From an alpha proteobacterium AAP38 (GTDB lineage: Bacteria > Pseudomonadota > Alphaproteobacteria > Azospirillales > Azospirillaceae): a DNA stretch of 64,000 nt. Position 1 is the stretch's first letter. The number at the start of each line of letters is the position of its first letter. This document shows, piece by piece, positions 1 to 64,000 of the stretch. Both the position numbers and the translations under genes were made by a program. A model generated the notes under the pieces. The model searched no databases, was not told where the DNA came from, and was given only the letters and a program-made list of their open reading frames with translations. The stretch is taken from the NCBI GenBank assembly GCA_001296005.1, contig LJHR01000005.1, positions 310,001 to 374,000 of the forward strand, written 5' to 3'.

Positions 1-536
1 CCCTCGGCCCGTGCCGGGCTCAACCACCCGTCGGGGCGATACCCGCAGGCCGTCTGCACCGCGTCCAGGGTGCGGGTGATGTAGCCATCCTCCACCTCTG
101 CCGACAGGCCGGAATGGTGGAGGCTGTCCGCATCCCAGCCATGGGCGCAGATGTCATGCCCGTCCGACAGGACATCCCGTACCAGCCCCGGATAGCGTTC
201 CGCGACCGCCCCCTGTACAGCGAACGTTACGCGCAGTCCCAGCTTGCCAAACAGTGTCAGCAGACGATAGGCACCGACCCGGTTGCCATAATCACGCGTG
301 GTGTAATGGCGCAGGTCCGGATAGGGCGTCTGCATGGCACCCGGCGCCTTGAACGGCTGCCCCGATGGGTTCAGGGGGAAGAATTCCAGCGGGACCACTA
401 CCCACAGGCCCAGCTTCGCCCCACCCGGCAGGGTGATGGGCGTGCGGTCGATAATGGGGGATGCCGGATAATGGTCATGGTCCGGGCCGGCATGACGCTT
501 GGCATAGGTGAAATAGCTGTCGGGCAGGATGCTCAT
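1..536 (-). CDS. Polysaccharide-deacetylase-fold hydrolase, PuuE-like (C-terminus cut by window edge)
   Basis: The ATG at 536-534 overlaps the TGA of the upstream gene (TGATG), so translation is probably coupled. The 178 visible codons resemble the next gene over their length: both contain a GNRVG(A/H)(Y/W)RL block after a D-rich loop, followed by a SDGHDICAHG-type metal-ligand stretch typical of NodB-fold enzymes. In this sub-branch (PuuE allantoinases and relatives) the substrate is usually a cyclic amide rather than chitin. There is no signal peptide, so it should be cytoplasmic, which argues against a cell-wall or chitin role. The C-terminus lies outside the window. The family is clear; the substrate is not. 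Confidence 0.85.
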   Translation of the reverse strand, partial: MSILPDSYFTYAKRHAGPDHDHYPASPIIDRTPITLPGGAKLGLWVVVPLEFFPLNPSGQPFKAPGAMQTPYPDLRHYTTRDYGNRVGAYRLLTLFGKLGLRVTFAVQGAVAERYPGLVRDVLSDGHDICAHGWDADSLHHSGLSAEVEDGYITRTLDAVQTACGYRPDGWLSPARAE

Positions 537-1489
537 CACAGGCCCCCCTGCGGATTGAAACCGGTGCCAGGCCGCGCATCGCCGCGCCGGGCGATGTCGG
601 CCAGGGTCTGGTCGTAATGGTTGGCCATATAGAACTCGGCGATTTCCTTGGCCGTAGTCACCCAGACATCGTCGCGGTGGCTGGTGATATAGCGCAAGGC
701 CTCCCGGAACGGGCCAATACGATGCGGATGGCCGACCAGATAGGCATGAAGCGGGATGCACATGACGGTCCCTGTCTCCGCCCCTTCCTCCAGCAACTGG
801 TCGAAATGGCGCTTCAGGGCATCGGCATAGGCGCGTGGGCTCTGGTGATAGATGCCATAGGTGATGACGTCATTGACCTCCAGGCTGTAGGGCATGGAAA
901 TCAGGCGGTTGTCGCCCTTCACCTTCACGGGTTGCGGCTGGTCGTCCTGGAATAGGTCGCAGCTATACCAGAAGCCATATTCGGCCAAGAGATCGAGCGT
1001 GCGTTCGGTATGGGTCAATGCCGGTGCCAGATAGCCCCGGATGCGCTGCCCCGTGGCATCCATGACGGATTTGATGCTGTCTTCCAGCACGGCGCGTTCC
1101 TGCGCCTCCGTCATGTTGTAGGAATAGCGGGTGTTGTAGATGCCGTGGCTGAAGAATTCCCAGTCACGGTCCACGCAGGCGCGGATGATTTCCGGGTGAT
1201 GGTCCAGCATGGCGACGGACAGGCTGATGCTGCCGCGCACATTGAACTCGTCCATCACCTCCATCAGCCGCCAATGCCCAACCCGATTGCCCCAGTCGCG
1301 GGCCGAATAGGGCACGATGTCGGGATGCGGCCGGCCCCAGGGCTTGCGCGATGGGTTGATGGGCGGGTCCAGCTCATAGAACTCGATATTCGGGGCCACC
1401 CAGAAGGCGACCTTCTTGTTCCCCGGCCAAGTGATCTTGGGCCGGTCGCGGTAGGGCCAGAAATCGTACAGGTTGGGATCGCTGTGCAT
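536..1489 (-). CDS. Polysaccharide-deacetylase-fold hydrolase, PuuE-like
   Basis: This 317-residue cytoplasmic protein is a paralogue of its downstream neighbour. Visible NodB-fold landmarks are a central FFSHGIYNTR stretch with a metal-binding His, a GYLAPALTHT segment, and a late IPLHAYLVGHPHR motif with further His ligands. PuuE-type members hydrolyse allantoin, and related proteins are reported to open cyclic imides, so a C-N hydrolase acting on a ring amide is a better guess than sugar deacetylation. I chose the ATG at 1489 because a GGAGG sits 10 bases upstream. The longer reading uses a TTG that overlaps the stop of the amidase gene. The gene is transcribed with 1507-2196 and the partial gene at 1-536. 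Confidence 0.85.
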   Translation of the reverse strand: MHSDPNLYDFWPYRDRPKITWPGNKKVAFWVAPNIEFYELDPPINPSRKPWGRPHPDIVPYSARDWGNRVGHWRLMEVMDEFNVRGSISLSVAMLDHHPEIIRACVDRDWEFFSHGIYNTRYSYNMTEAQERAVLEDSIKSVMDATGQRIRGYLAPALTHTERTLDLLAEYGFWYSCDLFQDDQPQPVKVKGDNRLISMPYSLEVNDVITYGIYHQSPRAYADALKRHFDQLLEEGAETGTVMCIPLHAYLVGHPHRIGPFREALRYITSHRDDVWVTTAKEIAEFYMANHYDQTLADIARRGDARPGTGFNPQGGL

Positions 1490-1506
1490 CACTTCCGTCC
1501 TCCCGC

Positions 1507-2196
1507 TCAACCGGCCAGCGCCGCCAGATGGGCGTCCACTTCCGCCACATTCACGACGTCGGCATATTTCAGCAGAAGGTCGGTCAGGTTGGCGTAGTGG
1601 TAGCTTTCGTGTTTATCGGCCACGCATTCCTCCGCAACGATGGTGCGATAGCCGCGGGACAGGCTGTCCACCGCCGTGGCGCGGACGCAGCCCGATGTGC
1701 TTCCGCCTGTCACGATCACCGTATCGACCTTGTGCCAGACCAGATAGCTGGGCAGCGGCGTTTCGAAAAAGGCGGATGGCATGCGCTTGTCAAAGACGAA
1801 GTCCACGGCAGGATCGATCTCCACACGCGGGTCGAAGGCGTGGCGGTCACTGTCGGCCTTGATGTTCTGCAGGCTGTCAGGCGTGTTTGTGCGCGTGCCC
1901 CAGACGCCGGCATCGCCCGCGTCGGGCTTGTACATCACGCGGGTCCAGATGACAGGCATGCCCAGCCGGCGGGCGGCGGCACTGATCCGGTTCACATGCG
2001 CGATCTGATCCGGGTCGGTGACATAGGCCGTCTTGGGGAACAGGTCGGGCCGCGTATAGGCCTGCTGGAAATCGACATTCACGATGGCGACCCTGCTGCC
2101 GAAGCCGAACTTCGCGCGGGTCGGATTGGCCTTCACCTGTTCAAACAATTGGCGGGCCGTCTTCTCTTCCCGCACCATCGTCGGCTCGAACCGCAT
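1507..2196 (-). CDS. Isochorismatase-family amidohydrolase (N-carbamoylsarcosine amidase-like)
   Basis: The 229-residue cysteine hydrolase has the expected catalytic triad: Asp42 in NVDFQQAYT, Lys137 in DKRMPSAF, and Cys170 in GGSTSGCVRATAVDS. The cis-peptide region before the Cys is also recognisable. Members of this branch cleave linear amides or ureides (N-carbamoylsarcosine, maleamate, ureidoacrylate). It is the first gene of a minus-strand operon with two PuuE-like hydrolases, so the three may open a cyclic amide and release ammonia. The ATG at 2196 begins the conserved part; in-frame upstream codons to 2406 look non-coding and would run through the divergent promoter region. Confidence 0.88.
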   Translation of the reverse strand: MRFEPTMVREEKTARQLFEQVKANPTRAKFGFGSRVAIVNVDFQQAYTRPDLFPKTAYVTDPDQIAHVNRISAAARRLGMPVIWTRVMYKPDAGDAGVWGTRTNTPDSLQNIKADSDRHAFDPRVEIDPAVDFVFDKRMPSAFFETPLPSYLVWHKVDTVIVTGGSTSGCVRATAVDSLSRGYRTIVAEECVADKHESYHYANLTDLLLKYADVVNVAEVDAHLAALAG

Positions 2197-2418
2197 CGTA
2201 TCGTCTTTCCGTCTGGTAAGTGAACTGACCCTGTTTCCAACAGACCGGCGGGTTTTGAAATGGCCGGCGCCGCATTCATCTGTCAGGTGGACAGGGATGG
2301 CCCGTCCTGTGGACGGATGAAAGGGCCGCTGCTGCAATTGGCAGCGCCGCCACTGTCCGCTGGGTGGATGGGACGATGAAAACTTTCCGCCGGCCAGCAT
2401 TCCCATTGGTGAAGGCTG

Positions 2419-2452
2419 ATGGTGTCATGATAAAGACATATCATTATACCAT
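2419..2452. promoter_or_regulatory. Near-perfect 13-bp inverted repeat in the divergent promoter region
   Basis: The 275-nt gap between the amidase (start 2196) and the MFS gene (start 2472) holds ATGGTGTCATGAT (2419-2431) and ATCATTATACCAT (2440-2452). The arms match at 11 of 13 positions around an 8-nt spacer. The second arm ends 20 nt before the MFS start codon, where a repressor site would be effective. The ATGGT/ACCAT outer ends recall GntR-type sites, but no regulator gene adjoins it. The rest of the gap shows no other feature. Confidence 0.6.
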
Positions 2453-2471
2453 TTATAGCCGGGGGGCGTGC

Positions 2472-3725
2472 ATGTCTGTCGATCGGTCTGAATTCAGGCA
2501 AGGCTGGAAGGTGGTCGCCGCCTCCGCCCTTGGCATCGGTACCGGGCTGTCGCCTATTCCCTTCTACACGATGGGTGTCTTCGTGGCGCCGCTGTCGGCG
2601 GAATTCGGCTGGGGCGTCGATCAGATCATGCTGGCGCTGATGATCATGACCCTCGGGGCCATGGTCATGGGACCGGTTGCCGGCATGGCGGCTGACAAGT
2701 TCGGTGTGCGGCGTGTCGTGCTGATCTCCGTGGCGCTGTTCGGCGTGACACTGGCCGGCTTCGCACTTTCGAACGGGTCGCTGACGCTTTTCTACATCAA
2801 CTGGATGCTGATGGCGGCGCTAGGGGCGGGCACCCTGCCCATCACCTGGACGCGGGCCGTTAATAACTGGTTCAACGCCAATCGTGGTCTGGCCCTGGGC
2901 CTGTCGCTGCTGGGCACGGGCCTGTTCGGGGCGTTTGCCAAGCTTTATGCCAATTACCTGATTGGCGTGGTCGGATGGCGCATGGCCTATGTCGGCCTGG
3001 CTTTGCTGCCGTTGTTGCTTGCGCTGCCGGTTGCGTTCCTTCTGTTCCATGACGTGACGGACAAGGGGGCAACGGGGGCGCCGGCCAAGGTGGCGCATCG
3101 CGGCTTCACCCTGCGTCAGGCACTGCGCACCTACCGGTTCTGGGTGCTGGCCATTGCCTTTGTGCCCATCGCCTTCGCCGTTGGCGGCCCGATCCCCAAT
3201 CTGGAAAAGATCCTGGGCTCCAAGGGGCTGGATGCGCAGCAGGCAGTGCAGATTGCCAGCCTGATCGGCCCGTCCGTCATTGCGGGACGCCTGATCGGCG
3301 GCTGGCTGATCGACCGGTTCTGGGCACCGGGCGTGGCCTTTGTGCTGCTGGCCTTGCCGGCGGCGGCCTGTCTGCTGCTGACGGGTGACGGCGTTACGGC
3401 CACGCCCGCCATTGTGGCGGTATTGCTAATCGGGTTCGCCGCCGGTGTCGAATATGACATCCTGGCCTTCATGGTCAGCCGCTATTACGGCATGCGGTCC
3501 TATGGCGCCATTTACGGCATGATGTACGGCTTCTTTGCCTTCGGTGCGGGTTTCGGTCCCTTCATTTTCGGGCGGATGTTCGTCCAAAGCGGCCATTACG
3601 ACACGGCCCTGCTGTATGGCGCCATCGCCCTGCTGACCGGTGCGGCCCTGCTGCTGACCATGGGACGTTACCCCACATCGGAAAGCCTGCCCGGCGATGA
3701 TGCCCGGCCCGCGACGGGGGGGTGA
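2472..3725 (+). CDS. MFS transporter, OFA/monocarboxylate-like
   Basis: This 417-residue integral membrane carrier has about 12 hydrophobic segments, an RX-rich MFS loop (ADKFGVRR near residues 76-83), and an Arg/Asn-rich WTRAVNNWFNANRG stretch after TM4, as in oxalate/formate and monocarboxylate-type carriers. It starts a tight plus-strand operon: leuC-like begins 4 nt after its stop. The likely role is import of the organic acid or imide processed by the operon. The ATG at 2472 follows a purine-rich GGGGGG stretch; upstream in-frame codons lie in the promoter palindrome. Confidence 0.85.
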   Translation: MSVDRSEFRQGWKVVAASALGIGTGLSPIPFYTMGVFVAPLSAEFGWGVDQIMLALMIMTLGAMVMGPVAGMAADKFGVRRVVLISVALFGVTLAGFALSNGSLTLFYINWMLMAALGAGTLPITWTRAVNNWFNANRGLALGLSLLGTGLFGAFAKLYANYLIGVVGWRMAYVGLALLPLLLALPVAFLLFHDVTDKGATGAPAKVAHRGFTLRQALRTYRFWVLAIAFVPIAFAVGGPIPNLEKILGSKGLDAQQAVQIASLIGPSVIAGRLIGGWLIDRFWAPGVAFVLLALPAAACLLLTGDGVTATPAIVAVLLIGFAAGVEYDILAFMVSRYYGMRSYGAIYGMMYGFFAFGAGFGPFIFGRMFVQSGHYDTALLYGAIALLTGAALLLTMGRYPTSESLPGDDARPATGG

Positions 3726-3729
3726 GGAA

Positions 3730-5142
3730 ATGGGTCTTTCCCTTGTCGAGAAGCTGTGGGCGCGTCACTGCGTCGCCGATCTGGGCGACGGGACCGACCT
3801 GCTTTATATCGACCGTGTGCTGCTGCATGAACGCACCGGGTCCATGGCGCTGAAGGGGTTGAAGGAACAGGGACGCGCCGTGCGCCATCCCGACCGCGCC
3901 TTTGTCTGCATGGATCATATTGTCGATACGCTGCCGGGGCGCAGTGACACGACCATCATGCCCGGCGGTACCGCCTTCATCCATGAAACGCGGGCGGCGG
4001 CGGCGGAAGCCGGCATCCGCGTCTTTGATATCGGTGATGACCGCCAGGGCATTGTCCATGTCGTCTCCCCTGAACAGGGGATCGCCCTGCCGGGGGCCAC
4101 GCTGGTCTGTCCCGACAGCCACACCTGCACGCAGGGCGGTCTGGGCACTCTGGCCTGGGGCATCGGATCGACCGAGGCGGCGCACGCGCTTGCCACCCAG
4201 ACGCTGGTGGTCAAACGGCCCAAGACCATGCGCGTGCGGTTCGACGGGGCGCTGCCCCCCGGCGTGGGCGCAAAGGACATGATCTTGCACCTGATCGCGG
4301 CCCATGGGGCCGGCGGCGGGTCGGGCTACGCCATCGAATTAGCCGGATCTGCGGTGTCTGCCCTGTCGGTTGAGGCGCGCATGACCCTGTGCAACATGGC
4401 CGTTGAATTCGCGGCCTGGACGGGGCTGGTGGCGCCTGATGCCAAGACTATCGACTGGGTGAAGGGCCGCCCCTTTGCACCCAAGGGCGATCTTTGGGAT
4501 GCCGCCATTGCCGACTGGCAGGGGCTGGTCAGTGATGCGGATGCGGTCTTCGACAAGGAAATCCGCATCGACTGCGCCGCCATCGCACCCACCATCACCT
4601 GGGGCACCAGTCCACAGCATGCGGTACCCCTGACCGGCCACGTTCCCGATCCCGATACCGCTGCCGATGCCACGGCGGCACAGGCGCGGCGCCGGGCGCT
4701 GGATTATATGGGCCTGAAGGCGGGTGACGCCTTGGTCGGTCTGCCCATTGACGGGGCCTTCATCGGCAGCTGCACCAACAGCCGCCTGTCGGACCTGCGT
4801 GCGGCGGCTGCCGTGCTGAAGGGTCGCAAGGTGGCTGCCGGCATTCGTGCGATCTGCGTTCCCGGCTCCATGCAGGTGAAGGCGGCGGCAGAGGCCGAGG
4901 GGCTGCATCTGGTGTTTCAGGCCGCCGGCTTTGAATGGCGTGAAAGCGGCTGTTCCATGTGCTTCTTCGCGGGCGGCGAACATTTCGGCAAGGGGCAGCG
5001 TGTCGTCACCTCCACCAACCGTAATTTCGAAAACCGCCAGGGACCGGGTACCCGTTCCCATCTGGCCAGCCCGGTGACCGTGGCGGCGTCGGCCATTGCC
5101 GGCCATATCGCCGATCCGCGGTCATTTCTGGGGGAGGGGTGA
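3730..5142 (+). CDS. leuC: LeuC-like hydro-lyase large subunit (3-isopropylmalate dehydratase/citraconate hydratase family)
   Basis: The 470-residue sequence is a full-length aconitase-superfamily large subunit. The [4Fe-4S] ligands are Cys348 in GSCTNSR and Cys408/Cys411 in SGCSMC. LLYIDR and PDSHTCTQGG near the N-terminus and TSTNRNFENRQG near the C-terminus are typical of LeuC. LeuCD enzymes move or add water on C4-C7 dicarboxylates and can hydrate citraconate to citramalate. Here the partners are a CoA-transferase and an HMG-CoA-lyase-like protein, with no leuA or leuB, so a catabolic hydratase (citraconate, mesaconate or dimethylmaleate type) is more likely than leucine synthesis. Confidence 0.9.
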   Translation: MGLSLVEKLWARHCVADLGDGTDLLYIDRVLLHERTGSMALKGLKEQGRAVRHPDRAFVCMDHIVDTLPGRSDTTIMPGGTAFIHETRAAAAEAGIRVFDIGDDRQGIVHVVSPEQGIALPGATLVCPDSHTCTQGGLGTLAWGIGSTEAAHALATQTLVVKRPKTMRVRFDGALPPGVGAKDMILHLIAAHGAGGGSGYAIELAGSAVSALSVEARMTLCNMAVEFAAWTGLVAPDAKTIDWVKGRPFAPKGDLWDAAIADWQGLVSDADAVFDKEIRIDCAAIAPTITWGTSPQHAVPLTGHVPDPDTAADATAAQARRRALDYMGLKAGDALVGLPIDGAFIGSCTNSRLSDLRAAAAVLKGRKVAAGIRAICVPGSMQVKAAAEAEGLHLVFQAAGFEWRESGCSMCFFAGGEHFGKGQRVVTSTNRNFENRQGPGTRSHLASPVTVAASAIAGHIADPRSFLGEG

Positions 5143-5146
5143 GATC

Positions 5147-5755
5147 ATGCAAAAGTTCACCCGCCTGACCGGCATCGCCGCCCCGCTGTTCCGCGCCAAT
5201 GTCGATACCGACGCCATCATCCCCTCACGCGAGATGAAGAAAGTATCGAAGGAAGGGTTGGGCGAAGGCATGTTCGCCGACTGGCGATACAGCGATGTAG
5301 CGAACAGGGTTGAGAACCCGGATTTCATTCTCAACTGGCCCTGCTTTCGCAAGGCGCCGATCCTGCTGGCCGGTCCCAACTTTGGCTGTGGCTCGTCACG
5401 CGAACATGCTGTCTGGGCGCTGCAGGATTACGGCATCCGCTGCGTCATCGCGCCCAGCTTCGGAGCGATTTTCCAGGGCAATTGCGTGCGCAACGGCATT
5501 CTGCCGCTGGTGCTGCCGGAACCGTCGGTGGCGGCGTTGGCGCAGGCGGCAACGCCGCAGCTCCTGACCGTCGATCTGGCCGCGCAAAGTGTGCGTGTGC
5601 CCGACGGCACCGAACTGCCCTTCACCATCGCGCCCGCCGACAAGGAAATGCTGCTGGAAGGGCTGGATGCCATCGGCGTCACCCTGAAACGGCTGCCCGC
5701 CATCAGGGATTTCGAAGGCAGCTACCGCGCCCGCAATCCCTGGCTTTTCTTCTGA
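5147..5755 (+). CDS. leuD: LeuD-like hydro-lyase small subunit
   Basis: The 202-residue swivel-domain subunit starts 4 nt after the large subunit, with GGGGGAGGGG as ribosome binding site. It contains NVDTDAIIPS near residues 18-27, GPNFGCGSSREHA (the substrate-binding GSSREH loop), and the SFGAIFQGNCVRNGILPL block, all diagnostic of LeuD. It must pair with the preceding LeuC-like subunit to complete the active site. Substrate recognition in this family lies largely in the small subunit, so the loop around residues 22-40 is where a citraconate-type versus isopropylmalate-type preference could be tested. Confidence 0.9.
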   Translation: MQKFTRLTGIAAPLFRANVDTDAIIPSREMKKVSKEGLGEGMFADWRYSDVANRVENPDFILNWPCFRKAPILLAGPNFGCGSSREHAVWALQDYGIRCVIAPSFGAIFQGNCVRNGILPLVLPEPSVAALAQAATPQLLTVDLAAQSVRVPDGTELPFTIAPADKEMLLEGLDAIGVTLKRLPAIRDFEGSYRARNPWLFF

Positions 5756-5777
5756 CTTTCAGCGTTCGAGGTTTCTC

Positions 5778-6989
5778 ATGTCGCAGGACGACAAGACCGC
5801 CACCCCGTTACCCCTGGCTGGATTGAAGGTGGTGGAATTCACCCACATGGTCATGGGTCCCACGGTGGGCATGGTGCTGGGTGACCTGGGCGCCGATGTG
5901 GTGAAGGTGGAACCGATCGGGGGCGACAATACCCGTCGCCTTCTGGGCTCGGGTGCGGGCTATTTCCCCATGTATGGCCGCAACAAGCGCAGCCTGTCGG
6001 TGGACCTGAAATCGCCGGAAGGCAAGCAGATCGCCTTTGACCTGATCGACAAGGCCGATGTCCTGATCGAGAATTTCCGCCCCGGTGCCATGGATGCGCT
6101 GGGTTTTGGGGAAGAGGCGCTGAAGGCGCGTAATCCGGGCCTGATCTATTGCTCCGCCAAGGGCTTCCTGTCCGGTCCCTATGAACATCGCGCCGCCCTG
6201 GATGAGGTGGCGCAGATGATGGGCGGCCTTGCCTATATGACCGGTCCGCCGGGCCGCCCCCTGCGCGCCGGGGCGTCGGTGATCGACGTGATCGGCGGGC
6301 TGTTCGGGGTGATCGGCGTGCTGGCAGCGCTGATCCAGCGCGGTACGCTGGGCCGGGGCCAGACCGTGAAATCGGCCCTGTATGAGAATTGCGTGTTCCT
6401 GGTGGGACAGCACATGGCCCAGTATGTCGTGACCGGCACCGCCGCGCGCCCCATGCCCGTGCGTATCTCCGCCTGGGCCATCTATGACCAGTTCCAGACG
6501 AAGGATGAGCAGACCGTCTTTGCCGGTGTCGTCACCGACGGGCAATGGGTCGGCTTCTGCAAGGCGTTCGGTCTGGATGATTTCGCCGCCGACGAGACGC
6601 TGGCCAAGAATAATGGCCGGGTGCAGGCCCGCGACCGGATCATTCCGCGCGTGCAGGACCTGTTCAAGAGTTTCACCAAGGCCGAGTTGTTGGCCAAGCT
6701 GGAGGAGATCGGTTTGCCCTTCGCGCCGATCAACCGACCGGAGGATCTGTTTGATGATGCACATCTGGCGGCCTCTGGCGGGCTGCTGGACCTGCATCTG
6801 CCCGACGACCAACGCCCGATCCGCCTGCCGGCCTTGCCGGTCGAGATCGACGGTCAGCGCCCCGCGATCCAGCATGATCTGGCCAAGCCCGGTCAGCATA
6901 CGGGCGAGGTGCTGACCGAACTGGGGTACGACCCGGCCCGCATCCAGGACCTACTGTCGCGCGGTCTCGTCGTTCAGGCGGAGGGGTAA
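5778..6989 (+). CDS. CaiB/BaiF family III CoA-transferase
   Basis: The 403-residue protein is a complete family III CoA-transferase. It shows the N-terminal GLKVVEFTHMVMGPTVG segment, DLGADVVKVEP, YGRNKRSLSVDLK, and ENFRPGAMDALGFG. The catalytic Asp is expected in the HRAALDEVAQMMGG segment. Family members move CoA from donors such as succinyl-CoA to carboxylic acids, for example citramalate, itaconate, carnitine or formate. Sitting between a LeuCD-type hydratase and an HMG-CoA-lyase-like enzyme, it most plausibly activates the 2-hydroxy-dicarboxylate for cleavage. Confidence 0.9.
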   Translation: MSQDDKTATPLPLAGLKVVEFTHMVMGPTVGMVLGDLGADVVKVEPIGGDNTRRLLGSGAGYFPMYGRNKRSLSVDLKSPEGKQIAFDLIDKADVLIENFRPGAMDALGFGEEALKARNPGLIYCSAKGFLSGPYEHRAALDEVAQMMGGLAYMTGPPGRPLRAGASVIDVIGGLFGVIGVLAALIQRGTLGRGQTVKSALYENCVFLVGQHMAQYVVTGTAARPMPVRISAWAIYDQFQTKDEQTVFAGVVTDGQWVGFCKAFGLDDFAADETLAKNNGRVQARDRIIPRVQDLFKSFTKAELLAKLEEIGLPFAPINRPEDLFDDAHLAASGGLLDLHLPDDQRPIRLPALPVEIDGQRPAIQHDLAKPGQHTGEVLTELGYDPARIQDLLSRGLVVQAEG

Positions 6990-6992
6990 GTC

Positions 6993-7931
6993 ATGACCGG
7001 TACCTTCATCGAGATTTCCGAGGTCGGTCCCCGCGACGGGCTGCAAAGCATCAGCCCGATCATGCCGACCGAGGCCAAGAAGGCCTGGATCGCCGCAGAG
7101 GCGGCGGCAGGGGTGCGGGAGATTGAGGTCGGGTCCTTCGTTCCGGCCAAGATACTGCCGCAACTGGCCGATACCGCCGAACTGGTATCCTTCGCCCGCA
7201 CCATCCCCGGCCTGACGGTCGCGGTGCTGGTGCCCAATCTGAAGGGGGCGGAGGCCGCCGTGGCCGCTGGCGCACACAAGATCACAATCCCGCTATCTGT
7301 TAGCGAGACGCACAGCCTGCGCAATGTCCGCCGTACCCATGCCCAGATGCTGGAAGAGACCGCCGCCATCGCCGCCCTGATCAAGGCGCAGCCGCAGGGC
7401 GGCCGGCCCAAATTTGAAGGCGGCCTCTCCACAGCCTTCGGCTGCACCCTGGAAGGGGTGGTGCCAGAGGCCAAGGTGTTGGAAATCGCCGAGGCATTGA
7501 TGAAGGCCGGCTGTGATGAGGTCGGCCTGTCCGACACCACCGGCTATGCCAACCCGGCCCAGGTCAAGCGCCTGATCCGCGCGGTACGTGGGGTGGTGGG
7601 GCACCACGCCTGTTCCGGCGTTCACCTGCACAACACACGCGGCCTGGGTCTGGCCAATGCGCTGGCGGCACTGGATGAAGGCATCACCACCCTGGATGCA
7701 TCGCTGGGCGGGATTGGCGGCTGCCCCTTCGCCCCCGGTGCGTCCGGCAATATCGTGACCGAAGATCTGGCCTTCATGCTGGCCGCCATGGGCTATGAGA
7801 CCGGGGTCGATCTTGAAAGGCTGCTGGCCGTGCGGGATATCGTGAAGTCGGCCCTGCCGGACACGGAGATGTACGGCTTCACCCCGGATGCCGGATTGCC
7901 GAAGGGGTTCCAGGGCGCCTGGGGCGTGTGA
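6993..7931 (+). CDS. HMG-CoA lyase-like DRE-TIM metallolyase (possible citramalyl-CoA lyase)
   Basis: The 312-residue TIM-barrel lyase carries GPRDGLQ (Arg14, Asp15), HLHNTRG (metal ligands His211 and His213), and the flexible catalytic loop GCPFAPGASGN at 243-253 with Cys244. These features match HMG-CoA lyase, but several relatives instead cleave citramalyl-CoA to acetyl-CoA and pyruvate. No acetyl-CoA carboxylase-type genes of leucine degradation are nearby, whereas the hydratase and CoA-transferase are immediately upstream (3-nt gap), so citramalyl-CoA or a methyl homologue is the better candidate. It is the last gene of the operon and is followed by a terminator-like hairpin. Confidence 0.88.
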   Translation: MTGTFIEISEVGPRDGLQSISPIMPTEAKKAWIAAEAAAGVREIEVGSFVPAKILPQLADTAELVSFARTIPGLTVAVLVPNLKGAEAAVAAGAHKITIPLSVSETHSLRNVRRTHAQMLEETAAIAALIKAQPQGGRPKFEGGLSTAFGCTLEGVVPEAKVLEIAEALMKAGCDEVGLSDTTGYANPAQVKRLIRAVRGVVGHHACSGVHLHNTRGLGLANALAALDEGITTLDASLGGIGGCPFAPGASGNIVTEDLAFMLAAMGYETGVDLERLLAVRDIVKSALPDTEMYGFTPDAGLPKGFQGAWGV

Positions 7932-8037
7932 CCGCCCGTCACCCTGGATGCCGCCCGGAACGGGAAAACGGCTGAAGTAGCCTCAAACCGGTGGTGCAGC
8001 CTTAGCCTTAGCCCCTGCTAATCCCGGGTCCGTCAAC

Positions 8038-8073
8038 CCGCTGCCCGATGGCTTTGGGCAGCGGTGGAATTTT
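8038..8073 (+). terminator. Terminator-like hairpin after the leuCD/CoA-transferase/lyase operon
   Basis: CCGCTGCCC (8038-8046) pairs perfectly with GGGCAGCGG (8056-8064) across a 9-nt loop. TGGAATTTT follows, a weak T-tract. It lies 107 nt after the lyase stop and before the SDR promoter. Confidence 0.6.
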
Positions 8074-8086
8074 GAGCCAGCAAGAT

Positions 8087-8111
8087 ATTCACTAGCTTGT
8101 GAGTTAATATT
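8087..8111. promoter_or_regulatory. Putative operator, copy 1, upstream of the SDR gene
   Basis: This 25-nt segment begins ATTCACTA and ends AATATT and contains a TCAC-n6-GTGA dyad. It matches the segment at 16693-16717 in 21 of 25 positions. Both copies lie about 50-90 nt before a start codon and are the only good matches I noticed. The TetR protein encoded at 9073-9756, located between the two targets, is the likely binder. Confidence 0.6.
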
Positions 8112-8157
8112 TGATCCGGTATATAGGGCCAGGGATAAAACAGGGAGGTGCCACGAA

Positions 8158-9051
8158 ATGGCGTTGAAGGACCGTATCGCGATTGTCACGGGTGCTGGTG
8201 GTGGATTGGGCCGTCAGCATGCGCTGTTCCTGGCCCGGCAGGGCGCCAAGGTTGTTGTCAATGATCTCAGCCAGGAAGCAGCCGATGCCGTGGCTGCGGA
8301 GATTGTCGCGGCGGGTGGCGATGCCATGGCCGTTGCCGGATCGGTGACGGATGAGGCGGCGGTGGCGTCGCTGGTGTCCCGTACGATGGCGCAATGGGGC
8401 CGGATCGACATACTGGTCAACAATGCCGGCATCCTGCGTGACAAGAGCTTTGCCAAGATGGGGCTGGATGATTTCCGTATCGTCCTGGATGTGCATCTGA
8501 TGGGTGCCGTCATCTGCACCAAGGCGGTGTGGGAGATCATGCGGACCCAGCGTCATGGCCGCATCGTAATGACCACATCCTCCTCCGGTCTTTACGGCAA
8601 TTTTGGGCAGGCCAATTACGCGGCGGCCAAGATGGCGCTGGTCGGCCTGATGCAGACATTGGCGATCGAGGGGGAGAGGTACGGCATCCGGGTCAATTGT
8701 CTGGCCCCAACCGCCGCCACGCAGATGACCGATGGCGTACTGTCGGGTGACAGTCTGGAACGGCTGCACCCGTCCCTGGTCAGTCCGGCCCTGCTGCCGC
8801 TGGTGTGCGATGACGCTCCGACGCGGACCATCCTCTGCGCTGGCGGCGGCAATTTTGCGGCAGCCAACATCACCCTGACCCAGGGTTGCTATATCGGCAG
8901 CGATCCTGAAACGGGTGCCAGGGTGGTGGCCCGCTTGGACGAGGTCACGGACCGCACCGGGGAGATCGTGCCGGGATATGGTTTCATGCAGGCCGAACGC
9001 GAACTGGCCGCCAGCGGCTGGAGCCAGCCGGTCATGGCCGTGGCGCGGTAA
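8158..9051 (+). CDS. Short-chain dehydrogenase/reductase (3-hydroxyacyl-CoA dehydrogenase-like)
   Basis: The 297-residue classical SDR has the cofactor motif TGAGGGLG (11-18), NNAG (88-91), and the catalytic set Ser near 141, Tyr154 and Lys158 in YAAAK. The long C-terminal extension after residue 240 resembles the SDR domain of MaoC-associated (3R)-hydroxyacyl-CoA dehydrogenases. A GGGAGG sits about 10 nt before the ATG. It stands alone on the plus strand behind its own promoter with the shared operator, and faces the TetR gene. Co-regulation with an acyl-CoA ligase suggests oxidation of a hydroxyacyl-CoA or a related alcohol. Confidence 0.88.
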   Translation: MALKDRIAIVTGAGGGLGRQHALFLARQGAKVVVNDLSQEAADAVAAEIVAAGGDAMAVAGSVTDEAAVASLVSRTMAQWGRIDILVNNAGILRDKSFAKMGLDDFRIVLDVHLMGAVICTKAVWEIMRTQRHGRIVMTTSSSGLYGNFGQANYAAAKMALVGLMQTLAIEGERYGIRVNCLAPTAATQMTDGVLSGDSLERLHPSLVSPALLPLVCDDAPTRTILCAGGGNFAAANITLTQGCYIGSDPETGARVVARLDEVTDRTGEIVPGYGFMQAERELAASGWSQPVMAVAR

Positions 9052-9061
9052 GCCATCACTA

Positions 9062-9084
9062 CGGGAGGGGCATCACCCCTCCCG
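9062..9084. terminator. Hairpin between the convergent SDR and TetR genes
   Basis: CGGGAGGGG (9062-9070) and CCCCTCCCG (9076-9084) form a perfect 9-bp stem with a 5-nt loop that contains the first bases of the TetR stop codon. No T-run follows on either side, so termination is plausible but not certain. Confidence 0.45.
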
Positions 9085-9756
9085 CACCTTGCAGACTTCC
9101 TTGAAGCCGGCGGCCATGAAGGCGGCCATTCGGGCCTTCACGGCGGCGAAATCATCGGATTTGCAAAGACCGCCCGACAGCTTGTCGATACGCCCCGTGC
9201 GCGCCAGGGTCAGCAGCAGCGCCCCTGTCACGAAATGGTAGCCCCAGAAGATATCCTCCTCGGCACAGCCGGGCAGGGCCTTCTTCAGCAATTCGATCAG
9301 GCGCAGGACGACCGGATCGAAATGCTTGTCCATCAGTTCGGCCCCCCATTCTGGGGTATTGGCAACCTGCGCGCCCAGGGCGGCGTAGTTTTTCCAGCCC
9401 TCCCCCCCCTCGATATAGAGGTCAAGGTCGGTGTCCAGGAAGGCGTGAAGCGCCCCCTCGACCGTGGGCTTGCCGGCGGTTGCCTTTTCATATTCGTCCA
9501 GCACGGTCATCCGCCGCTCGCTGGTCACGGCGGCACGGCGCGCAAAGACGGCGTCGAACAGCTTCTTCTTATCCTCGAAATAGTAATTCAGCAGCGTATG
9601 GTGGACACCCACGCGCTGCGCCACATCTTTCAGCGTGACGCCATAGAGACCGTGCTTGGAGAAAAGGTACTCGGCCTCGTCGAGGATCTGTTCCATCATC
9701 TCCGCGCGCTGCTCCGCCTTGGTGGAGCGCCGGCGGGATTTCACCTGTTCAGACAC
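9073..9756 (-). CDS. TetR/AcrR family transcriptional regulator
   Basis: The 227-residue protein has an N-terminal helix-turn-helix (LKDVAQRVGVHHTLLNYYFEDKKKLFDAVF, split near residues 41-72) after a basic arm, then a ligand-binding all-helical domain. It ends the minus-strand operon of the acyl-CoA ligase. The start is a GTG at 9756, with GGAAAG about 10 nt upstream. The two 25-nt palindromic sites at 8087 and 16693 flank the gene set and are its likely targets. The ligand could be an acyl-CoA made by the adjacent ligase. Confidence 0.88.
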   Translation of the reverse strand: MSEQVKSRRRSTKAEQRAEMMEQILDEAEYLFSKHGLYGVTLKDVAQRVGVHHTLLNYYFEDKKKLFDAVFARRAAVTSERRMTVLDEYEKATAGKPTVEGALHAFLDTDLDLYIEGGEGWKNYAALGAQVANTPEWGAELMDKHFDPVVLRLIELLKKALPGCAEEDIFWGYHFVTGALLLTLARTGRIDKLSGGLCKSDDFAAVKARMAAFMAAGFKEVCKVREG

Positions 9757-9818
9757 CGGTTCGTCTTTCCGTCATTGCCAGTACTGTGGCGGAAGACGCG
9801 TGGGGCGCCTCCACCAAT

Positions 9819-11390
9819 TCAACCGCCACCATATTGAACCCGCAGGCGGATTTTGTCGATCTTGCCGGTTCCCGCCAGCGGCATGGCATCCAACCGGATT
9901 ACGGCATCGGGCAGCCACCAGGGGGCGACCTTGCCATGCAACGGGGCCAGCAGCCCTTCATCATCGATGCTGTCCCGTGTTTCCACCAGCAGGATGGGTC
10001 GTTCGCCCCATTTGGGGTGGGACCGCCCGATGACGGCGACCAGCGACACCTCCGGCAGGGCGCCGACCAGCGCCTCGATCTCTGCCGGATTGATCCATTC
10101 GCCGCCCGATTTGATCAGGTCCTTGGCCCGGCCCGTGATCATCAGGTTGCCGCGCCCGTCAATGCGGGCCAGATCGCCGGTGGGGAACCAGCCTTCCGCA
10201 TCGGTGGCTGGTGTATCCTGTCCGAAATAACGGTCGATGACGGCGACGCCGCGTACCCGCAGATGCCCCTCCATCCCCCGCTGCTGGGGCAGCGGCTTGC
10301 CATCCGCGTCGGTTAACAGCAGATCCACCCCCACCGATGGCCGGCCAGACAGGGCCGCGTCACGCACCCCATCGGTGGCAGGGGCCACGGTACCGGACGG
10401 GGATAGTTCGGTCATGCCCCAGCTTGTCTGCACGATGACGCCCAGTCGCCGTTCGATCCGTTCCATCAGGGCCGGGGGCAGGGGGGAACCGCCGACGATG
10501 ATGCGTTCCAGACTGGGCACCTCGCCCCCCGTCGCATCCAGATATTCCACCAGACCCAGCCAGACGGTGGGTACACCGACACCCACCGTGACGCCTTCGG
10601 ATGCGATCAACCGGGCCAGGCTGGCCCCGTCCGTCTGCCGCCCCGGCAGCACCAGCCGCCCACCCACCGCCGGCACGGCAAAGGGCAGACCCCAGGCATT
10701 GGCATGGAACATGGGGACGGCGACCAGCACGCTGTCGCGCCCCGACAGGGCCATGACATCGGCCTGCAGCAGTTTGAGGGTATGCAGGAAGCTGGACCGG
10801 TGGGTGTAGGTCACGCCCTTGGGCGCGCCCGTCGTGCCCGATGTGAAGCACAGGCCCGAGGGCGCGGTTTCCGCAAACCCGCCCCACGCCGCATCGCGCG
10901 CCGCCCCGTTGATCAATGGGTCCAGCGCGGTGGCCAACGGCCAGTCATCAGGGGCGGCGCCATCAATCACCAGCACCTGGATGATGCCCAGCGCCTGTGC
11001 CGCCACCTGCCGGGCCAGGGGCACAAGGTCGGCGCTGACCACCAGGATGCGCGCCTGCGACTGATCCAGCATCGCCGCCAGCTGTTCCGCCGTCAGGCGG
11101 GGGTTGAGGGTGTGGCAGACGGCACCTGCGCCCATGATGGCGTACCAGACCTCCACATGCGCTTGGCTGTTCCAGGCTAGCGTGGCCACCCGGCCGCCCC
11201 GCCGCATGCCATAGAAGCCAAGGATACCGGTCACGGCCAGACTGCGGTCCATCAGGTCGGCATAGGAAATGCGGGTCGGCTTTCCCCCTTCGCGTGCCGT
11301 CACCAGCATGGCATCGGGGTGCCATTTGGCGGCATGGCGCAGGAACTGATCCAGCGTCAGGGGGAAATCCTGCATGGTTCCGTCCAGCAT
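9819..11390 (-). CDS. AMP-dependent acyl-CoA synthetase (fatty/aryl acid-CoA ligase)
   Basis: The 523-residue adenylate-forming enzyme contains the phosphate-binding loop TSGTTGAPKG (183-192), the TGDLARID motif, the GRAKDLIKSGGEWINP hinge, and the C-terminal catalytic lysine motif GTGKIDK. This is the medium/long-chain or aryl acid-CoA ligase pattern. The ATG at 11390 overlaps the TGA of the carboxylesterase gene (TGATG), implying coupled translation. The esterase would release an acid, this enzyme would make the CoA ester, and the co-regulated SDR could act downstream. The actual acid is not evident from sequence. Confidence 0.9.
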   Translation of the reverse strand: MLDGTMQDFPLTLDQFLRHAAKWHPDAMLVTAREGGKPTRISYADLMDRSLAVTGILGFYGMRRGGRVATLAWNSQAHVEVWYAIMGAGAVCHTLNPRLTAEQLAAMLDQSQARILVVSADLVPLARQVAAQALGIIQVLVIDGAAPDDWPLATALDPLINGAARDAAWGGFAETAPSGLCFTSGTTGAPKGVTYTHRSSFLHTLKLLQADVMALSGRDSVLVAVPMFHANAWGLPFAVPAVGGRLVLPGRQTDGASLARLIASEGVTVGVGVPTVWLGLVEYLDATGGEVPSLERIIVGGSPLPPALMERIERRLGVIVQTSWGMTELSPSGTVAPATDGVRDAALSGRPSVGVDLLLTDADGKPLPQQRGMEGHLRVRGVAVIDRYFGQDTPATDAEGWFPTGDLARIDGRGNLMITGRAKDLIKSGGEWINPAEIEALVGALPEVSLVAVIGRSHPKWGERPILLVETRDSIDDEGLLAPLHGKVAPWWLPDAVIRLDAMPLAGTGKIDKIRLRVQYGGG

Positions 11391-13024
11391 CAGCAGACAT
11401 TCCCCTTGGACGGCAGCACGGGTGAGGCGACGCCGGTATTCCAATTCCAGGCCAGGGTGCCGGCGGCCCGGCGGCGGCAGACTGTGGTCTCATGCAGGGC
11501 GAACATGCCCGGTCGCATCCGCACCCCCGGCTTCGGCGTGCCGGCAAAGGCCATATAGCCCTCATCCTTCCCGAAGACGGGCCATGCCGGCTGTCCATCC
11601 GCCACCGGCGTACCGGTGCGGGCGAAACTGGCCCAATAGCTGTTCATGGCCGCCGACAGACGGCGTTCGGTCGCATTGTCCGGCACCTTGGGCCAGAGCG
11701 GCGGGGTACGGTCGGCGGTGCCGAACACATAAGGGATTTCGGCGGCGTGGAACGCGTGCAGCCCATGTTCGTCGGCCGCCGGATAGCCATGGTCGAAGAT
11801 ATAGAGATAGGCACTCTGACCCAGCGCCGTCTGGTTGCGGGCCAGCCGTTCGGACGTCCAGCCATAAAGCGCGTCGCGGGTGGTGGCCAGCATGCTCTCC
11901 TCGACATTGCTGGCCGGGTAAAGCCGCAGGAACAGGTCGGCCAGATCGCCATACCGTTCGCGGATCATCCCCTCATAAGCGGCGGCATCCGCAGGTTTCG
12001 GCGGCAGCAGGAACCGGAGGGAGCGGATTTCGCCGCTGTTGAACCCGATCAGGATGGGGATGGGCGCCTGCTGTCCCTTGTCGAAAACCTCGACCAGCTG
12101 TGCCGGCAGCACCTTGCCATCGACGGTGCCGAAGGGGATATAGCCGGCCTTCACCGCTTCCGCCGTCAGGGTTTCCGGGTCCATGGCACGCAATGCGGCG
12201 ACATCTGCGGCCCCGACCTTGCCGGCCACATAGGACCCGATGGCTTCCGCCGCGAACTCCCCATTGCGGGGCTGTTTCAGTTCGGGCGTGGAGATCATGT
12301 AGGCACTTTGCGCGATCGCCTTGGCAAACAGGCCCTTGGCCTGGGGTGAAGCCATCAGATACATGACCGACAGGGCGCCAGCGGACTCTCCTGCCACGGT
12401 CACATTGCCGGCATCACCACCGAAGGCACCGATATTGTCGCGGACCCAGCGCAGGGACGCGATCTGATCCAGCAGGCCGTAATTGCCGGAGATGCCGTCC
12501 GGGTTCTCCGCGCTCAACCCCGGATGCGCCAGATAGCCCAGGATGCCCAGCCGGTAATTGATGGAGACGACGATCAACCCCTGCTTGGCTAAGCCCGATC
12601 CATCATACATTTCCTCATGCCCATACCCGCCCGTCAGCGATCCGCCATGGATCCAGACCAGGACCGGCGCATTCTTCGCCCCTTCCGGTGCCCAGATATT
12701 CAAGGACAGGCAATCCTCTCCCATCTCGTTGGGCGGGTTGGCGTAGATGCTGGCCAGACGCGGGCGCGGCTGCACACAGGCGCGGCCTGGATCACCCGCA
12801 TCGCGCACGCCGGTCCAGGTGGGCAGCGGTTCCGGTGCCTTCCAGCGGCGGTCGCCCACGGGTGGTTGGGCGTAGGGAATGCCTTTGAAGATGGTCAGCC
12901 CATCCTTGGCGCGGCCCACAACCGCACCTGCCGGGGCGGTGACGGTGGGATTGTCCTGCGCCATGGCGGCAAAGGACAGAAATGCGGTCGCCGCGCAGGC
13001 GCCCAAGCGAAGGGAAAGGCGCAT
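11390..13024 (-). CDS. Secreted type-B carboxylesterase
   Basis: The 544-residue alpha/beta hydrolase has a Sec signal peptide (MRLSLRLGACAATAFLS...AMAQ), the oxyanion region HGGSLTGG, and the serine elbow GESAGALS. This is the carboxylesterase/cholinesterase family seen in periplasmic or outer-membrane hydrolases of sphingomonad-like bacteria. The stop and start codons overlap with the neighbours on both sides (TGATG). Together with a TonB receptor and a ligase it probably de-esterifies an imported plant ester or lactone in the periplasm. Confidence 0.9.
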   Translation of the reverse strand: MRLSLRLGACAATAFLSFAAMAQDNPTVTAPAGAVVGRAKDGLTIFKGIPYAQPPVGDRRWKAPEPLPTWTGVRDAGDPGRACVQPRPRLASIYANPPNEMGEDCLSLNIWAPEGAKNAPVLVWIHGGSLTGGYGHEEMYDGSGLAKQGLIVVSINYRLGILGYLAHPGLSAENPDGISGNYGLLDQIASLRWVRDNIGAFGGDAGNVTVAGESAGALSVMYLMASPQAKGLFAKAIAQSAYMISTPELKQPRNGEFAAEAIGSYVAGKVGAADVAALRAMDPETLTAEAVKAGYIPFGTVDGKVLPAQLVEVFDKGQQAPIPILIGFNSGEIRSLRFLLPPKPADAAAYEGMIRERYGDLADLFLRLYPASNVEESMLATTRDALYGWTSERLARNQTALGQSAYLYIFDHGYPAADEHGLHAFHAAEIPYVFGTADRTPPLWPKVPDNATERRLSAAMNSYWASFARTGTPVADGQPAWPVFGKDEGYMAFAGTPKPGVRMRPGMFALHETTVCRRRAAGTLAWNWNTGVASPVLPSKGNVC

Positions 13025-14343
13025 CAGTGGCCTCCGTTCCGGTGTGCCATCCCCTTTAACACCCGCGCCAGCATCAAAAACATGCCGATGGCCAGGAAAT
13101 AGAAGGGGATCAGGCTGTAAAAGGCGATTTGCAGGGAATTGTCCGGGTTGGCCGCCCGGAAATAATCGCTGGCCGCGCCCAGATATGTCGGCCCCAGGCC
13201 CAACCCGATCATGTTCATGACCAGCAGCAGCAGGGCACCCGACATCACCCGCTGATTGGGGCGCACCGCCTCCTGCACCAGGGCCACGGCGGGCGACAGG
13301 TAGAAATAGTTGAAGAAGGTCGGCCCGATCAGGAACAGCAGCGCCAACTCCCAGCCCGGTGCCCAGACGAAACCGGCAAAGAACGGCACCGCCCCCACCA
13401 GACCCACCGCCGGGATTAGGGCATAGGCCTGCCGGTAGCGCACGGAGTACCGGTCGATCAGGCGCCCCGACGCATACATGCCCAGGCTGATGCCCACCCC
13501 GATCAGCAGCGCGTAATAAAGCGCCACCTCCTGCAGGCTCATGCCTTTTTCCCGCATCAGGAACAGGACGGTGAAATTCATCACGGCATAGGTGACGAAC
13601 TGTGTGGCGCCACAGGCCAGCGACAGCAGCACCAGATCCTTGCGGCCAAAGAACATGGAGACGGTTTCCATGAATCTGGCCTTCTCCATCGGGGCTGGTG
13701 CGGTGCCCGGTGCTGGCAAATCCAGCCCGCCACGCTTCGGCTCCCTAATGGTCAGCCATACGATGGCCGCCGCCACGATGCCAACCACGCCCAGCACGAC
13801 AAAGGCGCTGCGCCAGCTATAGGCGGCGGCGATGGAGGCGCCGAAGGCAACCCCTATGGCCTGACCCAGCGGCGGCCCCAGATTGAACAGGCCCAGCGCC
13901 GTGCCCCGCCGGCCCGGTGCGAAATAGTCGGTGATAATGGCGTAGGAGGGGGGAACGCCGCCGGCCTCTCCCACCCCCACCGCCATACGCGCCGCGACCA
14001 GCTGCGGGTATGTGGATGCCATACCGCAAGCCACGGTCGCCGCACTCCACAGCGCACATGCGATCGATAGCACCTTCACCCGGTTCGCCCGGTCGGCCAG
14101 CCAGGCCACTGGGATGGAGATGGTGCAATAGAACAGCGCGAAATAAAGCCCGCTGATCAGGCCCAACTGCCCGTCGGTAACCCCCAGATCATCCTGGATA
14201 GGCTTGGCCAGGATCGACAGCAACTGCCGGTCCAGGAAGTTCAGCACATAGACGAAACACAGCGCACCCAGCACGTACCAGGCGCGGGCGTCCGGCGGCG
14301 GGTGGGCCACCGGACTGTGCAAGGGGGAAGGGGCGGCATTCAT
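13024..14343 (-). CDS. MFS transporter, Spinster/aromatic-acid type
   Basis: This 439-residue carrier has about 12 membrane segments. After a proline-rich N-terminus, NFLDRQLLSILAKPIQDDLGVTDGQLG is typical of Spinster-like and aromatic-acid MFS members, and ADRANRVKVLS is the TM2-3 loop. Its start lies 3 nt after the TonB receptor stop and its stop overlaps the esterase start. It probably imports the esterase product across the inner membrane. Confidence 0.87.
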   Translation of the reverse strand: MNAAPSPLHSPVAHPPPDARAWYVLGALCFVYVLNFLDRQLLSILAKPIQDDLGVTDGQLGLISGLYFALFYCTISIPVAWLADRANRVKVLSIACALWSAATVACGMASTYPQLVAARMAVGVGEAGGVPPSYAIITDYFAPGRRGTALGLFNLGPPLGQAIGVAFGASIAAAYSWRSAFVVLGVVGIVAAAIVWLTIREPKRGGLDLPAPGTAPAPMEKARFMETVSMFFGRKDLVLLSLACGATQFVTYAVMNFTVLFLMREKGMSLQEVALYYALLIGVGISLGMYASGRLIDRYSVRYRQAYALIPAVGLVGAVPFFAGFVWAPGWELALLFLIGPTFFNYFYLSPAVALVQEAVRPNQRVMSGALLLLVMNMIGLGLGPTYLGAASDYFRAANPDNSLQIAFYSLIPFYFLAIGMFLMLARVLKGMAHRNGGH

Positions 14344-14346
14344 GGC

Positions 14347-16608
14347 TTAATACTCATAGCCGATGCGGACGCCCACGGTGCGCGGCCGCATCGTGCCGAA
14401 GCGGCTGGCCAGGAAGGCCTCCGGGTGGATGTAGGTGATCGAATGATCGTCGAACAGGTTCTCTACATACGCGGTCGCTGTCCAGTTCCCCTTGGTCACC
14501 CCGAAGCTGGCATTGACATTGCTGTAGCTGTCGGTCTTGCCATAGGTCGGGCTGACGCGGTTCGGCGCGCCCGGCACATTGGGGAAGGAGGACGGGAAGG
14601 AGTCCACATGTTGCCAATTGGCCGTGGTGAACCCATCCAGCTCCGGTGCCAGATTAAACCAGTATTGGGCGAAGACCGACCCCTGGAAGCGCGGCGACGA
14701 CAGGCGGGCCCCCTCCACGGCGCCGGAGATTGCGGCCTCCGCCGCCGACAGCTTCGTCACCTTGGCGGTGTTGACCGATCCGTTCAGGCCGATGGTCAAG
14801 CCCGTGGCCGGCACGGCGGCGATTTCAAACTCGATACCCTTGCTGCGCGCCGCCCCGATATTGGTGGCGAACTGCACGCTGTCGGATGTTCTGTTGGCCT
14901 GCACCTGGATATTCTTCCAGTCGATGTAATAGGCGGCCAGATGCGCCGTCAGCTTGCCGTTCAGCCACCGTCCCTTCAGCCCCAGCTCATAGTTGGTCAA
15001 ATCGTCCGAACTGGCGCCATAGGGGATGATGAGGTCGTTGGCGTTCACCACGCTGGGCCGCCCAGCATAGGCATTGACCACGGGCGCCCGGAAACCGGTG
15101 GAGACGCTGGCATAGGTGGTGATGGGGTCATTGACGCGGTAAGATGCGCTGACCTTGTAGGAGGGCTTGGAGCCCTTGGCCTTCACCCCCGTGGCGGCCG
15201 GAATGGGCACCGTGGGCAACTGCCCGGACTGTCCTGTCAGGGCCCAGGTCAGGTAGGCGGAGTTATAGCCGCCTTCCGTAAAACCCTGCGCATCCAGCTT
15301 TCCGTAGCGCAGACCGCCCGTCAGCCAGAATTTCTCATTCACATGATAGGTCAGCTCACCGAACCCCGCCAGCTCGTGGGAGATCGTGTGGACATACTGG
15401 CGCTGGTAATATTCATCCGGCAGGCCGGTGATGCGGCGTGCCGCCAGGAAGGCGGGCGACGAGCGGTAGAAATAATCAACGTCATGCCGGCGATCCAGAT
15501 AGAAGCCGCCGATTGTCCAGTCCCAATCCCCGCCGGGATCGGATGCCAGCCGCACCTCCTCCACGAACGTGTCCTGATAGCCATTGGCATCCAGTCCAAA
15601 CGCGATGGCCTGATTGAAGGTGCCGGCCAGATCGACCCAGAATTTCTGATCGAACGTGGAATATGTCGATGAACTGGTCAGCTTGGCGCCATCGAACTGA
15701 TAATCGATGGTGGCGTTATAGCTGGTCAGCACGCCGGAATAGAGATCGGGCCGGTCGGAGATACGCTTCTCCCGGCCCAGCGACGGACTGGTCAGCGAAC
15801 TGTCGCGCGGGTTGCTGTCTTCGCGCGACGCCAGCACCCTCACCGACATCCGTTCCGACGGCTTCCATTGCAGAATGGCCCGCCCGCCCCAGCTTTCCAG
15901 CGTGTTGGAATTGTGGATGCCGGTACCGACATTATCCAGATAGCCTTCCTCATGCCGATAGAAGCCGACGACGCGCAGCGCCAGCTCATCTTCGACCAGC
16001 GGCGTGTTCAGCATCAGGTTATAGCGCTGCCGCAGGCTGTCCGACCCCGTCAGGCCGTAATCCACCTGACCCGCCGCATCAAACTTCCGCAGATCGGGGC
16101 TTTTGGTCAGGATGCGCATGGCGCCGGACAGTGAGCCGGAGCCGAACAAGGTCCCCTGCGGTCCGCGCAGGAACTCCACCCGCTCTACATCGAACAGGGT
16201 CGGGTCCAACACGGTTGTGTTGCCGATGGTGGAGATGGGCAATTCGTCGATATAGACGGCCACTGTGCTTTGCAGGTTGGCGCCATAGCCGTTGGTGGCG
16301 ATGCCGCGCGCCGTGAAGTTATTGAAATTAGCGCTGGGCCGGTTCAGCACCACACCCGGCGTCTCCCGTGCCAACCCCTCATACCCGACCACGCCCTTGA
16401 TGTTCAGGTCTTCCTGCGAGAAGGCGGTGATGGACAGCGGCACTTCGCTGATATTCTGGGCGCGGCGGGTGGCGGTGACGATGATTTCCTGCAACGCATC
16501 TTCCTGCGTCGCGGCCTTGCGGGCGGGTGCCGTATCCTGCGCCAGGGCATGGGTCGAAATCGTGGTCAGCGCGACCGCGCAGGCGGAAGCGAGCAGCTTG
16601 GCCCTCAT
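14347..16608 (-). CDS. TonB-dependent outer membrane receptor
   Basis: The 753-residue receptor has a signal peptide (MRAKLLASACAVALTTISTHALAQ), a TonB-box/plug start (ALQEIIVTATRRAQNISEVPLSI, read in two parts), plug motifs VERVEFLRGPQGTLFGSGS, and a C-terminal beta-barrel ending in a Tyr-rich strand (VGVRIGYEY). There is no STN domain and no FecIR pair. It heads the minus-strand operon with the MFS carrier, esterase, acyl-CoA ligase and TetR, so it is a substrate importer rather than a siderophore receptor. The ATG at 16608 has GGGAG upstream; in-frame codons further 5' are non-coding promoter. Confidence 0.9.
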   Translation of the reverse strand: MRAKLLASACAVALTTISTHALAQDTAPARKAATQEDALQEIIVTATRRAQNISEVPLSITAFSQEDLNIKGVVGYEGLARETPGVVLNRPSANFNNFTARGIATNGYGANLQSTVAVYIDELPISTIGNTTVLDPTLFDVERVEFLRGPQGTLFGSGSLSGAMRILTKSPDLRKFDAAGQVDYGLTGSDSLRQRYNLMLNTPLVEDELALRVVGFYRHEEGYLDNVGTGIHNSNTLESWGGRAILQWKPSERMSVRVLASREDSNPRDSSLTSPSLGREKRISDRPDLYSGVLTSYNATIDYQFDGAKLTSSSTYSTFDQKFWVDLAGTFNQAIAFGLDANGYQDTFVEEVRLASDPGGDWDWTIGGFYLDRRHDVDYFYRSSPAFLAARRITGLPDEYYQRQYVHTISHELAGFGELTYHVNEKFWLTGGLRYGKLDAQGFTEGGYNSAYLTWALTGQSGQLPTVPIPAATGVKAKGSKPSYKVSASYRVNDPITTYASVSTGFRAPVVNAYAGRPSVVNANDLIIPYGASSDDLTNYELGLKGRWLNGKLTAHLAAYYIDWKNIQVQANRTSDSVQFATNIGAARSKGIEFEIAAVPATGLTIGLNGSVNTAKVTKLSAAEAAISGAVEGARLSSPRFQGSVFAQYWFNLAPELDGFTTANWQHVDSFPSSFPNVPGAPNRVSPTYGKTDSYSNVNASFGVTKGNWTATAYVENLFDDHSITYIHPEAFLASRFGTMRPRTVGVRIGYEY

Positions 16609-16692
16609 GTGAAGCGTTCTCCCTATTGGCCGCCGGTCGTTTCGCCAGCGTGCTTGAAGGGGAGAATGGGGCAAGCACTTGCCCCTGTCAAC

Positions 16693-16717
16693 ATTCACTA
16701 TCGTGTGTGTGAATATT
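16693..16717. promoter_or_regulatory. Putative operator, copy 2, upstream of the TonB receptor
   Basis: ATTCAC (16693-16698) and GTGAAT (16709-16714) form a perfect 6-bp dyad around 10 nt. The whole 25-nt site matches 8087-8111 at 21 positions. It lies 85 nt before the receptor start in the 274-nt gap 16609-16882. The rest of that gap holds no gene that I can see. Confidence 0.62.
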
Positions 16718-16882
16718 ATTGATAAAGAAGCCCGACCATGCCCGCCCCACTCCTCTGGAGCATGGCATGCGGGCGATTTACGAAGAAAGCGGGGGCATGA
16801 AATGGAACCGGCGGAACGATGAAAATCGTCCCGCCGGACCCTGTCAGAATGTTGAACGTGGCACCCAGTCCCGGTTGGAGGC

Positions 16883-17749
16883 CTAGTAGGACCCGTCCCT
16901 AACCGCCTTGATGTCGCTATCCGACAATGGCCGCAGGGCGATATTGCGGAAGCTGATTTCCGCAGCCTCAATCTCCAGGGCGATGCGGCCATCGGTAAGG
17001 GACCGCCATTCGGCGGGATTATCCTCCCGCCGTGTGCGCATCGCGAAAAGGGTCGTGACGATCCGGCCATTCACAAGATGCGCCGCCTGATCCCCAAACG
17101 CGATCAGATCAAGCTGGTTCCAGCCGTCCAGCCGCTCGAAATCGCCCGTCTTGCGGAACCATTGCCGCTCAATGGGGCCGGCTTTGATGGGAGGTGCATA
17201 TTCACGCGGAAAGCTGGGCGGATAGTTGGGCCACAGGGCCGTGCCGCCCAGGTTCGGGCCTTCCAGGGCCTGGGTATTGATCATGATGGCATCGCCGACA
17301 TCCGTTTCCTCCACCTGGAATTCAACGGAATCGGGGTAGAGAACACCGCGTGTGGCCTTCATATGGTAGAGGATGCCGCTGTTGCGCTTGGCCAGACGGC
17401 GCGGCGCGAACCGTCGCTCGCCCCATTTGAATTCCAGGCGCAGATGGTAGTTGCCATATTCCTGCGTGGTCGCCAGATGGCCGAAACCGACCTTGCCATC
17501 CCCCCGGAATGTCGGCCCAAGCACATGCAGGGTCCCATCCTGGATATCCAGCACACCACCGGTATCCGTGTCGCCCACCCCGTCTTGAAAGAAGGTCCAG
17601 CCGGACAGGTCCTTGCCATTGAACAGGGGTGTCCAGCCGGCCTCCTGACCAGCTTGCGCGTGACGCATCGCGATGGGGGCCAGGGCAGTGGCAAACGCAC
17701 CACTCATTCCCATCCCCATCAGATGGCGGCGACATATCGGCTGCGGCAT
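16883..17749 (-). CDS. DUF1080 protein, 3-keto-glycoside hydrolase/lyase family
   Basis: The 288-residue protein matches the 3-keto-disaccharide hydrolase (DUF1080) family: WTPLFNGKDLSGW at the start of the jelly-roll, a middle NSGILYHMK with VEFQVEE, and the C-terminal ISFRNIALRPL that ends most members. Relatives cleave 3-keto-glycosides, in part by 1,2-elimination. The N-terminus RRHLMGMG...AQA looks like a Tat signal, which places the protein in the periplasm. The ATG at 17749 is preferred (GGGAAG 5 nt upstream) over 17791, which has no ribosome site. It is the last gene of the operon holding a GMC dehydrogenase, the enzyme type able to make its 3-keto substrate. Confidence 0.88.
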   Translation of the reverse strand: MPQPICRRHLMGMGMSGAFATALAPIAMRHAQAGQEAGWTPLFNGKDLSGWTFFQDGVGDTDTGGVLDIQDGTLHVLGPTFRGDGKVGFGHLATTQEYGNYHLRLEFKWGERRFAPRRLAKRNSGILYHMKATRGVLYPDSVEFQVEETDVGDAIMINTQALEGPNLGGTALWPNYPPSFPREYAPPIKAGPIERQWFRKTGDFERLDGWNQLDLIAFGDQAAHLVNGRIVTTLFAMRTRREDNPAEWRSLTDGRIALEIEAAEISFRNIALRPLSDSDIKAVRDGSY

Positions 17750-17797
17750 GGCTGGCTTCCCTGGCAAGGCATGGGCGAGATTTGCCACCATGCGTGA

Positions 17798-18241
17798 TTA
17801 CGGGCGAAGGCGATCGAAATAGGTGGCGGCCTGATCGGCTGTCAGTTCCTGTTTCAAATCCCAATGTTCCCGGATCAGGCCATCCTGCCAGCGGAAGATA
17901 TCCATCACCGCCGCCCGTATCCCGGTGCCGACACGCACATCCAGTATCACGATGGACAAGGCACCCTGATTGATGGTGCTGACGGGATTGATCAGGAACT
18001 CCGGGCGCGCAAACATCGGTTCCAGCACCTTGATGGCGGCCTCCCGGCCCTGCGCCATGCCGTTGCTGTGCTGAATGTAATCGGCGGCGACGTACCGTTC
18101 GAAGGCCGCCCGCACCTGTTTTTGCCGATAGAACAGGGTGCAGAACATGTCGAGGGCAGGCGGGGCCATGGCCTGCGCCCCGCCTGCGGCCACCAGGGGC
18201 ATGATACCGGCCAAAGACAGGAACTGCTTTCGGTCCAGCAT
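17798..18241 (-). CDS. Exported NTF2/SnoaL-like protein
   Basis: The 147-residue protein has an RKQFLSLAG...GGAQAMA leader, a Tat-like signal with RK in place of RR. It then has a compact SnoaL-like cone fold: YVAADYIQHSNGMAQGREA, and DIFRWQDGLIREHWD, the family's usual C-terminal block. Such proteins bind or isomerise small molecules. In this operon (4 nt after the GMC gene) it may act on the keto-sugar or the aglycone. No specific reaction can be assigned from sequence. Confidence 0.8.
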   Translation of the reverse strand: MLDRKQFLSLAGIMPLVAAGGAQAMAPPALDMFCTLFYRQKQVRAAFERYVAADYIQHSNGMAQGREAAIKVLEPMFARPEFLINPVSTINQGALSIVILDVRVGTGIRAAVMDIFRWQDGLIREHWDLKQELTADQAATYFDRLRP

Positions 18242-18245
18242 GGCG

Positions 18246-19931
18246 TCAGATCCGCCCTTCCTTCAGCATCTTCACCGCCGTGTCACAGGCCCTGGCCGTC
18301 ATGGCCATATAGGTCAGCGACGGGTTCTGACAGGCGGACGACGCCATGGCGGCACCATCGGTCACAAACACGTTGGGCACGTCATGCAACTGGTTCCAAC
18401 GGTTGGTGACCGACGTGCGCGGATCATGGCCCATCATGGCTCCGCCCATTTCATGGATGGCGCTGCCGCCCACGCCCGGACGGTTCAGCGACATGATCAC
18501 CTTGCCGCCAGCGGCGGTCAGCATGGCGCTGGCCTCCTTCCCGGCGTCGGTCAGGGCCTTGTGCTCATTCTCGCCATGGGTGAAATCCACCTGCAGCAAT
18601 GGCGCGCCGAACGCGTCCACCTTTGCCGGGTCCAGCCGCAGGCGGTTCGTTTCCCGTGGCAGGCTTTCGGCGAAGGTGACCAGCACCATGCGCCAGGGGC
18701 CGACATTGCGCAGGTTCTCCTTGAAGCCAGCGCCAATGCCGGGTTCCCGCTTGCCGCGTGTCCAGGCACTGCGCAGCGCGCCGCCCTGGAAACTGTAGCC
18801 ACGGACGAAATCCCCTTCCGCATGGTCACCCAGATTGCGGAACCGGGGGATGACGATGCCCGTCGGCCGATTGCCGAAGGTGGTGCGGTCTTGGAAACTG
18901 TCGAACAGGGCGATGGCCCCCACCGTGCTGGCATGGTCCATGATATGGGTGCCCAGCCGACCGCTGCTATTGCCCAACCCGTTGGCAAACGCGGCAGAGC
19001 GGGAGCGCAGCAGGACATGGTTGGTGTTGAATGCCCCCGCATTCATGAAAATGATGCGGGCGGCATAGCGGCGGCGCTCCCCCGTCTTAACATTCAATAC
19101 CGACACGCCGCTGGCGCGCTTGGTCTTGGCGTCATAATCGACGGTTTCCACGACCGTGTCGGTGATCAGGGTCAGGTTGCCCGTGGCCTGCGCTGCCGGC
19201 AGGGTGGAACTTTGTGTGCTGAAATAGGCGCCATAGGAACAGCCGCGCTGACAGATCATCCGGTTCTGGCAGGCGCTGCGGCCTTCTTTTTCCTGCGTCA
19301 GATTGGCGGTGCGCCCGATGGTCAGGCGGCGGTCGGGCCATTTCGCCTCAATCGCGGCCTTGGCATGCTTTTCCAGCACGTTCAGCGCCATCGGCGGCTG
19401 ATATATGCCGTCGGGCAGGGATGACAGGCCTTCATTCTGCCCTGACACGCCGATGAACCGTTCGACATGATCGTACCAGGGCTTCAGATCGGCATAACGG
19501 ATCGGCCAGTCGACGCCATGCCCGTCCTGCTTGTTGGCCCCGAAATCATGGTCGCTCATCCGATAGGACTGGCGCCCCCAGGTCAGTGAGCGTCCCCCCA
19601 GCTGATAGCTGCGCCACCAGTTGAATTCCGTACCCTCGGCCACGGAATAGGGGTTTTCACGGTCATTGACGAAATGGTTCTGGGTATATTCGGTGAAATG
19701 CCGGTTTTTGGATTGAACGGCAAAGTCGGTCGCATAAAGCTGCGGATCACCCACACCCCGAAACGGCATCTCCCACGGGGATTTCATTTCAGTGACATAG
19801 TCTGCGCCATGTTCGATATGGCGGCCCCGTTCGACCATCAGAACCTTCAGGCCCTTTTCGGTCAGTTCCTTTGCCGCCCAGCCGCCGGTGATGCCGGAGC
19901 CGACGACGATGGCGTCGAAATCTGTGCTCAT
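18246..19931 (-). CDS. GMC-family FAD dehydrogenase large subunit (glycoside 3-dehydrogenase/gluconate dehydrogenase type)
   Basis: The 561-residue flavoprotein has the FAD dinucleotide motif VGSGITGG (10-17) and the C-terminal GMC block with a conserved His in SAIHEMGG and a NPSLTYMAM end. Cysteines 221, 227 and 231 resemble the iron-sulfur cysteine cluster of bacterial FAD-glucose dehydrogenases. Such enzymes oxidise sugars or glycosides, often at C3. It has no signal of its own; the ATG overlaps the stop of the small-subunit gene (ATGA), which carries a Tat signal and probably carries it across the membrane. No cytochrome subunit is encoded nearby, so the electron acceptor is unknown. Confidence 0.9.
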   Translation of the reverse strand: MSTDFDAIVVGSGITGGWAAKELTEKGLKVLMVERGRHIEHGADYVTEMKSPWEMPFRGVGDPQLYATDFAVQSKNRHFTEYTQNHFVNDRENPYSVAEGTEFNWWRSYQLGGRSLTWGRQSYRMSDHDFGANKQDGHGVDWPIRYADLKPWYDHVERFIGVSGQNEGLSSLPDGIYQPPMALNVLEKHAKAAIEAKWPDRRLTIGRTANLTQEKEGRSACQNRMICQRGCSYGAYFSTQSSTLPAAQATGNLTLITDTVVETVDYDAKTKRASGVSVLNVKTGERRRYAARIIFMNAGAFNTNHVLLRSRSAAFANGLGNSSGRLGTHIMDHASTVGAIALFDSFQDRTTFGNRPTGIVIPRFRNLGDHAEGDFVRGYSFQGGALRSAWTRGKREPGIGAGFKENLRNVGPWRMVLVTFAESLPRETNRLRLDPAKVDAFGAPLLQVDFTHGENEHKALTDAGKEASAMLTAAGGKVIMSLNRPGVGGSAIHEMGGAMMGHDPRTSVTNRWNQLHDVPNVFVTDGAAMASSACQNPSLTYMAMTARACDTAVKMLKEGRI

Positions 19932-20536
19932 CCGAATTCCACCGCTGTCCAGTCGTTTGACCAAGCCCGATCCTTGGGGCCGACGGGGATGTCCGGGTCG
20001 AAGCGGCCCGGCACCAGTTCAAAACGCAGTTCCTGGCTGGCGCCGATTTCCGACGTGTAATAGCCAGTGACGATCAGACCCTTCAGCGTGCGCCAGGGCG
20101 ATTTTTCATTGCCGCGCGTATAGGCCTGTGAATCCAGGTCGGTCAGCACCCGGATCTGCATGTCAGGGCTGGCCGACAGGAACGCCCGGCCCGCCTTGAG
20201 GTCTAGTTCAAAGGACAGCCAGTCCAGGATGCCGGCTTCCGCCGGGGCCTTGCCGCCGGTGAAAAGCGCTGCCGCGACCGGCGCATTTGATCCCGATATT
20301 CCGTGCCCGATGGCCAGAGCCAGAAAGGCGGGAACGCCGGCCTTCACCGCACCCGGCGTGTCCGTATCGGGAATGACCAGATCGCAGACGCGGGTAACAA
20401 GGGTACGGTGGCGGTCGGGCAGGGGGGCGCCCGCTGCCACCTGTGCCCACACATCCGCCGGGGTCAGGGCCAGTGCCATGCCCGACAGCAGCAGACCACG
20501 GCGGCCAATGCCGGCGCGCGATATCTCTTCCTGCAT
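19928..20536 (-). CDS. Gluconate 2-dehydrogenase subunit 3-like small subunit (Tat-exported)
   Basis: The 202-residue protein has a twin-arginine leader (IGRRGLLLSGMALAL...WAQ) and the family body: RTLVTRVCDLVIPDTDTPGA, ILDWLS, and LKGLIVTGYYTSEIGA. In FAD-glucose and gluconate dehydrogenases this subunit is a chaperone-like partner that takes the flavin subunit through the Tat pore. The ATG at 20536 follows GGAGAAGGAG. The 4-nt overlap with the GMC gene supports a 1:1 complex. Confidence 0.9.
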   Translation of the reverse strand: MQEEISRAGIGRRGLLLSGMALALTPADVWAQVAAGAPLPDRHRTLVTRVCDLVIPDTDTPGAVKAGVPAFLALAIGHGISGSNAPVAAALFTGGKAPAEAGILDWLSFELDLKAGRAFLSASPDMQIRVLTDLDSQAYTRGNEKSPWRTLKGLIVTGYYTSEIGASQELRFELVPGRFDPDIPVGPKDRAWSNDWTAVEFG

Positions 20537-20561
20537 CAAAACTCTCCTTCTCCGCCGAAGG

Positions 20562-22124
20562 TCAGAACAGGCCCAGTTTCCCGCCGCTGGCCACGAAGGC
20601 ACTGTAGGCCTGACGCTTGGCCGGGGACAAAGGTTCGATCACCCCGGTCCTGTCGCCAAGGCCCATTACGCGGCCATTCGCCAGGACCGGCCAGTCGGGC
20701 AGCCCCGCACCGTTCGGGTTGCCGTTCTTCACGAAATTGGCCCAGTACTGGCCCAGCGTCGCGGCGATGTCATGGTCCGCCTTTGTGAAGGGGCGGGTGG
20801 ACTTGTCCAGCGTGGCGAACACATAGGGCAGTTCGGCGGAATGAAAGGTGCCGAACCGGGCCGGATCGCTGCCGGGCTGCGGGTGCTGGAACAGATAGGC
20901 ATAGACCGGGGCGGCACCGGGCTGCCGCGGCTGCGCCCAGATCAGCATGGAGGCGGTGGCCTGTTCGCGTAACAGGGCCTTGGCCGCTTCACCCGCCTCC
21001 TGACCGTCACTCCCCTGATAGAAGGGGCGGAAGGACGGCGCCTGTGCGCCGAAGCGGCGGTCGATCAGGTCGTTCAGCTTGACCGACGTAGTCAGGTGCC
21101 AGTCGGGACCATTGCTGCTTTCATCCGTCGTCAGGCCGGTCAGGACGGGGATGTCCTGCCGCTGCCGCTCCGGGTTGGGCAGGATGGCTGGTTCCGTGAT
21201 GGGAAAGAAGCGCAGGCCCGGCGGCCCGACGGACGGGTCCTTTGCCGCCTTGGCCAGTTGTTCGGGCGACAGGGCACGCAAGGCGGCGATACCGGTCACG
21301 CCGGCGGCATCCATGACCTTCTGCCCCCGCACCTCGGCATCTGACAGTGGCAGGCTGGGAATGCCCATGCCGGACCCGCTCTGCGCGATGGCGCGGATGA
21401 ACAGCCCGTCTGCCTTGGGCGAAGACAGTATGGCATGGACAGAAGCTGCACCCGCCGATTGTCCGGCGATGGTCACCCGTTTGGGGTCACCCCCGAAATT
21501 CGCAATATTGTTCTGGACCCAGCGCAGGGCTGCCACCTGATCCATCAGGCCGTAATTGCCCGAAGACCCCGCCTCGGCGGTCAGCGCCGGATGGGCCAGG
21601 AAGCCATAGATCCCGACGCGATAATTGATCGTGACGACGATGATGCCGCGTGCGGCCAGCTTCTCCCCATCATACAGGGGGACAGAACCCGAACCACCTG
21701 CAAAACCGCCGCCATGGATCCATACCATGACCGGATGGTTGGCATTGCCGGCTCCCGCCGGGCGCCAGACATTGACCGACAGGCAATCCTCACTCATGGG
21801 ACGGGTTGGGAAATACTCCGCCGACCAGGGGGAACCGCCGGGCGGTGTATAGGGGGGCTCCTGCTGGCAATCGGCACTGAACTGCGTGGCGTCGCGCACG
21901 CCGGACCATGCCGCAACAGGCTGCGGCGGGCGCCAGCGGTTGGCACCGCCAGTATCACCGGCATAGGGAATGCCCAGGAAACGGTCGACACCGTTCTGGG
22001 TGGACCCTGCCACACGCCCCGCCTCCGTCACGGCGTCCGGGCGTGCAGCGCCGGCCATTGACGGCATGGCATACAGGGCCAGCAACGATGCACCAACCCG
22101 CAGAATGGAAAAACTCCACCGCAC
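20562..22124 (-). CDS. Secreted type-B carboxylesterase
   Basis: The 520-residue esterase has HGGGFAGGSG (oxyanion hole) and the serine elbow GQSAGAAS, plus an early Cys-containing QQEPPYTPPGG loop. A GTG start at 22124 is favoured: GGGAGG lies 6 nt upstream and the following residues (VRWSFSILRVGASLLALYA...AGAA) form a normal signal peptide. The sequence is only distantly like the esterase at 11390-13024. Placed between a TonB receptor and a glycoside dehydrogenase, it may remove acyl groups (acetyl, malonyl, cinnamoyl) from acylated glycosides before oxidation. Confidence 0.88.
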   Translation of the reverse strand: MRWSFSILRVGASLLALYAMPSMAGAARPDAVTEAGRVAGSTQNGVDRFLGIPYAGDTGGANRWRPPQPVAAWSGVRDATQFSADCQQEPPYTPPGGSPWSAEYFPTRPMSEDCLSVNVWRPAGAGNANHPVMVWIHGGGFAGGSGSVPLYDGEKLAARGIIVVTINYRVGIYGFLAHPALTAEAGSSGNYGLMDQVAALRWVQNNIANFGGDPKRVTIAGQSAGAASVHAILSSPKADGLFIRAIAQSGSGMGIPSLPLSDAEVRGQKVMDAAGVTGIAALRALSPEQLAKAAKDPSVGPPGLRFFPITEPAILPNPERQRQDIPVLTGLTTDESSNGPDWHLTTSVKLNDLIDRRFGAQAPSFRPFYQGSDGQEAGEAAKALLREQATASMLIWAQPRQPGAAPVYAYLFQHPQPGSDPARFGTFHSAELPYVFATLDKSTRPFTKADHDIAATLGQYWANFVKNGNPNGAGLPDWPVLANGRVMGLGDRTGVIEPLSPAKRQAYSAFVASGGKLGLF

Positions 22125-22163
22125 CTGACACCTCCCGATACTGAAAGCCGCCTTAACGCCGGA

Positions 22164-22196
22164 CATGGATGCCAGGGAAGGTCCCCGGCATCCATG
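22164..22196. other. Stem-loop between TonB receptor and esterase genes
   Basis: CATGGATGCC (22164-22173) pairs with GGCATCCATG (22187-22196), extended by an inner GG/CC pair. It lies 28 nt after the receptor stop within the minus-strand operon and has no T-tract, so it may stabilise the receptor mRNA or attenuate read-through. Confidence 0.5.
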
Positions 22197-22224
22197 ATCT
22201 CAAGCCATTACAGTGCGCCGGCGA

Positions 22225-24507
22225 TCAGAACCGGTAGGTGCCCTGCACGCCAAACGTACGCGGCGGGCCATAGATGGAGTTGTAGATCAGCGAACCGGCA
22301 GCGGCGTTGAAGTTCGCGAAGGCCAGCGGCTGCTTGTCCTCCAGATTGCGGACATAGGCCTGGACCGTGTAGTTGCCATCGCCCGAGTTATATTCGACCG
22401 ACAGGTCGGTCATCATATAGCCCTTCTGGCGCAGGGCAGCCCAGTTCACGACTGACAGGTAATGGGCCGACTTGTACCGGCTGAAGGCCGAGGCCACGAC
22501 ATTCGCGCCGTCACCCAGGTCGAACGTGTGGCTGTACCCGGCGGACAGGGTCCATTTCGGGGCCTGCGGCGGACGGTTGCCCTTCAGGTTGAACTGCTGG
22601 ATGCCGGGGGTGACCGGATCGGCATCGTTGATCGGGGTGCCGTTCACCCCGATCAACGACGTGGCGAAGCTCTGCACCTTGGCATCCAGGTAATTGACGG
22701 TGAAGGACAGTTCGTCGTTCTCCGTCAAGAGGATGCTGGTATCGGTCTCGATACCCCAGACGCGCGACTTACCGGCGTTCAGGGTGCGGGCACCGACATT
22801 GTTGTCCACAAACACCTGGATCTGCTGATCCTTATAATCATAGTAGAAGGCAGAGGCGTTGAACTGCAGGCGGCCACCATTGAAGCGGTTCTTGGTCCCG
22901 ACTTCATAGGCAACCAGTTCTTCCGGCTCATAGGCCCCGACGCTGTCGAAACCGCCACTCTTATAACCGGTGCTGAGCTTGCCATAGACCAAGCTGTCAT
23001 CTGCCGGCTTCCAGTCGATGCCGATATTGCCCGTCACCTGATCGGAAGAAGAACGCGGACGCAGGATGGTGGCACCGGCGGAGCCGAATGCCGGCGGGGT
23101 CGTACCCTCGCCGCGGCCAAAGCGCGGGCCGTAATTGTAGAAGGTGGCGCTCTTGGCGTCGTCGGTATAGCGCAGGCCGCCGGTCACCGTCAGTTCCGGA
23201 CCAGCCACCGGCACCGTGACCTGCCCGAAGGCGGCCTTGGACTTGGACAGGATGTCCGGGCGGTAGAAATAGTTCAGGAAGGCACGCGGTAGTTCCAGAT
23301 ACAGGCCGCGGGACAGGTCAACCTTCTCACGGAAGTAGAAGCCGCCCAGCTGATAGAACAGGCCGTTATCCAGCGTGTTCGACAGGCGCAGCTCGTGGCT
23401 CTGCGTCTGCGAATTCAGCTTGTTGTTGCGGAAGGTGAAGGTCGCGGGCAGATAGCCGTTCAGCGGCAGGGCGCTGTTGGTCTCATTGTCGCGATAGCCA
23501 CCCAGATAGGCCAGCGTGCCCAGGTCGAAATCAAATTCGATCCGACCGCGCAGGGCAAACTGCTCGCTATTGAAATTGCCCAGGTCGCCCAGGGGGTAAT
23601 TCTTGGTGTTGATGCCGCTGAAGGTCAGGTTGGCGGGAATACCATTATTTTCAAACGCGGTGGTCGACGGGATGGCGTCGATGACCCCGGCGGAATAGGC
23701 GGCATTGGTCAGAACGCCATTCTGGGCCACCAGGATGCCGAACTGCGACGGCGGCAGCTGATCGACATTCACATATTCGCCGGCCAGATAGGTGCGGATA
23801 TTCTCCGTGGGCTCCCAGGCGATGGCGAGGCGGGCCGCATCGACATTCTGATCCTCACCACGACCGACGGCGCCATGCTTGCGATAGCCCTTGTGATCGG
23901 TGTGCATGCCGGCGACACGGACGGCAACCGTATCCCCCAGCGGGACATTGACGGCACCCTCGGCCCGCTTGGCGTCGTAATTGCCATAGCCGACGGTCAG
24001 GAAGCCGGCGGTCTTGCCCAACTGCGGCTTGGCGGCGATGATGTTGATGGCGCCTGCGGTCGCGTTGCGGCCATAGAGCGTACCCTGCGGACCGCGCAGA
24101 ACCTCGATCCGTTCCAGGTCGAAGAAGCTGGCATTCAGCGCGACCGGACGGTTGATATATTCGCCATCGATGCCGATGGTCAGGGCCGGGTCGGACGCTT
24201 CGGAAATGTCCTGGCTGGACACGCCGCGCACCGAAATCTTCGTGAAGATCGTGTCATTGGTGACATTCAGATCGGGCGCCAGGCGCGCCAGACCATTGAC
24301 GTCTGACACGCCGGACTTGACCAGATCATCGCCCGTAAAGGCGCGGATGGCGATGGGCGTGTCCTGCAGGTTGGTTGCGCGCTTGGTCGCGGTCACCACG
24401 ATTTCTTCCAGCACCAAAGCGTTGTTGCTTTCGGTCTGTGCCATGGCGGAAGCGGCATGAAGGGTGGTTGCCCCTGCTGCAAGCAGGAGCATCGAACGGA
24501 TGCGCAT
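22225..24507 (-). CDS. TonB-dependent outer membrane receptor
   Basis: The 760-residue receptor has a signal peptide (MRIRSMLLLAAGATTLHAASAMAQ), a LVLEEIVVTATKR plug start, the plug core LERIEVLRGPQGTLYGRNATAGAINI read in two blocks, and a terminal TonB-receptor strand (PRTFGVQGTYRF). It heads the operon receptor-esterase-small subunit-GMC-NTF2-DUF1080. The promoter carries the AGAACCCTAATTCT site, so it belongs to the regulon centred on the TetR gene at 24792. A glycoside or flavonoid glycoside is the likely cargo (inference from its neighbours). Confidence 0.9.
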   Translation of the reverse strand: MRIRSMLLLAAGATTLHAASAMAQTESNNALVLEEIVVTATKRATNLQDTPIAIRAFTGDDLVKSGVSDVNGLARLAPDLNVTNDTIFTKISVRGVSSQDISEASDPALTIGIDGEYINRPVALNASFFDLERIEVLRGPQGTLYGRNATAGAINIIAAKPQLGKTAGFLTVGYGNYDAKRAEGAVNVPLGDTVAVRVAGMHTDHKGYRKHGAVGRGEDQNVDAARLAIAWEPTENIRTYLAGEYVNVDQLPPSQFGILVAQNGVLTNAAYSAGVIDAIPSTTAFENNGIPANLTFSGINTKNYPLGDLGNFNSEQFALRGRIEFDFDLGTLAYLGGYRDNETNSALPLNGYLPATFTFRNNKLNSQTQSHELRLSNTLDNGLFYQLGGFYFREKVDLSRGLYLELPRAFLNYFYRPDILSKSKAAFGQVTVPVAGPELTVTGGLRYTDDAKSATFYNYGPRFGRGEGTTPPAFGSAGATILRPRSSSDQVTGNIGIDWKPADDSLVYGKLSTGYKSGGFDSVGAYEPEELVAYEVGTKNRFNGGRLQFNASAFYYDYKDQQIQVFVDNNVGARTLNAGKSRVWGIETDTSILLTENDELSFTVNYLDAKVQSFATSLIGVNGTPINDADPVTPGIQQFNLKGNRPPQAPKWTLSAGYSHTFDLGDGANVVASAFSRYKSAHYLSVVNWAALRQKGYMMTDLSVEYNSGDGNYTVQAYVRNLEDKQPLAFANFNAAAGSLIYNSIYGPPRTFGVQGTYRF

Positions 24508-24553
24508 TCTGGTTCCTCCCGATGAGGCCGGCACTGTTTACCGGCCAGGCTCT

Positions 24554-24578
24554 GGGTTCTTTTCTAAAACTAGAACCC
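24554..24578. promoter_or_regulatory. 7-bp inverted repeat overlapping the receptor operator
   Basis: GGGTTCT (24554-24560) and AGAACCC (24572-24578) are perfect complements with 11 nt between. The right arm overlaps the AGAACCCTAATTCT operator, so two dimer registers may exist at this promoter. Confidence 0.4.
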
Positions 24579-24585
24579 TAATTCT
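24572..24585. promoter_or_regulatory. Putative regulon operator, site 1 (TonB receptor operon)
   Basis: AGAACCCTAATTCT fits AGAATnnnnATTCT with one mismatch. It lies 65 nt before the receptor start codon. Four further copies precede other blocks of the island. Confidence 0.65.
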
Positions 24586-24731
24586 GAAAACTATGTAATC
24601 GAAGGATCGTTCGGACGTCAAGCCATTCCGTGACGGATTCAGCGACGAATGTATGCGCACAGGAAACCTGCTGCGTGGCAGGGGTTTTTACGCTGGCGTC
24701 ATGTGGGGGTGCAGCCTATGATAAACCATAT

Positions 24732-24745
24732 AGAATCAGTACTTT
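24732..24745. promoter_or_regulatory. Degenerate regulon operator before the TetR gene
   Basis: AGAATCAGTACTTT has a perfect left half and 3 of 5 matches in the right half of AGAATnnnnATTCT. It lies 47 nt before the TetR start and could give weak autoregulation. Confidence 0.3.
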
Positions 24746-24791
24746 GTTTTCAGATCGCGCCATCCGCGGGCGATCACATGAATGATGGGGC

Positions 24792-25472
24792 GTGAAAGTG
24801 TCGATGGTGGATGAGGATCAGGAAGTCGAACCGTTGCTGAACCCAACGGGTCGTGAACCCAAACAGGGACGCAGCCGCGCCTCGTTCGAACGGATGCTGG
24901 CCGCCGCTACGGATTTGCTGATCGAACGCGGAAATGACGATTTTGCCCTCACCGATGTGGCTAAGCGCGGCAAGGTCTCTATCGGCTCCATCTATTGCCG
25001 ATTCGACAGCAAGGATGACCTGATACAGGCGATCCAGCGCCGGTTCATGGAAAAGATGGCTGAAGAAGAGGCGGAGATGATTGGCCGCCTGACCGACAAA
25101 TCCACCAGCCTGGATGTGCTTGTCCGCAATTTCGTGGAGGAACTGGCCGAGTTCCTGAAACGCAATGCGCCGGTTCTACGGCCCATGATGCTACGCGCGT
25201 CATCCGACCCCGTGGTGCGCGCAATGGGGCGCAAGGGCTATGATTCTTTGGTTGAAAAGGTCATGTCCACGCTGTTGTCGCGGCGCGATGAGATTGGCCA
25301 TGAGTTGCCGGAGCTCGCCTGTGAAATGACATTGCGGATCGCCTATTCGGCCTTTGCCCGCTATCTGGGCTTCGGCACGGTTGGCGATACGGGCACCAAG
25401 GCAGACTGGAAGAACCTTAAAACCGAAGTGGGTGTGATGTGCTCCACCTATCTGCGCAACGGCAACCGATGA
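24792..25472 (+). CDS. TetR family regulator of the glycoside island (proposed)
   Basis: The 226-residue protein has a TetR helix-turn-helix (LTDVAKRGKVSIGSIYCRF, near residues 53-71) and an all-helical C-terminal domain. The start is the GTG at 24792 or the ATG at 24804; neither has a strong ribosome site. It sits in the centre of the island between divergent operons whose promoters share AGAATnnnnATTCT. It is the only regulator gene between 17 and 39 kb, which makes it the natural candidate for that palindrome. Family and position are seen; the binding assignment is inference. Confidence 0.87.
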   Translation: MKVSMVDEDQEVEPLLNPTGREPKQGRSRASFERMLAAATDLLIERGNDDFALTDVAKRGKVSIGSIYCRFDSKDDLIQAIQRRFMEKMAEEEAEMIGRLTDKSTSLDVLVRNFVEELAEFLKRNAPVLRPMMLRASSDPVVRAMGRKGYDSLVEKVMSTLLSRRDEIGHELPELACEMTLRIAYSAFARYLGFGTVGDTGTKADWKNLKTEVGVMCSTYLRNGNR

Positions 25473-25505
25473 CCCGTTGACGGATGGGGCGTTCCGTTTA
25501 TAAAC

Positions 25506-25519
25506 AGAATTACGATTCT
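25506..25519. promoter_or_regulatory. Putative regulon operator, site 2 (MFS-Gfo/Idh-TIM barrel operon)
   Basis: AGAATTACGATTCT is a perfect AGAAT-n4-ATTCT palindrome. It lies 43 nt before the MFS start. Confidence 0.7.
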
Positions 25520-25562
25520 GTTCTGATCTGCTGTGATCAGACCCAATGGAAAGGCACATCCC

Positions 25563-27029
25563 ATGGCATCCGCCGCCAGCCCGGGGGGCAAGCGGGGGCC
25601 GGCCCTATCCGCCATCGATCAGGCTGCCGCCTTGACGCCGAAACGGCGTCAGATGGCCCTGGTGGTGGTGGCCGGCGCCTTCATGATGGACCTGATCGAC
25701 CTGACCATCGTCAATGTGGCACTGCCGTCGATCCAACGCGACCTGTCCGCCGATACGGCCCAGATGCAGTGGCTGGTCGCCGGCTATGCCGTGGCCTTCG
25801 CCATCCTGCTGATCACCGGCGGGCGGCTGGGCGATACCCATGGCTACCGCCGGCTGTTCATGATCGGCATGGCTGGGTTCACCCTGACCTCCCTGCTTTG
25901 CGGCCTGTCGGTCAGCGGGCCGATGCTGGTGGTGGCGCGGCTGGCGCAGGGGGCGACGGCGGCGCTGATGCTGCCGCAGGTCATGTCCCTTATCCAGGTC
26001 ATGTATCCGCCCGCCGAACGGATCGCCGCCCTGTCGGTGTTCGGCGTGCTGGGCGGTGTCGCTGCCGTATTGGGGCCGGTGATCGGCGGGCTGCTGATCG
26101 AGGCCAACCTGTTCGGGCTGGGTTGGCGGCCCATCTTCCTGATCAATGGCCCGCTGGGTATGATCGGTCTTTATGCCGCTTGGCGCTTGCTGCCTTCGGG
26201 CCGATCGCCGCATGGCGGCGGTGTCGATCTGCCTGGAACCGCCCTGATCGCGGCCACCCTGTTGGCCTTGATGCTGCCGCTGTTGCAGGGGCGGGAGGCG
26301 GGATGGCCGCTCTGGTGCCTGATCCTGCTGGCCTGCGCCCCACTGCTGGCGCTGCTGTTCATCCGCCATATCAGGATGCGGGCCGGGGCGGGGACCGGGC
26401 TGGTCGATCCTGTCCTGTTCGTCAATCGGGGCTTTTCAATTGGGCTGGGCATGTCGCTCTGTTTCCAGGCGACGACGGCGGGTTTGTTGTTCATCCTGAC
26501 CCTGACGCTGCAATATGGGTTGGGCTGCACACCGTTGGAAACCGCCTTGGTCCATGTCCCCTATGCGCTGGGCGCGTCGGTCGCCATCGGTGGCGTGGCC
26601 CGGCGGGCCCTGCCGCGCATGGGTCTGCGCCTCCCCCTGCTGGGCGTGGCGGTGATGCTGTCGGGCATGCTGGCGCTGGCCGCACTGATCTGGGGGCAGG
26701 GCGGGCTGGTGCTGGTGGGCATTGCCTTGCTGATTACTGGTACCGGCATGGGTCTTGTCGGCGGGCCGACGGGGCCGATCACCCTGTCGGATGTGGAACT
26801 GATCCATGCCGGATCGGCGTCCGGGACACTGAAGGCGGTGCAGCAGTTGGGGGCGGCATCCGGCGCGGCCCTGATCGGCGGCACCTATTTCACTCTGGCC
26901 CAGGGTTTGACGGCAGAGGCGGCGCGCAATGCCTTCCTGGCTACCATGCCGCTGCTGGTCCTTCTGCTGATGATGGTTGGTTTTCTGATCACGCGGTTGC
27001 CGCGCGATCTGCGGCTTTTCAAGAAATGA
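25563..27029 (+). CDS. MFS transporter, DHA2/EmrB-QacA type
   Basis: The 488-residue, 14-segment carrier has the DHA2 hallmark FMMDLIDLTIVNVALPSIQ in TM1, GRLGDTHGYRRLF in the TM2-3 loop, and the antiporter motif GPVIGGLL in TM5. These carriers usually export drugs or lipophilic molecules. Heading an operon with a Gfo/Idh dehydrogenase and a TIM-barrel enzyme, it may export toxic phenolic aglycones released inside the cell, though import cannot be excluded. The ATG at 25563 has AAAGG upstream. Confidence 0.88.
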   Translation: MASAASPGGKRGPALSAIDQAAALTPKRRQMALVVVAGAFMMDLIDLTIVNVALPSIQRDLSADTAQMQWLVAGYAVAFAILLITGGRLGDTHGYRRLFMIGMAGFTLTSLLCGLSVSGPMLVVARLAQGATAALMLPQVMSLIQVMYPPAERIAALSVFGVLGGVAAVLGPVIGGLLIEANLFGLGWRPIFLINGPLGMIGLYAAWRLLPSGRSPHGGGVDLPGTALIAATLLALMLPLLQGREAGWPLWCLILLACAPLLALLFIRHIRMRAGAGTGLVDPVLFVNRGFSIGLGMSLCFQATTAGLLFILTLTLQYGLGCTPLETALVHVPYALGASVAIGGVARRALPRMGLRLPLLGVAVMLSGMLALAALIWGQGGLVLVGIALLITGTGMGLVGGPTGPITLSDVELIHAGSASGTLKAVQQLGAASGAALIGGTYFTLAQGLTAEAARNAFLATMPLLVLLLMMVGFLITRLPRDLRLFKK

Positions 27030-27044
27030 CGGGAGGATGTTGTG

Positions 27045-28196
27045 ATGAGTGAGCCTGTGCTGCGCCTGGGCATGATCGGCGGTGGTCCCGGCAGCTTCAT
27101 CGGTCCGGTTCACCGCATGGCGGCGGAACTGGACGGGAAGATCCGGCTGGTCGCCGGCGCTTTCAGCAGTGATGCGGAGCGGTCACGACAGGCCGGTGCC
27201 GGTTACGGCGTTGATCCCGCCCGCGCCTATGCCAGCCACCAGGCCATGATCGCGGCGGAAGGTGCGCGGCCCGACGGTATCGACCTTGTCGCCATCGTTA
27301 CCCCCAACCACCTGCATGTGCCGGCCAGCATCGACGCGTTGAAGGCAGGTCTGCATGTGATGTGCGACAAGCCCGCTGCCCTGTCGCTGGCCGAACTGAA
27401 GCAGCTGGCAACCGCGACATCCGGGTCGAAAGGGCTCTACGCCCTGACCCACACCTATACCGGTTATCCGCTGGTGCGGGAGGCACGGGCGCTGGTGGCG
27501 TCGGGCCGGATCGGACGGCTGCGCAAGGTGGTGGTGGAATATAGCCAGGGCTGGCTGTCCACCCCGCTGGAGGATACGGGCAGCAAGCAGGCCGGCTGGC
27601 GCACCGATCCCGCCAAGTCCGGGGTGGGTGGCTGTATCGGTGATATCGGCGTGCACGCCTTCAATCTGGCGGAATATGTCTGCGGTGCCCCGGTGCGTGA
27701 ACTCTGCGCCGACCTGTCCATCATGGTACCGGGCCGCCGGCTGGATGATGATTGCAACATCCTGCTGCGGTTTGAGGATGGCAGCGAACGCGGCGTACCG
27801 GGCGTGCTGCAGGCGTCGCAGATCGCGGCGGGTGACCGCAATGGCCTGCGCCTGCGCGTCTATGGGACGGAGGCGGGCTTGGACTGGTCGCAGGAGACGC
27901 CCAACACCCTGACCATCCATGGCCTGGATGGAAGGACGGAAGTGCTGCATGCCGGCGCCGGCAATCTGGGTCTTGCCGCCCGTAACGCGACGCGCCTGCC
28001 GACCGGTCATCCGGAGGGCTATATCGAGGCCTTCGCCAATCTGTACCGCGACTTTGCGTCCGCCATCCGTGCCGGCGCCATGCCGGCTGATGGCAGCCTG
28101 CCGGGGCTGGAGGCGGGCCTTCGCGGCATGGGTTTCATCGAAACGGCGGTCGCCAACTCTGCCGCCCGCGCCGGCTGGGTCCGGCTGGATATCTGA
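27045..28196 (+). CDS. Gfo/Idh/MocA-family NAD(P)-dependent sugar dehydrogenase
   Basis: The 383-residue oxidoreductase has the Rossmann motif GMIGGGPGS (9-17), VTPNHLHVP, the catalytic-lysine motif CDKPAALS (Lys109), and a GDIGVHAFNLAEYV catalytic His block. Family members oxidise or reduce C3 of glycosides and inositols; some catalyse the 3-dehydrogenation step of C-glycoside breakdown, while others reduce 3-keto-glucose afterwards. GGGAGGA lies 7 nt before the chosen ATG. It is followed after 18 nt by a TIM-barrel gene. Confidence 0.9.
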   Translation: MSEPVLRLGMIGGGPGSFIGPVHRMAAELDGKIRLVAGAFSSDAERSRQAGAGYGVDPARAYASHQAMIAAEGARPDGIDLVAIVTPNHLHVPASIDALKAGLHVMCDKPAALSLAELKQLATATSGSKGLYALTHTYTGYPLVREARALVASGRIGRLRKVVVEYSQGWLSTPLEDTGSKQAGWRTDPAKSGVGGCIGDIGVHAFNLAEYVCGAPVRELCADLSIMVPGRRLDDDCNILLRFEDGSERGVPGVLQASQIAAGDRNGLRLRVYGTEAGLDWSQETPNTLTIHGLDGRTEVLHAGAGNLGLAARNATRLPTGHPEGYIEAFANLYRDFASAIRAGAMPADGSLPGLEAGLRGMGFIETAVANSAARAGWVRLDI

Positions 28197-28214
28197 AGAA
28201 CAAAGGGAGGAAAA

Positions 28215-29267
28215 ATGCGCACGATCAAGGGGCCGGGCATCTTCCTGGCACAGTTCGCGGGCGACGCCGCCCCGTTCAACAGCCTGGATGCCATCGCCGA
28301 CTGGGCTGCAAACCTGGGCTACAAGGGTATCCAGATCCCGTCCTGGGATGGCCGCCTGTTCGACCTGCGTCTGGCGGCGGAAAGCAAGACCTACGCGCAG
28401 GAAGTGACGGGCAAGCTGGCGGCCAAGGGTCTGGCCGTGACGGAGCTGTCCACGCATCTGCAGGGACAGTTGGTGGCCGTTCACCCGGCCTATGATGCAC
28501 AGTTCGACGCCTTCGCCGACCCGTCGGTGCGCGGCAATCCGGCGGCACGGCAGGCCTGGGCTGTAGAACAGATGCGGCTGGCGGCGCAGGCCAGCGCCAA
28601 TCTGGGCCTGACGGCGCATGCCAGCTTTTCCGGCGCGCTGGCCTGGCCCTATGTCTATCCCTGGCCGCAGCGTCCCGCCGGCCTGATCGAGGAGGCGTTT
28701 GCCGAGTTGGGCCGCCGCTGGCGTCCTATCCTGGACGCGTTTGACGAGGCTGGGGTGGATGTCTGCTTCGAACTTCACCCCGGCGAAGACCTGCATGACG
28801 GCGTCACGTTTGAGCGGTTCCTGGGTGCGGTGGACAATCACCCGCGCGCCAACATCCTCTTCGACCCCAGCCATTTTGTGCTTCAGCAGCTGGATTATCT
28901 GGCCTTCATCGACCATTACCACACGCGAATCCGCGCCTTCCATGTGAAGGATGCGGAGTTCCGGCCCAATGGAAAATCGGGCGTGTATGGTGGCTACCAG
29001 GGCTGGGTGGACCGCCCCGGTCGTTTCCGGTCATTGGGGGATGGACAGGTGGATTTCAAGGCGATCTTCTCCAAGCTCACTGCCTATGATTACGCCGGCT
29101 GGGCCGTTCTGGAATGGGAATGTGCCTTGAAGCATCCCGAAGATGGCGCACGGGAAGGGGCCACTTTCATCCACGATCACATCATCCGCGTCACCGAACA
29201 CGCCTTCGATGATTTCGCGGCCAGCGGTGTGGATGACGATCTGAACCGCCGCCTGCTGGGCCTCTGA
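28215..29267 (+). CDS. Sugar phosphate isomerase/epimerase-like TIM barrel (possible keto-sugar hydratase)
   Basis: The 350-residue xylose-isomerase-like barrel shows a full metal site: Glu186 in CFELHPGED, Asp217 in LFDPSHF, His243 and Asp246 in FHVKDAEF, and Glu300 in AVLEWEC. Relatives are found next to Gfo/Idh dehydrogenases, where they isomerise or hydrate keto-sugars made after 1,2-elimination. GGGAGG precedes the ATG by 7 nt. It ends its operon at a strong terminator. Confidence 0.86.
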   Translation: MRTIKGPGIFLAQFAGDAAPFNSLDAIADWAANLGYKGIQIPSWDGRLFDLRLAAESKTYAQEVTGKLAAKGLAVTELSTHLQGQLVAVHPAYDAQFDAFADPSVRGNPAARQAWAVEQMRLAAQASANLGLTAHASFSGALAWPYVYPWPQRPAGLIEEAFAELGRRWRPILDAFDEAGVDVCFELHPGEDLHDGVTFERFLGAVDNHPRANILFDPSHFVLQQLDYLAFIDHYHTRIRAFHVKDAEFRPNGKSGVYGGYQGWVDRPGRFRSLGDGQVDFKAIFSKLTAYDYAGWAVLEWECALKHPEDGAREGATFIHDHIIRVTEHAFDDFAASGVDDDLNRRLLGL

Positions 29268-29276
29268 TCACGTTTC

Positions 29277-29327
29277 AAAGCCGCTCTTCGACCTTCTGCG
29301 GAGGGTTGGGGAGCGGCTTTTCATTTT
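29277..29327 (+). terminator. Intrinsic terminator after the Gfo/Idh-TIM barrel operon
   Basis: AAAGCCGCTC (29277-29286) pairs with GAGCGGCTTT (29311-29320) and is followed by TTCATTTTG. It separates this operon from the promoter of the deglycosidase genes. Confidence 0.7.
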
Positions 29328-29397
29328 GTATCAATCAGTTATAAAAAATCACGACAAGCGCCTATTCTGATCGGTCGGCGATTGATTTGCCAAAAAA

Positions 29398-29411
29398 AGA
29401 ATGATAATTCT
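29398..29411. promoter_or_regulatory. Putative regulon operator, site 3 (C-glycoside deglycosidase genes)
   Basis: AGAATGATAATTCT is a perfect palindrome, extended by one base on each side (AAGAAT...ATTCTT). It lies 143 nt before the alpha-subunit start in an AT-rich promoter stretch. Confidence 0.7.
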
Positions 29412-29554
29412 TATATTGATATCGGGCATCGTCGGCTCCTTCTCCTGATGATTTTTCCAGGACGGGCCGGCTGCGCTCTTCCCCCATCGGGCTTTGCCTG
29501 AGACCGCCGCCATCCTTGGCCCCCGGCGGGGCCGCACCTGACAGGACCGGTTCC

Positions 29555-30559
29555 ATGTCGAACTATGACATCAAAAGGGGCGTAAGCCTTTACAGTTATC
29601 AGGAGGAATATTTCCTGGGTACCAAGTCTCTGGAGGACCTGATCAAGGTCTCCGCCGAGATGGGTGCCAATGGGATTGAGCTGATCAGCGAGCAGACCTT
29701 CCCTAATTATCCCAATCCGCTGGACCAGTCCGTTTACGATAATTGGCATGCCCTGATGGCGAAATATGGCACGACCCCGGTCTGCCATGATTTCATGCTG
29801 GATTATAAGAAGTACAAGAACCGGCCCATGCCGTTCGAGGAGCAGGTGGCAAGTTGCAAGGTCGATATCGACCATGCCGCCCGTCTGGGCTGCCCCTATA
29901 CGCGTGCGCTTGTCTCCATCGATCCGAACGTGCTGGTCGCCTGCGCCGATTATGCGGAAAGCAAGAATGTCCGCATCCTGATTGAGGTGCATGCACCGCT
30001 GCATTTCGACCATCCCTGGATCATCCGCCATGCCGAGGCGTTCGAGAAGTCGGGATCGAAATATCTGGGCTTCCTGCCCGACATGGGCATGTTCCTGTTC
30101 AAGTTCCCGCCCGTCTGGAAGGAGAAATTCATTCGTGACGGCGTGCCGCAGAATATCGCCGACTATATCTGCAAGGCGTACGAGGACCGCACGCTCAGCG
30201 AATATGTGATCCTGGAAGTGGAGAAGATGGGCGGCGTCGGTCCGGCCATCGGCATGGCCACCACGCTGCGCCACAATGCGGCGTTCGAGCCAAAGCGCAT
30301 GCTGGACCATATGGACCGCATCTGGAACATCCATGCCAAGTTCTACCAGATGGACGAGGATCTGGTGGAGCCCTGCATCCCCTATGACGAGATCATCCGG
30401 GTGCTGAAGAAGGGCGGCTACAAGGGCTATATCTGCTCCGAGTATGAAGGCAACCGCTGGATTCAGGATGCGTTCCCCGTGGACAGCATCGAACAGGTCC
30501 GCCGTCAGCAGGAAATGTTCAAGAAGCTGATCGGCGAACCCGCCGTCACCGCCGCCTGA
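29555..30559 (+). CDS. C-glycoside deglycosidase alpha-subunit-like TIM barrel
   Basis: The 334-residue xylose-isomerase-like barrel has Glu144 and His146 in LIEVHAPLH, Asp176 in LPDMGMF, a later His in WNIHAKFYQMD and a Glu in CSEYEGNRW, a metal site with an added His. A small DUF6379-type protein follows 12 nt downstream, the gene pairing of known C-glycoside deglycosidases (alpha/beta complexes such as CarBC and DgpBC), which break the C-C bond between a 3-keto-sugar and its aglycone. The start at 29555 has AGGA upstream. An ordinary sugar isomerase is the alternative, but the beta subunit argues strongly against it. Confidence 0.87.
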   Translation: MSNYDIKRGVSLYSYQEEYFLGTKSLEDLIKVSAEMGANGIELISEQTFPNYPNPLDQSVYDNWHALMAKYGTTPVCHDFMLDYKKYKNRPMPFEEQVASCKVDIDHAARLGCPYTRALVSIDPNVLVACADYAESKNVRILIEVHAPLHFDHPWIIRHAEAFEKSGSKYLGFLPDMGMFLFKFPPVWKEKFIRDGVPQNIADYICKAYEDRTLSEYVILEVEKMGGVGPAIGMATTLRHNAAFEPKRMLDHMDRIWNIHAKFYQMDEDLVEPCIPYDEIIRVLKKGGYKGYICSEYEGNRWIQDAFPVDSIEQVRRQQEMFKKLIGEPAVTAA

Positions 30560-30571
30560 GGAGCCATACCC

Positions 30572-30964
30572 ATGTTCGATAAATACATGATCTGTGAAGA
30601 TGGCTTCGGCAATGTCCAGCAGGATGGCCGTACCGTCGGTTTCGCCTTTCAGGCCCGTCTGCCCTATTACCGGGGCATCGGCCTGTCCATGGTCGAGGAT
30701 ATCGGCGTCATCATCGATGGCGAACCGGTCGCCCGCCAGGACATCCGCTTCTCCGTCCGGGGCCGCACCTGGACGCTGGACGAGATGGAAACGGAATATA
30801 CCGACCGCTGGAACTTCGCGGAGAAGGCGCTGGTGACCGTGCTGCGCGACGGCGGCCTGACGCCGGGCCGGCACAAGGTCCAGCTTTCCGAACGTATCCG
30901 CGTTTCCTATCTGCCCTTCGTGCCCACCACGCGTGACACGAAGGAACTGGTGATCCCGGCCTGA
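30572..30964 (+). CDS. C-glycoside deglycosidase beta-subunit-like protein (DUF6379/CGDB)
   Basis: The 130-residue protein begins MFDKYMICEDGF and contains GFAFQARLPYYRGIGLSMVED (read in two parts), IIDGEPV, WTLDEMETEYTDRWNF, and ends with IRVSYLPF...DTKELVI. This matches, from memory, the small beta-jelly-roll subunit of C-glycoside deglycosidases, which covers the active site of the TIM-barrel alpha subunit. It has no signal, so the complex is cytoplasmic. TGAGGAG at the alpha stop gives its ribosome site. A strong terminator closes the two-gene operon. Confidence 0.85.
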   Translation: MFDKYMICEDGFGNVQQDGRTVGFAFQARLPYYRGIGLSMVEDIGVIIDGEPVARQDIRFSVRGRTWTLDEMETEYTDRWNFAEKALVTVLRDGGLTPGRHKVQLSERIRVSYLPFVPTTRDTKELVIPA

Positions 30965-30997
30965 CCTCCCCTCATATCCCTCAGGTTCGGTAAACTG

Positions 30998-31034
30998 CGG
31001 GGCACGGCGATCAACGCCGTGCCCCGTTTTGTTT
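30998..31034 (+). terminator. Intrinsic terminator after the deglycosidase genes
   Basis: CGGGGCACGGCG (30998-31009) pairs perfectly with CGCCGTGCCCCG (31015-31026), followed by TTTTGTTT. Confidence 0.85.
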
Positions 31035-31121
31035 GAGTATCCTGGACCCTTATGCGCCGGGCGCCGCCATCCAGTGGCTTGGCTTACGCGGCACGTGCCG
31101 CGCGGCGCCAGTCGCCGCCGT

Positions 31122-31150
31122 ACCAAGGCTCAAAATTTTTGACCCTTGGT
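31122..31150. terminator. 29-nt near-perfect palindrome at the end of the GPH symporter gene
   Basis: ACCAAGG (31122-31128) and CCTTGGT (31144-31150) flank an AT-rich TCAAAA-T-TTTTGA core. Only one symmetric pair mismatches. It ends one base from the symporter stop codon, so a minus-strand terminator is likely; it could also serve read-through from the left. Confidence 0.5.
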
Positions 31151-31151
31151 G

Positions 31152-32471
31152 TCACCCCCGCCGTTCCGGCCAGAAGCCGATGCAGACGATCTGGGCCGCG
31201 ATGGCCAGCATGGCGGGCGCGTAATAGAGGATATGGACCATCCGGCGCGCGTCATCGCCGACATTGGCGGGGTCGTATCCCGCCTGCGCCAGACCGAAGG
31301 CGACAATTGCCCCGCCCAGCGCCATGCCGATCTTGATCGACAGATTGACGCCGGCAGCCAGCAACCCCTCATTGCGGGTGCCGAACTGCGCCTCGTGATA
31401 ATCCACGACCTCTGCCGCCATGGCAAAGATGGCGGTCATGGAGATGCTGATCAGGATCGAGGACAGGATATAGACGGTTAGGAACAGGGCCGGCACCGCC
31501 TCTGTGAACGGAAGGACGCCATACAGCACCAGTGCCGCCGCCAGTGCCACCCGGTTGCCGTTTCGCATGCCCAGCCGTTTCAGGAAGGGCGGGGCGATGG
31601 CCGACCCGATCAACAGGGTGCCCGACACGGCGGGCAGCAGGATGGAGATCATCCAGGGCTGACGCAGGATGTTGATGGCGAAATAGGCGGTGACCGACAG
31701 AACCGCGCCAAACCGGATGAAGTTCAGGCTGGCAAAGCCGAACACCACCAGCCAGGCCCGGTTGCGCAGCATGTCGCGGATGGAGGACAGGCTGGTTTCC
31801 TGCTGGCCCACGGGCGGGGGCACCACCTCCTGGCAACTGGCAAACAGGTTGAGCGTCAGCAGCACAGTAACCGCCGCCATCAGGACCGCGACCCACAGGA
31901 AACCCTGGGCCTGATCCCCGCTGCCCAGCGCCTGGACCAGCGGCATGGTGGCCGCCGTCGCGACGATCACCGACAGGGCGGTGCCGGCGGCCCGCAGACT
32001 GCCCAACTGCACCCGTTCATCCTGCCGCACCGTCATCATCGGCATCAAGGCGCCATAGGGGATGTTGACGATGGAATAGAGCAGTCCCAGTACCACGAAG
32101 CTGACGCAGGCCCACAGCAGCTTGCCGGTCCCATCCAGCGGTGGAACATAGAAACTGGCCACACAGAACAGGCCGAACGGAACCGCCCCGAACAGGAAAT
32201 AGGGCCGCACCCGGCCCCAGCGGCTGCGTGTGCGGTCCACTGCCAGCCCGACCAGCGGATCGAACGCCGCGTCCAGCAGGCGTGACAGCAGGAACAGCGT
32301 TCCCACCACGCCCACGGGCAGCAGCGCCACATCGGTATAAAAGTACAGCAGAAACGCCCCGACCATGTTCCAGGTCAGGCCGAAACCGAAATCCCCCGCG
32401 CCATAGCTCAGCTTGGCGCGCCAGGACAGCGGCGGGGCGGCGATGCCGCCCCCCTCTTGGTTGATCGACAT
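31152..32471 (-). CDS. GPH-family glycoside:cation symporter (MelB-like)
   Basis: The 439-residue carrier has 12 predicted segments and the GPH signature set: KLSYGAGDFGFGLTWN at TM1, DAAFDPLVGLAVDRTRSRWGRVRPY after TM2 (read in two blocks), and a conserved EAQFGTRNEG loop. Members take up glycosides with Na+ or H+. It is the third gene of a minus-strand operon (MFS, Hyi-like, GPH) whose promoter carries the regulon operator. It probably moves the glycoside or its keto form into the cytoplasm for deglycosylation. Confidence 0.9.
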   Translation of the reverse strand: MSINQEGGGIAAPPLSWRAKLSYGAGDFGFGLTWNMVGAFLLYFYTDVALLPVGVVGTLFLLSRLLDAAFDPLVGLAVDRTRSRWGRVRPYFLFGAVPFGLFCVASFYVPPLDGTGKLLWACVSFVVLGLLYSIVNIPYGALMPMMTVRQDERVQLGSLRAAGTALSVIVATAATMPLVQALGSGDQAQGFLWVAVLMAAVTVLLTLNLFASCQEVVPPPVGQQETSLSSIRDMLRNRAWLVVFGFASLNFIRFGAVLSVTAYFAINILRQPWMISILLPAVSGTLLIGSAIAPPFLKRLGMRNGNRVALAAALVLYGVLPFTEAVPALFLTVYILSSILISISMTAIFAMAAEVVDYHEAQFGTRNEGLLAAGVNLSIKIGMALGGAIVAFGLAQAGYDPANVGDDARRMVHILYYAPAMLAIAAQIVCIGFWPERRG

Positions 32472-32491
32472 CGCCGTTTCCTCCGCGTTTC

Positions 32492-33259
32492 TTACAGGCC
32501 CAGCGTCTTGCGCGCCTGGGTCAGGCCGTCCAGTGTCGGGCCTGTCGGCTTGTATTCCAGGCCGATGGCCCCCTTGTAGCCAAGGTCACGCAGGATGCCG
32601 ATATAGCGGGGCCAGTCGATGGTGCCGCTGCCCGGCTGGTGCCGGCCCGGCACGTCGGCCACCTGTACATGCCCAACAAGATGGAACCGCCCCGCCAGTA
32701 CCTTGGCCGGGTCTTCCCCCATCACGGTGGAATGGTACATGTCATAGAGCAGGCGCAGATTGGGGCTTTTTACAGCCTCAACCATGTCCAGCCCTTCGGT
32801 CGTGCTGACCAGGTACATGCCGGGATGTTCGACCCGGTCGTTCAGCGGTTCCAGCAGAAGCATGATGCCGGCTTCCTCCGCAAGTGTCGCTGCCTGACGA
32901 AGGGCCGTGACGGCCGCATCGAAATGATCCTGACGCGGCACATCGGGCCGGGTGAAGCCGGATGCGACGACCAGGGCCGGCGCACCGGCTTGGCCGGCCG
33001 CGATCAGGCTGTCGCGCACGGCGGCCAGGAATTCCCCATGCTGGGCCGGATCAACGATGCTGCGGCGCGGTTCGACCACGAAACTGGCCAGCTTCACCCC
33101 GGTCTCTTCCAGGGTCTGGCGGATTTCCGTCAACGGCTTTTCCCGCCACAGATGGAATTCCACTGCGTCAAGGCCGGCTGCCTTGGCGGCGCGGATACGG
33201 TCAACAAAGGTCGGGTGTTCGGCGGCGAACAGCCACTCGATACAGGCGGCGAGGTACAT
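32492..33259 (-). CDS. hyi: Hydroxypyruvate isomerase-like TIM barrel
   Basis: The 255-residue barrel has the Hyi/OtnI pattern: CIEWLFAAEHP at the start, LLLEPLNDR (catalytic Glu), LLYDMYHSTVMGED (metal Asp), HVQVADVPGRHQPGSG, and IGLEYKPTGPT (second catalytic Glu). Family enzymes interconvert hydroxypyruvate and tartronate semialdehyde or isomerise oxo-tetronates. GGAGG lies 6 nt before the ATG at 33259. As part of the keto-glycoside regulon it more likely isomerises a small keto-sugar product than acts in glyoxylate metabolism. The symbol denotes the family only. Confidence 0.82.
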   Translation of the reverse strand: MYLAACIEWLFAAEHPTFVDRIRAAKAAGLDAVEFHLWREKPLTEIRQTLEETGVKLASFVVEPRRSIVDPAQHGEFLAAVRDSLIAAGQAGAPALVVASGFTRPDVPRQDHFDAAVTALRQAATLAEEAGIMLLLEPLNDRVEHPGMYLVSTTEGLDMVEAVKSPNLRLLYDMYHSTVMGEDPAKVLAGRFHLVGHVQVADVPGRHQPGSGTIDWPRYIGILRDLGYKGAIGLEYKPTGPTLDGLTQARKTLGL

Positions 33260-33372
33260 GGATGTCCTCCAGACGGGACATGTTTGACCGGCGACAACCC
33301 GGGTAGTGGTCACCGGCGGCCCGCGCATGCGAACCTGGCGCCGAAGCGCTAAAACAGGGCCCCCGGATGGGG

Positions 33373-34608
33373 TCAGTACCGGATGCCGGTGTCGGCCTTG
33401 CCCTTGGCCAGGACCAGTAGGGCGATGGCGGCACCGATCAGGGCGGCGATCCCCATGGTCAGGAAGGCGGCCTGCACCGTGCCGCCCGTGACGGACTTGG
33501 CACCGGCAACAAAGAACGGGCTGGTGAACTGGCCCAGGAAGAAGCAGGAGGCCCAGATGCCCATGCCACGTCCGCGATGGGCAAAGGGCAGCTTGCTCTG
33601 TGCCCAGGCGATCAGGATGGGGATGGTCATGCCAGCGCCCATCTGCTGGATCACCAGCACCACCATCATCGATTTGTAATCCGGGGCCAGCCCGATCCCG
33701 GCCAGACCGACACCCAGGAAGGCGAAGAAGCAGAAAATCTGCAGCGACAGGGTGCGCTTGCCGATCCAGCCGAAGATCAGCGCCCCGACCGGCACGCCCA
33801 GGCTGGCCAGCGCGATCAGGGAGCCGACGCGGGCGGGATTGTCCACCCCAACCTCGCGGAAGGCCAGACCACCCTGGATGATGAAGACATAATACAGTGT
33901 GGAGGCAAACAGGGTCACAACGCCATAGAGTGCCACCGCACGGGTGGGGAAGGGCAGGGCCGGACCCTCATCCGCCGGCTTGGCAGCCGGTGCGCCGCTG
34001 ACAGTCTTGCCGGGTTCGAAAATCATGAAATGCATGCCCATGAAAATGGGCAGTGCGATCAGATAGATCAGGAACATGCCGTTCCAACTGAGCGTCGTCA
34101 GAAGCCCCGACAGGGCGATGACGCCCGATGCCATGGCCGGTCCGGCCAGCCCCTGGATCATCAGGACCCGGCGCCGGCCCTTGGCATCATAATAGTCGGC
34201 GATCAGAGTGTTGACGATGGTCAGGATCGCCGCCTCCGTCACACCCAGCAGCAGGCGCGAGGCGATGACCGCATGTAGGCTATCCAGGAAATAGGGCAGT
34301 GAACCGGCGATCCCATAGAAGAAGGTCGACCAGACCAGAAGCCGTCGGCGACCGAACCGGTCTACCAGCATGCCGGCAAACGGCGCCAGGATGGCGATGG
34401 CAAGGCCGGGTGCCGAAACCAGCACCGGCACCAGCAGGGAGGCATTCGCCACATCCTTGAAATGGTCAAGAATGGTGGGCACCGCCGGCGTCAGCGACAC
34501 AATGGCCAGAATCGGCAGGAAGCCGCTGATCACCAGAATGATGGCTTGGGCAATGCCTGCTTTGCGCACGTCGCCGGATGCCGGCGCCGCGATGGCCTGA
34601 TCAGCCAT
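33373..34608 (-). CDS. MFS transporter
   Basis: The 411-residue carrier has 12 segments, with MLVDRFGRRRLLVW as the TM2-3 loop and DYYDAKGRRRVLM as a matching loop before TM5. It resembles DHA1-type and sugar or aromatic transporters without a clear specific match. GGGAGGAA precedes the ATG by 5 nt. It is the first gene of the minus-strand operon with Hyi-like and GPH genes, directly after regulon operator site 4. Confidence 0.86.
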   Translation of the reverse strand: MADQAIAAPASGDVRKAGIAQAIILVISGFLPILAIVSLTPAVPTILDHFKDVANASLLVPVLVSAPGLAIAILAPFAGMLVDRFGRRRLLVWSTFFYGIAGSLPYFLDSLHAVIASRLLLGVTEAAILTIVNTLIADYYDAKGRRRVLMIQGLAGPAMASGVIALSGLLTTLSWNGMFLIYLIALPIFMGMHFMIFEPGKTVSGAPAAKPADEGPALPFPTRAVALYGVVTLFASTLYYVFIIQGGLAFREVGVDNPARVGSLIALASLGVPVGALIFGWIGKRTLSLQIFCFFAFLGVGLAGIGLAPDYKSMMVVLVIQQMGAGMTIPILIAWAQSKLPFAHRGRGMGIWASCFFLGQFTSPFFVAGAKSVTGGTVQAAFLTMGIAALIGAAIALLVLAKGKADTGIRY

Positions 34609-34644
34609 GGATTTCCTCCCAGATGGCGCAACGAGCACCATAAC

Positions 34645-34658
34645 AGAATTATGATTCC
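34645..34658. promoter_or_regulatory. Putative regulon operator, site 4 (MFS-Hyi-GPH operon)
   Basis: AGAATTATGATTCC fits AGAATnnnnATTCT with one mismatch. It lies 36 nt before the minus-strand MFS start. Confidence 0.65.
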
Positions 34659-34796
34659 AATAATGATGCTGGCGGCGGAACTGTTTTGTCAATGCGGTAA
34701 TTGCAACGCCGATAGTGCCATAAGGCACGGAAAAAAAATGCAGCCATCCGCCGCTGGTTTCGGTTGACACCAAGCTGTTTGCTCCGTTAGCTATTC

Positions 34797-34810
34797 AGAA
34801 TAGCAATTCT
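34797..34810. promoter_or_regulatory. Putative regulon operator, site 5 (monooxygenase-reductase-GH3 operon)
   Basis: AGAATAGCAATTCT is a perfect palindrome, 82 nt before the monooxygenase start. Sites 4 and 5 share one 284-nt divergent promoter region (34609-34892), with 152 nt between their starts. Confidence 0.7.
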
Positions 34811-34892
34811 AATTCGAAAGCCATGGACGCCGTGACCGTACCCCTGAACGGGGCGCTGCCGGAACGCACCGATGGCCGCACAGGAGGAAACC

Positions 34893-35999
34893 ATGCGTTT
34901 TTCGACCTTTCTGAATGCCCGCTGCATGGGTGAGGAACAGGACCGTGACCTGTTGCTGGATCTGGTGGAGCATGTGGAAAAGGCAGAGGCGGCGGGCTTC
35001 GACGCTGTCTTCCTGCCTGATCATCATTTCACCGGCTACATGCCCATGGCATCCGATCCGATGATGTTCGCCGCGTATCTGGCCGCGCGGGTCAAGCGCA
35101 TGCATTTCGGTTTCTCCGTGACCACGGTTCCGCTGCACCATCCCGTACGGTTTGTTGAGCGCGTGAACATCCTGGATCAGTTGACGGAAGGCCGCCTTCT
35201 GGTCGGTGTCGGCAGCGGCACGACACCGGAGGAGATGATCGGCTTTGGCGTGAACTACAAGGAAGCCTCGCGTCTGGCCGAAGAGAACCTGGCCATTGCC
35301 GAACAGCTTTGGGCCAAGAAGGCGGAAGATGCGCCCGTCACCTTCGACAATGGCCATTACAAGGGTGAGGTGGTGCAGCGCATCGCCCCCGTCGCCTACA
35401 CGCCCGGCCATGCCCGGCTGATGCCGGTGGCGATGAAGGAAAGCAGTGCACGGCGCGCCGCACAGTTCGGCTGGCCGGCCTTCATCCCGGCCTTCACTCC
35501 GCCGCAGATCGGCGGGACCGAACCGTTCAAGCATGTGCAGAAATTCTTTACGATCTATCGTGATCTGCTGCTGGCTGCCGGCCATTCCGCCGAACGTGTC
35601 GCCGATGCTCTGTCCTGGACCACGCACACCTATCAATGCGTGCATATCGCGGAGACGGACGAACAGGCCCGTGCCGAGCTGGAAGACATCCTGACCGATT
35701 ATCAGGCTGCCGTGGAGCGTGAGGCCGCCTTCAATGCCAAGGCAGAGGCGACGGAGGCCAACAAAAAGACCGACCGCACGCCCAACGCCCTGACCGACGA
35801 CTGGATCGGCACTTGGTGCCTGTATGGTAGCCCGGAAACGGTGATCGAACATCTGAAGCCCTATCAGGAACTGGGCATCGGCAATGTGCTGTGCGGTCTG
35901 CTCACCGGTCCGCTGACCGCCAAACGCAAGGCATATGCGAACCAGACCATGGATTATTTGTCGCGCATCGTCATGCCCGCCCTGAAGGGGGGTGCGTGA
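34893..35999 (+). CDS. Luciferase-like flavin-dependent monooxygenase
   Basis: The 368-residue protein has the LuxA/LLM barrel pattern: FDAVFLPDHHFTGY near residues 39-52, an FGFSVTTVPLHHPVRFVE block, LTEGRLLVGVGSG, and the C-terminal GSPETVIEHL motif. LLMs use FMNH2 and O2 to hydroxylate or cleave substrates. The FMN reductase gene overlaps its stop codon (TGATG), giving a two-component monooxygenase. Under the shared operator it may oxidise the aglycone, or open a ring, after deglycosylation. GGAGG lies 5 nt before the ATG. Confidence 0.88.
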   Translation: MRFSTFLNARCMGEEQDRDLLLDLVEHVEKAEAAGFDAVFLPDHHFTGYMPMASDPMMFAAYLAARVKRMHFGFSVTTVPLHHPVRFVERVNILDQLTEGRLLVGVGSGTTPEEMIGFGVNYKEASRLAEENLAIAEQLWAKKAEDAPVTFDNGHYKGEVVQRIAPVAYTPGHARLMPVAMKESSARRAAQFGWPAFIPAFTPPQIGGTEPFKHVQKFFTIYRDLLLAAGHSAERVADALSWTTHTYQCVHIAETDEQARAELEDILTDYQAAVEREAAFNAKAEATEANKKTDRTPNALTDDWIGTWCLYGSPETVIEHLKPYQELGIGNVLCGLLTGPLTAKRKAYANQTMDYLSRIVMPALKGGA

Positions 36000-36559
36000 T
36001 GGCCAAGCCGCTGATCGTCGGGTTCGGGGGCACCACCCGACCCGGCTCGTCCGGGGAGCGGATGGTGGCTGCCGTTCTGGCAGCCACCGAGCAGCTGGGC
36101 GCTGAAACCCGCCTGTTCGGTGGGGCGGCCCTGGCCTCCATGCCGCATTTCGCCCCGGAAAATCCGGGCCGCACGGTGGAGCAGATTGAGTTCGTGGAGG
36201 CGGTGCGCGCCGCTGACGGCATCGTCATCGGTTCGCCCGGCTATCATGGCGGCGTATCGGGTCTGGTGAAGAATGCCATCGACCTGCTGGAGGATCTGCG
36301 CACCGACGCCCGCGTCTATTTTGACGGACGCGCCGTGGGGCTGATCGTGACGGCGGCGGGGTGGCAAGCGGGCGGGGTGACCCTGTCGGCGCTGCGCGGC
36401 ATCACCCATGCCATGCGCGGCTGGCCCACGCCGCTGGGCATCGCCATCAACACCATCGCGCAAAAGCCGTTCGATGCCGATGGCCGTCTGGTCGATGCCG
36501 ACATCATCGCGCAGGTGAATGCCCAGGCCGCACAGGTCATGGCGCTGGCGCGGCGCTAA
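35999..36559 (+). CDS. NADPH-dependent FMN reductase
   Basis: The 186-residue flavodoxin-like reductase has the phosphate loop GTTRPGSSGER (11-21), the GIVIGSPGYHGGVSG flavin-binding segment and LKNAIDL-type VKNAIDLLED, as in SsuE/ArsH-type enzymes. It supplies reduced FMN to the monooxygenase, with which it is translationally coupled. Confidence 0.9.
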   Translation: MAKPLIVGFGGTTRPGSSGERMVAAVLAATEQLGAETRLFGGAALASMPHFAPENPGRTVEQIEFVEAVRAADGIVIGSPGYHGGVSGLVKNAIDLLEDLRTDARVYFDGRAVGLIVTAAGWQAGGVTLSALRGITHAMRGWPTPLGIAINTIAQKPFDADGRLVDADIIAQVNAQAAQVMALARR

Positions 36560-36590
36560 ACAACAATAAGCTCCTATCAGGGAAGAACCC

Positions 36591-38957
36591 ATGTCCACCC
36601 ATCCGCTTGATCTCGCGGCGCTGACCAGTGGCCGCGACATGTGGTCCACTGCCGCGCTGCCGGGCATCCGTTCGATCATGATGGCCGATGGGCCCATGGG
36701 GATCGCGTCGGGTCGCGTCGATGAACGGGATGTTGCGGTGTTGACGCCCTGCGGCACGGCGCTGGGCGCCAGCTTTGATGCCGATCTGGTGGCGCGGGTG
36801 GGGGCGATTGTGGGCATGGAGGCGCGGCGCCTGGGCGTCGATGCCGTGCTGGCCCCGAATCTGAACCTGCAGCGCAGCCCGCTCTGCGGTCGGGCGTTTG
36901 AGCTTTATGGTGAAGACCCGTTTCTGGCGGGGCACCTGGGTGCCGCCTGGATCAGCGGTTTGCAGGGCCAGGGTGTCGGTTCCGTCGCCAAGCATCTGGT
37001 CTGCAATGACAGCGAGACCGACCGCGACAGCATGAATGCGGTGGCCAGCGACCGCGCCCTGCATGAAGGCTACCTGCTGCCGTTCGAAATGGCGGCGGCG
37101 GCGGGATGTGTCGGGATGCTGGCCGCCTATAACCGCCTGAATGGCGATTATTGCGTGGAGCATAAGCAACTTCTGACCGATATCGTTAAGGGCGATTGGG
37201 GCTTCACCGGCTTCATCGTATCGGACTGGTTCGGTGGACGCGACACCTTGCGATCGGCTCATGCTGGGCTCGACCTGGACATGCCGGGCCCGGACCGGGT
37301 GCTGGGCACCAAGTTCGCGGCGGCGGTGCGCGACGGACAGGTGCCACTGGAACGGCTGGCCGATGCCACGGGCCGCGTCGCCAACGCCGTTGCCCGCATC
37401 GACGCCCTGCCGCGTCAGGCGCCCGTCGCCAATCCCGATGCCACATTGGTGGAGGCGGCGGCGGCTGGCTTCGTGCTTTTGAAGAATGACGGCGACGTTC
37501 TGCCGGTTCTGCCCAAGCGGGTGCGCCGCATCGCCATCATCGGCCCCAATGCTGCCAGTCCCTGCCTGCAGGGCGGCACCTTCGCCAAGATCGCCGTCCG
37601 TCCGGATTTCATCACCCCCTTGCAGGCCATCCGTGACCGGTTCGGCGACAAGTGCGAGGTGCTGTATGAACAGGGTGTGGAGCCGGAATACCGCCTGCCG
37701 CCGATCAGCGCCACCCCCGCCCGCGACCTGGGCGACGGCGCCACGCGCGGCCTGACGGTGGAATGGCTGCCGGAGGATGGCGAAACGCCTGTCCATGCCG
37801 AAACCCGCGACACCAATTCCCTGACCTGGTTCGTGGGGCTGCCGGGCACCGACGCCCTGAAACAGCCGGGGCGTATCCGAGCCACCGGCTGGATCACCCC
37901 GGAACGCAGCGGCCCGCATCGCCTGCATGTTGGAGGTACCGGTACGGTCACGCTGTCGGTTGATGGCGAACAGGTCTTTGCCGGCGGTGGCCCGGTGTCG
38001 CCATCGGACCTGATGGGCATCCTGAAGGGCGGTGACAGTCAGTCTGTCATTGTCGACCTGAAAGCCGGGCAGCCGGTGCTGCTGCGTTTCGAACTGACCT
38101 ACAGCCCCGCCCGCGCGCAGGGCCTGTGGTACGGGGTGCGCGGCCCGGACTTGCCCGACGCCATGCTGGCCCGTGCCGTTGCCGCCGCTGCCAAGGCCGA
38201 TCTGGTCCTGCTCATGCTGGGTGAGACGGCGGATGCCGGTGTGGAAAGCAAGGATCGCGCGGGTACTGCATTGCCGTCGGCGCAGATCGATCTGATCGAC
38301 CGTATCCGGCATGTAAACACCAACATCGTCGCCATATGCAATGTCGCCCATGCCTTCGACCTGTCCTGGCAGGACAAGGTGCGCGGCCTGATGATTACCT
38401 GGTATCCGGGTGAGCAATATGGCCCGGCCCTGGCCCAGGTCCTGGCCGGTGACCGTGAACCAGGCGGGCGCCTGCCCCTCAGCATCGCTGCCCGCGACGC
38501 TGATTACCCCGCCTTCGACCTGAAGCCGCAGGCCGGTGGTGCTGTGCCGTACCGGGAAGGTCACCTGATCGGCTACAAAGGCATGCAGGCGGCGGGCGCC
38601 GATCCGCTGCATGCCTTCGGCACCGGTTTCGGCTATGCGCGCTTCGACCTGCTGGAGGCGGCGGTTGCCGGTGAACTTGCCCATGGCGTTACCGTATCGG
38701 GCCGGATACGCAATCTCTCTGACCGGCCCGGCAAGGCGGTGCCCCAGCTCTATGTCGCCGGGGCTGATAATGTACGTCACCTGTGGGCGTTTGCCGCCGT
38801 CACGGTTGCAGCGGGTGAAACCCGTTCCTTTACCCTCTCGGTCCCGGCACGCGCGTTCCAGACATGGGACGGCGGCTGGACCAATGCCACGGGGCCGCAC
38901 CATATCCTGGTCGGTTGGAACAGTGTAGACCTGCCTATCCAACTGCCAGTTGGGTGA
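36591..38957 (+). CDS. GH3 beta-glucosidase with PA14 insertion
   Basis: The 788-residue glycosidase has the GH3 barrel (LTSGRDMWST, DGPMGI, LAPNLNLQRSPLCGRAFELYGEDP read in blocks, SVAKHLVCNDSE) with the nucleophile Asp212 in IVSDWFGG. A second alpha/beta domain begins near residue 290. A PA14-like beta-sandwich (about 390-520: TGWITPERSGPHRL, VDGEQVF) is inserted, followed by a fibronectin-III-like C-terminus. There is no signal peptide, so it acts in the cytoplasm. The start is 31 nt after the FMN reductase. PA14-type GH3 enzymes often hydrolyse aryl-glucosides, which fits the island. Confidence 0.92.
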   Translation: MSTHPLDLAALTSGRDMWSTAALPGIRSIMMADGPMGIASGRVDERDVAVLTPCGTALGASFDADLVARVGAIVGMEARRLGVDAVLAPNLNLQRSPLCGRAFELYGEDPFLAGHLGAAWISGLQGQGVGSVAKHLVCNDSETDRDSMNAVASDRALHEGYLLPFEMAAAAGCVGMLAAYNRLNGDYCVEHKQLLTDIVKGDWGFTGFIVSDWFGGRDTLRSAHAGLDLDMPGPDRVLGTKFAAAVRDGQVPLERLADATGRVANAVARIDALPRQAPVANPDATLVEAAAAGFVLLKNDGDVLPVLPKRVRRIAIIGPNAASPCLQGGTFAKIAVRPDFITPLQAIRDRFGDKCEVLYEQGVEPEYRLPPISATPARDLGDGATRGLTVEWLPEDGETPVHAETRDTNSLTWFVGLPGTDALKQPGRIRATGWITPERSGPHRLHVGGTGTVTLSVDGEQVFAGGGPVSPSDLMGILKGGDSQSVIVDLKAGQPVLLRFELTYSPARAQGLWYGVRGPDLPDAMLARAVAAAAKADLVLLMLGETADAGVESKDRAGTALPSAQIDLIDRIRHVNTNIVAICNVAHAFDLSWQDKVRGLMITWYPGEQYGPALAQVLAGDREPGGRLPLSIAARDADYPAFDLKPQAGGAVPYREGHLIGYKGMQAAGADPLHAFGTGFGYARFDLLEAAVAGELAHGVTVSGRIRNLSDRPGKAVPQLYVAGADNVRHLWAFAAVTVAAGETRSFTLSVPARAFQTWDGGWTNATGPHHILVGWNSVDLPIQLPVG

Positions 38958-39003
38958 TAGGGGACAGGATCAGCGTTTGCCATTCCCGCATTGATGCATC
39001 CCG

Positions 39004-39044
39004 GAACAGGGCGGCGGATATCCATCCGCCGCCCTGTTCTTTTT
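39004..39044 (+). terminator. Strong intrinsic terminator after the GH3 gene
   Basis: A perfect 16-bp stem (39004-39019 with 39024-39039, arms starting GAACAGGGCG and ending CGCCCTGTTC) closes on a 4-nt loop and is followed by TTTTT. Confidence 0.92.
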
Positions 39045-39125
39045 CGTCCGTTGAAATGACAATGCCGGTTGCCCATCGGGTGTTTACATACTACCATACC
39101 AGTCGGGCCGTTCCCTCGCTTTAAA

Positions 39126-39141
39126 ATGGTAGCGCTATCAT
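39126..39141. promoter_or_regulatory. LacI/GalR-type operator upstream of GH115
   Basis: ATGGTAGCGCTATCAT is a 16-bp palindrome with one mismatched pair and the central CG-containing GCGC core characteristic of LacI-family sites. It lies 91 nt before the GH115 start in the gap 38958-39216. No LacI-type gene is present in the window. Confidence 0.7.
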
Positions 39142-39216
39142 TTCGGTGTTGGTTCGCCCCTATGGAAACCCGTGACCGGTGGCAAACATCGGCGGCTTTG
39201 TCGAGGAAACGTCTTG

Positions 39217-41823
39217 GTGGATGCAAACAGCCTTTCCCCCGCCCGCCCAGGGCTCCGCTCCTTCGTTCTGGCCGCCCTGCTGTCACTGACCCCGGTCACG
39301 GCGGCATGGGCCTGCGACGTGCCGATCAGCACATGCACGAAGGCCAAGCCGGGCAGCCTGCCGCTGATCCTTGGCGGTCAGGCCGTCCCGGTCTTCATCG
39401 ATGCCGGCGCCGACCCGGCGGTGAAACACGCGGCGGATGATCTGCGCGCCGATTTTGGCCGTGTCGCGGGTCAGGCACCGTCGGCACTGTCATCCCTGGT
39501 GGATGCCAAGGGACCGGTGATCATCATCGGCGTGCTGGGCAACAGCCCGACCATCGATGGTCTGCTGCAGGATGGCAAGCTGACCCTGGATGGGCTGGCG
39601 GGACAGTGGGAGGGGTACCGGCAGGTGGTGGTGGACCGCCCGGCGCCGGGCATTCCCAAGGCGCTGGTCATTGTCGGCGCCGACCGCCGGGGTGCTGTTT
39701 ATGGCACCTATGACCTGTCGGAACGGATTGGGGTATCGCCCTGGGTCTGGTGGGCCGACGTGCCGGTGGTGCGCCAGCGCGACCTGTATCTGCTGCCCGG
39801 CTCCCGCGCGGACCATCCGCGCGTCAAATATCGTGGCTTTTTCATCAATGATGAAGACCCGGCCTTCAGCGGCTGGGCCAAGGCGAAGTTCGGCGGCATC
39901 AATGCCGATCTCTACGGCCATGTCTTTGAACTGCTGCTGCGCCTGAAGGGCAACTATTTGTGGCCCGCCATGTGGGCGCCCAAGGCCTTCAACGATGATG
40001 ACCCGCGCAACATGGTGCTGGCCGACGAGATGGGCGTGGTCATGGGCACCTCCCATCATGAACCGCTGACGCGGGCACAGCATGAATGGCACCGCAACAA
40101 GGACAAGGGCATCACGGGCGGTCGCTGGGACTATGCCACCAATGCCGACAATCTGCGCGCCTTCTGGCGCGGCGGCATCGAACGCATGATGTCGAAGGGT
40201 GACGGCAAGGGCTATGAAACCCTGTTGACCGTCGGCATGCGCGGCGACGGGGACGAGCCGATGTCGGAGGAAACGGCCACCCAGATGCTGGAAACCATCG
40301 TGGCCGATCAGCGCCGGATCATCGCCGACGTCACGGGCAAGCCTCCGGAACAGACGCCGCAGCTCTGGGCGCTGTACAAGGAAGTGCAGGATTATTACGA
40401 CCATGGCATGCGGGTGCCGGACGACGTGACCCTGCTGTTCGCCGATGACAATTGGGGCCAGATCCGCCGCCTGCCGGTCGCCGGGCGTGACCCGGTGAAC
40501 CGGGCCGGCGGCTATGGCGTCTATTACCATTTCGACTATGTCGGTGGTCCCCGGAATTACAAATGGATCAACACCAACCAGATATCCAAGGTCTGGCAGC
40601 AGATGGATCTGGCCTATGAAACGGGGGCGCGGAACATCTGGATCGTCAATGTCGGCGATATCAAACCGGTGGAATATCCGCTGGATTTCTTCATGGACAT
40701 GGCCTGGAACCCGGAGGCGATGACGCTGGACGCCCTGTCCAAATGGCCCGCCCGCTGGTCGGTACAGATGTTCGGCGACGCCCTTGGCGCGGAGATCGCG
40801 CATGTGATGGAGACCTACGCCGCCTATGCGTCACGCCGGAAGCCGGAACTGATCGACCAGGATACATTCCCCTTGGGCGAAGGCATGGGTCCGGTCCTGG
40901 ATGGTGGCCCCTTCGGGCAGATGGTGGCGGACTGGCGGGTGCTGGTGGCGAAGATGGAGGGTATCAAGGCCCGCCTGCGCCCCGATCAATTGGACGCCTA
41001 CTTCCAACTGGTCGAACATCCGGTTCTGGCCCTGTCCAACCTTTATGAGATGTATTACGCGGCCGCCTGGAACAAGCGGCTGATGACGCGCAACGACCCG
41101 CGCGCCGACTATTTCGCGAATGAGGTGGAGCGCACCTTCAAGCGCGATGCCGACCTGACGGCGCAGTATCACAGCATCAATGGCGGCAAATGGGCCGGCA
41201 TGATGAACCAGATCCATATGAGCTATGTGATCTGGCAGACACCCACCAAACAGTCGATGCCCAGCATCAGCCGCGTTTCCGCCGACACCCCGCCGGACCG
41301 CCTGGCCGCTCAGATCAAGTTCACGACGGAGCGGAAGACCGATCCGGCGGTCATCACCCTGCCGGCGTCCAAGTTCGAGCGCAGCGTGGCGGGCAGGGGC
41401 CTGTCCTGGCAGGTGGTGCCCAATCTGGGCCATGGCGACGCCGTTGTCGCCCTGCCGCAGGGGCGAGCCTCGACATCGCCGGTGGACGGGGTGCGGGTGG
41501 ACTATGGCGTCACACTGCCCACCAACGGCCCGGCCACTGTCTCGCTGCGGCTGGCCCCGACCCTGGACACCACGGGTGGGCAGGGCATCCGCATCGGGGT
41601 GTCGATTGACGACGGCCCGGTGCAGACGGTGACCTCCTACCTCATCCCCACCCCAGGCGCCGTCAACAACCCGCAGCAGGCCGCCTGGGTGGAGGCCGTG
41701 AAGAACAACGCCCACATGGTGGAGGCACGGTTCGACGGCATCAAGGCCGGTCGCCACACCGTGAAACTCTGGCGCATCGATGACAATGCCGTGATTGAAT
41801 CGCTGACGATCAGCCAGCGTTGA
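39217..41823 (+). CDS. GH115 glycosidase (xylan alpha-1,2-glucuronidase family), secreted
   Basis: The roughly 868-residue enzyme has a signal peptide (RSFVLAALLSLTPVTAAWA) and the GH115 landmarks: GADRRGAVYGTYDLSE, the strongly conserved KYRGFFINDEDPAFSGWA (two blocks), NYLWPAMWAPKAFNDDD, and GTSHHEPLTRAQHEW, with a C-terminal sandwich domain. GH115 removes (4-O-methyl)glucuronic acid from xylan. The start is non-ATG: GAGGAAAC is followed by TTG at 39214 and GTG at 39217; either gives a normal signal peptide. It heads a three-gene operon with a hexuronate-type transporter and GH43. Confidence 0.9.
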   Translation: MDANSLSPARPGLRSFVLAALLSLTPVTAAWACDVPISTCTKAKPGSLPLILGGQAVPVFIDAGADPAVKHAADDLRADFGRVAGQAPSALSSLVDAKGPVIIIGVLGNSPTIDGLLQDGKLTLDGLAGQWEGYRQVVVDRPAPGIPKALVIVGADRRGAVYGTYDLSERIGVSPWVWWADVPVVRQRDLYLLPGSRADHPRVKYRGFFINDEDPAFSGWAKAKFGGINADLYGHVFELLLRLKGNYLWPAMWAPKAFNDDDPRNMVLADEMGVVMGTSHHEPLTRAQHEWHRNKDKGITGGRWDYATNADNLRAFWRGGIERMMSKGDGKGYETLLTVGMRGDGDEPMSEETATQMLETIVADQRRIIADVTGKPPEQTPQLWALYKEVQDYYDHGMRVPDDVTLLFADDNWGQIRRLPVAGRDPVNRAGGYGVYYHFDYVGGPRNYKWINTNQISKVWQQMDLAYETGARNIWIVNVGDIKPVEYPLDFFMDMAWNPEAMTLDALSKWPARWSVQMFGDALGAEIAHVMETYAAYASRRKPELIDQDTFPLGEGMGPVLDGGPFGQMVADWRVLVAKMEGIKARLRPDQLDAYFQLVEHPVLALSNLYEMYYAAAWNKRLMTRNDPRADYFANEVERTFKRDADLTAQYHSINGGKWAGMMNQIHMSYVIWQTPTKQSMPSISRVSADTPPDRLAAQIKFTTERKTDPAVITLPASKFERSVAGRGLSWQVVPNLGHGDAVVALPQGRASTSPVDGVRVDYGVTLPTNGPATVSLRLAPTLDTTGGQGIRIGVSIDDGPVQTVTSYLIPTPGAVNNPQQAAWVEAVKNNAHMVEARFDGIKAGRHTVKLWRIDDNAVIESLTISQR

Positions 41824-41847
41824 TCGCGAACCGGGGGGGAGGGGCCG

Positions 41848-43101
41848 ATGGCTTCGCGGACAATCAAGGCGCTGCGCTGGTGGATGATCGGGCTGATCAT
41901 GCTGGGCGCCGTCATCAATTACCTGACACGGGCGACCCTGGGTGTGGCGGCCCCAACGGTCCTGACCGACCTGAACATCACCACAGAGGAGTATGGCTGG
42001 ATCACCGCCGCCTTTCAGCTGGGCGTGATGATGCAGCCGCTCTGCGGCTATGTCCTGGATGTCATCGGGCTGAAGATGGGTTTTGCCATCTTTGCCACCG
42101 CCTGGTCGCTGCTGACCATGGCGCATGGGCTGGCCCATAACTGGCCGATACTGATGGGGCTGCGCGGGCTGCTGGGTCTGGCGGAAGGGTCGGCCAATCC
42201 CGCCGGCATGAAGGCGGTTGCGGAATGGTTTCCGGCGCGTGAACGCGGCCATGCCGGCGGGGTGTACAATATCGGCGCATCGCTCGGGTCCATGCTGGCC
42301 CCACCGCTGGTGGCCTGGGCCATCTTGTTCTGGAACTGGCAGATGGCCTTTGTCCTGGCCGGTGCGCTGGGGCTGGTCTGGGTGGCGGCCTGGCTGAAAT
42401 TCTATCAGTCGCCGGTCACGCACCCGGCCCTGTCGGATGAAGAACGCGCCTATATCGCGACGGGTCAGGAAAGCCACCTGTCGGGCGACGGTGCCAAGCC
42501 CGATTTCCGGCAATTGCTGAAACAACGCAATTTCTGGGGCATCGCCCTGCCGCGTTTCCTGGCCGACCCGACCTGGGGCACCTTGGCCTTCTGGGTGCCG
42601 CTCTACCTCACCACCGTGCGCGGTTTCGACCTGACGGCCATCGCCATGTTCGCCTGGCTGCCCTTTGTCGCCGCCGACCTGGGCTGCCTGTTCGGCCCCA
42701 CCGTGGCCGCCTTCCTGCATCGGCGCGGCCTCAGCCTGCTGAACGCGCGGCGCGGGGCCTTCACGGTGGGGGCAGTACTGATGGTAGGAATGGCCTTTGT
42801 GGGGCGGGTGGAAAGCCCCTATATGGCCATCGCACTGCTGTGCCTGGGCGGCTTCGCGCATCAGACCCTGTCCGTCACCGTCATCACCATGGCGTCCGAT
42901 CTGTTCCGCCGGAACGAGGTGGCGACCGTGGCCGGCATGGCGGGCACCATGGGCAATCTCGGCGTGCTGATCTTCTCCCTGCTGATTGGCGCGCTGGTGG
43001 CCACGGTCGGCTATGATCCGTTCTTCCTGGCACTCGGCGTGCTTGACCTGCTGGGCGCCGTCCTGCTCTGGACATTGGTACGGGAAAGGTCAAGGCCATG
43101 A
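41848..43101 (+). CDS. MFS transporter, ExuT/ACS hexuronate-type
   Basis: The 417-residue carrier matches the anion:cation symporter family: LGAVINYLTRATLGVAAP in TM1, ITAAFQLGVMMQPLCGYVLDVIGLK (two blocks), and LAEGSANPAGMKAVAEWFPARERG, the family's signature loop. Family members import glucuronate or galacturonate. Placed between GH115 and GH43, import of glucuronic acid or an aldouronic acid is the likely role. The stop overlaps the next ATG (ATGA). Confidence 0.9.
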   Translation: MASRTIKALRWWMIGLIMLGAVINYLTRATLGVAAPTVLTDLNITTEEYGWITAAFQLGVMMQPLCGYVLDVIGLKMGFAIFATAWSLLTMAHGLAHNWPILMGLRGLLGLAEGSANPAGMKAVAEWFPARERGHAGGVYNIGASLGSMLAPPLVAWAILFWNWQMAFVLAGALGLVWVAAWLKFYQSPVTHPALSDEERAYIATGQESHLSGDGAKPDFRQLLKQRNFWGIALPRFLADPTWGTLAFWVPLYLTTVRGFDLTAIAMFAWLPFVAADLGCLFGPTVAAFLHRRGLSLLNARRGAFTVGAVLMVGMAFVGRVESPYMAIALLCLGGFAHQTLSVTVITMASDLFRRNEVATVAGMAGTMGNLGVLIFSLLIGALVATVGYDPFFLALGVLDLLGAVLLWTLVRERSRP

Positions 43102-44732
43102 TCCGTAACCCGATCCTGCCCGGCTTCAACCCGGACCCGTCCATCATCCGGGTCGGGGCCGACTATTATATCGCCACCTCCACCTTTGAATGGTTTCCGG
43201 GGGTGCAGATCCATCACTCCCGCGACCTTGTGCATTGGCGCCTGCTGTCCCGGCCCCTGAACCGGCCTGCGCAACTGAACATGCTGGGCGCGCCCGACAG
43301 TTGCGGTGTCTGGGCGCCCTGCCTGACCCATGCCGATGGCCTGTTTTATCTGATTTACACCGACGTGAAGCGATATGGCCGCACGACGGTAGGCGGGGCG
43401 TCGGGCGCTTCACTGCGCGATTTCCACAATTATCTGGTCACCTGCGACCGGATCGATGGTGAATGGTCCGATCCCGTCCATCTGAACAGCAGCGGTTTCG
43501 ACCCCTCGCTGTTCCATGATGATGACGGGCGCAAATATCTGCTGAACATGCTGTGGGACCACCGGCCCGGTCGCAACCGCTTTGCCGGCATCGTGGCTCA
43601 GGAATATTGCCCGAAGACCCGCACCCTGATCGGGGAGCGGCAGTTGATCTTCAAGGGCACGGCCCTGGGCCTGACGGAGGCACCGCATCTCTATAAACGC
43701 GACGGCTGGTATTATCTGCTGACGGCTGAGGGGGGGACCGGCTGGAACCATGCCGTGACCATGGCGCGGTCCCGCCACCTTACCGGCCCTTATGACCTGC
43801 ACCCCGACACCTACATCCTCAGTTCTCGCACCCGTCCCGACGCACCGTTGCAGCGGGCGGGCCATGCCGATCTGGTGGAAACGGCGGATGGCGATACCTA
43901 TGCCGTCTATCTCTGTGGCCGGCCCTTGCCCAACCGGGGCCGTTGCATCCTGGGCCGGGAAACCGCGATCCAGCGCATGATCTGGGGCGACGACGGCTGG
44001 CTGCGAACTGTGGACGGGCAGGGGCTGCCCAGCCTGACGACGCCGTCACCCGGTCTGCCATCGCATCCATTCCCCACCATCCCGGCCCGCACGGATTTCG
44101 ATGGCCCGTCATTGCCCGTCGATTTCCAATGGCTGCGCAGCCCCTATCCCGATGAATTGTTCAGCCTGACCACTCGCCCCGGCTGGCTGCGTCTTTTCGG
44201 TCGTGAAACGATCGGCAGCCTTTATCGTCAAGCCCTTGTCGCCCGCCGCCTGCAATCCTTCTGTGTCAGCGTCTCGACCCATATGGATTTCGAACCCAGC
44301 CATTTCCAGCAGGCGGCAGGCCTCGTCTGTTACTATGGCGGAACGAAATTCCACTATCTCCATGTCAGCCATGAGGATGGGGTGGGAAAGCATCTGCGTG
44401 TCATGTCGGCCCTGCCGGACAGTACCCAGGCCGACGCCTTCACCGATCCCATCCCGCTGCCCCCCGGCCCCTTCAGCCTGCGCGCCGAACTGGATCAGGA
44501 ACGGCTGCGCTTTGCCTATCGGCTTGAAGGCGGGGACTGGATCTGGCTGCCGCAGATATTCGACGCCAGCATCCTGTCGGACGAGGCGACCAGCCCTGGC
44601 GCGCCGAATTTCACGGGGGCCTTCGTGGGTATGGCCTGTCAGGATATGGCCGGCACCGGCCATCCGGCGGATTTCGACTGGTTCGACTATACTGACCGCG
44701 ATTATCTGCCGGACCCGGCGCGACTGGCCTGA
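43098..44732 (+). CDS. GH43 beta-xylosidase/arabinofuranosidase
   Basis: The 544-residue five-bladed propeller has the catalytic trio in usual context: Asp13 in NPILPGFNPDPS, Asp135 in SSGFDPSLF, and Glu194 in GLTEAPHLYK. A C-terminal beta-sandwich (GH43 C2 domain, from about residue 330) ends in FDWFDYT. It has no signal peptide, so it acts on imported oligosaccharides. Its 3' end overlaps the convergent GPH gene by 31 nt, leaving no room for a separate terminator. Confidence 0.92.
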   Translation: MIRNPILPGFNPDPSIIRVGADYYIATSTFEWFPGVQIHHSRDLVHWRLLSRPLNRPAQLNMLGAPDSCGVWAPCLTHADGLFYLIYTDVKRYGRTTVGGASGASLRDFHNYLVTCDRIDGEWSDPVHLNSSGFDPSLFHDDDGRKYLLNMLWDHRPGRNRFAGIVAQEYCPKTRTLIGERQLIFKGTALGLTEAPHLYKRDGWYYLLTAEGGTGWNHAVTMARSRHLTGPYDLHPDTYILSSRTRPDAPLQRAGHADLVETADGDTYAVYLCGRPLPNRGRCILGRETAIQRMIWGDDGWLRTVDGQGLPSLTTPSPGLPSHPFPTIPARTDFDGPSLPVDFQWLRSPYPDELFSLTTRPGWLRLFGRETIGSLYRQALVARRLQSFCVSVSTHMDFEPSHFQQAAGLVCYYGGTKFHYLHVSHEDGVGKHLRVMSALPDSTQADAFTDPIPLPPGPFSLRAELDQERLRFAYRLEGGDWIWLPQIFDASILSDEATSPGAPNFTGAFVGMACQDMAGTGHPADFDWFDYTDRDYLPDPARLA

Positions 44733-46045
44733 TTGTCGCCCAGCCCCGGACTGTGCCGGGTCAAGTGGCGCAGGGGCAGCAGGCTGAACAGCAGGATGGC
44801 GGCGGGAAGCAGGGCGAACAGCACGGGGATGACCGCCACCGTGCCGGCCGCCTGTGCCCCGCCCCCCTCCACATACCCCGCCACGCCCAGCATCAGGGCC
44901 GCCAGCGCCCCGCCCAGCGCCATGCCCAGCTTTTCCCCCGCCACCCAGACGCCGGCGAACAGGCCCGCATGCCGCACCCCGGCCTGACCCTCCGCCGCCT
45001 CCGTCGCGGCGGGCAGCAGGGTGAGGGGCAGGAGTTGTTGCCCCGCCTGTCCCACGCCGGCCAGGAAGGTCGCGATGCAGGCCAGCACCACATCCTGCGC
45101 CGCGACTGCATAAAGCGTGGCGGTCCCGCCCGCACAGACCAGCGTGGCCAGAAGATAGGCGGGCAGGCTGCCCAACCGCGCCCGGATGCGGACCCAGAGC
45201 GGCATGGTCAGGATCGACCCCGCTGTCAGCGACACGAACAGCACGGCCACCATATCGCCCGGCGCCTTCATGACATGCTGTACCGCATAGGGCAGCAGGG
45301 CCGCCGTCACAGCAATGGCCACCATCTGCACCACATAGGTGACCCAGAGCCAGCGATAGGGACGGTTGGCCAGCAGATGGCGTAGCGGGCTTTCCGCCGC
45401 CATGGCCGCCGGTGGCCTATCCTGCCGGAACCCGCGCGCGGCAAAGGCCGCCAGCAGCATGACCGCACTGCACAGCAGGGCCAGCACCATCCCCATCTGA
45501 GCAAAGCCGGCCCGCCCGCCACCGCCCGCCTGCACCAGCGCCGGGGCCAGCCCGCCCGCTGCCAGTACACCGACGCCGACAAAGGCCATGCGCCAGGCGA
45601 CCACCCGCGTACGCTGTGCCGGATCGTCCGACACCTCCCCCGGCAGCGTGACGAAGGGAATGGCGAAGATCGAATAGGCGCTGGTGGACACCAGAAAGGC
45701 CAGCGTGACAAAGCCCAGCGTCAGGCGCCAATCGTCCAGCACCGGCGGCGCGAACAGCATCATGAAACAGGGTGGCAGCAGCACGGCACCGGCCAGCAGC
45801 CAGGGCCAGCGCCGGCCCGACCGCCGCTTGGTGCGGTCCGACAGCATGCCCACGGCGGGATCGAACAGAAACTCCCACAGCTTGGGCACCAGCACCGCCA
45901 GCCCCGCCCAGGCAGGCGGCACCGACAATGTCTCCGTCAGGAAGAACAGCAGCAGCAATTGCGGCGCGACCACGAAACTGGCCGCCGCGATGGACCCTGT
46001 GCCATAGGCCAGGGCGCGGCCATGCGTGATGGGGGAAGCGGACAT
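44702..46045 (-). CDS. GPH-family sugar:cation symporter
   Basis: The 447-residue carrier has 12 segments, the LWEFLFDPAVGMLSDRTKRRSGRRWP block after TM2 (read in two parts) and FVTLPGEVSDDPAQRTRV, both typical of GPH symporters. GGAGG lies 7 nt before the ATG at 46045. It is the last gene of the six-gene operon that starts at the cytochrome c gene (52669). Confidence 0.87.
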   Translation of the reverse strand: MSASPITHGRALAYGTGSIAAASFVVAPQLLLLFFLTETLSVPPAWAGLAVLVPKLWEFLFDPAVGMLSDRTKRRSGRRWPWLLAGAVLLPPCFMMLFAPPVLDDWRLTLGFVTLAFLVSTSAYSIFAIPFVTLPGEVSDDPAQRTRVVAWRMAFVGVGVLAAGGLAPALVQAGGGGRAGFAQMGMVLALLCSAVMLLAAFAARGFRQDRPPAAMAAESPLRHLLANRPYRWLWVTYVVQMVAIAVTAALLPYAVQHVMKAPGDMVAVLFVSLTAGSILTMPLWVRIRARLGSLPAYLLATLVCAGGTATLYAVAAQDVVLACIATFLAGVGQAGQQLLPLTLLPAATEAAEGQAGVRHAGLFAGVWVAGEKLGMALGGALAALMLGVAGYVEGGGAQAAGTVAVIPVLFALLPAAILLFSLLPLRHLTRHSPGLGDNQASRAGSGR

Positions 46046-46065
46046 CAGGGGGCCTCCAGGGCCGT

Positions 46066-47418
46066 TTATCTCACCAGCCAACGCAGCAGGCGGCGGTGCA
46101 GATCATTCAGCGGCGGGCGAATGATGCGGTCGGTGCGGGGCCAGCCCCGCTGGAACACCGGCTTCAGATGGCTGAAATTGTCAAAACCGTCCTGGCCGTG
46201 ATACCGGCCCATCCCGCTGGGTCCGACGCCACCGAACGGCAGGCTGTCGACCGCGACATGGATCAGCGTGTCATTCACTGTCACGCCCCCGGCCCAGCTC
46301 TGATCCAGCGCCCGGTCGATCAGGGCGCGGTCGCGTCCGAACAGGTACATGGCCAGCGGCCTTTCCCCCCGCCGGATGCGGTCCAGCGCATCCTCTACCC
46401 GGTCATAGGGGATGATGGGCAGCAGCGGCGCGAATATCTCCTCCCGCATGACCGCAAGATCGTCGGGCGGATCGATCAGGGCATGGGCACTGGCGGCCAG
46501 ACGCTCCACCCGCACGCCGCGTTCAACAGCCTCGCTTAGCAGCGCACCGGCCCGCTGCCGCCCGCGTTCGCCGAAAACATTGCTCATCTCCGTCGGGAAA
46601 TAGGCCTTCACCTTGGCCCTCAGGGCGGCCAGGAATGGTTCCATCTCTGCACGGGGCAGCAGCACATGGTCGGGCGCGACACAGGTCTGGCCGGCATTGG
46701 TGAATTTGCCATAGGCAATGTCCGCCGCCGCACCGGCCAGATCGGCCCCCGGCAGGATGATGGCCGGCGATTTCCCGCCCAGTTCCAGGGTGACCGGCGT
46801 CAAATTCTCCGCTGCCGCCATCATCACCATCCGCCCCACGCGGGTGGAACCGGTGAACAGCAGATGGTCGAACGGCAGGCGGCTGAACCGTTCCCCCATG
46901 TCCGGCCCGCCCGTAACCACGGTGACCACACCGGGCGGCAGCACATCGGCCACCATTTCGGCGATCAGGGCCGTGGTACGCGGCGTCAGTTCGGATGGTT
47001 TCAGCAGGGCGCGGTTACCCGCCGCCAGGATGCAGGCCAAGGGACACAGGGCCAGTTGCAACGGATAGTTCCAGGGTGCGATGACCCCCACCACGCCCAA
47101 CGGCTGCGGCTGTACCCAGGCGCGGCCGGGTTGCAATGGTAGCGGCACCGACCGCCGCCGCCGCTTCATCCAGCCTTTCAGCCGCGACGCGCTGTGCCGC
47201 AGGGCCGAAACCGTGACGAACAGTTCCGCGAACAGCGTCTCGTGCGCCAACCGTCCCCCGAAATCCGCATCGATTGCAGCCACGAAATCCCCTTGCCGGC
47301 GGGCAAGCCCGTCGGCCAGGGCGTGAAGCCAACCCCGCCGCGTTGCCGCATCGGGGTTGGGATCGGCCATCACGGCGTCGCGAAGCCGCGTAAAGGCTTC
47401 ATTCAGTTGATCATGCAT
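46066..47418 (-). CDS. Aldehyde dehydrogenase, coniferyl-aldehyde-dehydrogenase type
   Basis: The 450-residue enzyme has the ALDH core: GVVGVIAPWNYPL, LLFTGSTRVG, the general-base Glu in LELGGKSPAI, and the catalytic Cys in NAGQTCVAPDHV (the APD variant is typical of CalB-like coniferyl aldehyde dehydrogenases), with PFGGVGPSGMG near the end. It oxidises an aldehyde to an acid with NAD(P)+. Start choices are 47427, 47424 and 47418; the last has AGGA at workable distance. In its operon it may oxidise an aldehyde released by the PLP enzyme. Confidence 0.9.
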   Translation of the reverse strand: MHDQLNEAFTRLRDAVMADPNPDAATRRGWLHALADGLARRQGDFVAAIDADFGGRLAHETLFAELFVTVSALRHSASRLKGWMKRRRRSVPLPLQPGRAWVQPQPLGVVGVIAPWNYPLQLALCPLACILAAGNRALLKPSELTPRTTALIAEMVADVLPPGVVTVVTGGPDMGERFSRLPFDHLLFTGSTRVGRMVMMAAAENLTPVTLELGGKSPAIILPGADLAGAAADIAYGKFTNAGQTCVAPDHVLLPRAEMEPFLAALRAKVKAYFPTEMSNVFGERGRQRAGALLSEAVERGVRVERLAASAHALIDPPDDLAVMREEIFAPLLPIIPYDRVEDALDRIRRGERPLAMYLFGRDRALIDRALDQSWAGGVTVNDTLIHVAVDSLPFGGVGPSGMGRYHGQDGFDNFSHLKPVFQRGWPRTDRIIRPPLNDLHRRLLRWLVR

Positions 47419-47435
47419 GGACATCATCCTACCGG

Positions 47436-49673
47436 TCAGTATTGCCAGCGGAAATAGCCGCCGATGCGCCGGGGGCGGCCATAATTGACGGCATCCAGGC
47501 CGAAGCTTTCCAGGTTGTTGATGTCCACGACATAATCCTTGTCGAACAGGTTGGCCACAGTGATACCCGCCCCGATGGCGCCATCATCGCTGGTCCAGCC
47601 CAGGGTGACATCGGCCAGCCAGTAACCGGACTGCGACAGGCGTTCCAGATTGCGGCTGTCGAAATAGACCCTGGAGCGGTAGGAGAGATTGGCCGTCAGC
47701 CCGATCTCACCGATCCCGTCCAGCCGCTGGCTGTGCGACACGGTACCCGTCAACGACCAGCGCGGGGTGGAGGGCAGGCGGTTGCCGTTCAGATCCTCTC
47801 CGCGCGACACGAAATCCTTATATTCCGCATCGATCAGCGACCCGGACAGACCCAGTTCCAGCCCGGCAACCGGCAGGGCCGTCATCTCGAACTCCAGGCC
47901 CAGGATGCGGGCGCTGGCGGCATTGTCGAAGGTCTGGACTGTCAATCCGTCGCGTTCGATCAACTGGAAAACCTGCAAATCCTGGTAATCGTAATAGAAG
48001 CCCGACAGGTTGAGGCGCAGGCGACGGTTCAGCCATTCGGTCTTGGTCCCCACCTCGAACGCGTCCACCGTCTCGTCATCATAGGGTTCAAGGTCCGCCG
48101 GATCACGGGTATAGCCACCGAAGAATCCACCGCTTTTGTAGCCGCGATTATAGCTGGCATAGGCCATGGCATCGTCGGACAGGGTCAATGCTGCGGCTAG
48201 CCGGCCTGATACGCTGTCGAAGGATTTGTCGGCAGACAGGTCGAACAGCTCCACCGCCTGCTCCACCGTGCTGGCATAATGGAAATCCTTCTTGTCCTTG
48301 GAATAGCGCAGGCCCGCCGTCAGGGTCAGGCGCTCGGTAGCGCTGAAATCCACCTGCCCGAAGGCGGCATAGCCGTCCGTGGTCTGGCGATAGGGAAAGC
48401 CGACCATGGCCACATTATTTTCAACCGACAGGCCGGTTGGATTGTCGGGCGTGGTGAACAGGGGGCGCAGGTCGCGCAGCACGTCATACTGGCTGTCGGT
48501 ATCCAGGTAATCATGCAGGTAATAAAGGCCCGCGACGGCCTTCACCTTGTCGGTCGGGGCGGCCTCCAGGCGCAATTCCTGGGAGAAGTCGCGCTGCTTG
48601 GCCAAATAGGTCGTTTCGATCAGGCGGCCCGGACTGGCGTCCGTATCCTCCACATCATTGCGCTTGGCATGGTCCCAGGCGGTGATGGAATAGAGCGTGA
48701 CGCCCGGCAGATCCCAGCGAAGGTTCAAGGTGGCGCCGATCAGGTCGACGCGGTCCTTGCCGTCCAGATTGTAATCGCCCTTATAGGGATCGCCATCCGT
48801 GTCGGCATAGCCCAACGCGTCGGTACAGCCGCCCGATGCATAAAGCCCGGCGGCACACAGCCCGTCCGGGCCGGCGGCGGCGGGAATGCCGGGGAGCAGG
48901 GGACGCGACTGCGCATGGATACTGTCCCCCCGGTTGCGCCCGCCATGCACTTGCAACAGCGCCTCGAACCCGTCGGACGGGGTCAGCAGCAGGCTGCCAC
49001 GACCGGCCCAGCGATCGGTATCGTTGACATGGCGTCCTGTGACCCGGTTAAGGGTGCGGCCATCATCGCGTTCCCAGATGCCGGCGATGCGCATCGCGGC
49101 CTTGTCTTCCACCAGGGGTGCGTTGGTGGCGGCCTGCGCCGTGATGGCGTTGTAACGGCCATAATCGATGCGGCCCTCACCGCCGACGGTGAAATCCGGG
49201 CGGCGGGTGGTGACATTGATGGTGCCGCCCGTGGTGTTACGGCCATAGAGCGTGCCCTGTGGCCCTTTCAGCACCTCCACCTGCGCCAGATCGAAGAACT
49301 GTCCCGTCTGTGCCAGGGGGGAGGCGACATAGGCGCCATCGACATAGATGCCGACCGCCCCCGCCGCATTGGCGTTGAAGTCCGACAGGCCGACACCCCG
49401 GATGAAGATTTTCGGGTTGGCGGACGCATCGGTGCTCTGGATCATCAGGCCGGGCGCCAGCTTGCCCAGATCCTGCACGTCGCGCACACCCTGGTCCAGC
49501 AGCGCCGCACCCGACAGGGCGGTGACGCTGACGGGCACATCCTGCATGTTCTGCTGCCGCTTCTGGGCGGTGACGACAATTTCCTCCAGCACCACCAGCT
49601 CCTGTGCCGTGGCGGGCAGGGCGGTGATAACGGCACCGGACAGCAGCAAGAGTTTCAACCCATTGTTCTTCAT
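47436..49673 (-). CDS. TonB-dependent outer membrane receptor
   Basis: The 745-residue receptor has a signal peptide (MKNNGLKLLLLSGAVITALPATAQ), a VVLEEIVVTAQKRQQN plug start, the plug core VEVLKGPQGTLYGRNTTGG, and a final strand ending in GGYFRWQY. It lacks FecIR partners. The gene lies 56 nt after the PLP enzyme gene and 17 nt before the aldehyde dehydrogenase gene on the same strand, so it belongs to the six-gene operon. The cargo is unknown. Confidence 0.9.
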   Translation of the reverse strand: MKNNGLKLLLLSGAVITALPATAQELVVLEEIVVTAQKRQQNMQDVPVSVTALSGAALLDQGVRDVQDLGKLAPGLMIQSTDASANPKIFIRGVGLSDFNANAAGAVGIYVDGAYVASPLAQTGQFFDLAQVEVLKGPQGTLYGRNTTGGTINVTTRRPDFTVGGEGRIDYGRYNAITAQAATNAPLVEDKAAMRIAGIWERDDGRTLNRVTGRHVNDTDRWAGRGSLLLTPSDGFEALLQVHGGRNRGDSIHAQSRPLLPGIPAAAGPDGLCAAGLYASGGCTDALGYADTDGDPYKGDYNLDGKDRVDLIGATLNLRWDLPGVTLYSITAWDHAKRNDVEDTDASPGRLIETTYLAKQRDFSQELRLEAAPTDKVKAVAGLYYLHDYLDTDSQYDVLRDLRPLFTTPDNPTGLSVENNVAMVGFPYRQTTDGYAAFGQVDFSATERLTLTAGLRYSKDKKDFHYASTVEQAVELFDLSADKSFDSVSGRLAAALTLSDDAMAYASYNRGYKSGGFFGGYTRDPADLEPYDDETVDAFEVGTKTEWLNRRLRLNLSGFYYDYQDLQVFQLIERDGLTVQTFDNAASARILGLEFEMTALPVAGLELGLSGSLIDAEYKDFVSRGEDLNGNRLPSTPRWSLTGTVSHSQRLDGIGEIGLTANLSYRSRVYFDSRNLERLSQSGYWLADVTLGWTSDDGAIGAGITVANLFDKDYVVDINNLESFGLDAVNYGRPRRIGGYFRWQY

Positions 49674-49729
49674 GGCATTTCCCCTGTTCAGACAACCCTG
49701 TTCATCGCATGCGGCATTCGCCGCTTTGT

Positions 49730-50887
49730 TCAGGCCGATGCCGGAAAGACCGGCCAGGCCTGTGTGATCTCCCCCCCGTCAAAAACGGTGAGGGAGCCGA
49801 ACTGCAGGAAAAGCGCCTCCGACTGTCGGGGACGCAAAAACAGCCAGTCACCGGGCTGCCGGGCTGGGGCGTGTGGCCCCAGCCAGCATTCCTGGTTACT
49901 GGACGGTCCGAAGATGGCGCTGCGCCGCAGGCCCGTGGGCCAGACGGGGTCGGCCAGCCAGTTGCCGCCATGGATGAAATGCGCCTGTGCATGCCCCGCA
50001 AACAGCCGGGCAGGCAGGCTGCCCAGGCCCAGCACGCGGGCGGGATGCGCGACCTTCAAAATGGGTGTGGCGATGAAACAGGCCGGCACATGGTGCGACA
50101 GCGTGCCAATGTCGAAATCCGACGGCTTCACGAACGCCGATCCGATGGCCAGATCATTGGCCGGGCTGCACATGGCATGCAGGGCATAGGTCGGGCTGCC
50201 GGCACTGTTCAGCAGCGGGTCCGCCACCCCGCGTGACCGCAGCACCCCTGCCATCGCCGCATAATCCCGGCACATGGCGGCAAAGGCCCGTGACCGGATA
50301 CCCATTGCCGGGGGCAGCTTGGCCAGATGCGGATCATAGCCCATCAGGCCGGTAAGGCGGATTTCCGGTCCGGCCCGGTCCAGAAGGGCCGCCAGGGCCG
50401 CCGGTCCTGCCACCCCGCCGCGATGCAGGCCGACATCCACCTCCACCGCCGCATCCAGCGTAATCCCCAGGCTGCGGGCAAGGGCGGCGTACTGGTCCAG
50501 CCGCTCCACATTATCGATCAACCAGCGCGGGCCAGGCCCGTCGATCCCGGCTTCGTCGTAATAGGCACGGGCAGCACCCACCGGCAGCGGCTTGCCCAAC
50601 AGGATATCCGACGTCGGATCAACCTCCTGCATCGACAGCAGCATGGCCCGGCTGAAGACCATGGTGCGGTTGCTGTTCAGCGACGCTGACAGGTGGCGCA
50701 GCAGCGGCGCGCAGGGTAGTGACTTCACCACCAGCCGCACCGCCGCCCCACCACGCAGCGTATCGGCCACCGCCCTGATATTCGTATCCAGCCGTGACCG
50801 GTCCAGGATCAGAACCGGTTCGGCAATCCGGGCACGGTCTAACGCGGCGGACAGGGACGCGAAATAGGCGGCGGGCGCGTCAGGCAT
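49730..50887 (-). CDS. Fold-type III PLP enzyme (alanine racemase-N / D-threonine aldolase-like)
   Basis: The 385-residue protein has the alanine-racemase-type barrel: VLILDRSRLDTNIRAVADTL, then LVVKSLPCAPLLRHL with the PLP-binding Lys, and AVEVDVGLHRGG, the usual substrate-facing strand. A DSD1-like C-terminal sandwich follows (FIHGGNWLADPVWPTG, then GDWLFLRPRQSEALF). Relatives cleave D-3-hydroxy-amino acids to glycine plus an aldehyde, or dehydrate D-serine. The ATG at 50887 overlaps the flavoprotein stop by 8 nt. An upstream in-frame ATG exists, but the overlap favours this start. Confidence 0.82.
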   Translation of the reverse strand: MPDAPAAYFASLSAALDRARIAEPVLILDRSRLDTNIRAVADTLRGGAAVRLVVKSLPCAPLLRHLSASLNSNRTMVFSRAMLLSMQEVDPTSDILLGKPLPVGAARAYYDEAGIDGPGPRWLIDNVERLDQYAALARSLGITLDAAVEVDVGLHRGGVAGPAALAALLDRAGPEIRLTGLMGYDPHLAKLPPAMGIRSRAFAAMCRDYAAMAGVLRSRGVADPLLNSAGSPTYALHAMCSPANDLAIGSAFVKPSDFDIGTLSHHVPACFIATPILKVAHPARVLGLGSLPARLFAGHAQAHFIHGGNWLADPVWPTGLRRSAIFGPSSNQECWLGPHAPARQPGDWLFLRPRQSEALFLQFGSLTVFDGGEITQAWPVFPASA

Positions 50888-52286
50888 CGGCGAACACCCC
50901 GCGCAGATAATCATTCAGAAACCGCCCTTCCGGGTCCATCTGCCGGCGCAGGTCGGCGGCATCGTTGAACCTTGGGTAAAGGGCGGCGAAATCGGCGCGT
51001 TTCAGGCTGTTCAGCTTGCCCCAGTGCGGCCGCCCGCCATGCCGGCGCAGAATCGGCTCCACCAGCTGATACAGGAAATCATACTGATCCTTGTAATAGG
51101 CATGGACGGCGATGGACCCCGTCATCCGGCCCTGGAACGGCGACAGCCAGGCATCGTCGGGGGCGACGACCCGCGCCTCGATGGGGAAGAACACATCGTT
51201 GCGCTGCCCCTCAATGGCGGCGATTACCTCTTTCAACGCCTCGATCTGTGCTTCCAGCGGCAAATGAAACTCCATCTCGTTGAAGCGCACGGGCCGTTCG
51301 TTGGACAGCAGCCGCCAGCTTTCATCCACCACCCGTTCCGGCTCCAGCCCTGACATGACCTGCCGTGCCACCCGTCGGCGCAGGGTCGGCGACCAGCCAA
51401 GCCAGTCGCGCAGCTTTTTAAGGTCCAGCAGGGCCTCATTATCCTGTGCGGGCGGCCGTACCGTGGCCGGCGCATCCGTTTCGTCATGGGTGATGACGGC
51501 GGTCATATCGGTGAAAGGCAGGTAGTAGAATTCGATATTGCGGTGGGCCTGATGCAGGCGGGGCCAATCGGCCAATGTCTGTTCCAGCGGTTGTAGCCAG
51601 ACATTCCGCTCCACCCGCTTTAACGGGCTGTTCTGCAAGGTCACCTGTGTGACGATGCCAAAGGCACCCAGGCCCATGCGCGCCGCCTGAAACAACTCCG
51701 CATTACGTGCGACATCGCAATCAAGAATGTCACCGCGCCCGGTGACCAGACGCAGGGCCGTGATATTGCCGTGCAGGGCGGGCAGGGTGGCGCCTGTACC
51801 ATGGGTGCCCGTGGCGGTGGCGCCGGCCAGCGATTGCTTGTTGATATCGGGCAGGTTCGGCATTTCCTGCCCGATCCCGGCCAATGCAGCGCCCAGATCG
51901 GCCAGCCTTGTACCACCCCAGGCCACCGCTGTGCTGGTGGCCTTGTCATGGGTGATCAGGCCTGTCATCCGGTCCAGCGTGATCAGGGTGCCGGGCGTGG
52001 GCACCAGGGGCATGAAGGAATGGCCCGATCCCACCGCGCGCAGCGGACCGGGTGCCGTGCGCACCAGCGCTGCCAACTCATCCTCGCTGCCGGGTGCCGC
52101 GCGCTGCGCCGGATAGGCGTGCTGAATGCCGGACCAGTTGCGCCACAGCAGCCGGCCTGCCTCATCCTGGCCCGGCGGTGCGGGTGGCTCTGGCTGCACA
52201 CCCACCCGGCTGGCGGCCCACCCGCCGGCGCCGGCCACCGCTGCCACACCCGCCATGCCAAGGAAAAGCGAACGCCGTGAAACCAT
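50880..52286 (-). CDS. Tat-exported FAD oxidase/dehydrogenase, aldonolactone-oxidase (VAO) family
   Basis: The 468-residue protein has a clear Tat signal (SRRSLFLGMAGVAAVAGAG), the FAD-binding motif GSGHSFMPL with the His that carries covalent FAD in this family, GATATGTHGTG, and the C-terminal RPHWGKLN motif of sugar-lactone oxidases (L-gulono- or D-arabinono-1,4-lactone type). It acts in the periplasm. The cytochrome c gene ends 11 nt before it and probably encodes its electron acceptor. Starts at 52289 and 52286 are both possible. Confidence 0.9.
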   Translation of the reverse strand: MVSRRSLFLGMAGVAAVAGAGGWAASRVGVQPEPPAPPGQDEAGRLLWRNWSGIQHAYPAQRAAPGSEDELAALVRTAPGPLRAVGSGHSFMPLVPTPGTLITLDRMTGLITHDKATSTAVAWGGTRLADLGAALAGIGQEMPNLPDINKQSLAGATATGTHGTGATLPALHGNITALRLVTGRGDILDCDVARNAELFQAARMGLGAFGIVTQVTLQNSPLKRVERNVWLQPLEQTLADWPRLHQAHRNIEFYYLPFTDMTAVITHDETDAPATVRPPAQDNEALLDLKKLRDWLGWSPTLRRRVARQVMSGLEPERVVDESWRLLSNERPVRFNEMEFHLPLEAQIEALKEVIAAIEGQRNDVFFPIEARVVAPDDAWLSPFQGRMTGSIAVHAYYKDQYDFLYQLVEPILRRHGGRPHWGKLNSLKRADFAALYPRFNDAADLRRQMDPEGRFLNDYLRGVFADA

Positions 52287-52297
52287 CATTTCCCCTT

Positions 52298-52669
52298 TCA
52301 GCGCGGCGGCTGGCTCATGAACAGGATCAGGGCGGTGTAATCCTCCGGCGTGCAGGCAAAGCATTGCCCCCCTGCCGGCATACCATTCACGCCCTCAACA
52401 ATATTCTTAAGAAGCACCGGCATCCCCTTGTTCAGGCGTGGTTTCCATTGCTCCACAACACCCGTCAGCGGCGCCCCGCTATCCGCCATCGTGTGGCAGG
52501 CAAGGCAGGATGCGGCATAGATCTCCGCCAATCGCGGATCGGCGGGACGCAGGGCGGCAATGGTGGCGGCATCCGGCGGCGGTGTTTCCTTCTGTCCGCA
52601 GGCCCCCAGGCACAGGAACGCAAGGCAAAGCAATCCCCGCAGCGCCCGTACGCTCAAAGGCGTCGTCAT
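52298..52669 (-). CDS. Lipoprotein cytochrome c (cytochrome c5-like)
   Basis: The 123-residue protein has a lipoprotein signal with lipobox LCLGAC, one haem site CLACH, a likely axial Met in GMPAGG, and a second Cys pair in GQCFAC as in cytochromes c5. Anchored in the periplasm, it should take electrons from the adjacent Tat-exported flavoprotein. It is the first gene of the six-gene operon, preceded by the large palindrome. Confidence 0.88.
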   Translation of the reverse strand: MTTPLSVRALRGLLCLAFLCLGACGQKETPPPDAATIAALRPADPRLAEIYAASCLACHTMADSGAPLTGVVEQWKPRLNKGMPVLLKNIVEGVNGMPAGGQCFACTPEDYTALILFMSQPPR

Positions 52670-52693
52670 GGCACCCCTATCAATGATGGCTTG

Positions 52694-52728
52694 TAGTGAT
52701 CGCTAACTAGTAAAGTTAGTGATAACTA
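52694..52728. promoter_or_regulatory. Large palindromic operator before the cytochrome c/flavoprotein operon
   Basis: Two 15-nt arms (52694-52708, TAGTGATCGCTAACT; 52714-52728, AGTTAGTGATAACTA) are complementary at 13 of 15 positions around 5 nt. The site begins 25 nt upstream of the cytochrome c start, over the expected promoter. The TetR gene at 52811 adjoins it on the other side and is the obvious candidate regulator. Confidence 0.7.
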
Positions 52729-52810
52729 ATCCTTGTGCCCGACGCAAGCGGATAATGCGGGCCACCGCCGGTGCCCGTTCAGAAATGACGATGATGGTGA
52801 TGCGGTGGGG

Positions 52811-53461
52811 TCAGGCCTGTTCCAGGCCGTTGCGCAGACCGCCCTGCCACATAGCGGTCAGGCCATGGCAAAGGGCTTCCGGCGACTGGTCCGGGTCTTC
52901 CAGGGCCAGTTCGATGATGCTGTATCCGGCCTCGACCGCGATGCGGGTGCGCAGGCGCAGTTCAGCGGGATTGGAATCGGGCAGCAGCGACAAGATCACC
53001 TCCATGATCCGGTCGGTCACCAATTCGTGCGACTGGGTACGCACGCTGGACAGGGATGGCACCGCCCGCAGCGCCCGCATGATCCACACCGCCCCCGGCT
53101 GCGTGGCCGTGACCTGGATGGATGACAGCAGGAACTGGTAATGCGCCTGGATCAGGCCATCGAACCCCTTGTCGCCATGCCCCTCCAGCCAGACGGCCAG
53201 CACTGTATTCTGGCGCAGCATCAGGTCCTCGCCCAGGGCCGCCAGCAGGTCGTACTTGTCCTTGAAATGACGATAGAAGACGGGCGGTGTCACGCCGGCC
53301 CGCGCGGCGACCAGATTGGTGGAGATGCGCTCGATCCCGACCTCCCCCAGCAGTTCCGCCCCCGCCTGCATCAGGCGCTGGCGCATGGCCAGCGCCCGTG
53401 GGGACAGGGCGCCGCTTTCCGTTTCAGCGGCGGGAACGGGGGAGGGGGATGACGCGGACAT
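52811..53461 (-). CDS. TetR family transcriptional regulator
   Basis: The 216-residue protein has a TetR helix-turn-helix (ISTNLVAARAGVTPPVFYRHF, read as two helices, followed by KDKYDLLAALGED) after a Pro/Ser-rich N-terminus. The C-terminal helical domain is typical. I chose the ATG at 53461 (AAAGG 4 nt upstream); 53497 is an alternative with a poorly spaced G-run. It precedes the palindrome and the six-gene operon, and lies 79 nt after the permease gene on the same strand. Confidence 0.86.
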   Translation of the reverse strand: MSASSPSPVPAAETESGALSPRALAMRQRLMQAGAELLGEVGIERISTNLVAARAGVTPPVFYRHFKDKYDLLAALGEDLMLRQNTVLAVWLEGHGDKGFDGLIQAHYQFLLSSIQVTATQPGAVWIMRALRAVPSLSSVRTQSHELVTDRIMEVILSLLPDSNPAELRLRTRIAVEAGYSIIELALEDPDQSPEALCHGLTAMWQGGLRNGLEQA

Positions 53462-53540
53462 GCTGCCTTTTATCTTTCTGTCGGCGGGGTCTGCCATGCC
53501 CCCTGCCGGCATCAGGACATAAGGTGGAACGGGCCGGAAT

Positions 53541-54956
53541 TCAACTGCCGGCCTGGGCCAGAAGGCTACGCCGCCGCCCATAGGCCAGATAGACGCCGAT
53601 ACCGATCAGGTTCCAGATGGCAAAGCGCACCAGGGTGCCCGTCGGCAGGCTGATCATGAAGTAGAGACAGCCGATCACGGCCAGCGGCGCCACGATCCAG
53701 ACCGCGGGGCAGCGGAACAGGCGCGGCAGGTCGGGCCGCGTGCGGCGCAGAACCATGACGCAGACCGAAACCGCGATGAAGGCCGTCAGCGTGCCAGCAT
53801 TCGACAGTTCAGCGATCTGATCCAGCCGGAAGAAGCCGGCCACCAGCGCCACGAACCCACCGACCAGGAAGGTCAGGCGCAGCGGCCCGCGCCGCTGTGC
53901 ATCCAGTTGGCTGAGCGAGCGGGGCAGCAACCCGTCGCGCGCCATGACGAAGAACACGCGTGTCTGCCCGAACATCATCACCAGGATGACCGACGGCAGG
54001 GCGATGATGGCCGCCGCTCCGATGCCGAAGGCCGCACCCGGATGCTCCAATCCGCGCAGGATGAAGGCCAGTGGCTCCCCGCTGGTCGCGAATTCCGCGA
54101 ACGGCCAGGCACCGACGGCACAGGCGGCGACAATCATATAGATCAGGGTACAGACCACCATGGACCCGATGATGCCGATGGTCAGGTCGCGCTCCGGGTT
54201 CTTGACCTCCTCCGCCGAGGTGGAGACCGCATCGAAGCCGAAGAACGCGAAGAACACGATAGCGGCCGCTGCCATCACGCCGCGCACCTGCCCGTCCACA
54301 CTGTGCGAGGCAAAGCCATACGGCATGAAGGGCGTGAAATTCTCCGGCATGATGGCCGGCGCCGTCAGGCCGACAAACACGGCCAGCGCCAGGAGCTTGA
54401 TGGCCACCAGCACAATGTTCAGGGTGGCGCTTTCCTTGGCCCCGCGCGCCAGCATCGCCGTCACGGCCAGGGTGATCAGGACGGCCGGCAGGTTGATGAT
54501 GCCCCCGCCATGCGGGCCCGAAATCATCCAGGCCGGCAGATGAACGCCCAGGCTTTCCAGCAGGCCCACCATATAGCCGGACCAGCCGACCGCCACGGCG
54601 GAGCAGGTGACGGCATATTCCAAAATCAGGCTCCATCCCACCAGCCAGGCCAGCCCCTCACCCAGCACCGAATAGGTGTAGGTATAGGCGCTACCCGCCG
54701 CTGGCATCAGGGTCGCCATCTCCGTATAGGTCAGGGCTGCGAAGACGCAGAGGATGCCGCAGGCCGCGAAGGCCAGGATCACGGCGGGACCGGCACGCTC
54801 CGCCCCGATGCCGGTCAATGTATAGATGCCGGTGCCGATAATGGCCCCGATGCCCAGCGCCACCAGATGCGGCCAGCTGAGTGTGCGTTTCAGTTGCCGT
54901 GACTCGTCAACATGCGTCAGCGCGTCCAGCGCCTTGCGCCGCCCCCAGAAACTCAT
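53541..54956 (-). CDS. APC-family amino acid permease (cationic-amino-acid transporter type)
   Basis: The 471-residue permease has 12 or more segments, starting with LTHVDESRQLKRTLSWPHLVALGIGAIIGTGIYTLTG (two blocks; the GxGxxGTGIY motif of APC carriers), FAFFGFDAVSTSAEEVKNPERD in TM6 and its following loop, and VILVMMFGQTRVFFVMARDGLLP in TM8. It imports amino acids with protons. Lying beside a PLP-enzyme operon with a shared regulator candidate, it may supply a D- or hydroxy-amino acid. Confidence 0.9.
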   Translation of the reverse strand: MSFWGRRKALDALTHVDESRQLKRTLSWPHLVALGIGAIIGTGIYTLTGIGAERAGPAVILAFAACGILCVFAALTYTEMATLMPAAGSAYTYTYSVLGEGLAWLVGWSLILEYAVTCSAVAVGWSGYMVGLLESLGVHLPAWMISGPHGGGIINLPAVLITLAVTAMLARGAKESATLNIVLVAIKLLALAVFVGLTAPAIMPENFTPFMPYGFASHSVDGQVRGVMAAAAIVFFAFFGFDAVSTSAEEVKNPERDLTIGIIGSMVVCTLIYMIVAACAVGAWPFAEFATSGEPLAFILRGLEHPGAAFGIGAAAIIALPSVILVMMFGQTRVFFVMARDGLLPRSLSQLDAQRRGPLRLTFLVGGFVALVAGFFRLDQIAELSNAGTLTAFIAVSVCVMVLRRTRPDLPRLFRCPAVWIVAPLAVIGCLYFMISLPTGTLVRFAIWNLIGIGVYLAYGRRRSLLAQAGS

Positions 54957-55062
54957 GCCCCTGTTCTCCTGTCTGCGGATATGGCCGGCTTTTGCCAGCT
55001 TTGTATGGATTGGTTTTTCCCTTTACCATGATGTGGCCGCGACAGCTTTGTCCAAAATGCAA

Positions 55063-55096
55063 AAAGGCGGCGGGCCCCACCGGACCCGCCGCCTTT
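55063..55096 (-). terminator. Intrinsic terminator after the sodium:solute symporter
   Basis: On the minus strand AAAGGCGGCGGG pairs perfectly with CCCGCCGCCTTT over a 10-nt loop, followed by TTGCATTTT. It lies 24 nt after the symporter stop. Confidence 0.85.
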
Positions 55097-55120
55097 ACCG
55101 GCTACCCGTGACGGGTGCGG

Positions 55121-56701
55121 TTACCACCAGGTTGCGTACAACGCCACCAGGGCCAGGACCACGCCCACGGCACCGGCATTGAAGCCGGTCCCGGTGCGAT
55201 AGCTGACAGTGCTGGTATCGATCGTGTCGCTGCCCGCCCGCGACGGGATGACCAGCGACGCCGCCGCGGCCAGCACCAGCGAGATGATGAACACGATGCC
55301 CATCCGGTCGATGAAGGGCAAGTCGGCCCACCAGACCTTCATCGCCCAGGACAGAGCGACCGACGCGATGGCCGCCGTGATGGCGCCCGCTTCGTTGGCG
55401 CGCTTCCAGAACAGGCCCAGCAGGAAGATCACCGTGATGCCCGGCGTGAAGAAGCCCGTGAATTCCTGAATGAACTGGAACGCCTGTTCGGACTGACCCA
55501 GCAGCGGGCGGGCGGTCAGGATGGCCAGCAGGATGGAAACCGTGGCCGCGATACGGCCCACCATCACCAACTTTCGTTCCTGCCCGGCCCCGCCTTCGCG
55601 CACATGGCGGAACTTCGCGAACACGTCCAGGGTGAAGATGGTAGCGATGGAATTGATCTTCGACGCGGTGGAGGCGATGATCGCCGCGATCAGGGCCGCA
55701 AACACCAGACCCAGCAGGCCCGTGGGCAACAGCCGCATCATAGAGGGATAGGCCTCGTCCGGCTTGGCCAGATTGGGTGCCAGGATGACGGCGGCGATAC
55801 CCGGCAGCACGATGATGACAGGCATCAACAACTTCAGGAAGGCCGCGAACAGCACGCCCTTCTGCGCTTCGTCCAGGCTTTTGGCCGCCAGCGCGCGCTG
55901 GATGATGTACTGGTTGAAGCCCCAATAGCTGAGATTGGCGATCCACATGCCGCCGATCAGCACCGACAGGCCCGGCAGGTCCATGTAATGCGGGTTGTCA
56001 GCTTTCAGGATCATGTGGAAATGACCCGGCAGTTCCGTGGTCAAACGTTGCCATCCAGCCAGGATGCCGCCTTCGCCGCCGATCTCTCCCAGCGTCAGGC
56101 CCGCGATGATCAGGCCACCCATCACCAGCAGCGACACCTGCACGATATCGGTCAGGGCGACCGCCTTCAGGCCGCCGCGCAGCTGGTAAAGAAGGGCGAA
56201 GGTGCCCAGGCCGATCAGGGCCAGATTCTGATCCACGCCCGCCACCTTGTTGACGGCGATGGAACCCAGCCAGATGATGGAGGTCAGGTTCACGAAGATA
56301 TAGAGAACCAGCCAGAAGATGGCCATCAGGGTCCGGATCGACGGACCATACCGCCGTTCCAGGAACTGCGGCATCGTATAGATTTCATTCTTCAGGAAGA
56401 TGGGCAGGAAGTACTTGCCCACGATCAGCAGCGTCGCCGCCGCCATCCATTCATAGGACGCGATGGCCAGCCCGATGGCATAGCCCGACCCCGACATGCC
56501 CACGATCTGTTCGGCGGAGATGTTGGCGGCGATCAGCGAGGCGCCGATGGCCCACCAGGGGAGATTCTTAGACGCCAGGAAATAATCAGTCGTGTCCTTG
56601 GGCGCGGTGCCCGGCTTGTCGCGTGACACATATTGCGCCAGCCCGAAAATGGCGATGCCATAGAGCACGACAATAACAATGTCCAATGTGGACAGTTCCA
56701 T
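55121..56701 (-). CDS. Sodium:solute symporter (SSS/SGLT family)
   Basis: The 526-residue carrier has about 14 segments with SGLT hallmarks: YFLASKNLPWWAIGASLIAANISAEQ (two blocks), GSGYAIGLAIASYEWMAA, and LLYQLRGGLKAVALTDIVQ, whose GGL(K/A)AV(A/V)xTD pattern is the SSS signature. Bacterial members carry galactose, glucose or other sugars with Na+. GGAGG precedes the ATG. It stands as a single gene with its own terminator, divergent from the Crp/Fnr gene. Confidence 0.92.
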   Translation of the reverse strand: MELSTLDIVIVVLYGIAIFGLAQYVSRDKPGTAPKDTTDYFLASKNLPWWAIGASLIAANISAEQIVGMSGSGYAIGLAIASYEWMAAATLLIVGKYFLPIFLKNEIYTMPQFLERRYGPSIRTLMAIFWLVLYIFVNLTSIIWLGSIAVNKVAGVDQNLALIGLGTFALLYQLRGGLKAVALTDIVQVSLLVMGGLIIAGLTLGEIGGEGGILAGWQRLTTELPGHFHMILKADNPHYMDLPGLSVLIGGMWIANLSYWGFNQYIIQRALAAKSLDEAQKGVLFAAFLKLLMPVIIVLPGIAAVILAPNLAKPDEAYPSMMRLLPTGLLGLVFAALIAAIIASTASKINSIATIFTLDVFAKFRHVREGGAGQERKLVMVGRIAATVSILLAILTARPLLGQSEQAFQFIQEFTGFFTPGITVIFLLGLFWKRANEAGAITAAIASVALSWAMKVWWADLPFIDRMGIVFIISLVLAAAASLVIPSRAGSDTIDTSTVSYRTGTGFNAGAVGVVLALVALYATWW

Positions 56702-56943
56702 CGATATCCTCCCCCGTTTCCCCTTGGCGCCCACCATGCCCGGCATCTTCCGACCATGGCGGGGGCCGCTTGACGGCCACCATACGCGCAGGCACGTCAT
56801 ATTTGAATTATTATATGCTTAATATGTCACATTGGCCTGCCGTGACGGTACCCATGGTTTATTGACGCCAATGGGCCGGTTCCCGTACCAAGGGTCAGCA
56901 TCTCGCGGGTCACCCGAACCCGCCAATAAGCCGGAATCCAACC
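56702..56943. promoter_or_regulatory. Divergent promoter region, symporter/Crp-Fnr
   Basis: The 242-nt gap is AT-rich around 56797-56830 and holds a CATATT (56798-56803)/AATATG (56821-56826) inverted pair. No Fnr-type TTGAT-n4-ATCAA site was seen. Confidence 0.4.
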
Positions 56944-57654
56944 ATGAAGCCTGAAGACCTGAGTTTGGTACACAGTCTTCCCATGTTCCGGCAGGTTGAA
57001 AAAGAACAATTATCCTCCTTGGCCGCACGGGGATCATTGCAGCGCTATCCGCGCGGAACCCTGCTGTTCCAGGAGGGGGACCGCGCCGATTTCCTGATGG
57101 TTCTGCTGGAAGGCGGGGTGGAACTGTTCGCAAGGGACCAGGCCGGCAGTGAAGCCGTGGTGGAAACCTTGTTTCCCGTGGACAGCTTCATCCTGGCCGC
57201 CGCTCTGACGGGGGCACCCTATCTGATGTCGGCGCGCACCTTGCTGCCGTCACGGGTGCTGCTGCTGGATGCGGAAATTTTCCGCCACGCCGTTGCCGCC
57301 GATCCCGCTCTCTCTGCCCCCGTGATGGCGGAACTGGCACAGCATTTCCGCCGTCTGGTCCGGCAGATCAAGGATTTGAAGCTGCGCACCGGGGTGCAGC
57401 GTCTGGGCTGCTACGTCCTGGGTCTGGCGGGTGAGGGTGAAGAGGTCGTGCTGCCCGTCGATAAGCGCATCCTGGCCTCGCGCCTTGGTATGACGGCGGA
57501 AAACCTGTCCCGCGCCTTTTCAGCCCTGCGTGACCATGGCCTGTCGGTCCAGGGTAACCGGCTGTTGATCCAGGACCGTGCGAAACTGGTGGCCTTTTCA
57601 AAGCCGGACCCGCTGATCGACGCGGCGGAGGGGCCGCTGTCGTTGACGGAGTAG
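56944..57654 (+). CDS. Crp/Fnr family transcriptional regulator
   Basis: The 236-residue regulator has a cyclic-nucleotide-binding-like N-domain (PRGTLLFQEGDRADFLMVLLEGGVELF, read in two parts) and a C-terminal winged helix with ILASRLGMTAENLSRAFSALRDHG (two parts), as in Crp, Dnr and related proteins. The N-terminus lacks the CxxC cysteines of an Fnr iron-sulfur sensor. It ends 2 nt from the LysR stop. Confidence 0.88.
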   Translation: MKPEDLSLVHSLPMFRQVEKEQLSSLAARGSLQRYPRGTLLFQEGDRADFLMVLLEGGVELFARDQAGSEAVVETLFPVDSFILAAALTGAPYLMSARTLLPSRVLLLDAEIFRHAVAADPALSAPVMAELAQHFRRLVRQIKDLKLRTGVQRLGCYVLGLAGEGEEVVLPVDKRILASRLGMTAENLSRAFSALRDHGLSVQGNRLLIQDRAKLVAFSKPDPLIDAAEGPLSLTE

Positions 57655-57656
57655 GG

Positions 57657-58562
57657 TCAAGCCGCCGATATCTCCCGCGCCACATCGGCCACCAGACCCC
57701 GCAGCCAGCGATGGGCCGGATCATGGCGATAACGGACATGCCAGGCCATCTCCACCGGAAAGGTGCCCAGATCGACAGGCGCCGGCATGACCTTCAACCG
57801 CTTGTCGCGGGCCAGCTGCCGGCAGATCAGGCGGGGCAGGGTGGAACAATAGTCGGTGACCGCCACCAGTTCTGGCACCGCCAGGAAATGGGTGACGGAC
57901 ACCGCCACCTCCCGCTTCAAGGCCTGCTTCTGCAATGCCTGGAACAGGCCGGCGCGTAACCGGCCGGGCGGCAACATGTTCACATGCTTCAACGCCTCAT
58001 ACTGTTCGCGCGACAGGCTGTCTCCTACAGTGGGATGGTCGGCGCGGACCACACAGGCCAGACCGTCATCCATAATGTGCTGGACCACCAGATTGTCGGG
58101 CGGATCGGTGATACGGCCGATTACCATGGCGGTACTGCCCGACACCACGCCGGTTTCAGCCAGATCGGTGCCGAACGGCGTCAGGCGCAGCTTGATCCCC
58201 GGCGCTTGTTCGCGCAGCCGCGTCACCACCGCCGGCATCAGCACATATTCGACGTAACTGTTTGGGGCAATGGTGAACAGTCGGTTGGCCTGCGCCGGAT
58301 CGAAATCCTGCTGCCCCAGGACGATATCGTCCAGCGTGGCCAGGGCGGCGGCGATCACGGGCGCCAGTTCCTGCGCCTTCTCCGTCGGTTGCATACCATA
58401 GCGTTCGCGGATGAACAGGGGGTCGCGCAGCATCACGCGCAGTCGGTTCAACGCGTTGGACAGCGCCGGTTGCGTCATGCCCAGCCGTTCGGCGGCGCGG
58501 GTCACGTTACGTTCTTCCATCAGCGCGATGAAGGTGGGCAGCAGGTTCAGATCGTAGCGCAT
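57657..58562 (-). CDS. LysR family transcriptional regulator
   Basis: The 301-residue LysR protein has the N-terminal HTH (LPTFIALMEERNVTRAAERLGMTQPALSNALNRLR, in blocks; residues 8-43) and the NodD/SyrM-like effector domain. It is divergent from the DJ-1/PfpI gene with a 102-nt gap, the classical arrangement for LysR control of a neighbouring operon (DJ-1 and aldo/keto reductase). Confidence 0.92.
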   Translation of the reverse strand: MRYDLNLLPTFIALMEERNVTRAAERLGMTQPALSNALNRLRVMLRDPLFIRERYGMQPTEKAQELAPVIAAALATLDDIVLGQQDFDPAQANRLFTIAPNSYVEYVLMPAVVTRLREQAPGIKLRLTPFGTDLAETGVVSGSTAMVIGRITDPPDNLVVQHIMDDGLACVVRADHPTVGDSLSREQYEALKHVNMLPPGRLRAGLFQALQKQALKREVAVSVTHFLAVPELVAVTDYCSTLPRLICRQLARDKRLKVMPAPVDLGTFPVEMAWHVRYRHDPAHRWLRGLVADVAREISAA

Positions 58563-58593
58563 CAGTTATAATGTCATATGAATGTCTGAAATA

Positions 58594-58609
58594 GGAAAGA
58601 TAAATTTCC
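58594..58609. promoter_or_regulatory. Short dyad in the LysR/DJ-1 divergent promoter
   Basis: GGAAA (58594-58598) and TTTCC (58605-58609) flank 6 nt, 56 nt before the DJ-1 start, in an AT-rich region. This is a plausible LysR contact but weak on its own. Confidence 0.35.
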
Positions 58610-58664
58610 GAAATATATTAGGCAAAGGCATGATCTGGACATCCCAAGCCACGGAGCCGACCCG

Positions 58665-59321
58665 ATGTCCAAGATCCTCTTCATCCTGACCAGCCATGAC
58701 CGCATGCTGAATGGCGAGCCGACAGGCGTCTGGCTGGAAGAACATGCAGTTCCCTATCTGGCCTTCACCCGCGCCGGCCATCAAGTCACCGTGACCTCCA
58801 TCGCCGGCGGCAAGGTTCCGGTCGATCCGAAAAGCGCGCCGACCGTTGAGCAGGCCAATGCCTGGGAGCAGGCGATTGCCGCGCTGTCCGACACGCCAGC
58901 CTTTGACACGCTGGATACGGATGGCTTCGATGCCGTCTATATGCCGGGCGGCCATGGCACCGTCTTCGACATGCCGTATAACAAGCAACTGCACGATCTG
59001 CTGTTCCGCTTCGATGCCAAGGGCCGGGTGATTGCCGCCCTGTGTCATGCCCCCGCCGTCTTTGCCGGTATGCGCCGTCCCGACGGAACGCCCTTCATCG
59101 CGGGCCGCACCGTCGCCGCCTTTACCGATGCCGAGGAGTGGGCCGTGGACGGGGTGGAAAAGGTGCCCTTCCTGTTGGAAACTCGCCTGAAGGAATTGGG
59201 TGCCATCCATCATGGCGCGCCCGACTGGACCTCCAATGTCATCCTGGATGGCAATCTGGTCACCGGCCAGAACCCGCAATCCTCCGCTGCCGCCGCCACG
59301 TTGCTTCTGGGCCTGCTATAA
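58665..59321 (+). CDS. DJ-1/PfpI family protein (Hsp31/glyoxalase III-like)
   Basis: The 218-residue class I glutamine amidotransferase-like protein has the nucleophile elbow AALCHAPAVF (Cys near 126), the YMPGGHGTVFDMP loop, and an N-terminal LTSHDRMLNGEPTGVWLEEHA with a conserved Glu, as in Hsp31-type glyoxalase III and stress chaperones. It probably detoxifies reactive aldehydes such as methylglyoxal. It is followed after 36 nt by an aldo/keto reductase that may handle related carbonyls. Confidence 0.9.
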   Translation: MSKILFILTSHDRMLNGEPTGVWLEEHAVPYLAFTRAGHQVTVTSIAGGKVPVDPKSAPTVEQANAWEQAIAALSDTPAFDTLDTDGFDAVYMPGGHGTVFDMPYNKQLHDLLFRFDAKGRVIAALCHAPAVFAGMRRPDGTPFIAGRTVAAFTDAEEWAVDGVEKVPFLLETRLKELGAIHHGAPDWTSNVILDGNLVTGQNPQSSAAAATLLLGLL

Positions 59322-59357
59322 GCGCCCTCCGACCTTCAGACCTGAAAGGAATTGATC

Positions 59358-60371
59358 ATGGGCCTCAAGAATATCCTCACCAGCCGCCTTGGCTTCGGTG
59401 CCGCCCCGCTGGGCAACATGTTCCGCGCCATTCCGGAGGAGGAGGCGCTGGCCACCGTGGAGGCGGCGTGGAATGACGGTATCCGCTTCTTCGACAATGC
59501 TCCCTTCTACGGCGCCGGCTTGGCGGAAATCCGCATGGGTCAGGCCCTGGCCGGCAAGCCGCGCGACGAATATGTCATCGCCACCAAGGTTGGCCGCCTG
59601 ATCCTGGACGAGGTGGAGGATGTCTCCGCCCGTGACCTGGGCGAAAAGGGGGAGGTGTTCAAGCACGGCCTGCCCAACCGCATCGTCAATGACTACTCCG
59701 CCGATGCCACCCTGCGCTCCATCGAGGATAGCCTGAAGCGGCTGAAGACCGACCGGATCGACATTGTCTGGGTGCATGACGTGGCCCAGGATTTCTACGG
59801 TGATGAATGGCTGGATGTCTTTGAATCCGCCCGCAAGGGTGCGTTCAAGACCCTGGACGGGCTGCGGGATGAGGGGGTGATCAAGGCCTGGGGTCTGGGT
59901 GTCAACCGGGTGGAGCCGATCGAGCTGCTGCTGGGTCTGGAGGGCAACCGTCCCGACGGCTTCCTGCTGGCCGGTCGCTATACGCTGCTCGACCATGACA
60001 AGGCCTTGCAGCGGGTGATGCCGACGGTGGCCGAACGCGGTCTGGGCATCATTGTCGGTGGCCCCTACAGCTCCGGTGCCCTGGTCGGTGGTCCGAACTT
60101 CGAATATGCACCGGCCACGCCCGCCATCCTGGACAAGGTGGCGCGCATCAAGGCCCTGGCCGACCACCACGGCATCAGCATGAAGGCCGCCGGCCTGCAG
60201 TTCGCGCTGGCCAATCCCGCCGTCGCCGCCGTCATTCCAGGCGCCAGCCGTCCCGACCGCATCGCCGAAGACAGCGCGGCCCTGGCGGAAATCGTTCCCG
60301 CCGATTTCTGGCGCGATCTGCGCGCCGCCGGTCTGGTCAATCCGGCTGCCCCGTTGCCCGCTGGGGCTTAG
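59358..60371 (+). CDS. Aldo/keto reductase (pyridoxal/L-fucose dehydrogenase-like)
   Basis: The 337-residue barrel has the AKR tetrad: FFDNAPFYGAG (Asp and Tyr), ATKVG (Lys), and IVWVHDV (His), plus a C-terminal AAVIPGASRPDRI NADP-binding loop. The sub-branch is that of D-threo-aldose 1-dehydrogenase and pyridoxal 4-dehydrogenase. The ATG at 59358 has GAAAGGA 7 nt upstream; a TTG two codons earlier is less likely. Its 3' end overlaps the convergent XRE gene by 35 nt. Confidence 0.9.
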   Translation: MGLKNILTSRLGFGAAPLGNMFRAIPEEEALATVEAAWNDGIRFFDNAPFYGAGLAEIRMGQALAGKPRDEYVIATKVGRLILDEVEDVSARDLGEKGEVFKHGLPNRIVNDYSADATLRSIEDSLKRLKTDRIDIVWVHDVAQDFYGDEWLDVFESARKGAFKTLDGLRDEGVIKAWGLGVNRVEPIELLLGLEGNRPDGFLLAGRYTLLDHDKALQRVMPTVAERGLGIIVGGPYSSGALVGGPNFEYAPATPAILDKVARIKALADHHGISMKAAGLQFALANPAVAAVIPGASRPDRIAEDSAALAEIVPADFWRDLRAAGLVNPAAPLPAGA

Positions 60372-61041
60372 GGTCAGGAACTGGCCTTTTCCGGCTGACG
60401 GTGGGTTCATTCACCATCAGCGCCCGGGCCAGCGCCGGTTCCGGGCTGGAACAGACGGAAAGGGTGCGGCATGGGCCGTCGGATGCTGCCAGATAGGCAT
60501 GGCCCATGGTGCTGTCCAGATAGATGCTTTCCCCGGCCTTCACGATGGTGGGTGCATAGAATTCGGTGTGAACTTCGATGGCGCCCTCCATCACATAGAT
60601 GAATTCCTCCCCCGGATGGCGGACCAGGGAACCGAATTCCTCCATGGTGCGGGCGCGATGTTCCACCAGGATGGGGATCATCTTCTTGTGCGTGATGTCG
60701 GTGTTCAGATAGCGGTGGCGGTAATTCTTGGTGGGAACCTCCGCATCCTCCCCGCCACCCCGGTCAATGCTGCGCCGTGTCATCATGGCGACCGGTGCGG
60801 TGGAGGGGGCAACCGGCTCGCTTGCCGGGGCCGGATCGCCCGTAAACAGGGTGCCTATATCGACGCCCAGCCCCTCGCACAGGCTGACGATCTTGTCGAA
60901 GGTCAGGGACATGCGGTCATTCTCGACCTTCGACAGGGTGGAAACGGCCAGACCCGTCCGCTCTGCCACATCGGCCAGGGTCCAGTCATTCTGAAGACGC
61001 AGACGGCGCAGTGCCTTGCCGATCGGTGCTCTCCGCGTCAT
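60337..61041 (-). CDS. XRE-type regulator with cupin domain
   Basis: The 234-residue protein has an N-terminal helix-turn-helix (WTLADVAERTGLAVSTLSKVEN, two helices; residues 20-41), a linker, and a C-terminal cupin barrel (RHPGEEFIYVMEGAIEVH ... AGESIYLDSTMGHAYLA). Such regulators sense small ligands through the cupin and often control amino-acid or polyamine genes. Target genes are not obvious. Confidence 0.9.
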   Translation of the reverse strand: MTRRAPIGKALRRLRLQNDWTLADVAERTGLAVSTLSKVENDRMSLTFDKIVSLCEGLGVDIGTLFTGDPAPASEPVAPSTAPVAMMTRRSIDRGGGEDAEVPTKNYRHRYLNTDITHKKMIPILVEHRARTMEEFGSLVRHPGEEFIYVMEGAIEVHTEFYAPTIVKAGESIYLDSTMGHAYLAASDGPCRTLSVCSSPEPALARALMVNEPTVSRKRPVPDPKPQRATGQPD

Positions 61042-61114
61042 CTGCTCACAACCCCCGGTTCACCCCGCATTTTCCGTTCCTGCGGGTTTGGTTAGCGCTT
61101 CGGAAAATAAAAAA

Positions 61115-61157
61115 TGCCACAGGGGCGGGGGGGAATGAAACCCCTTTCCCTGTGGCA
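61115..61157 (-). terminator. Intrinsic terminator (minus strand) after the TonB receptor
   Basis: TGCCACAGGG (61115-61124) pairs with CCCTGTGGCA (61148-61157), with an inner G-run/C-run. On the minus strand the stem is followed by TTTTTTATTTT. Confidence 0.8.
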
Positions 61158-61202
61158 AGTCACAGCAGTTGAAGCGGGAGCGTTACAAACCAGACAATTG
61201 AA

Positions 61203-61234
61203 GCAGAAGCACGCGCTAAAACGCGTGCTTCTGC
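61203..61234. repeat. Perfect 13-bp hairpin, 6-nt loop
   Basis: GCAGAAGCACGCG (61203-61215) and CGCGTGCTTCTGC (61222-61234) are exact complements around CTAAAA. The gap 61042-61355 between the XRE gene and the receptor holds this and two more strong stems, and no gene. Confidence 0.75.
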
Positions 61235-61317
61235 AGGTCAGCGACTGCCGGCCCGGCGCTTGTGCGCCGTAAAGCCAAGGCGGCGGATGCCGCCGCCCGG
61301 CGCCTGAGGGAGAATGA

Positions 61318-61351
61318 AGCTGTATTGGATCGGTCACGATCCAATACAGCT
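61318..61351. repeat. Perfect 15-bp hairpin next to the TonB receptor stop
   Basis: AGCTGTATTGGATCG (61318-61332) and its exact complement (61337-61351) flank the tetraloop GTCA. It ends 4 nt from the receptor stop codon. There is no T-run, so mRNA 3'-end protection or a protein-binding site is as likely as termination. Confidence 0.75.
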
Positions 61352-61355
61352 GGTA

Positions 61356-63575
61356 TCAATAAGTGAAATCGACGCTCAGCCCGATGGTACGCGGCTGCAA
61401 AACGGTGCGGTCGATCTGCACCGGGCTGCCCAGCGCGCTGGTGATCAGATCGGCGGTGGTCGTCGCATGGGAATTGGCGGCGTTTCGGATATAGAAGCGG
61501 ACGGCCACGACGTCATTCTGCACCCCCGCATTTATATCCAGCACGCCATAGGCCCTGGTCCGCACGAATTCGGGGGAGCTTTCGGGATCGCTGTGCACTG
61601 CCCCTGTCCAGCGATAGCCGGCACCGGCATTGGCCGTCCAGTCGGCGGACAGGCTCCATTCATAATCAGCGGTCAGGGCAAAGGAATATCGGGGGATCAG
61701 CGGCAGACGGTCCCCATCCTGGGCACCCACCTCCGGGATGTCGCCCTTGAAGCTGGCGTCGGTGTAGGCGCCGTTGGCCCCCAGACGCCAGCCTTCCGCC
61801 GGCACGAACACGGTTTCAAATTCCAGCCCCTTGCTCTGCGCCTTGCCGCCATTTTGCAGAAAGGAAACCCCGCCATTGGAACCGGCGATCTGGATATCCT
61901 TCCAGTCGATATAGAAAACCGACGCGTTGGCCTGCAGCCGCCCGTCCAGCAGGGTGGATTTCACGCCCGCCTCGTAACTCACCAACGTATCGGCATCCAC
62001 GCTGGGCGGCACATTGGGCAGGGCCACATTCGGCCCGCCGGGGCGGTAGGAACTGGCGACCCGGCCATAAAGCGTCACATCCTCATCCACGCGCAGGCGC
62101 GGGCTGGCCATGAAGGTCAGCACATTTTCCGATGATTTGCCCGGCACCCGCTGCGCACCGCCCAGCAGGGCACCATCGGAAATCTGTGCGAAATCCTGAT
62201 TATTGTGGGCCCAGCGCAGGCCGGCGGTGATGTCGAACCGGTCGGTCAGGGCGACGGTGGCATTGCCGAACACCGCCACCTCCTCATAGGTCGTGGGCAG
62301 GCTGGCGATGGCCAGCGGGTCCAGTCCCGCAATGGAACTGCCGCTCATGGTCTGTGCGCTGGCCGTCTGAAGGTTGGTGCTGTCCTCCCAGGTATAGAAC
62401 CCGCCCAGCATCCATTCAAACCCGCCGCCGCTGGGCGATGCCAGCCGCACCTCCTGCGTGAATTTCTCATGATCCAGAAGCAGGTCGAACCGCGACAGGC
62501 CCGCCGGAACCGCCCCACCCGTTAGGGCCGGAAAGGCAACGCCATAGATGGCACTGGCATCCTGGGCCGTGTCCACCTTGGCCGTGGAATAGGAGGAGGC
62601 CGATGTCAGGCTGGCAAAGTCCAGATCCCAGTCGATGGTGGCGGTATAGAGGTCCAGATCCTTGGTGAAGGGTTGGTCCATATAATATTGACTGTCCAGC
62701 CTGCCGGCGATGGGCCGGTCGGTCGCCGCATCATAGGCGACGACGGCATTGTTGCGGCTGTCGACCTTCTGGAACAGGGCCTGCAGGCGCACCGTCACCG
62801 GTTCCGCTGGACGCCACAGCAAGGCAACGCGCGCCCCCTTCTGGGTATTGTCGTTGATGTCATCGGCGCCGCTGCGGGCATTGCCGATATAGCCCTGGTT
62901 CTTCTGCTTATAGAGACTGGCCTGCACCGCCAGTCGGTCCTCGATCAGCGGCAGGTTGACCTGTCCACGGACACCCCAATTGGCGCCCCCGGCGCTGTTG
63001 GTGGCCGACATGTCGCTGCCTAGCCGTATCTGGGTTTCCTTCAGGTCGGGCTTGCGCGTCACATATTTCAGCAGGCCGCCCATGGTGCTGGCACCATACA
63101 GCGTGCCCTGCGGCCCTCGCAGAACCTCCACCTGCTGGATGTCATAGGGGAACAGGTCCAGCGCATAGATGGCGGCGCGGGCATAATTGGCGCTGGACCC
63201 CAGCGGCGTGTCATCAATATAGGTGCCGACCGTGGCGCCTGGCCCCACCGGGGCGACACCGCGCAGGGCCAGCGACACCTGTCCCGGCGTGCCGCCGCTG
63301 CTGATGGCCAGACCCGGCATATAGGCGGCATAGTCGGCGACGCCGGTCGGGCTTGACCGGGCAATACGCTCACCGCTCAGAACCGATACGGAGACTGGCA
63401 CTGTCTGGAGATTTTCCAGGCGTTTCTGTGCCGTCACGATGATCTCTTCGAGCAGCAGCGGCTCCGTGATGGCCGCCTGTCCCGCTGCCGGCAACAGCGG
63501 AAGTGCTGCCAGAGCGATACCGGCCAGAAATCCCTTCCGCGCCTGTCGACGCGGTGTCTCACACCTGAAAACCAT
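61356..63575 (-). CDS. TonB-dependent outer membrane receptor
   Basis: The 739-residue receptor has a long basic signal peptide (RRQARKGFLAGIALAALPLL...GQAA), a LLLEEIIVTAQKRLEN plug start, the plug core QQVEVLRGPQGTLYGASTMGG, and a C-terminal strand TIGLSVDFTY. The start at 63575 is chosen because upstream codons are unlike protein and precede the signal peptide. It is a single gene with no esterase or enzyme beside it, so the substrate is unknown. Confidence 0.9.
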   Translation of the reverse strand: MVFRCETPRRQARKGFLAGIALAALPLLPAAGQAAITEPLLLEEIIVTAQKRLENLQTVPVSVSVLSGERIARSSPTGVADYAAYMPGLAISSGGTPGQVSLALRGVAPVGPGATVGTYIDDTPLGSSANYARAAIYALDLFPYDIQQVEVLRGPQGTLYGASTMGGLLKYVTRKPDLKETQIRLGSDMSATNSAGGANWGVRGQVNLPLIEDRLAVQASLYKQKNQGYIGNARSGADDINDNTQKGARVALLWRPAEPVTVRLQALFQKVDSRNNAVVAYDAATDRPIAGRLDSQYYMDQPFTKDLDLYTATIDWDLDFASLTSASSYSTAKVDTAQDASAIYGVAFPALTGGAVPAGLSRFDLLLDHEKFTQEVRLASPSGGGFEWMLGGFYTWEDSTNLQTASAQTMSGSSIAGLDPLAIASLPTTYEEVAVFGNATVALTDRFDITAGLRWAHNNQDFAQISDGALLGGAQRVPGKSSENVLTFMASPRLRVDEDVTLYGRVASSYRPGGPNVALPNVPPSVDADTLVSYEAGVKSTLLDGRLQANASVFYIDWKDIQIAGSNGGVSFLQNGGKAQSKGLEFETVFVPAEGWRLGANGAYTDASFKGDIPEVGAQDGDRLPLIPRYSFALTADYEWSLSADWTANAGAGYRWTGAVHSDPESSPEFVRTRAYGVLDINAGVQNDVVAVRFYIRNAANSHATTTADLITSALGSPVQIDRTVLQPRTIGLSVDFTY

Positions 63576-63837
63576 GGAAATTGCCTTTCCTGTCCGAGGC
63601 TGGGGCCGTTGGCCGACCCCTTGGCGTTGGGACGCACGAACCGGTTCCGGCCCTACCCACAGGGGGTGGGCGGCCGGTCGCGGAGGCACGTTTCATTGAT
63701 TACCAGAAAATTAAAACAGGGTTCCGCACAGTGGTCAACAAGGATTATTCCTATGCGAAAATTTTATGATGTTGTCGGGTGTTTGCGAGGAATCCCTCTT
63801 TGGATTGGGTTTACCGTGACTCTAGGCCCCCCCTATC
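63576..63837. promoter_or_regulatory. Non-coding region upstream of the TonB receptor
   Basis: The stretch becomes AT-rich near 63701-63780, consistent with a minus-strand promoter. Short open frames here have no family features. No copy of the AGAATnnnnATTCT or ATTCACTA-type sites was seen. Confidence 0.4.
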
Positions 63838-63946
63838 GTCATCCCGGAGAAAGCCGGGACCCAGCGTAGAGCGGCGTCCGCCGCGACATGGGTCATATCA
63901 GCGCTAACCGTGCCTCACGCTAGGTCCCGGCTTGCGCCGGGATGAC
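63838..63946. repeat. Inverted pair of 30-nt GC-rich palindromic repeats
   Basis: Arm 1 (63838-63867) starts GTCATCCCGG and arm 2 (63917-63946) ends CCGGGATGAC. Arm 2 is the reverse complement of arm 1 at 27 of 30 positions, and each arm also folds on itself (CCCGG/CCGGG). Such dispersed REP-like elements are common in intergenic DNA of GC-rich alphaproteobacteria. The remaining DNA to 64000 shows no feature. Confidence 0.75.
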
Positions 63947-64000
63947 TAAGAAAACAAGTTTCTAATCAAAAGAACGCCGCTGCAGAAGGTGCCTCCAACC

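Follow-up and report, generated by a model that had tools for sequence, protein, structure and literature searches.

C-glycosides resist hydrolysis, and the fate of the aglycone after soil bacteria have cut them is, to our knowledge, little known. A 22-kb gene set in a plant-associated, Niveispirillum-like host, located at positions 16883-38957 of the window (the whole analysed stretch of 64,000 nucleotides), raises the question of which glycosides such a locus serves and how far beyond the sugar its reach extends. In the first-pass annotation, it had been described as a degradation island for O- and C-glycosides combining uptake, oxidation, cleavage and aglycone handling, and all enzyme classes named there were retrieved by Pfam and NCBIfam profile searches (Table 1). 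The island is real, while the uniqueness implied for it was not borne out: similar sets recur in other genomes, and operator sites are found in relatives that include other phyla. The island hence represents a module that recurs, with its best preservation in sphingomonads and Azospirillaceae. It is probably a catabolic regulon contained in one locus and directed at C- and O-glucosides of aromatic compounds, flavonoids being the likeliest. The chemistry is known; the regulon and a partner enzyme are new. GC content, ranging from 0.60 to 0.68 across 2-kb steps, shows no island signature.

Table 1 Features of the island (positions in the window; assignments by profile or structure-database match)
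Feature	Position	Strand	Evidence
DUF1080/3-keto-disaccharide hydrolase protein	16883-17791	-	PF06439 113.6 bits (cut-off 26.8); Tat-like N-terminus, RR motif at residue 21
SnoaL-like protein	17798-18241	-	PF12680 36.7 bits (cut-off 27); signal-like N-terminus
GMC flavoprotein, proposed glycoside C3 dehydrogenase large subunit	18246-19964	-	PF05199/PF00732
Gluconate-2-dehydrogenase subunit-3-like partner	19928-20602	-	PF13618 81.2 bits; Tat motif RRGLLL
Carboxylesterase, possible deacylase of acylated glycosides	20562-22166	-	PF00135 361.5 bits; signal-like N-terminus
TonB-dependent receptor	22225-24534	-	PF00593/PF07715
Operator, 1 mismatch	24572-24585	.	between TonB-led leftward operon and TetR
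TetR regulator, proposed binder of AGAAT-N4-ATTCT	24792-25472	+	PF00440
Operator, exact	25506-25519	.	43 bp ahead of MFS start
MFS transporter (DHA2-like)	25563-27029	+	PF07690 133 bits
Gfo/Idh/MocA oxidoreductase, proposed 3-keto-glucose reductase	27042-28196	+	PF01408/PF22725; 378 bits to PDB 3v5n
2-Hydroxy-3-keto-glucal hydratase (TIM barrel)	28215-29267	+	614 bits to PDB 8ro4
Operator, exact	29398-29411	.	upstream of CGD alpha/beta
CGD alpha subunit (3-keto-C-glycoside lyase, predicted)	29555-30559	+	392 bits to 8qvc_A; 132 bits to 7bvr_A (PuCGD alpha)
CGD beta subunit	30572-30964	+	PF19906 145.9 bits (cut-off 27.6)
GPH-family glycoside:cation symporter	31152-32471	-	TIGR00792 316 bits (cut-off 231.35)
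Hydroxypyruvate-isomerase-like TIM barrel	32492-33328	-	PF01261 139 bits
MFS transporter	33373-34608	-	PF07690 112.5 bits
Operator, 1 mismatch	34645-34658	.	upstream of MFS/TIM/GPH operon
Operator, exact	34797-34810	.	upstream of LLM/FMN reductase/GH3
Luciferase-like (LLM) flavin monooxygenase	34893-35999	+	PF00296 153.6 bits; model pLDDT 83; luciferase-type fold
NADPH-dependent FMN reductase-like protein	35999-36559	+	PF03358 80.7 bits; under NCBIfam cut-offs
GH3 beta-glucosidase-like enzyme	36591-38957	+	PF01915/PF00933/PF14310; 398 bits to 7pjj

The two genes which the annotation had taken for C-glycoside deglycosidase (CGD) alpha and beta subunits were staked on profile searches and came through them, and by sequence they belong firmly to this family. 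The beta gene (CGDB/DUF6379 family) starts 12 bp downstream of alpha, and alpha matches, besides 8qvc_A, at least seven distinct solved chains with 110-145 bits. All metal ligands named for AgCGD2/PuCGD (E156, D188, H272, K274 and E308) as well as the base residues, the catalytic H158 and E310, are kept, as read by eye off alignments with numbering from position 29519 (PMC8563793). In the beta subunit, which is encoded in 79 of the 80 named loci (the remaining one ends at a contig edge), Tyr33 aligns with Tyr39 of 9m3a_B; the alpha subunit of Sphingobium TomTYG65 carries Gln at the position of the metal-ligand His. Such a pair would split off the C-linked sugar as 2-hydroxy-3-keto-glucal, in a beta-elimination that depends on the metal. 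As CGD-type lyases also cleave 3-keto-O-glucosides —PuCGE cuts the O- and C-linked 3-keto-glucosides alike— O-glycosides may be everyday substrates of this locus, and both GH3 and DUF1080, O-glycoside enzymes by family, lie in operons with the operator that also precedes CGD, as the annotation had claimed for the two cleavage types. That the system mainly serves O-glycosides, with C-glycosides as a side line, is nevertheless unlikely: PuCGE alpha does not cleave C-glycosides without the beta subunit, which is precisely the component conserved here with its Tyr in place, and with GH3 present, the locus would not need another route for O-glycosides.

The neighbouring genes complete, judged from their families, the published route of oxidation, elimination, hydration and reduction. 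Both dehydrogenases listed in the annotation are present; rather than two entry routes, they most likely catalyze the first (GMC) and the last (Gfo/Idh reductase) step of one route. The GMC enzyme (PF00732/PF05199) is encoded together with a Tat-motif partner of the Gdh3 family, corresponding to the layout of GlycDH, whose partner protein we take to belong to the same family. Its best solved relative is the large subunit of fructose dehydrogenase (132 bits), and a specificity for C3, with oxidation of the sugar in the periplasm, is proposed. An assignment as pyranose oxidase-type enzyme (CarA/PurA/G3Ox) was rejected, as pyranose oxidase chains matched only in the C-terminal part, with 22-33 bits (GMC chain 7qf8: 35 bits), and TIGR02462 gave 48.7 bits against a cut-off of 544.9. 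The announced TIM barrels were likewise found, one of them being refined by homology to a 2-hydroxy-3-keto-glucal hydratase of AtHYD type, whose residues 1-350 align on 1-349 of 8ro4_A, i.e. over the full length; it would yield 3-keto-glucose, which the Gfo/Idh enzyme could then reduce to glucose. The hydroxypyruvate-isomerase-like barrel, in turn, is without close solved relative (best match 90 bits to 3ngf) and scores under all listed NCBIfam cut-offs. DUF1080, likewise listed in the annotation, is present but rather an optional accessory adjoining the module in 7 of 80 named loci; matching solved relatives weakly (26.5 and 22.3 bits), it is a putative lyase for 3-keto-O-glycosides and, being probably exported, may act on the O-linked sugar.

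Entry of the glycoside and its deacylation would be afforded by the TonB-dependent receptor and the esterase, and import of the oxidized glycoside by the MFS or GPH carriers. Using a hydropathy script and inspection by eye, Tat or signal-like N-termini were observed for the GMC partner, DUF1080, SnoaL and the esterase, while none was seen on CGD, hydratase, GH3 and LLM. GH3, which scores under every listed NCBIfam cut-off for named subfamilies, would accordingly be placed in the cytoplasm to remove ordinary O-glucose. The start of the MFS gene at 33373-34608 was picked among alternatives, and a long open reading frame at 25484-27052 overlaps the other MFS gene in a different frame and lacks Pfam or NCBIfam matches.

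That these genes act together is suggested by their promoters. A direct-repeat search across the whole island gave, in the best 20 of at least 60 families, chance-like and mostly coding repeats, and only when the repeat search was confined to intergenic stretches did an operator emerge, AGAAT-N4-ATTCT (AGAATNNNNATTCT). With this, the shared operator postulated in the first-pass annotation has been identified: the window contains five sites with at most one mismatch, each of them at a promoter of the island (shuffles: mean 0.41, none of 100 reaching five). In the 5.78-Mb genome, three exact copies exist, all at island promoters, compared to none for the reversed-pattern control. At most one mismatch is found in 30 places, five in the island and 25 outside; the latter are close to background, yet as they somewhat exceed the control (16), the regulon may have a few further members. 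The sequence at 24572-24585 is identical in G068, G069, G072 and G075, and 74 of 80 named relatives carry operator sites with at most one mismatch, totaling 181 compared to 12-26 in five Markov controls, with only five of them inside window-type genes. As a limit to this, the named loci show an operator close upstream of LLM in 19 of 41 cases and, for the CGD alpha gene, in 43 of 80. TetR is the proposed binder and would repress the five promoters until released by glycoside or aglycone; relatives of 36-43% identity occur in six plasmid stretches with LLM genes, in five of which the operator precedes LLM. Since TonB, esterase and glycosidase genes abound on the surrounding contig, and a seemingly separate xylan-type set lies alongside, it could be suspected that sugar genes sharing no function have come together here by chance; given that the five promoters share an operator without exact copies elsewhere in the genome and that gene sets are kept in other genera, this explanation is largely refuted and highly improbable. 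The adjacent xylan-type genes (39172-49673: GH115, GH43, GPH2, aldehyde dehydrogenase and TonB) look separate from the island and were rejected as members, being without operator site and matched in only 0-9 of 80 loci at low identity. A palindrome at 39124 ahead of GH115 is a different motif.

The proposed common regulon also includes the two-component monooxygenase predicted earlier, i.e. a luciferase-like fold with an adjacent FMN reductase-like gene, and from its context this unit reads as a putative aglycone oxidation system. FMN reductase adjoins LLM in 27 of 41 loci (14 being without adjacent match), and a GH3 gene follows at a distance of up to 2.5 kb in no more than 20 of the 41. In fold searches, the LLM model gave Z scores of 32.2 for 7bip_A, 30.1-30.7 for luciferases and 28.1 for diketocamphane-type 4uwm_A, ranks which do not tell a type II Baeyer-Villiger enzyme from other LLM enzymes. 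The list is headed by RslO1 from Streptomyces bottropensis, which presumably acts in an aromatic polyketide pathway and serves as a lead only.

Freed aglycone, oxidized by LLM and FMN reductase, could pass to an A-ring cleavage operon found 7 kb beyond the window in the same genome, which encodes an FAD monooxygenase, a VOC/glyoxalase dioxygenase and an alpha/beta hydrolase; as this operon contains no operator copy with at most one mismatch, it falls outside the same regulon. The LLM gene is present in 10 of 11 CGD-bearing genomes and in none of 71 others of the order, and the hydrolase in 11 of 11 and 12 of 71, respectively. The p-values for this co-occurrence take no account of shared descent; restricted to the two carrying genera, p is 0.0003 for LLM and 0.04 for the hydrolase. 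Aglycone handling as part of the island, as annotated, gains support. The LLM pair may instead serve another end, such as phenolic detoxification or sugar oxidation, and share only the inducer, a less probable yet serious alternative: LLM folds are generic, the unit also occurs without CGD in the stretch read, and the host encodes, next to its ring-cleavage genes, an FAD monooxygenase of its own, so that LLM need not be the ring hydroxylase. Against this, LLM tracks CGD over 82 genomes, and in genome G403 it lies with ring-cleavage genes, no relatives of the FAD monooxygenase being found there at E 1e-40 (28 weaker candidates exist). Together with the TetR gene, the LLM unit mostly keeps the operator, and twice it stands without CGD beside flavonoid-type ring-cleavage genes; on a Pseudomonas plasmid it occurs without detected operator. 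It is conceivable, with nearly even chances, that TetR, operator, LLM, FMN reductase and GH3 form a unit travelling among Alphaproteobacteria, Deinococcus and Streptomyces, which responds to a polyphenol glycoside, takes off its O-linked glucose and oxidizes the aglycone by a flavin-dependent step undescribed in flavonoid catabolism, and which, coupled to CGD, would give a self-contained regulon for C-glycoside mineralization. If so, inducer and substrate could be read with one short operator.

One operator would thus govern the uptake of the glycoside, its oxidation at C3, the cleavage of the C-C bond and the recovery of the sugar, along with a candidate oxygenase for the aglycone. Substrate and inducer should therefore be findable with a reporter and few deletions. 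Operator and LLM/GH3 pair, moreover, afford a sequence handle for such regulons in other phyla, and LLM is a candidate new flavonoid oxygenase. Among the literature matches listed, for which subscription journals were mostly outside the scope, none dealt with an LLM enzyme that takes part in the catabolism of flavonoids or C-glycosides, or with a sphingomonad gene cluster for C-glycosides.

Compared to known systems, the island resembles CarABC/PurABC/DgpABC (PMC8563793, PMC12724307) in that the sugar is oxidized at C3 before a heteromeric CGD alpha/beta cleaves it, with metal ligands and base kept. In contrast, the oxidizing enzyme here is the proposed GMC with Tat-type Gdh3 partner instead of oxidase CarA/PurA or Gfo/Idh-type DgpA, and hydratase, TonB uptake, LLM pair, GH3, DUF1080 and a dedicated operator are added. 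The fde (Herbaspirillum) and ifc (Variovorax) A-ring cleavage systems match the distant operon by type of enzyme (FAD monooxygenase, VOC/glyoxalase dioxygenase, alpha/beta hydrolase), while a luciferase-like enzyme, as encoded in the island, goes unmentioned in the ifc paper, the word having 0 occurrences there (PMC11069340). With the Caulobacter LacABC/DUF1080 pathway (PMC9007349), a multi-subunit, periplasm-facing 3-dehydrogenase beside a DUF1080 protein with putative signal peptide is shared, here joined to C-glycoside cleavage. Finally, the Agrobacterium GlycDH-OGE-HYD-Gfo operon (PMC10628242), comprising GlycDH with a TAT-pathway signal protein, hydratase and Gfo reductase, follows the same four-step logic, but the O-specific AtOGE (8BVK), absent from the PDB matches of the three island TIM barrels at E 0.001, is replaced here by CGD alpha/beta.

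The window spans positions 310001-374000 of a contig that is 498 kb long and belongs to a genome of 5.78 Mb. Between 16883 and 38957 it contains an island proposed to degrade C- and O-glycosides, and every enzyme class claimed for it in the first-pass annotation is present according to Pfam and NCBIfam scans. The leftward genes from the TonB receptor to DUF1080 are closely packed or overlapping and therefore look like a single operon. An ORF at 25484-27052 was rejected as a gene; it gave no family match, and the overlapping frame encodes an MFS transporter with its start at 25563. Of the neighboring genes, those following the DUF1080 operon could handle acyl groups freed from glycosides, and their order recurs solely in G068 among ten relatives of the same family bearing a C-glycoside deglycosidase (CGD). 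The genes to the right of the island seem to make up a distinct cluster, of glucuronoxylan or lactone type. The selenocysteine tRNA called by ARAGORN is probably a false positive.

Features of the window and of the nearby contig (window positions unless stated otherwise)
Feature	Position	Strand	Remark
Selenocysteine tRNA call	3067-3160		within MFS gene 2364-3725
LeuC-like hydratase, aconitase C-terminal-type protein, class III CoA-transferase, HMG-CoA-lyase-like enzyme	3697-7931		consecutive
TonB receptor, MFS, second carboxylesterase, acyl-CoA ligase	9819-17070
DUF1080	16883-17791	-
GMC dehydrogenase	18246-19964	-
Gluconate-2-dh3/Tat subunit (Gdh3)	19928-20602	-
Operator	24572		1 mismatch; between TonB and TetR
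TetR regulator	24792-25472	+
Operator	25506		before MFS/Gfo/hydratase
Gfo/Idh	27042-28196	+
Hydratase (TIM barrel)	28215-29267	+
Operator	29398		before CGD
CGD alpha	29555-30559	+
CGD beta	30572-30964	+
Operator	34645		1 mismatch; before MFS/TIM/GPH
Operator	34797		before LLM/FMN reductase/GH3
Luciferase-like flavin monooxygenase (LLM)	34893-35999	+
FMN reductase	35999-36559
GH3	36591-38957
GH115, MFS, GH43, second GPH symporter, aldehyde dehydrogenase, TonB receptor, alanine-racemase-like, ALO-type oxidase	39172-52364
364-aa ORF	59316-60410	-	no match in Pfam or NCBIfam
FAA hydrolase, FAD monooxygenase, VOC dioxygenase, alpha/beta hydrolase, cyclase	contig 381000-386522 (L161 7000-12522)		7 kb past the window

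The combination of genes had initially been regarded as unseen, a view that does not hold, as similar sets recur in other genomes; the island is thus a recurrent module rather than a novel combination. Ten further genomes of the family bear CGD, and its flanks were compared over at most 20 kb per side. G068 retains almost the complete set, DUF1080 included, and G069 everything except DUF1080, while five genomes (G059, G062, G063, G065, G075) carry most of it in altered order with partly different TonB and esterase genes. About two thirds are kept in G060, and G071 and G072 show part of the set within a stretch bounded by the survey range or the contig end. A broader survey took in as much as 10 kb of either flank around the best 80 of 296 CGD alpha relatives (eight of them on contigs also in the family survey), counting matches at E 1e-8 that covered 40% of the query. 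Here, CGD beta was found in 79 loci, followed by TetR (62), GPH (55), MFS (54), second TIM barrel (52), GMC (50), TonB (48), Gdh3 (46), Gfo/Idh (42), LLM (41), hydratase and GH3 (40 each), DHA2-type MFS (34), FMN reductase (28), esterase and SnoaL (16 each) and DUF1080 (7), which is the least constant named part of the module. A nearly identical gene set is located on a Croceicoccus marinus plasmid, and Deinococcus aetherius possesses a reduced one (LLM, FMN reductase, GH3, CGD, GMC and TetR) together with an ABC transporter. On plasmid pNL2 of Novosphingobium aromaticivorans, DUF1080 lies immediately 3' of CGD beta.

The module is further marked by a dedicated operator, AGAAT-N4-ATTCT, for which five matches with at most one mismatch occur in the window versus a mean of 0.41 in shuffled sequences, none of 100 shuffles reaching five. 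Exact copies exist at three places genome-wide, all within the island (reversed control: 0); with one mismatch allowed, 30 places are obtained, 25 of them outside the island, compared to 16 in the control. Beyond the window, 66.7 kb of left-hand and 40 kb of right-hand flank contain no site with at most one mismatch. Among the 80 relatives, 74 carry operator sites (38 an exact one), adding up to 181 sites, whereas five Markov-1 controls gave 12, 24, 20, 26 and 15; 5 of the 181 fall inside window-type genes. The CGD alpha match is preceded by a site at a distance of no more than 350 bp in 43 of the 80 loci. The operator is predicted to be bound by the TetR protein, as suggested by the position of its gene and by the presence, in six plasmid stretches holding LLM, of TetR relatives with 36-43% identity.

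LLM, FMN reductase and GH3 make up the LLM unit. Of 82 genomes of the order, 10 contain LLM at E 1e-60, and each of these belongs to the 11 genomes that carry CGD beta (Fisher p 5e-12; 0.0003 within the two carrying genera); the eleventh CGD-bearing genome, G072, is a fragmented assembly with a contig end nearby. GH3 is present in 37 of the 41 LLM loci and lies within 2.5 kb downstream of LLM in 20; the four loci lacking it are truncated by the end of the locus or contig. An FMN reductase match adjoins LLM in 27, and an operator with at most one mismatch is found within 300 bp upstream in 19. Seven of ten plasmid records with LLM relatives were compared, six of which (Croceicoccus, Deinococcus, Sphingobium, Streptomyces, two Novosphingobium) have the operator just upstream of LLM, but not the Pseudomonas sp. 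CIP-10 plasmid. The unit also occurs without CGD in the examined stretch, namely beside ring-cleavage genes in Pseudomonas and G403, beside protocatechuate genes in Streptomyces, and beside a P450 and glycosidases on two Novosphingobium plasmids, one of which (P6W) has a relative of CGD alpha at a distance of roughly 31 kb. At E 1e-80, LLM is found in 3 of 398 sampled genomes of the phylum, AAP38 included. In the other two an operator precedes LLM, in G212 along with CGD and DUF1080 and in G403 along with ring-cleavage genes. The predicted LLM structure (pLDDT 83, 16 rows) adopts a luciferase-type fold, with RslO1 (7bip_A) as best match (Z 32.2, 3.1 Å over 318), followed by 2i7g, 8cbb and luciferases (Z 30.1-30.9); the model establishes the fold, not the substrate.

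Profile search places the 29555/30964 pair inside the deglycosidase families, in agreement with its original assignment. The beta subunit scores 145.9 bits against PF19906 (cut-off 27.6), and the alpha subunit 392 bits against solved chain 8qvc_A and 132 bits against PuCGD alpha 7bvr_A. All metal ligands and catalytic His/Glu residues described in the available text of Mori et al. (PMC8563793) are kept in CGD alpha, i.e., E156, D188, H272, K274 and E308 as well as H158 and E310 (numbered from position 29519 and read by eye from alignments), while a relative from Sphingobium TomTYG65 carries Gln in place of H272. Tyr33 of CGD beta aligns with Tyr39 of 9m3a_B, which appears to correspond in numbering to the Tyr39 critical in PuCGE (PMC13273386). 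The CGD alpha gene suggests that the genome is most likely that of a Niveispirillum (Azospirillaceae), with 99% identity to a Niveispirillum MAG, 96% to Azospirillum sp. RU38E, 93% to Niveispirillum sp. SYP-B3756 and 92-93% to records of Nitrospirillum, three in number. The same contig encodes another, distinct CGD alpha/beta pair (32-34% identical) at 259300-270016 (end of L024 plus L025), its beta gene 46 kb left of the window. This pair is accompanied by a separate TetR relative and by a TonB receptor, an esterase, GH1, MFS and GMC; neither a Gdh3 match nor an AGAAT-N4-ATTCT site was found in the 66.7 kb examined there.

For the aglycone, the operon beyond the window's right end is a candidate flavonoid-type ring-cleavage operon. 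By enzyme kind, its monooxygenase, VOC dioxygenase and alpha/beta hydrolase resemble those of the fde/ifc flavonoid A-ring pathway, for which a monooxygenase, a dioxygenase of glyoxalase type and an alpha/beta hydrolase are reported (PMC11069340). Its alpha/beta hydrolase is present in 11 of 11 CGD-bearing genomes and 12 of 71 others. LLM itself may act as aglycone oxygenase, a reading based mainly on G403, which combines LLM with ring-cleavage genes and has no FAD monooxygenase relative at E 1e-40, whereas seven other genomes searched have one. Against this role, however, both enzyme types coexist in AAP38 and, by annotation and similarity, in Deinococcus. In Niveispirillum SYP-B3756 (L064) and Azospirillum RU38E (L067), unlike in AAP38, ring-cleavage genes lie a few kb from CGD alpha; the FAD monooxygenase frame of G075, which shares its contig with L067, contains two stop codons.

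The novelty lies in the LLM partner and in an operator dedicated to the module, which recurs in more than one phylum; in the part of the literature covered, searches on LLM in flavonoid or C-glycoside catabolism and on sphingomonad C-glycoside clusters yielded no description of such an operator or LLM partner. A single operator and one candidate enzyme offer a clear way in for experiments. The sugar half, in turn, is known chemistry, newly arranged. Based on hydropathy and inspection by eye, signal-like N-termini are carried by the GMC partner, DUF1080, the SnoaL-like protein and the esterase, which are therefore placed outside the cytoplasm, and were not seen on CGD, hydratase, GH3 and LLM. 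Along its entire length, the hydratase matches PDB 8ro4 (614 bits), an entry named 2-hydroxy-3-keto-glucal hydratase. According to the available text of Bitter et al. (PMC10628242), an Agrobacterium operon comprises the dehydrogenase GlycDH (which the authors expressed together with a TAT-pathway protein), a lyase, such a hydratase and a Gfo reductase, and O- and C-glycoside lyases yield the identical product 2-hydroxy-3-keto-glucal. The window encodes a GMC enzyme with a Tat-type partner, the hydratase and a Gfo/Idh enzyme, with CGD taking the place of the O-specific lyase. By this parallel, the two dehydrogenases most likely act at opposite ends of a single route, and DUF1080 could serve O-glycosides.

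Follow-up and report, generated by a model that had tools for sequence, protein, structure and literature searches.

A predicted C-glycoside deglycosidase pair in an alphaproteobacterium forms one unit of a regulon marked by a conserved palindrome

Introduction

Do two adjacent alphaproteobacterial genes that resemble the subunits of a C-glycoside deglycosidase (CGD) encode such an enzyme, and if so, is the pair self-contained or part of a larger system? C-glycosides withstand ordinary glycosidases, and to our knowledge it is only from a few actinobacteria and from Deinococcus that a route for their breakdown in soil or on plants is known. The pair lies in a 64,000-nucleotide stretch of DNA (the whole of it hereafter called the window), for which a preliminary description had proposed a discrete two-gene CGD operon. 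We compared the window with solved structures, with genomes of the same genus and family, and with a set of relatives, 1.5 Mb in all, made up of 78 CGD loci of other genomes. The pair is a predicted CGD, that is, a 3-keto-C-glycoside beta-eliminase, and as a member of an already known family it is ordinary in kind; what is new is the conserved regulon around it and the composition of the pathway, the whole of which appears to be held by the jointly controlled gene set.

Results and Discussion

The pair has the sequence and fold of a C-glycoside deglycosidase

The following features define the pair and its boundaries:

29555 to 30559, plus strand: predicted CGD alpha subunit, a Mn-type TIM barrel (Pfam AP_endonuc_2; best PDB match 8qvc_A; residue alignment; fold match)
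30572 to 30964, plus strand: predicted CGD beta subunit (PF19906/DUF6379; PDB matches to CGD beta chains only)
30997 to 31027, plus strand: intrinsic terminator of the alpha-beta unit (13 pairs)
29277 to 29320, plus strand: terminator-like stem ending the upstream HYD unit

Both reading frames are intact; alpha begins with ATG at 29555 and encodes 334 amino acids, and beta, of 130 amino acids, follows after a gap of 12 nt. The assignment of beta to the small DUF6379-type subunits, made in the preliminary description, holds over the full length of the profile PF19906 (CGDB; E 5.1e-43, 145.9 bits against a cut-off of 27.6). Pfam places alpha only in the generic TIM-barrel family AP_endonuc_2, and neither protein matched an NCBIfam model. 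Sequence searches of the PDB were more specific; the eight best matches of alpha were all CGD alpha chains, headed by 8qvc_A (E 1.8e-116), and the eight matches of beta were all CGD beta chains or domains. In alignments alpha is 53% identical to 8qvc, 29% to PuCGD, 28% to AgCGD2 and 30% to P581a DgpC1, and beta is about 38% identical to the beta subunit of the Deinococcus aerius CGD.

For structure prediction the two genes, which share a frame, were read through by taking the single TGA between them as W, giving a 469-residue chain with a 5-residue bridge; the AlphaFold2 alignment had 34 rows, two rows from a plasmid record having been left out. The resulting model had a pLDDT of 88.2 and a pTM of 0.81, values that refer to one chain and carry no inter-subunit error but would be compatible with alpha and beta packing together, and very low confidence was confined to the surroundings of the bridge and to residues 454-456. 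When the predicted alpha subunit was compared with the PDB, it superimposed on the D. aerius CGD with Z 46.6 and an rmsd of 1.1 over 324 residues, and all 13 top chains were CGDs (Z 33.1-46.6). A Foldseek search gave TMt 0.98 and an rmsd of 1.1 for the D. aerius CGD; in this search 8qvc is the CGD of D. aerius TR0125 and 8qrz that of Microbacterium testaceum.

The generic AP_endonuc_2 domain would also suit an ordinary sugar isomerase, epimerase or inosose dehydratase next to which beta is incidental, but such an identity is barely credible and was rejected on the PDB sequence matches and the fold: the best barrel other than a CGD reached Z 26.0 and an IolE protein 21.7, every sequence match of alpha with a strong E value was a CGD, and across the 78 CGD loci there are 74 cases of beta directly following alpha. 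The preliminary description had named closer kinship of alpha with myo-inosose or xylose isomerases as the finding that would speak against a deglycosidase; since the CGDs lie at Z 33.1-46.6 and the best other fold at 26.0, the CGDs are the nearer relatives, and family, nearest solved structures, catalytic residues and fold all bear out its identification of the pair. Its remark that few such enzymes have been characterised needs qualifying: with about ten CGDs now characterised or solved, the type is less rare than was stated.

Catalytic residues and the proposed cleavage step

The expected metal ligands, together with His146 in the motif IEVHAPLH, had already been noted, and the motif indeed supplies both E144 and H146. 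In a residue alignment all five ligands of alpha (E144, D176, H260, K262, E296) are kept in register with AgCGD2, PuCGD and DaCGD, as are the base H146 and the supporting E298; the counterparts in AgCGD2 are E147/D179/H269/K271/E305 for the metal, H149 and E307, and the catalytic His corresponds to H143 of PuCGD and H149 of AgCGD2. The catalytic residues are also the same as those of the D. aerius TR0125 CGD (PDB 8QVC/8QVD/8UMC). Glu147, Asp179, His269, Lys271, Glu305, His149 and Glu307 of AgCGD2 matter by mutation, the mutants behind these roles having been made in PuCGD and MiCGD (PMC8563793). In beta, the ranges matched to 7bvr_B (6-118 and 12-124) are equal in length, so that Tyr33, in LPYYRG, falls on residue 39 and is the equivalent of Tyr39-beta of PuCGE, a residue needed for cleavage of the C-glucoside and hardly for that of the O-glucoside (PMC10628242). 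Both beta and its Tyr33 are kept in all relatives aligned.

By analogy with PuCGE, the divalent metal of alpha would bind the 3-keto sugar, and His146 would take the C2 proton and help to protonate the aglycone carbon; beta would close the pocket, and its Tyr33, by stabilising the ionised phenol, would allow the C-C bond to break; the products would be the polyphenol and 2-hydroxy-3-keto-glucal. AgCGD2 contacts the aglycone through Asn248 and Arg123, residues that alpha does not keep (it has R239 and V120), and the aglycone is thus unreadable from the sequence; as a class, the substrate is most probably a plant C-glycosyl polyphenol.

PuCGE cleaves 3-keto-O-glucosides too, so the pair may not be specific for C-glycosides; it might be mainly a 3-keto-O-glycoside eliminase that serves in vivo to release O-linked aglycones, whether phenolic or oligosaccharide. 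PuCGE acts on 3-keto-phlorizin as well (PMC10628242), and the cluster includes enzymes for O-glycosides, namely a GH3 protein and a 3-keto-disaccharide hydrolase (below). We nevertheless consider this reading improbable, for the O-specific AtOGE works without a beta subunit and has His in place of Glu as a metal ligand, and beta has been retained throughout the aligned relatives together with Tyr33, a residue whose importance lies chiefly in C-C cleavage.

Neighbouring genes fit a four-step pathway

Around the pair lie the following genes:

16883 to 17707, minus strand: 3-keto-disaccharide hydrolase (PF06439/DUF1080)
18246 to 19931, minus strand: GMC oxidoreductase, with the next gene a predicted periplasmic glycoside 3-dehydrogenase (PF00732/PF05199)
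19928 to 20536, minus strand: gluconate 2-dehydrogenase subunit-3 type protein, G2dh3 (Pfam PF13618; twin-arginine leader RRGLLLSG by inspection)
20562 to 22085, minus strand: carboxylesterase
22225 to 24534, minus strand: TonB-dependent receptor
25533 to 27029, plus strand: MFS transporter, first gene of the Gfo-HYD unit (Pfam MFS_1)
27045 to 28196, plus strand: Gfo/Idh/MocA oxidoreductase, predicted 3-keto-glucose reductase (Pfam; best match 3v5n)
28215 to 29267, plus strand: predicted 2-hydroxy-3-keto-glucal hydratase (HYD), AtHYD homologue (8ro4_A, E 6.5e-184, 614 bits)
31152 to 32471, minus strand: GPH-type sugar symporter (TIGR00792, above cut-off)
32492 to 33259, minus strand: hydroxypyruvate-isomerase-like TIM barrel (HYI), paired with GPH
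33373 to 34608, minus strand: MFS transporter
34872 to 35999, plus strand: luciferase-like (LLM) flavin monooxygenase (Pfam PF00296)
35999 to 36559, plus strand: NADPH-dependent FMN reductase (Pfam PF03358)
36591 to 38957, plus strand: GH3 beta-glucosidase-type hydrolase

Known routes proceed by oxidation, elimination, hydration and reduction (PMC10628242, PMC13273386), and by their predicted functions the genes near the pair fit this scheme. The hydratase aligns with AtHYD (8RO4) over 350/350 residues at about 74% identity. Gfo and HYD stand side by side, with their order kept, in 34 CGD loci, and an enzyme of the Gfo type reduces 3-keto-glucose in an operon of Agrobacterium tumefaciens (PMC10628242). 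Three further pairings or placements recur: G2dh3 and GMC adjoin one another in 33 CGD loci, they stand directly downstream of HYD in 9, and HYI and GPH are adjacent in 32. A periplasmic C3 oxidation has a precedent in LacABC of Caulobacter, with its DUF1080 hydrolase (PMC9007349); no LacB-like cytochrome, as a membrane electron acceptor, was found among the cluster genes scanned.

We infer a pathway in which the glycoside would enter through the TonB receptor and be oxidised at C3 in the periplasm by the GMC/subunit-3 dehydrogenase. By inspection no signal peptide was seen on CGD, HYD or Gfo, from which it follows that the 3-keto glycoside would be carried inward before cleavage, presumably by the MFS or the GPH transporter; CGD would then cleave it, the AtHYD-type hydratase would yield 3-keto-glucose, and the Gfo enzyme would reduce this to glucose. 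GH3 and the 3-keto-disaccharide hydrolase may deal with O-linked sugars.

The oxidant in this scheme has a competitor. C3 oxidation could be the work of another enzyme, either Gfo at 27045 or a pyranose-oxidase-like protein elsewhere, with the GMC pair serving other glycosides; DgpA, a C3 oxidant elsewhere, is a Gfo enzyme, the Gfo protein at 27045 shows weak similarity to DgpA structures, and CarA and PurA are FAD oxidases (PMC12724307). Against this, Gfo is paired with the hydratase just as in the A. tumefaciens operon, where it is the reductase, and the G2dh3-GMC genes recur in CGD loci with operators upstream. We therefore think another oxidant unlikely, if worth keeping in mind, and retain the GMC pair as the probable oxidant.

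The triad of LLM, FMN reductase and GH3 (34872-38957) accompanies CGD from Azospirillaceae to Deinococcus aetherius, whose versions (L088:1-3482) are 62% (LLM, over the stored stretch), 60% (FMN reductase) and 50% (GH3) identical to those of the window. Among the PDB matches of the window's three TIM-barrel proteins, no AtOGE homologue was recognised. Past the cluster lies a xylan-degrading neighbourhood (39217-44732) with genes for a GH115 alpha-glucuronidase, an MFS protein and a GH43 beta-xylosidase, and at 49730-52256 an alanine-racemase-fold protein adjoins a flavoprotein of the D-arabinono-lactone-oxidase type.

A palindromic operator is shared by several units of the cluster

A recurrent 14-bp palindrome, AGAAT-N4-ATTCT, is present at five places in the window and is accompanied by a gene for a candidate regulator:

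24572 to 24585, unstranded: candidate operator ahead of the TonB receptor gene, 1 mismatch (the same in related loci L006 and L073)
24804 to 25472, plus strand: TetR-family regulator, candidate repressor (Pfam TetR_N)
25506 to 25519, unstranded: candidate operator AGAATTACGATTCT, exact, upstream of MFS-Gfo-HYD
29398 to 29411, unstranded: candidate operator AGAATGATAATTCT, exact, 144 nt upstream of the alpha start and conserved ahead of alpha in relatives
34645 to 34658, unstranded: candidate operator with 1 mismatch (exact in related loci L007 and L073)
34797 to 34810, unstranded: candidate operator AGAATAGCAATTCT, exact, between MFS and LLM (divergent promoter)

Allowing at most 1 mismatch, 0.41 sites were expected in the window, and none of 100 shuffles reached 5; all five sites lie upstream of cluster genes. 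For the GMC unit the window's operator is the one-mismatch site ahead of the TonB gene, 4-5 kb upstream. The exact palindrome occurs three times in the whole Niveispirillum-like genome of 5.78 Mb, each time within the same 9.3 kb here (P ~8e-8 for at least 3 exact sites in 64 kb), and the reversed control gave 0.

The palindrome is also conserved beyond this genome. Among the 78 related CGD loci there are 48 exact sites, with 0 for the reversed control, and 44 of the 48 are found just ahead of mapped cluster genes, no more than 250 nt away; not every locus has an exact site (35/78). Scoring a site in a divergent region for both flanking genes, we found sites ahead of alpha (15), LLM (10), MFSb (8), G2dh3-GMC (7), the TonB receptor (4), HYI (3) and others. 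They precede the same genes in Azospirillaceae and Sphingomonadales and, for LLM, in Pantoea and Pseudomonas as well, and their symmetry extends to AWW-AGAATN4ATTCT-WWT. In Pseudomonadota the LLM/FMN reductase/GH3 triad often has the shared operator.

These results modify the earlier picture of a two-gene operon with its own operator and terminator. The palindrome is real, the 13-pair terminator is present and the pair forms a discrete transcription unit, but the operator is shared with other promoters of the cluster; a strict stand-alone system is thereby ruled out, and the pair is one unit of a regulon whose candidate operator is common to several units and phylogenetically conserved.

The TetR protein encoded at 24804 is the most likely repressor of the regulon and would act at AGAAT-N4-ATTCT. 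Its gene sits between two operator sites, and within the genus it is present in 6/6 genomes with CGDB and 0/5 without; exact sites number 3-4 per genome in the six with CGDB, mostly on the CGD contig, and 0-1 in the other five. The palindrome overlaps the likely promoter region, and the TetR protein is tied to it by neighbourhood and co-occurrence only, so it might instead be the site of another regulator or a core promoter element. To this we give little weight: the sites are recurrent and symmetrical beyond the 14-bp core, the genome's three exact copies all fall inside the CGD cluster, and the TetR gene and the clustered sites coincide in the genus comparison (6/6 against 0/5).

Immediately ahead of the alpha start, a stretch of some 50 nt (29489-29540, ATCGGGC..GCCTGAGACCGCCG..CCCGGCGGGGCCG) is conserved between Niveispirillum and Nitrospirillum, its flanks not, and is a single copy in the genome. 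A riboswitch or known RNA in the leader was rejected: in the window Rfam gave no match at gathering thresholds and chance-level hits only at permissive ones, and the fold of the leader was not better than those of shuffles (z -0.95).

Comparison with known systems

Taken as a whole, we hold with good confidence that the two genes encode a 3-keto-C-beta-glycoside eliminase (CGD/CGE), heteromeric and dependent on a divalent metal, within a probably TetR-controlled regulon that includes the pathway proposed above. A broader proposal is put forward tentatively, leaning slightly towards doubt: that this is an undescribed, horizontally spread C-glycosyl-polyphenol regulon of Pseudomonadota, with a dedicated TetR repressor acting at AGAAT-N4-ATTCT, a periplasmic LacA/C-like oxidant, a dedicated AtHYD-type hydratase after CGD, and an LLM/FMN reductase pair, kept with CGD from Azospirillaceae to Deinococcus, acting on the aglycone or the glycoside, a step absent from known CGD pathways. 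In the open literature, most subscription journals having been outside the search, we found no paper describing such a regulon; nor did we find there one on C-glycoside breakdown by these alphaproteobacteria.

Each known system shares part of this arrangement. In D. aetherius the cluster keeps the alpha-beta order and likewise includes genes for LLM, flavin reductase and GH3; it differs in its ABC import, GntR regulator and a GMC oxidoreductase directly downstream, and the stretch seen contains, unlike the window, neither a hydratase nor a Gfo homologue. PuCGE/DgpBC and EuCGD/DfgAB of gut bacteria likewise combine a heteromeric metal TIM barrel with a DUF6379 subunit, a His base and a beta Tyr, but oxidation there is by the NAD-dependent Gfo enzyme DgpA, and they stand apart in the tree. 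CarBC, PurBC and AgCGD of soil actinobacteria are CGDs of C-glycoside catabolism in soil, where the oxidation falls to the O2-using FAD oxidases CarA and PurA. The GlycDH-OGE-HYD-Gfo operon of A. tumefaciens has a homologous hydratase, an adjacent Gfo gene and the same four-step logic, whereas its cleavage is by the O-specific single-subunit AtOGE, a step predicted for CGD in the window. LacABC/DUF1080 of Caulobacter, judged by family and neighbourhood, shares a GMC-type 3-dehydrogenase with a small partner and a DUF1080 hydrolase nearby, but no CGD has been reported with it.

The gene set is conserved across plant- and soil-associated bacteria. For alphaproteobacteria, many of which are associated with plants or soil, the locus offers a complete pathway open to testing; the operator, in turn, is a sequence tag by which the regulon's other genes, the LLM pair among them, can be picked out in dozens of genomes. 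A CGD run in reverse is useful for making C-glycosides (PMC13273386).

Distribution and further CGD pairs

The nearest named CGD relatives are from strains of Niveispirillum, Nitrospirillum and Azospirillum-labelled bacteria. In the tree, alpha clusters first with sequences from Azospirillaceae and Sphingomonas mali and next with those of other Pseudomonadota; Deinococcus (8qvc) is close by; PuCGD, AgCGD2, EuCGD and DgpC1 form long separate branches, the placement of which is unsure. Across the family CGDB is present in 11/82 genomes and 2/13 genera, a patchy distribution that fits a mobile accessory trait.

About 76 kb upstream on the same contig (L085:3338-12377; G000:C45 ~263 kb, the window being G000:C45:310001-374000) lies a second CGD alpha/beta pair, 31% (alpha) and 34% (beta) identical to the first, which groups with EuCGD on long branches and is accompanied by TetR, TonB receptor, carboxylesterase and MFS genes of its own. 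Many sphingomonad loci (L032, L063, L070, L090 and others) likewise have a second, divergent CGD alpha in the cluster, some with a beta, which suggests paired enzymes of different specificity.
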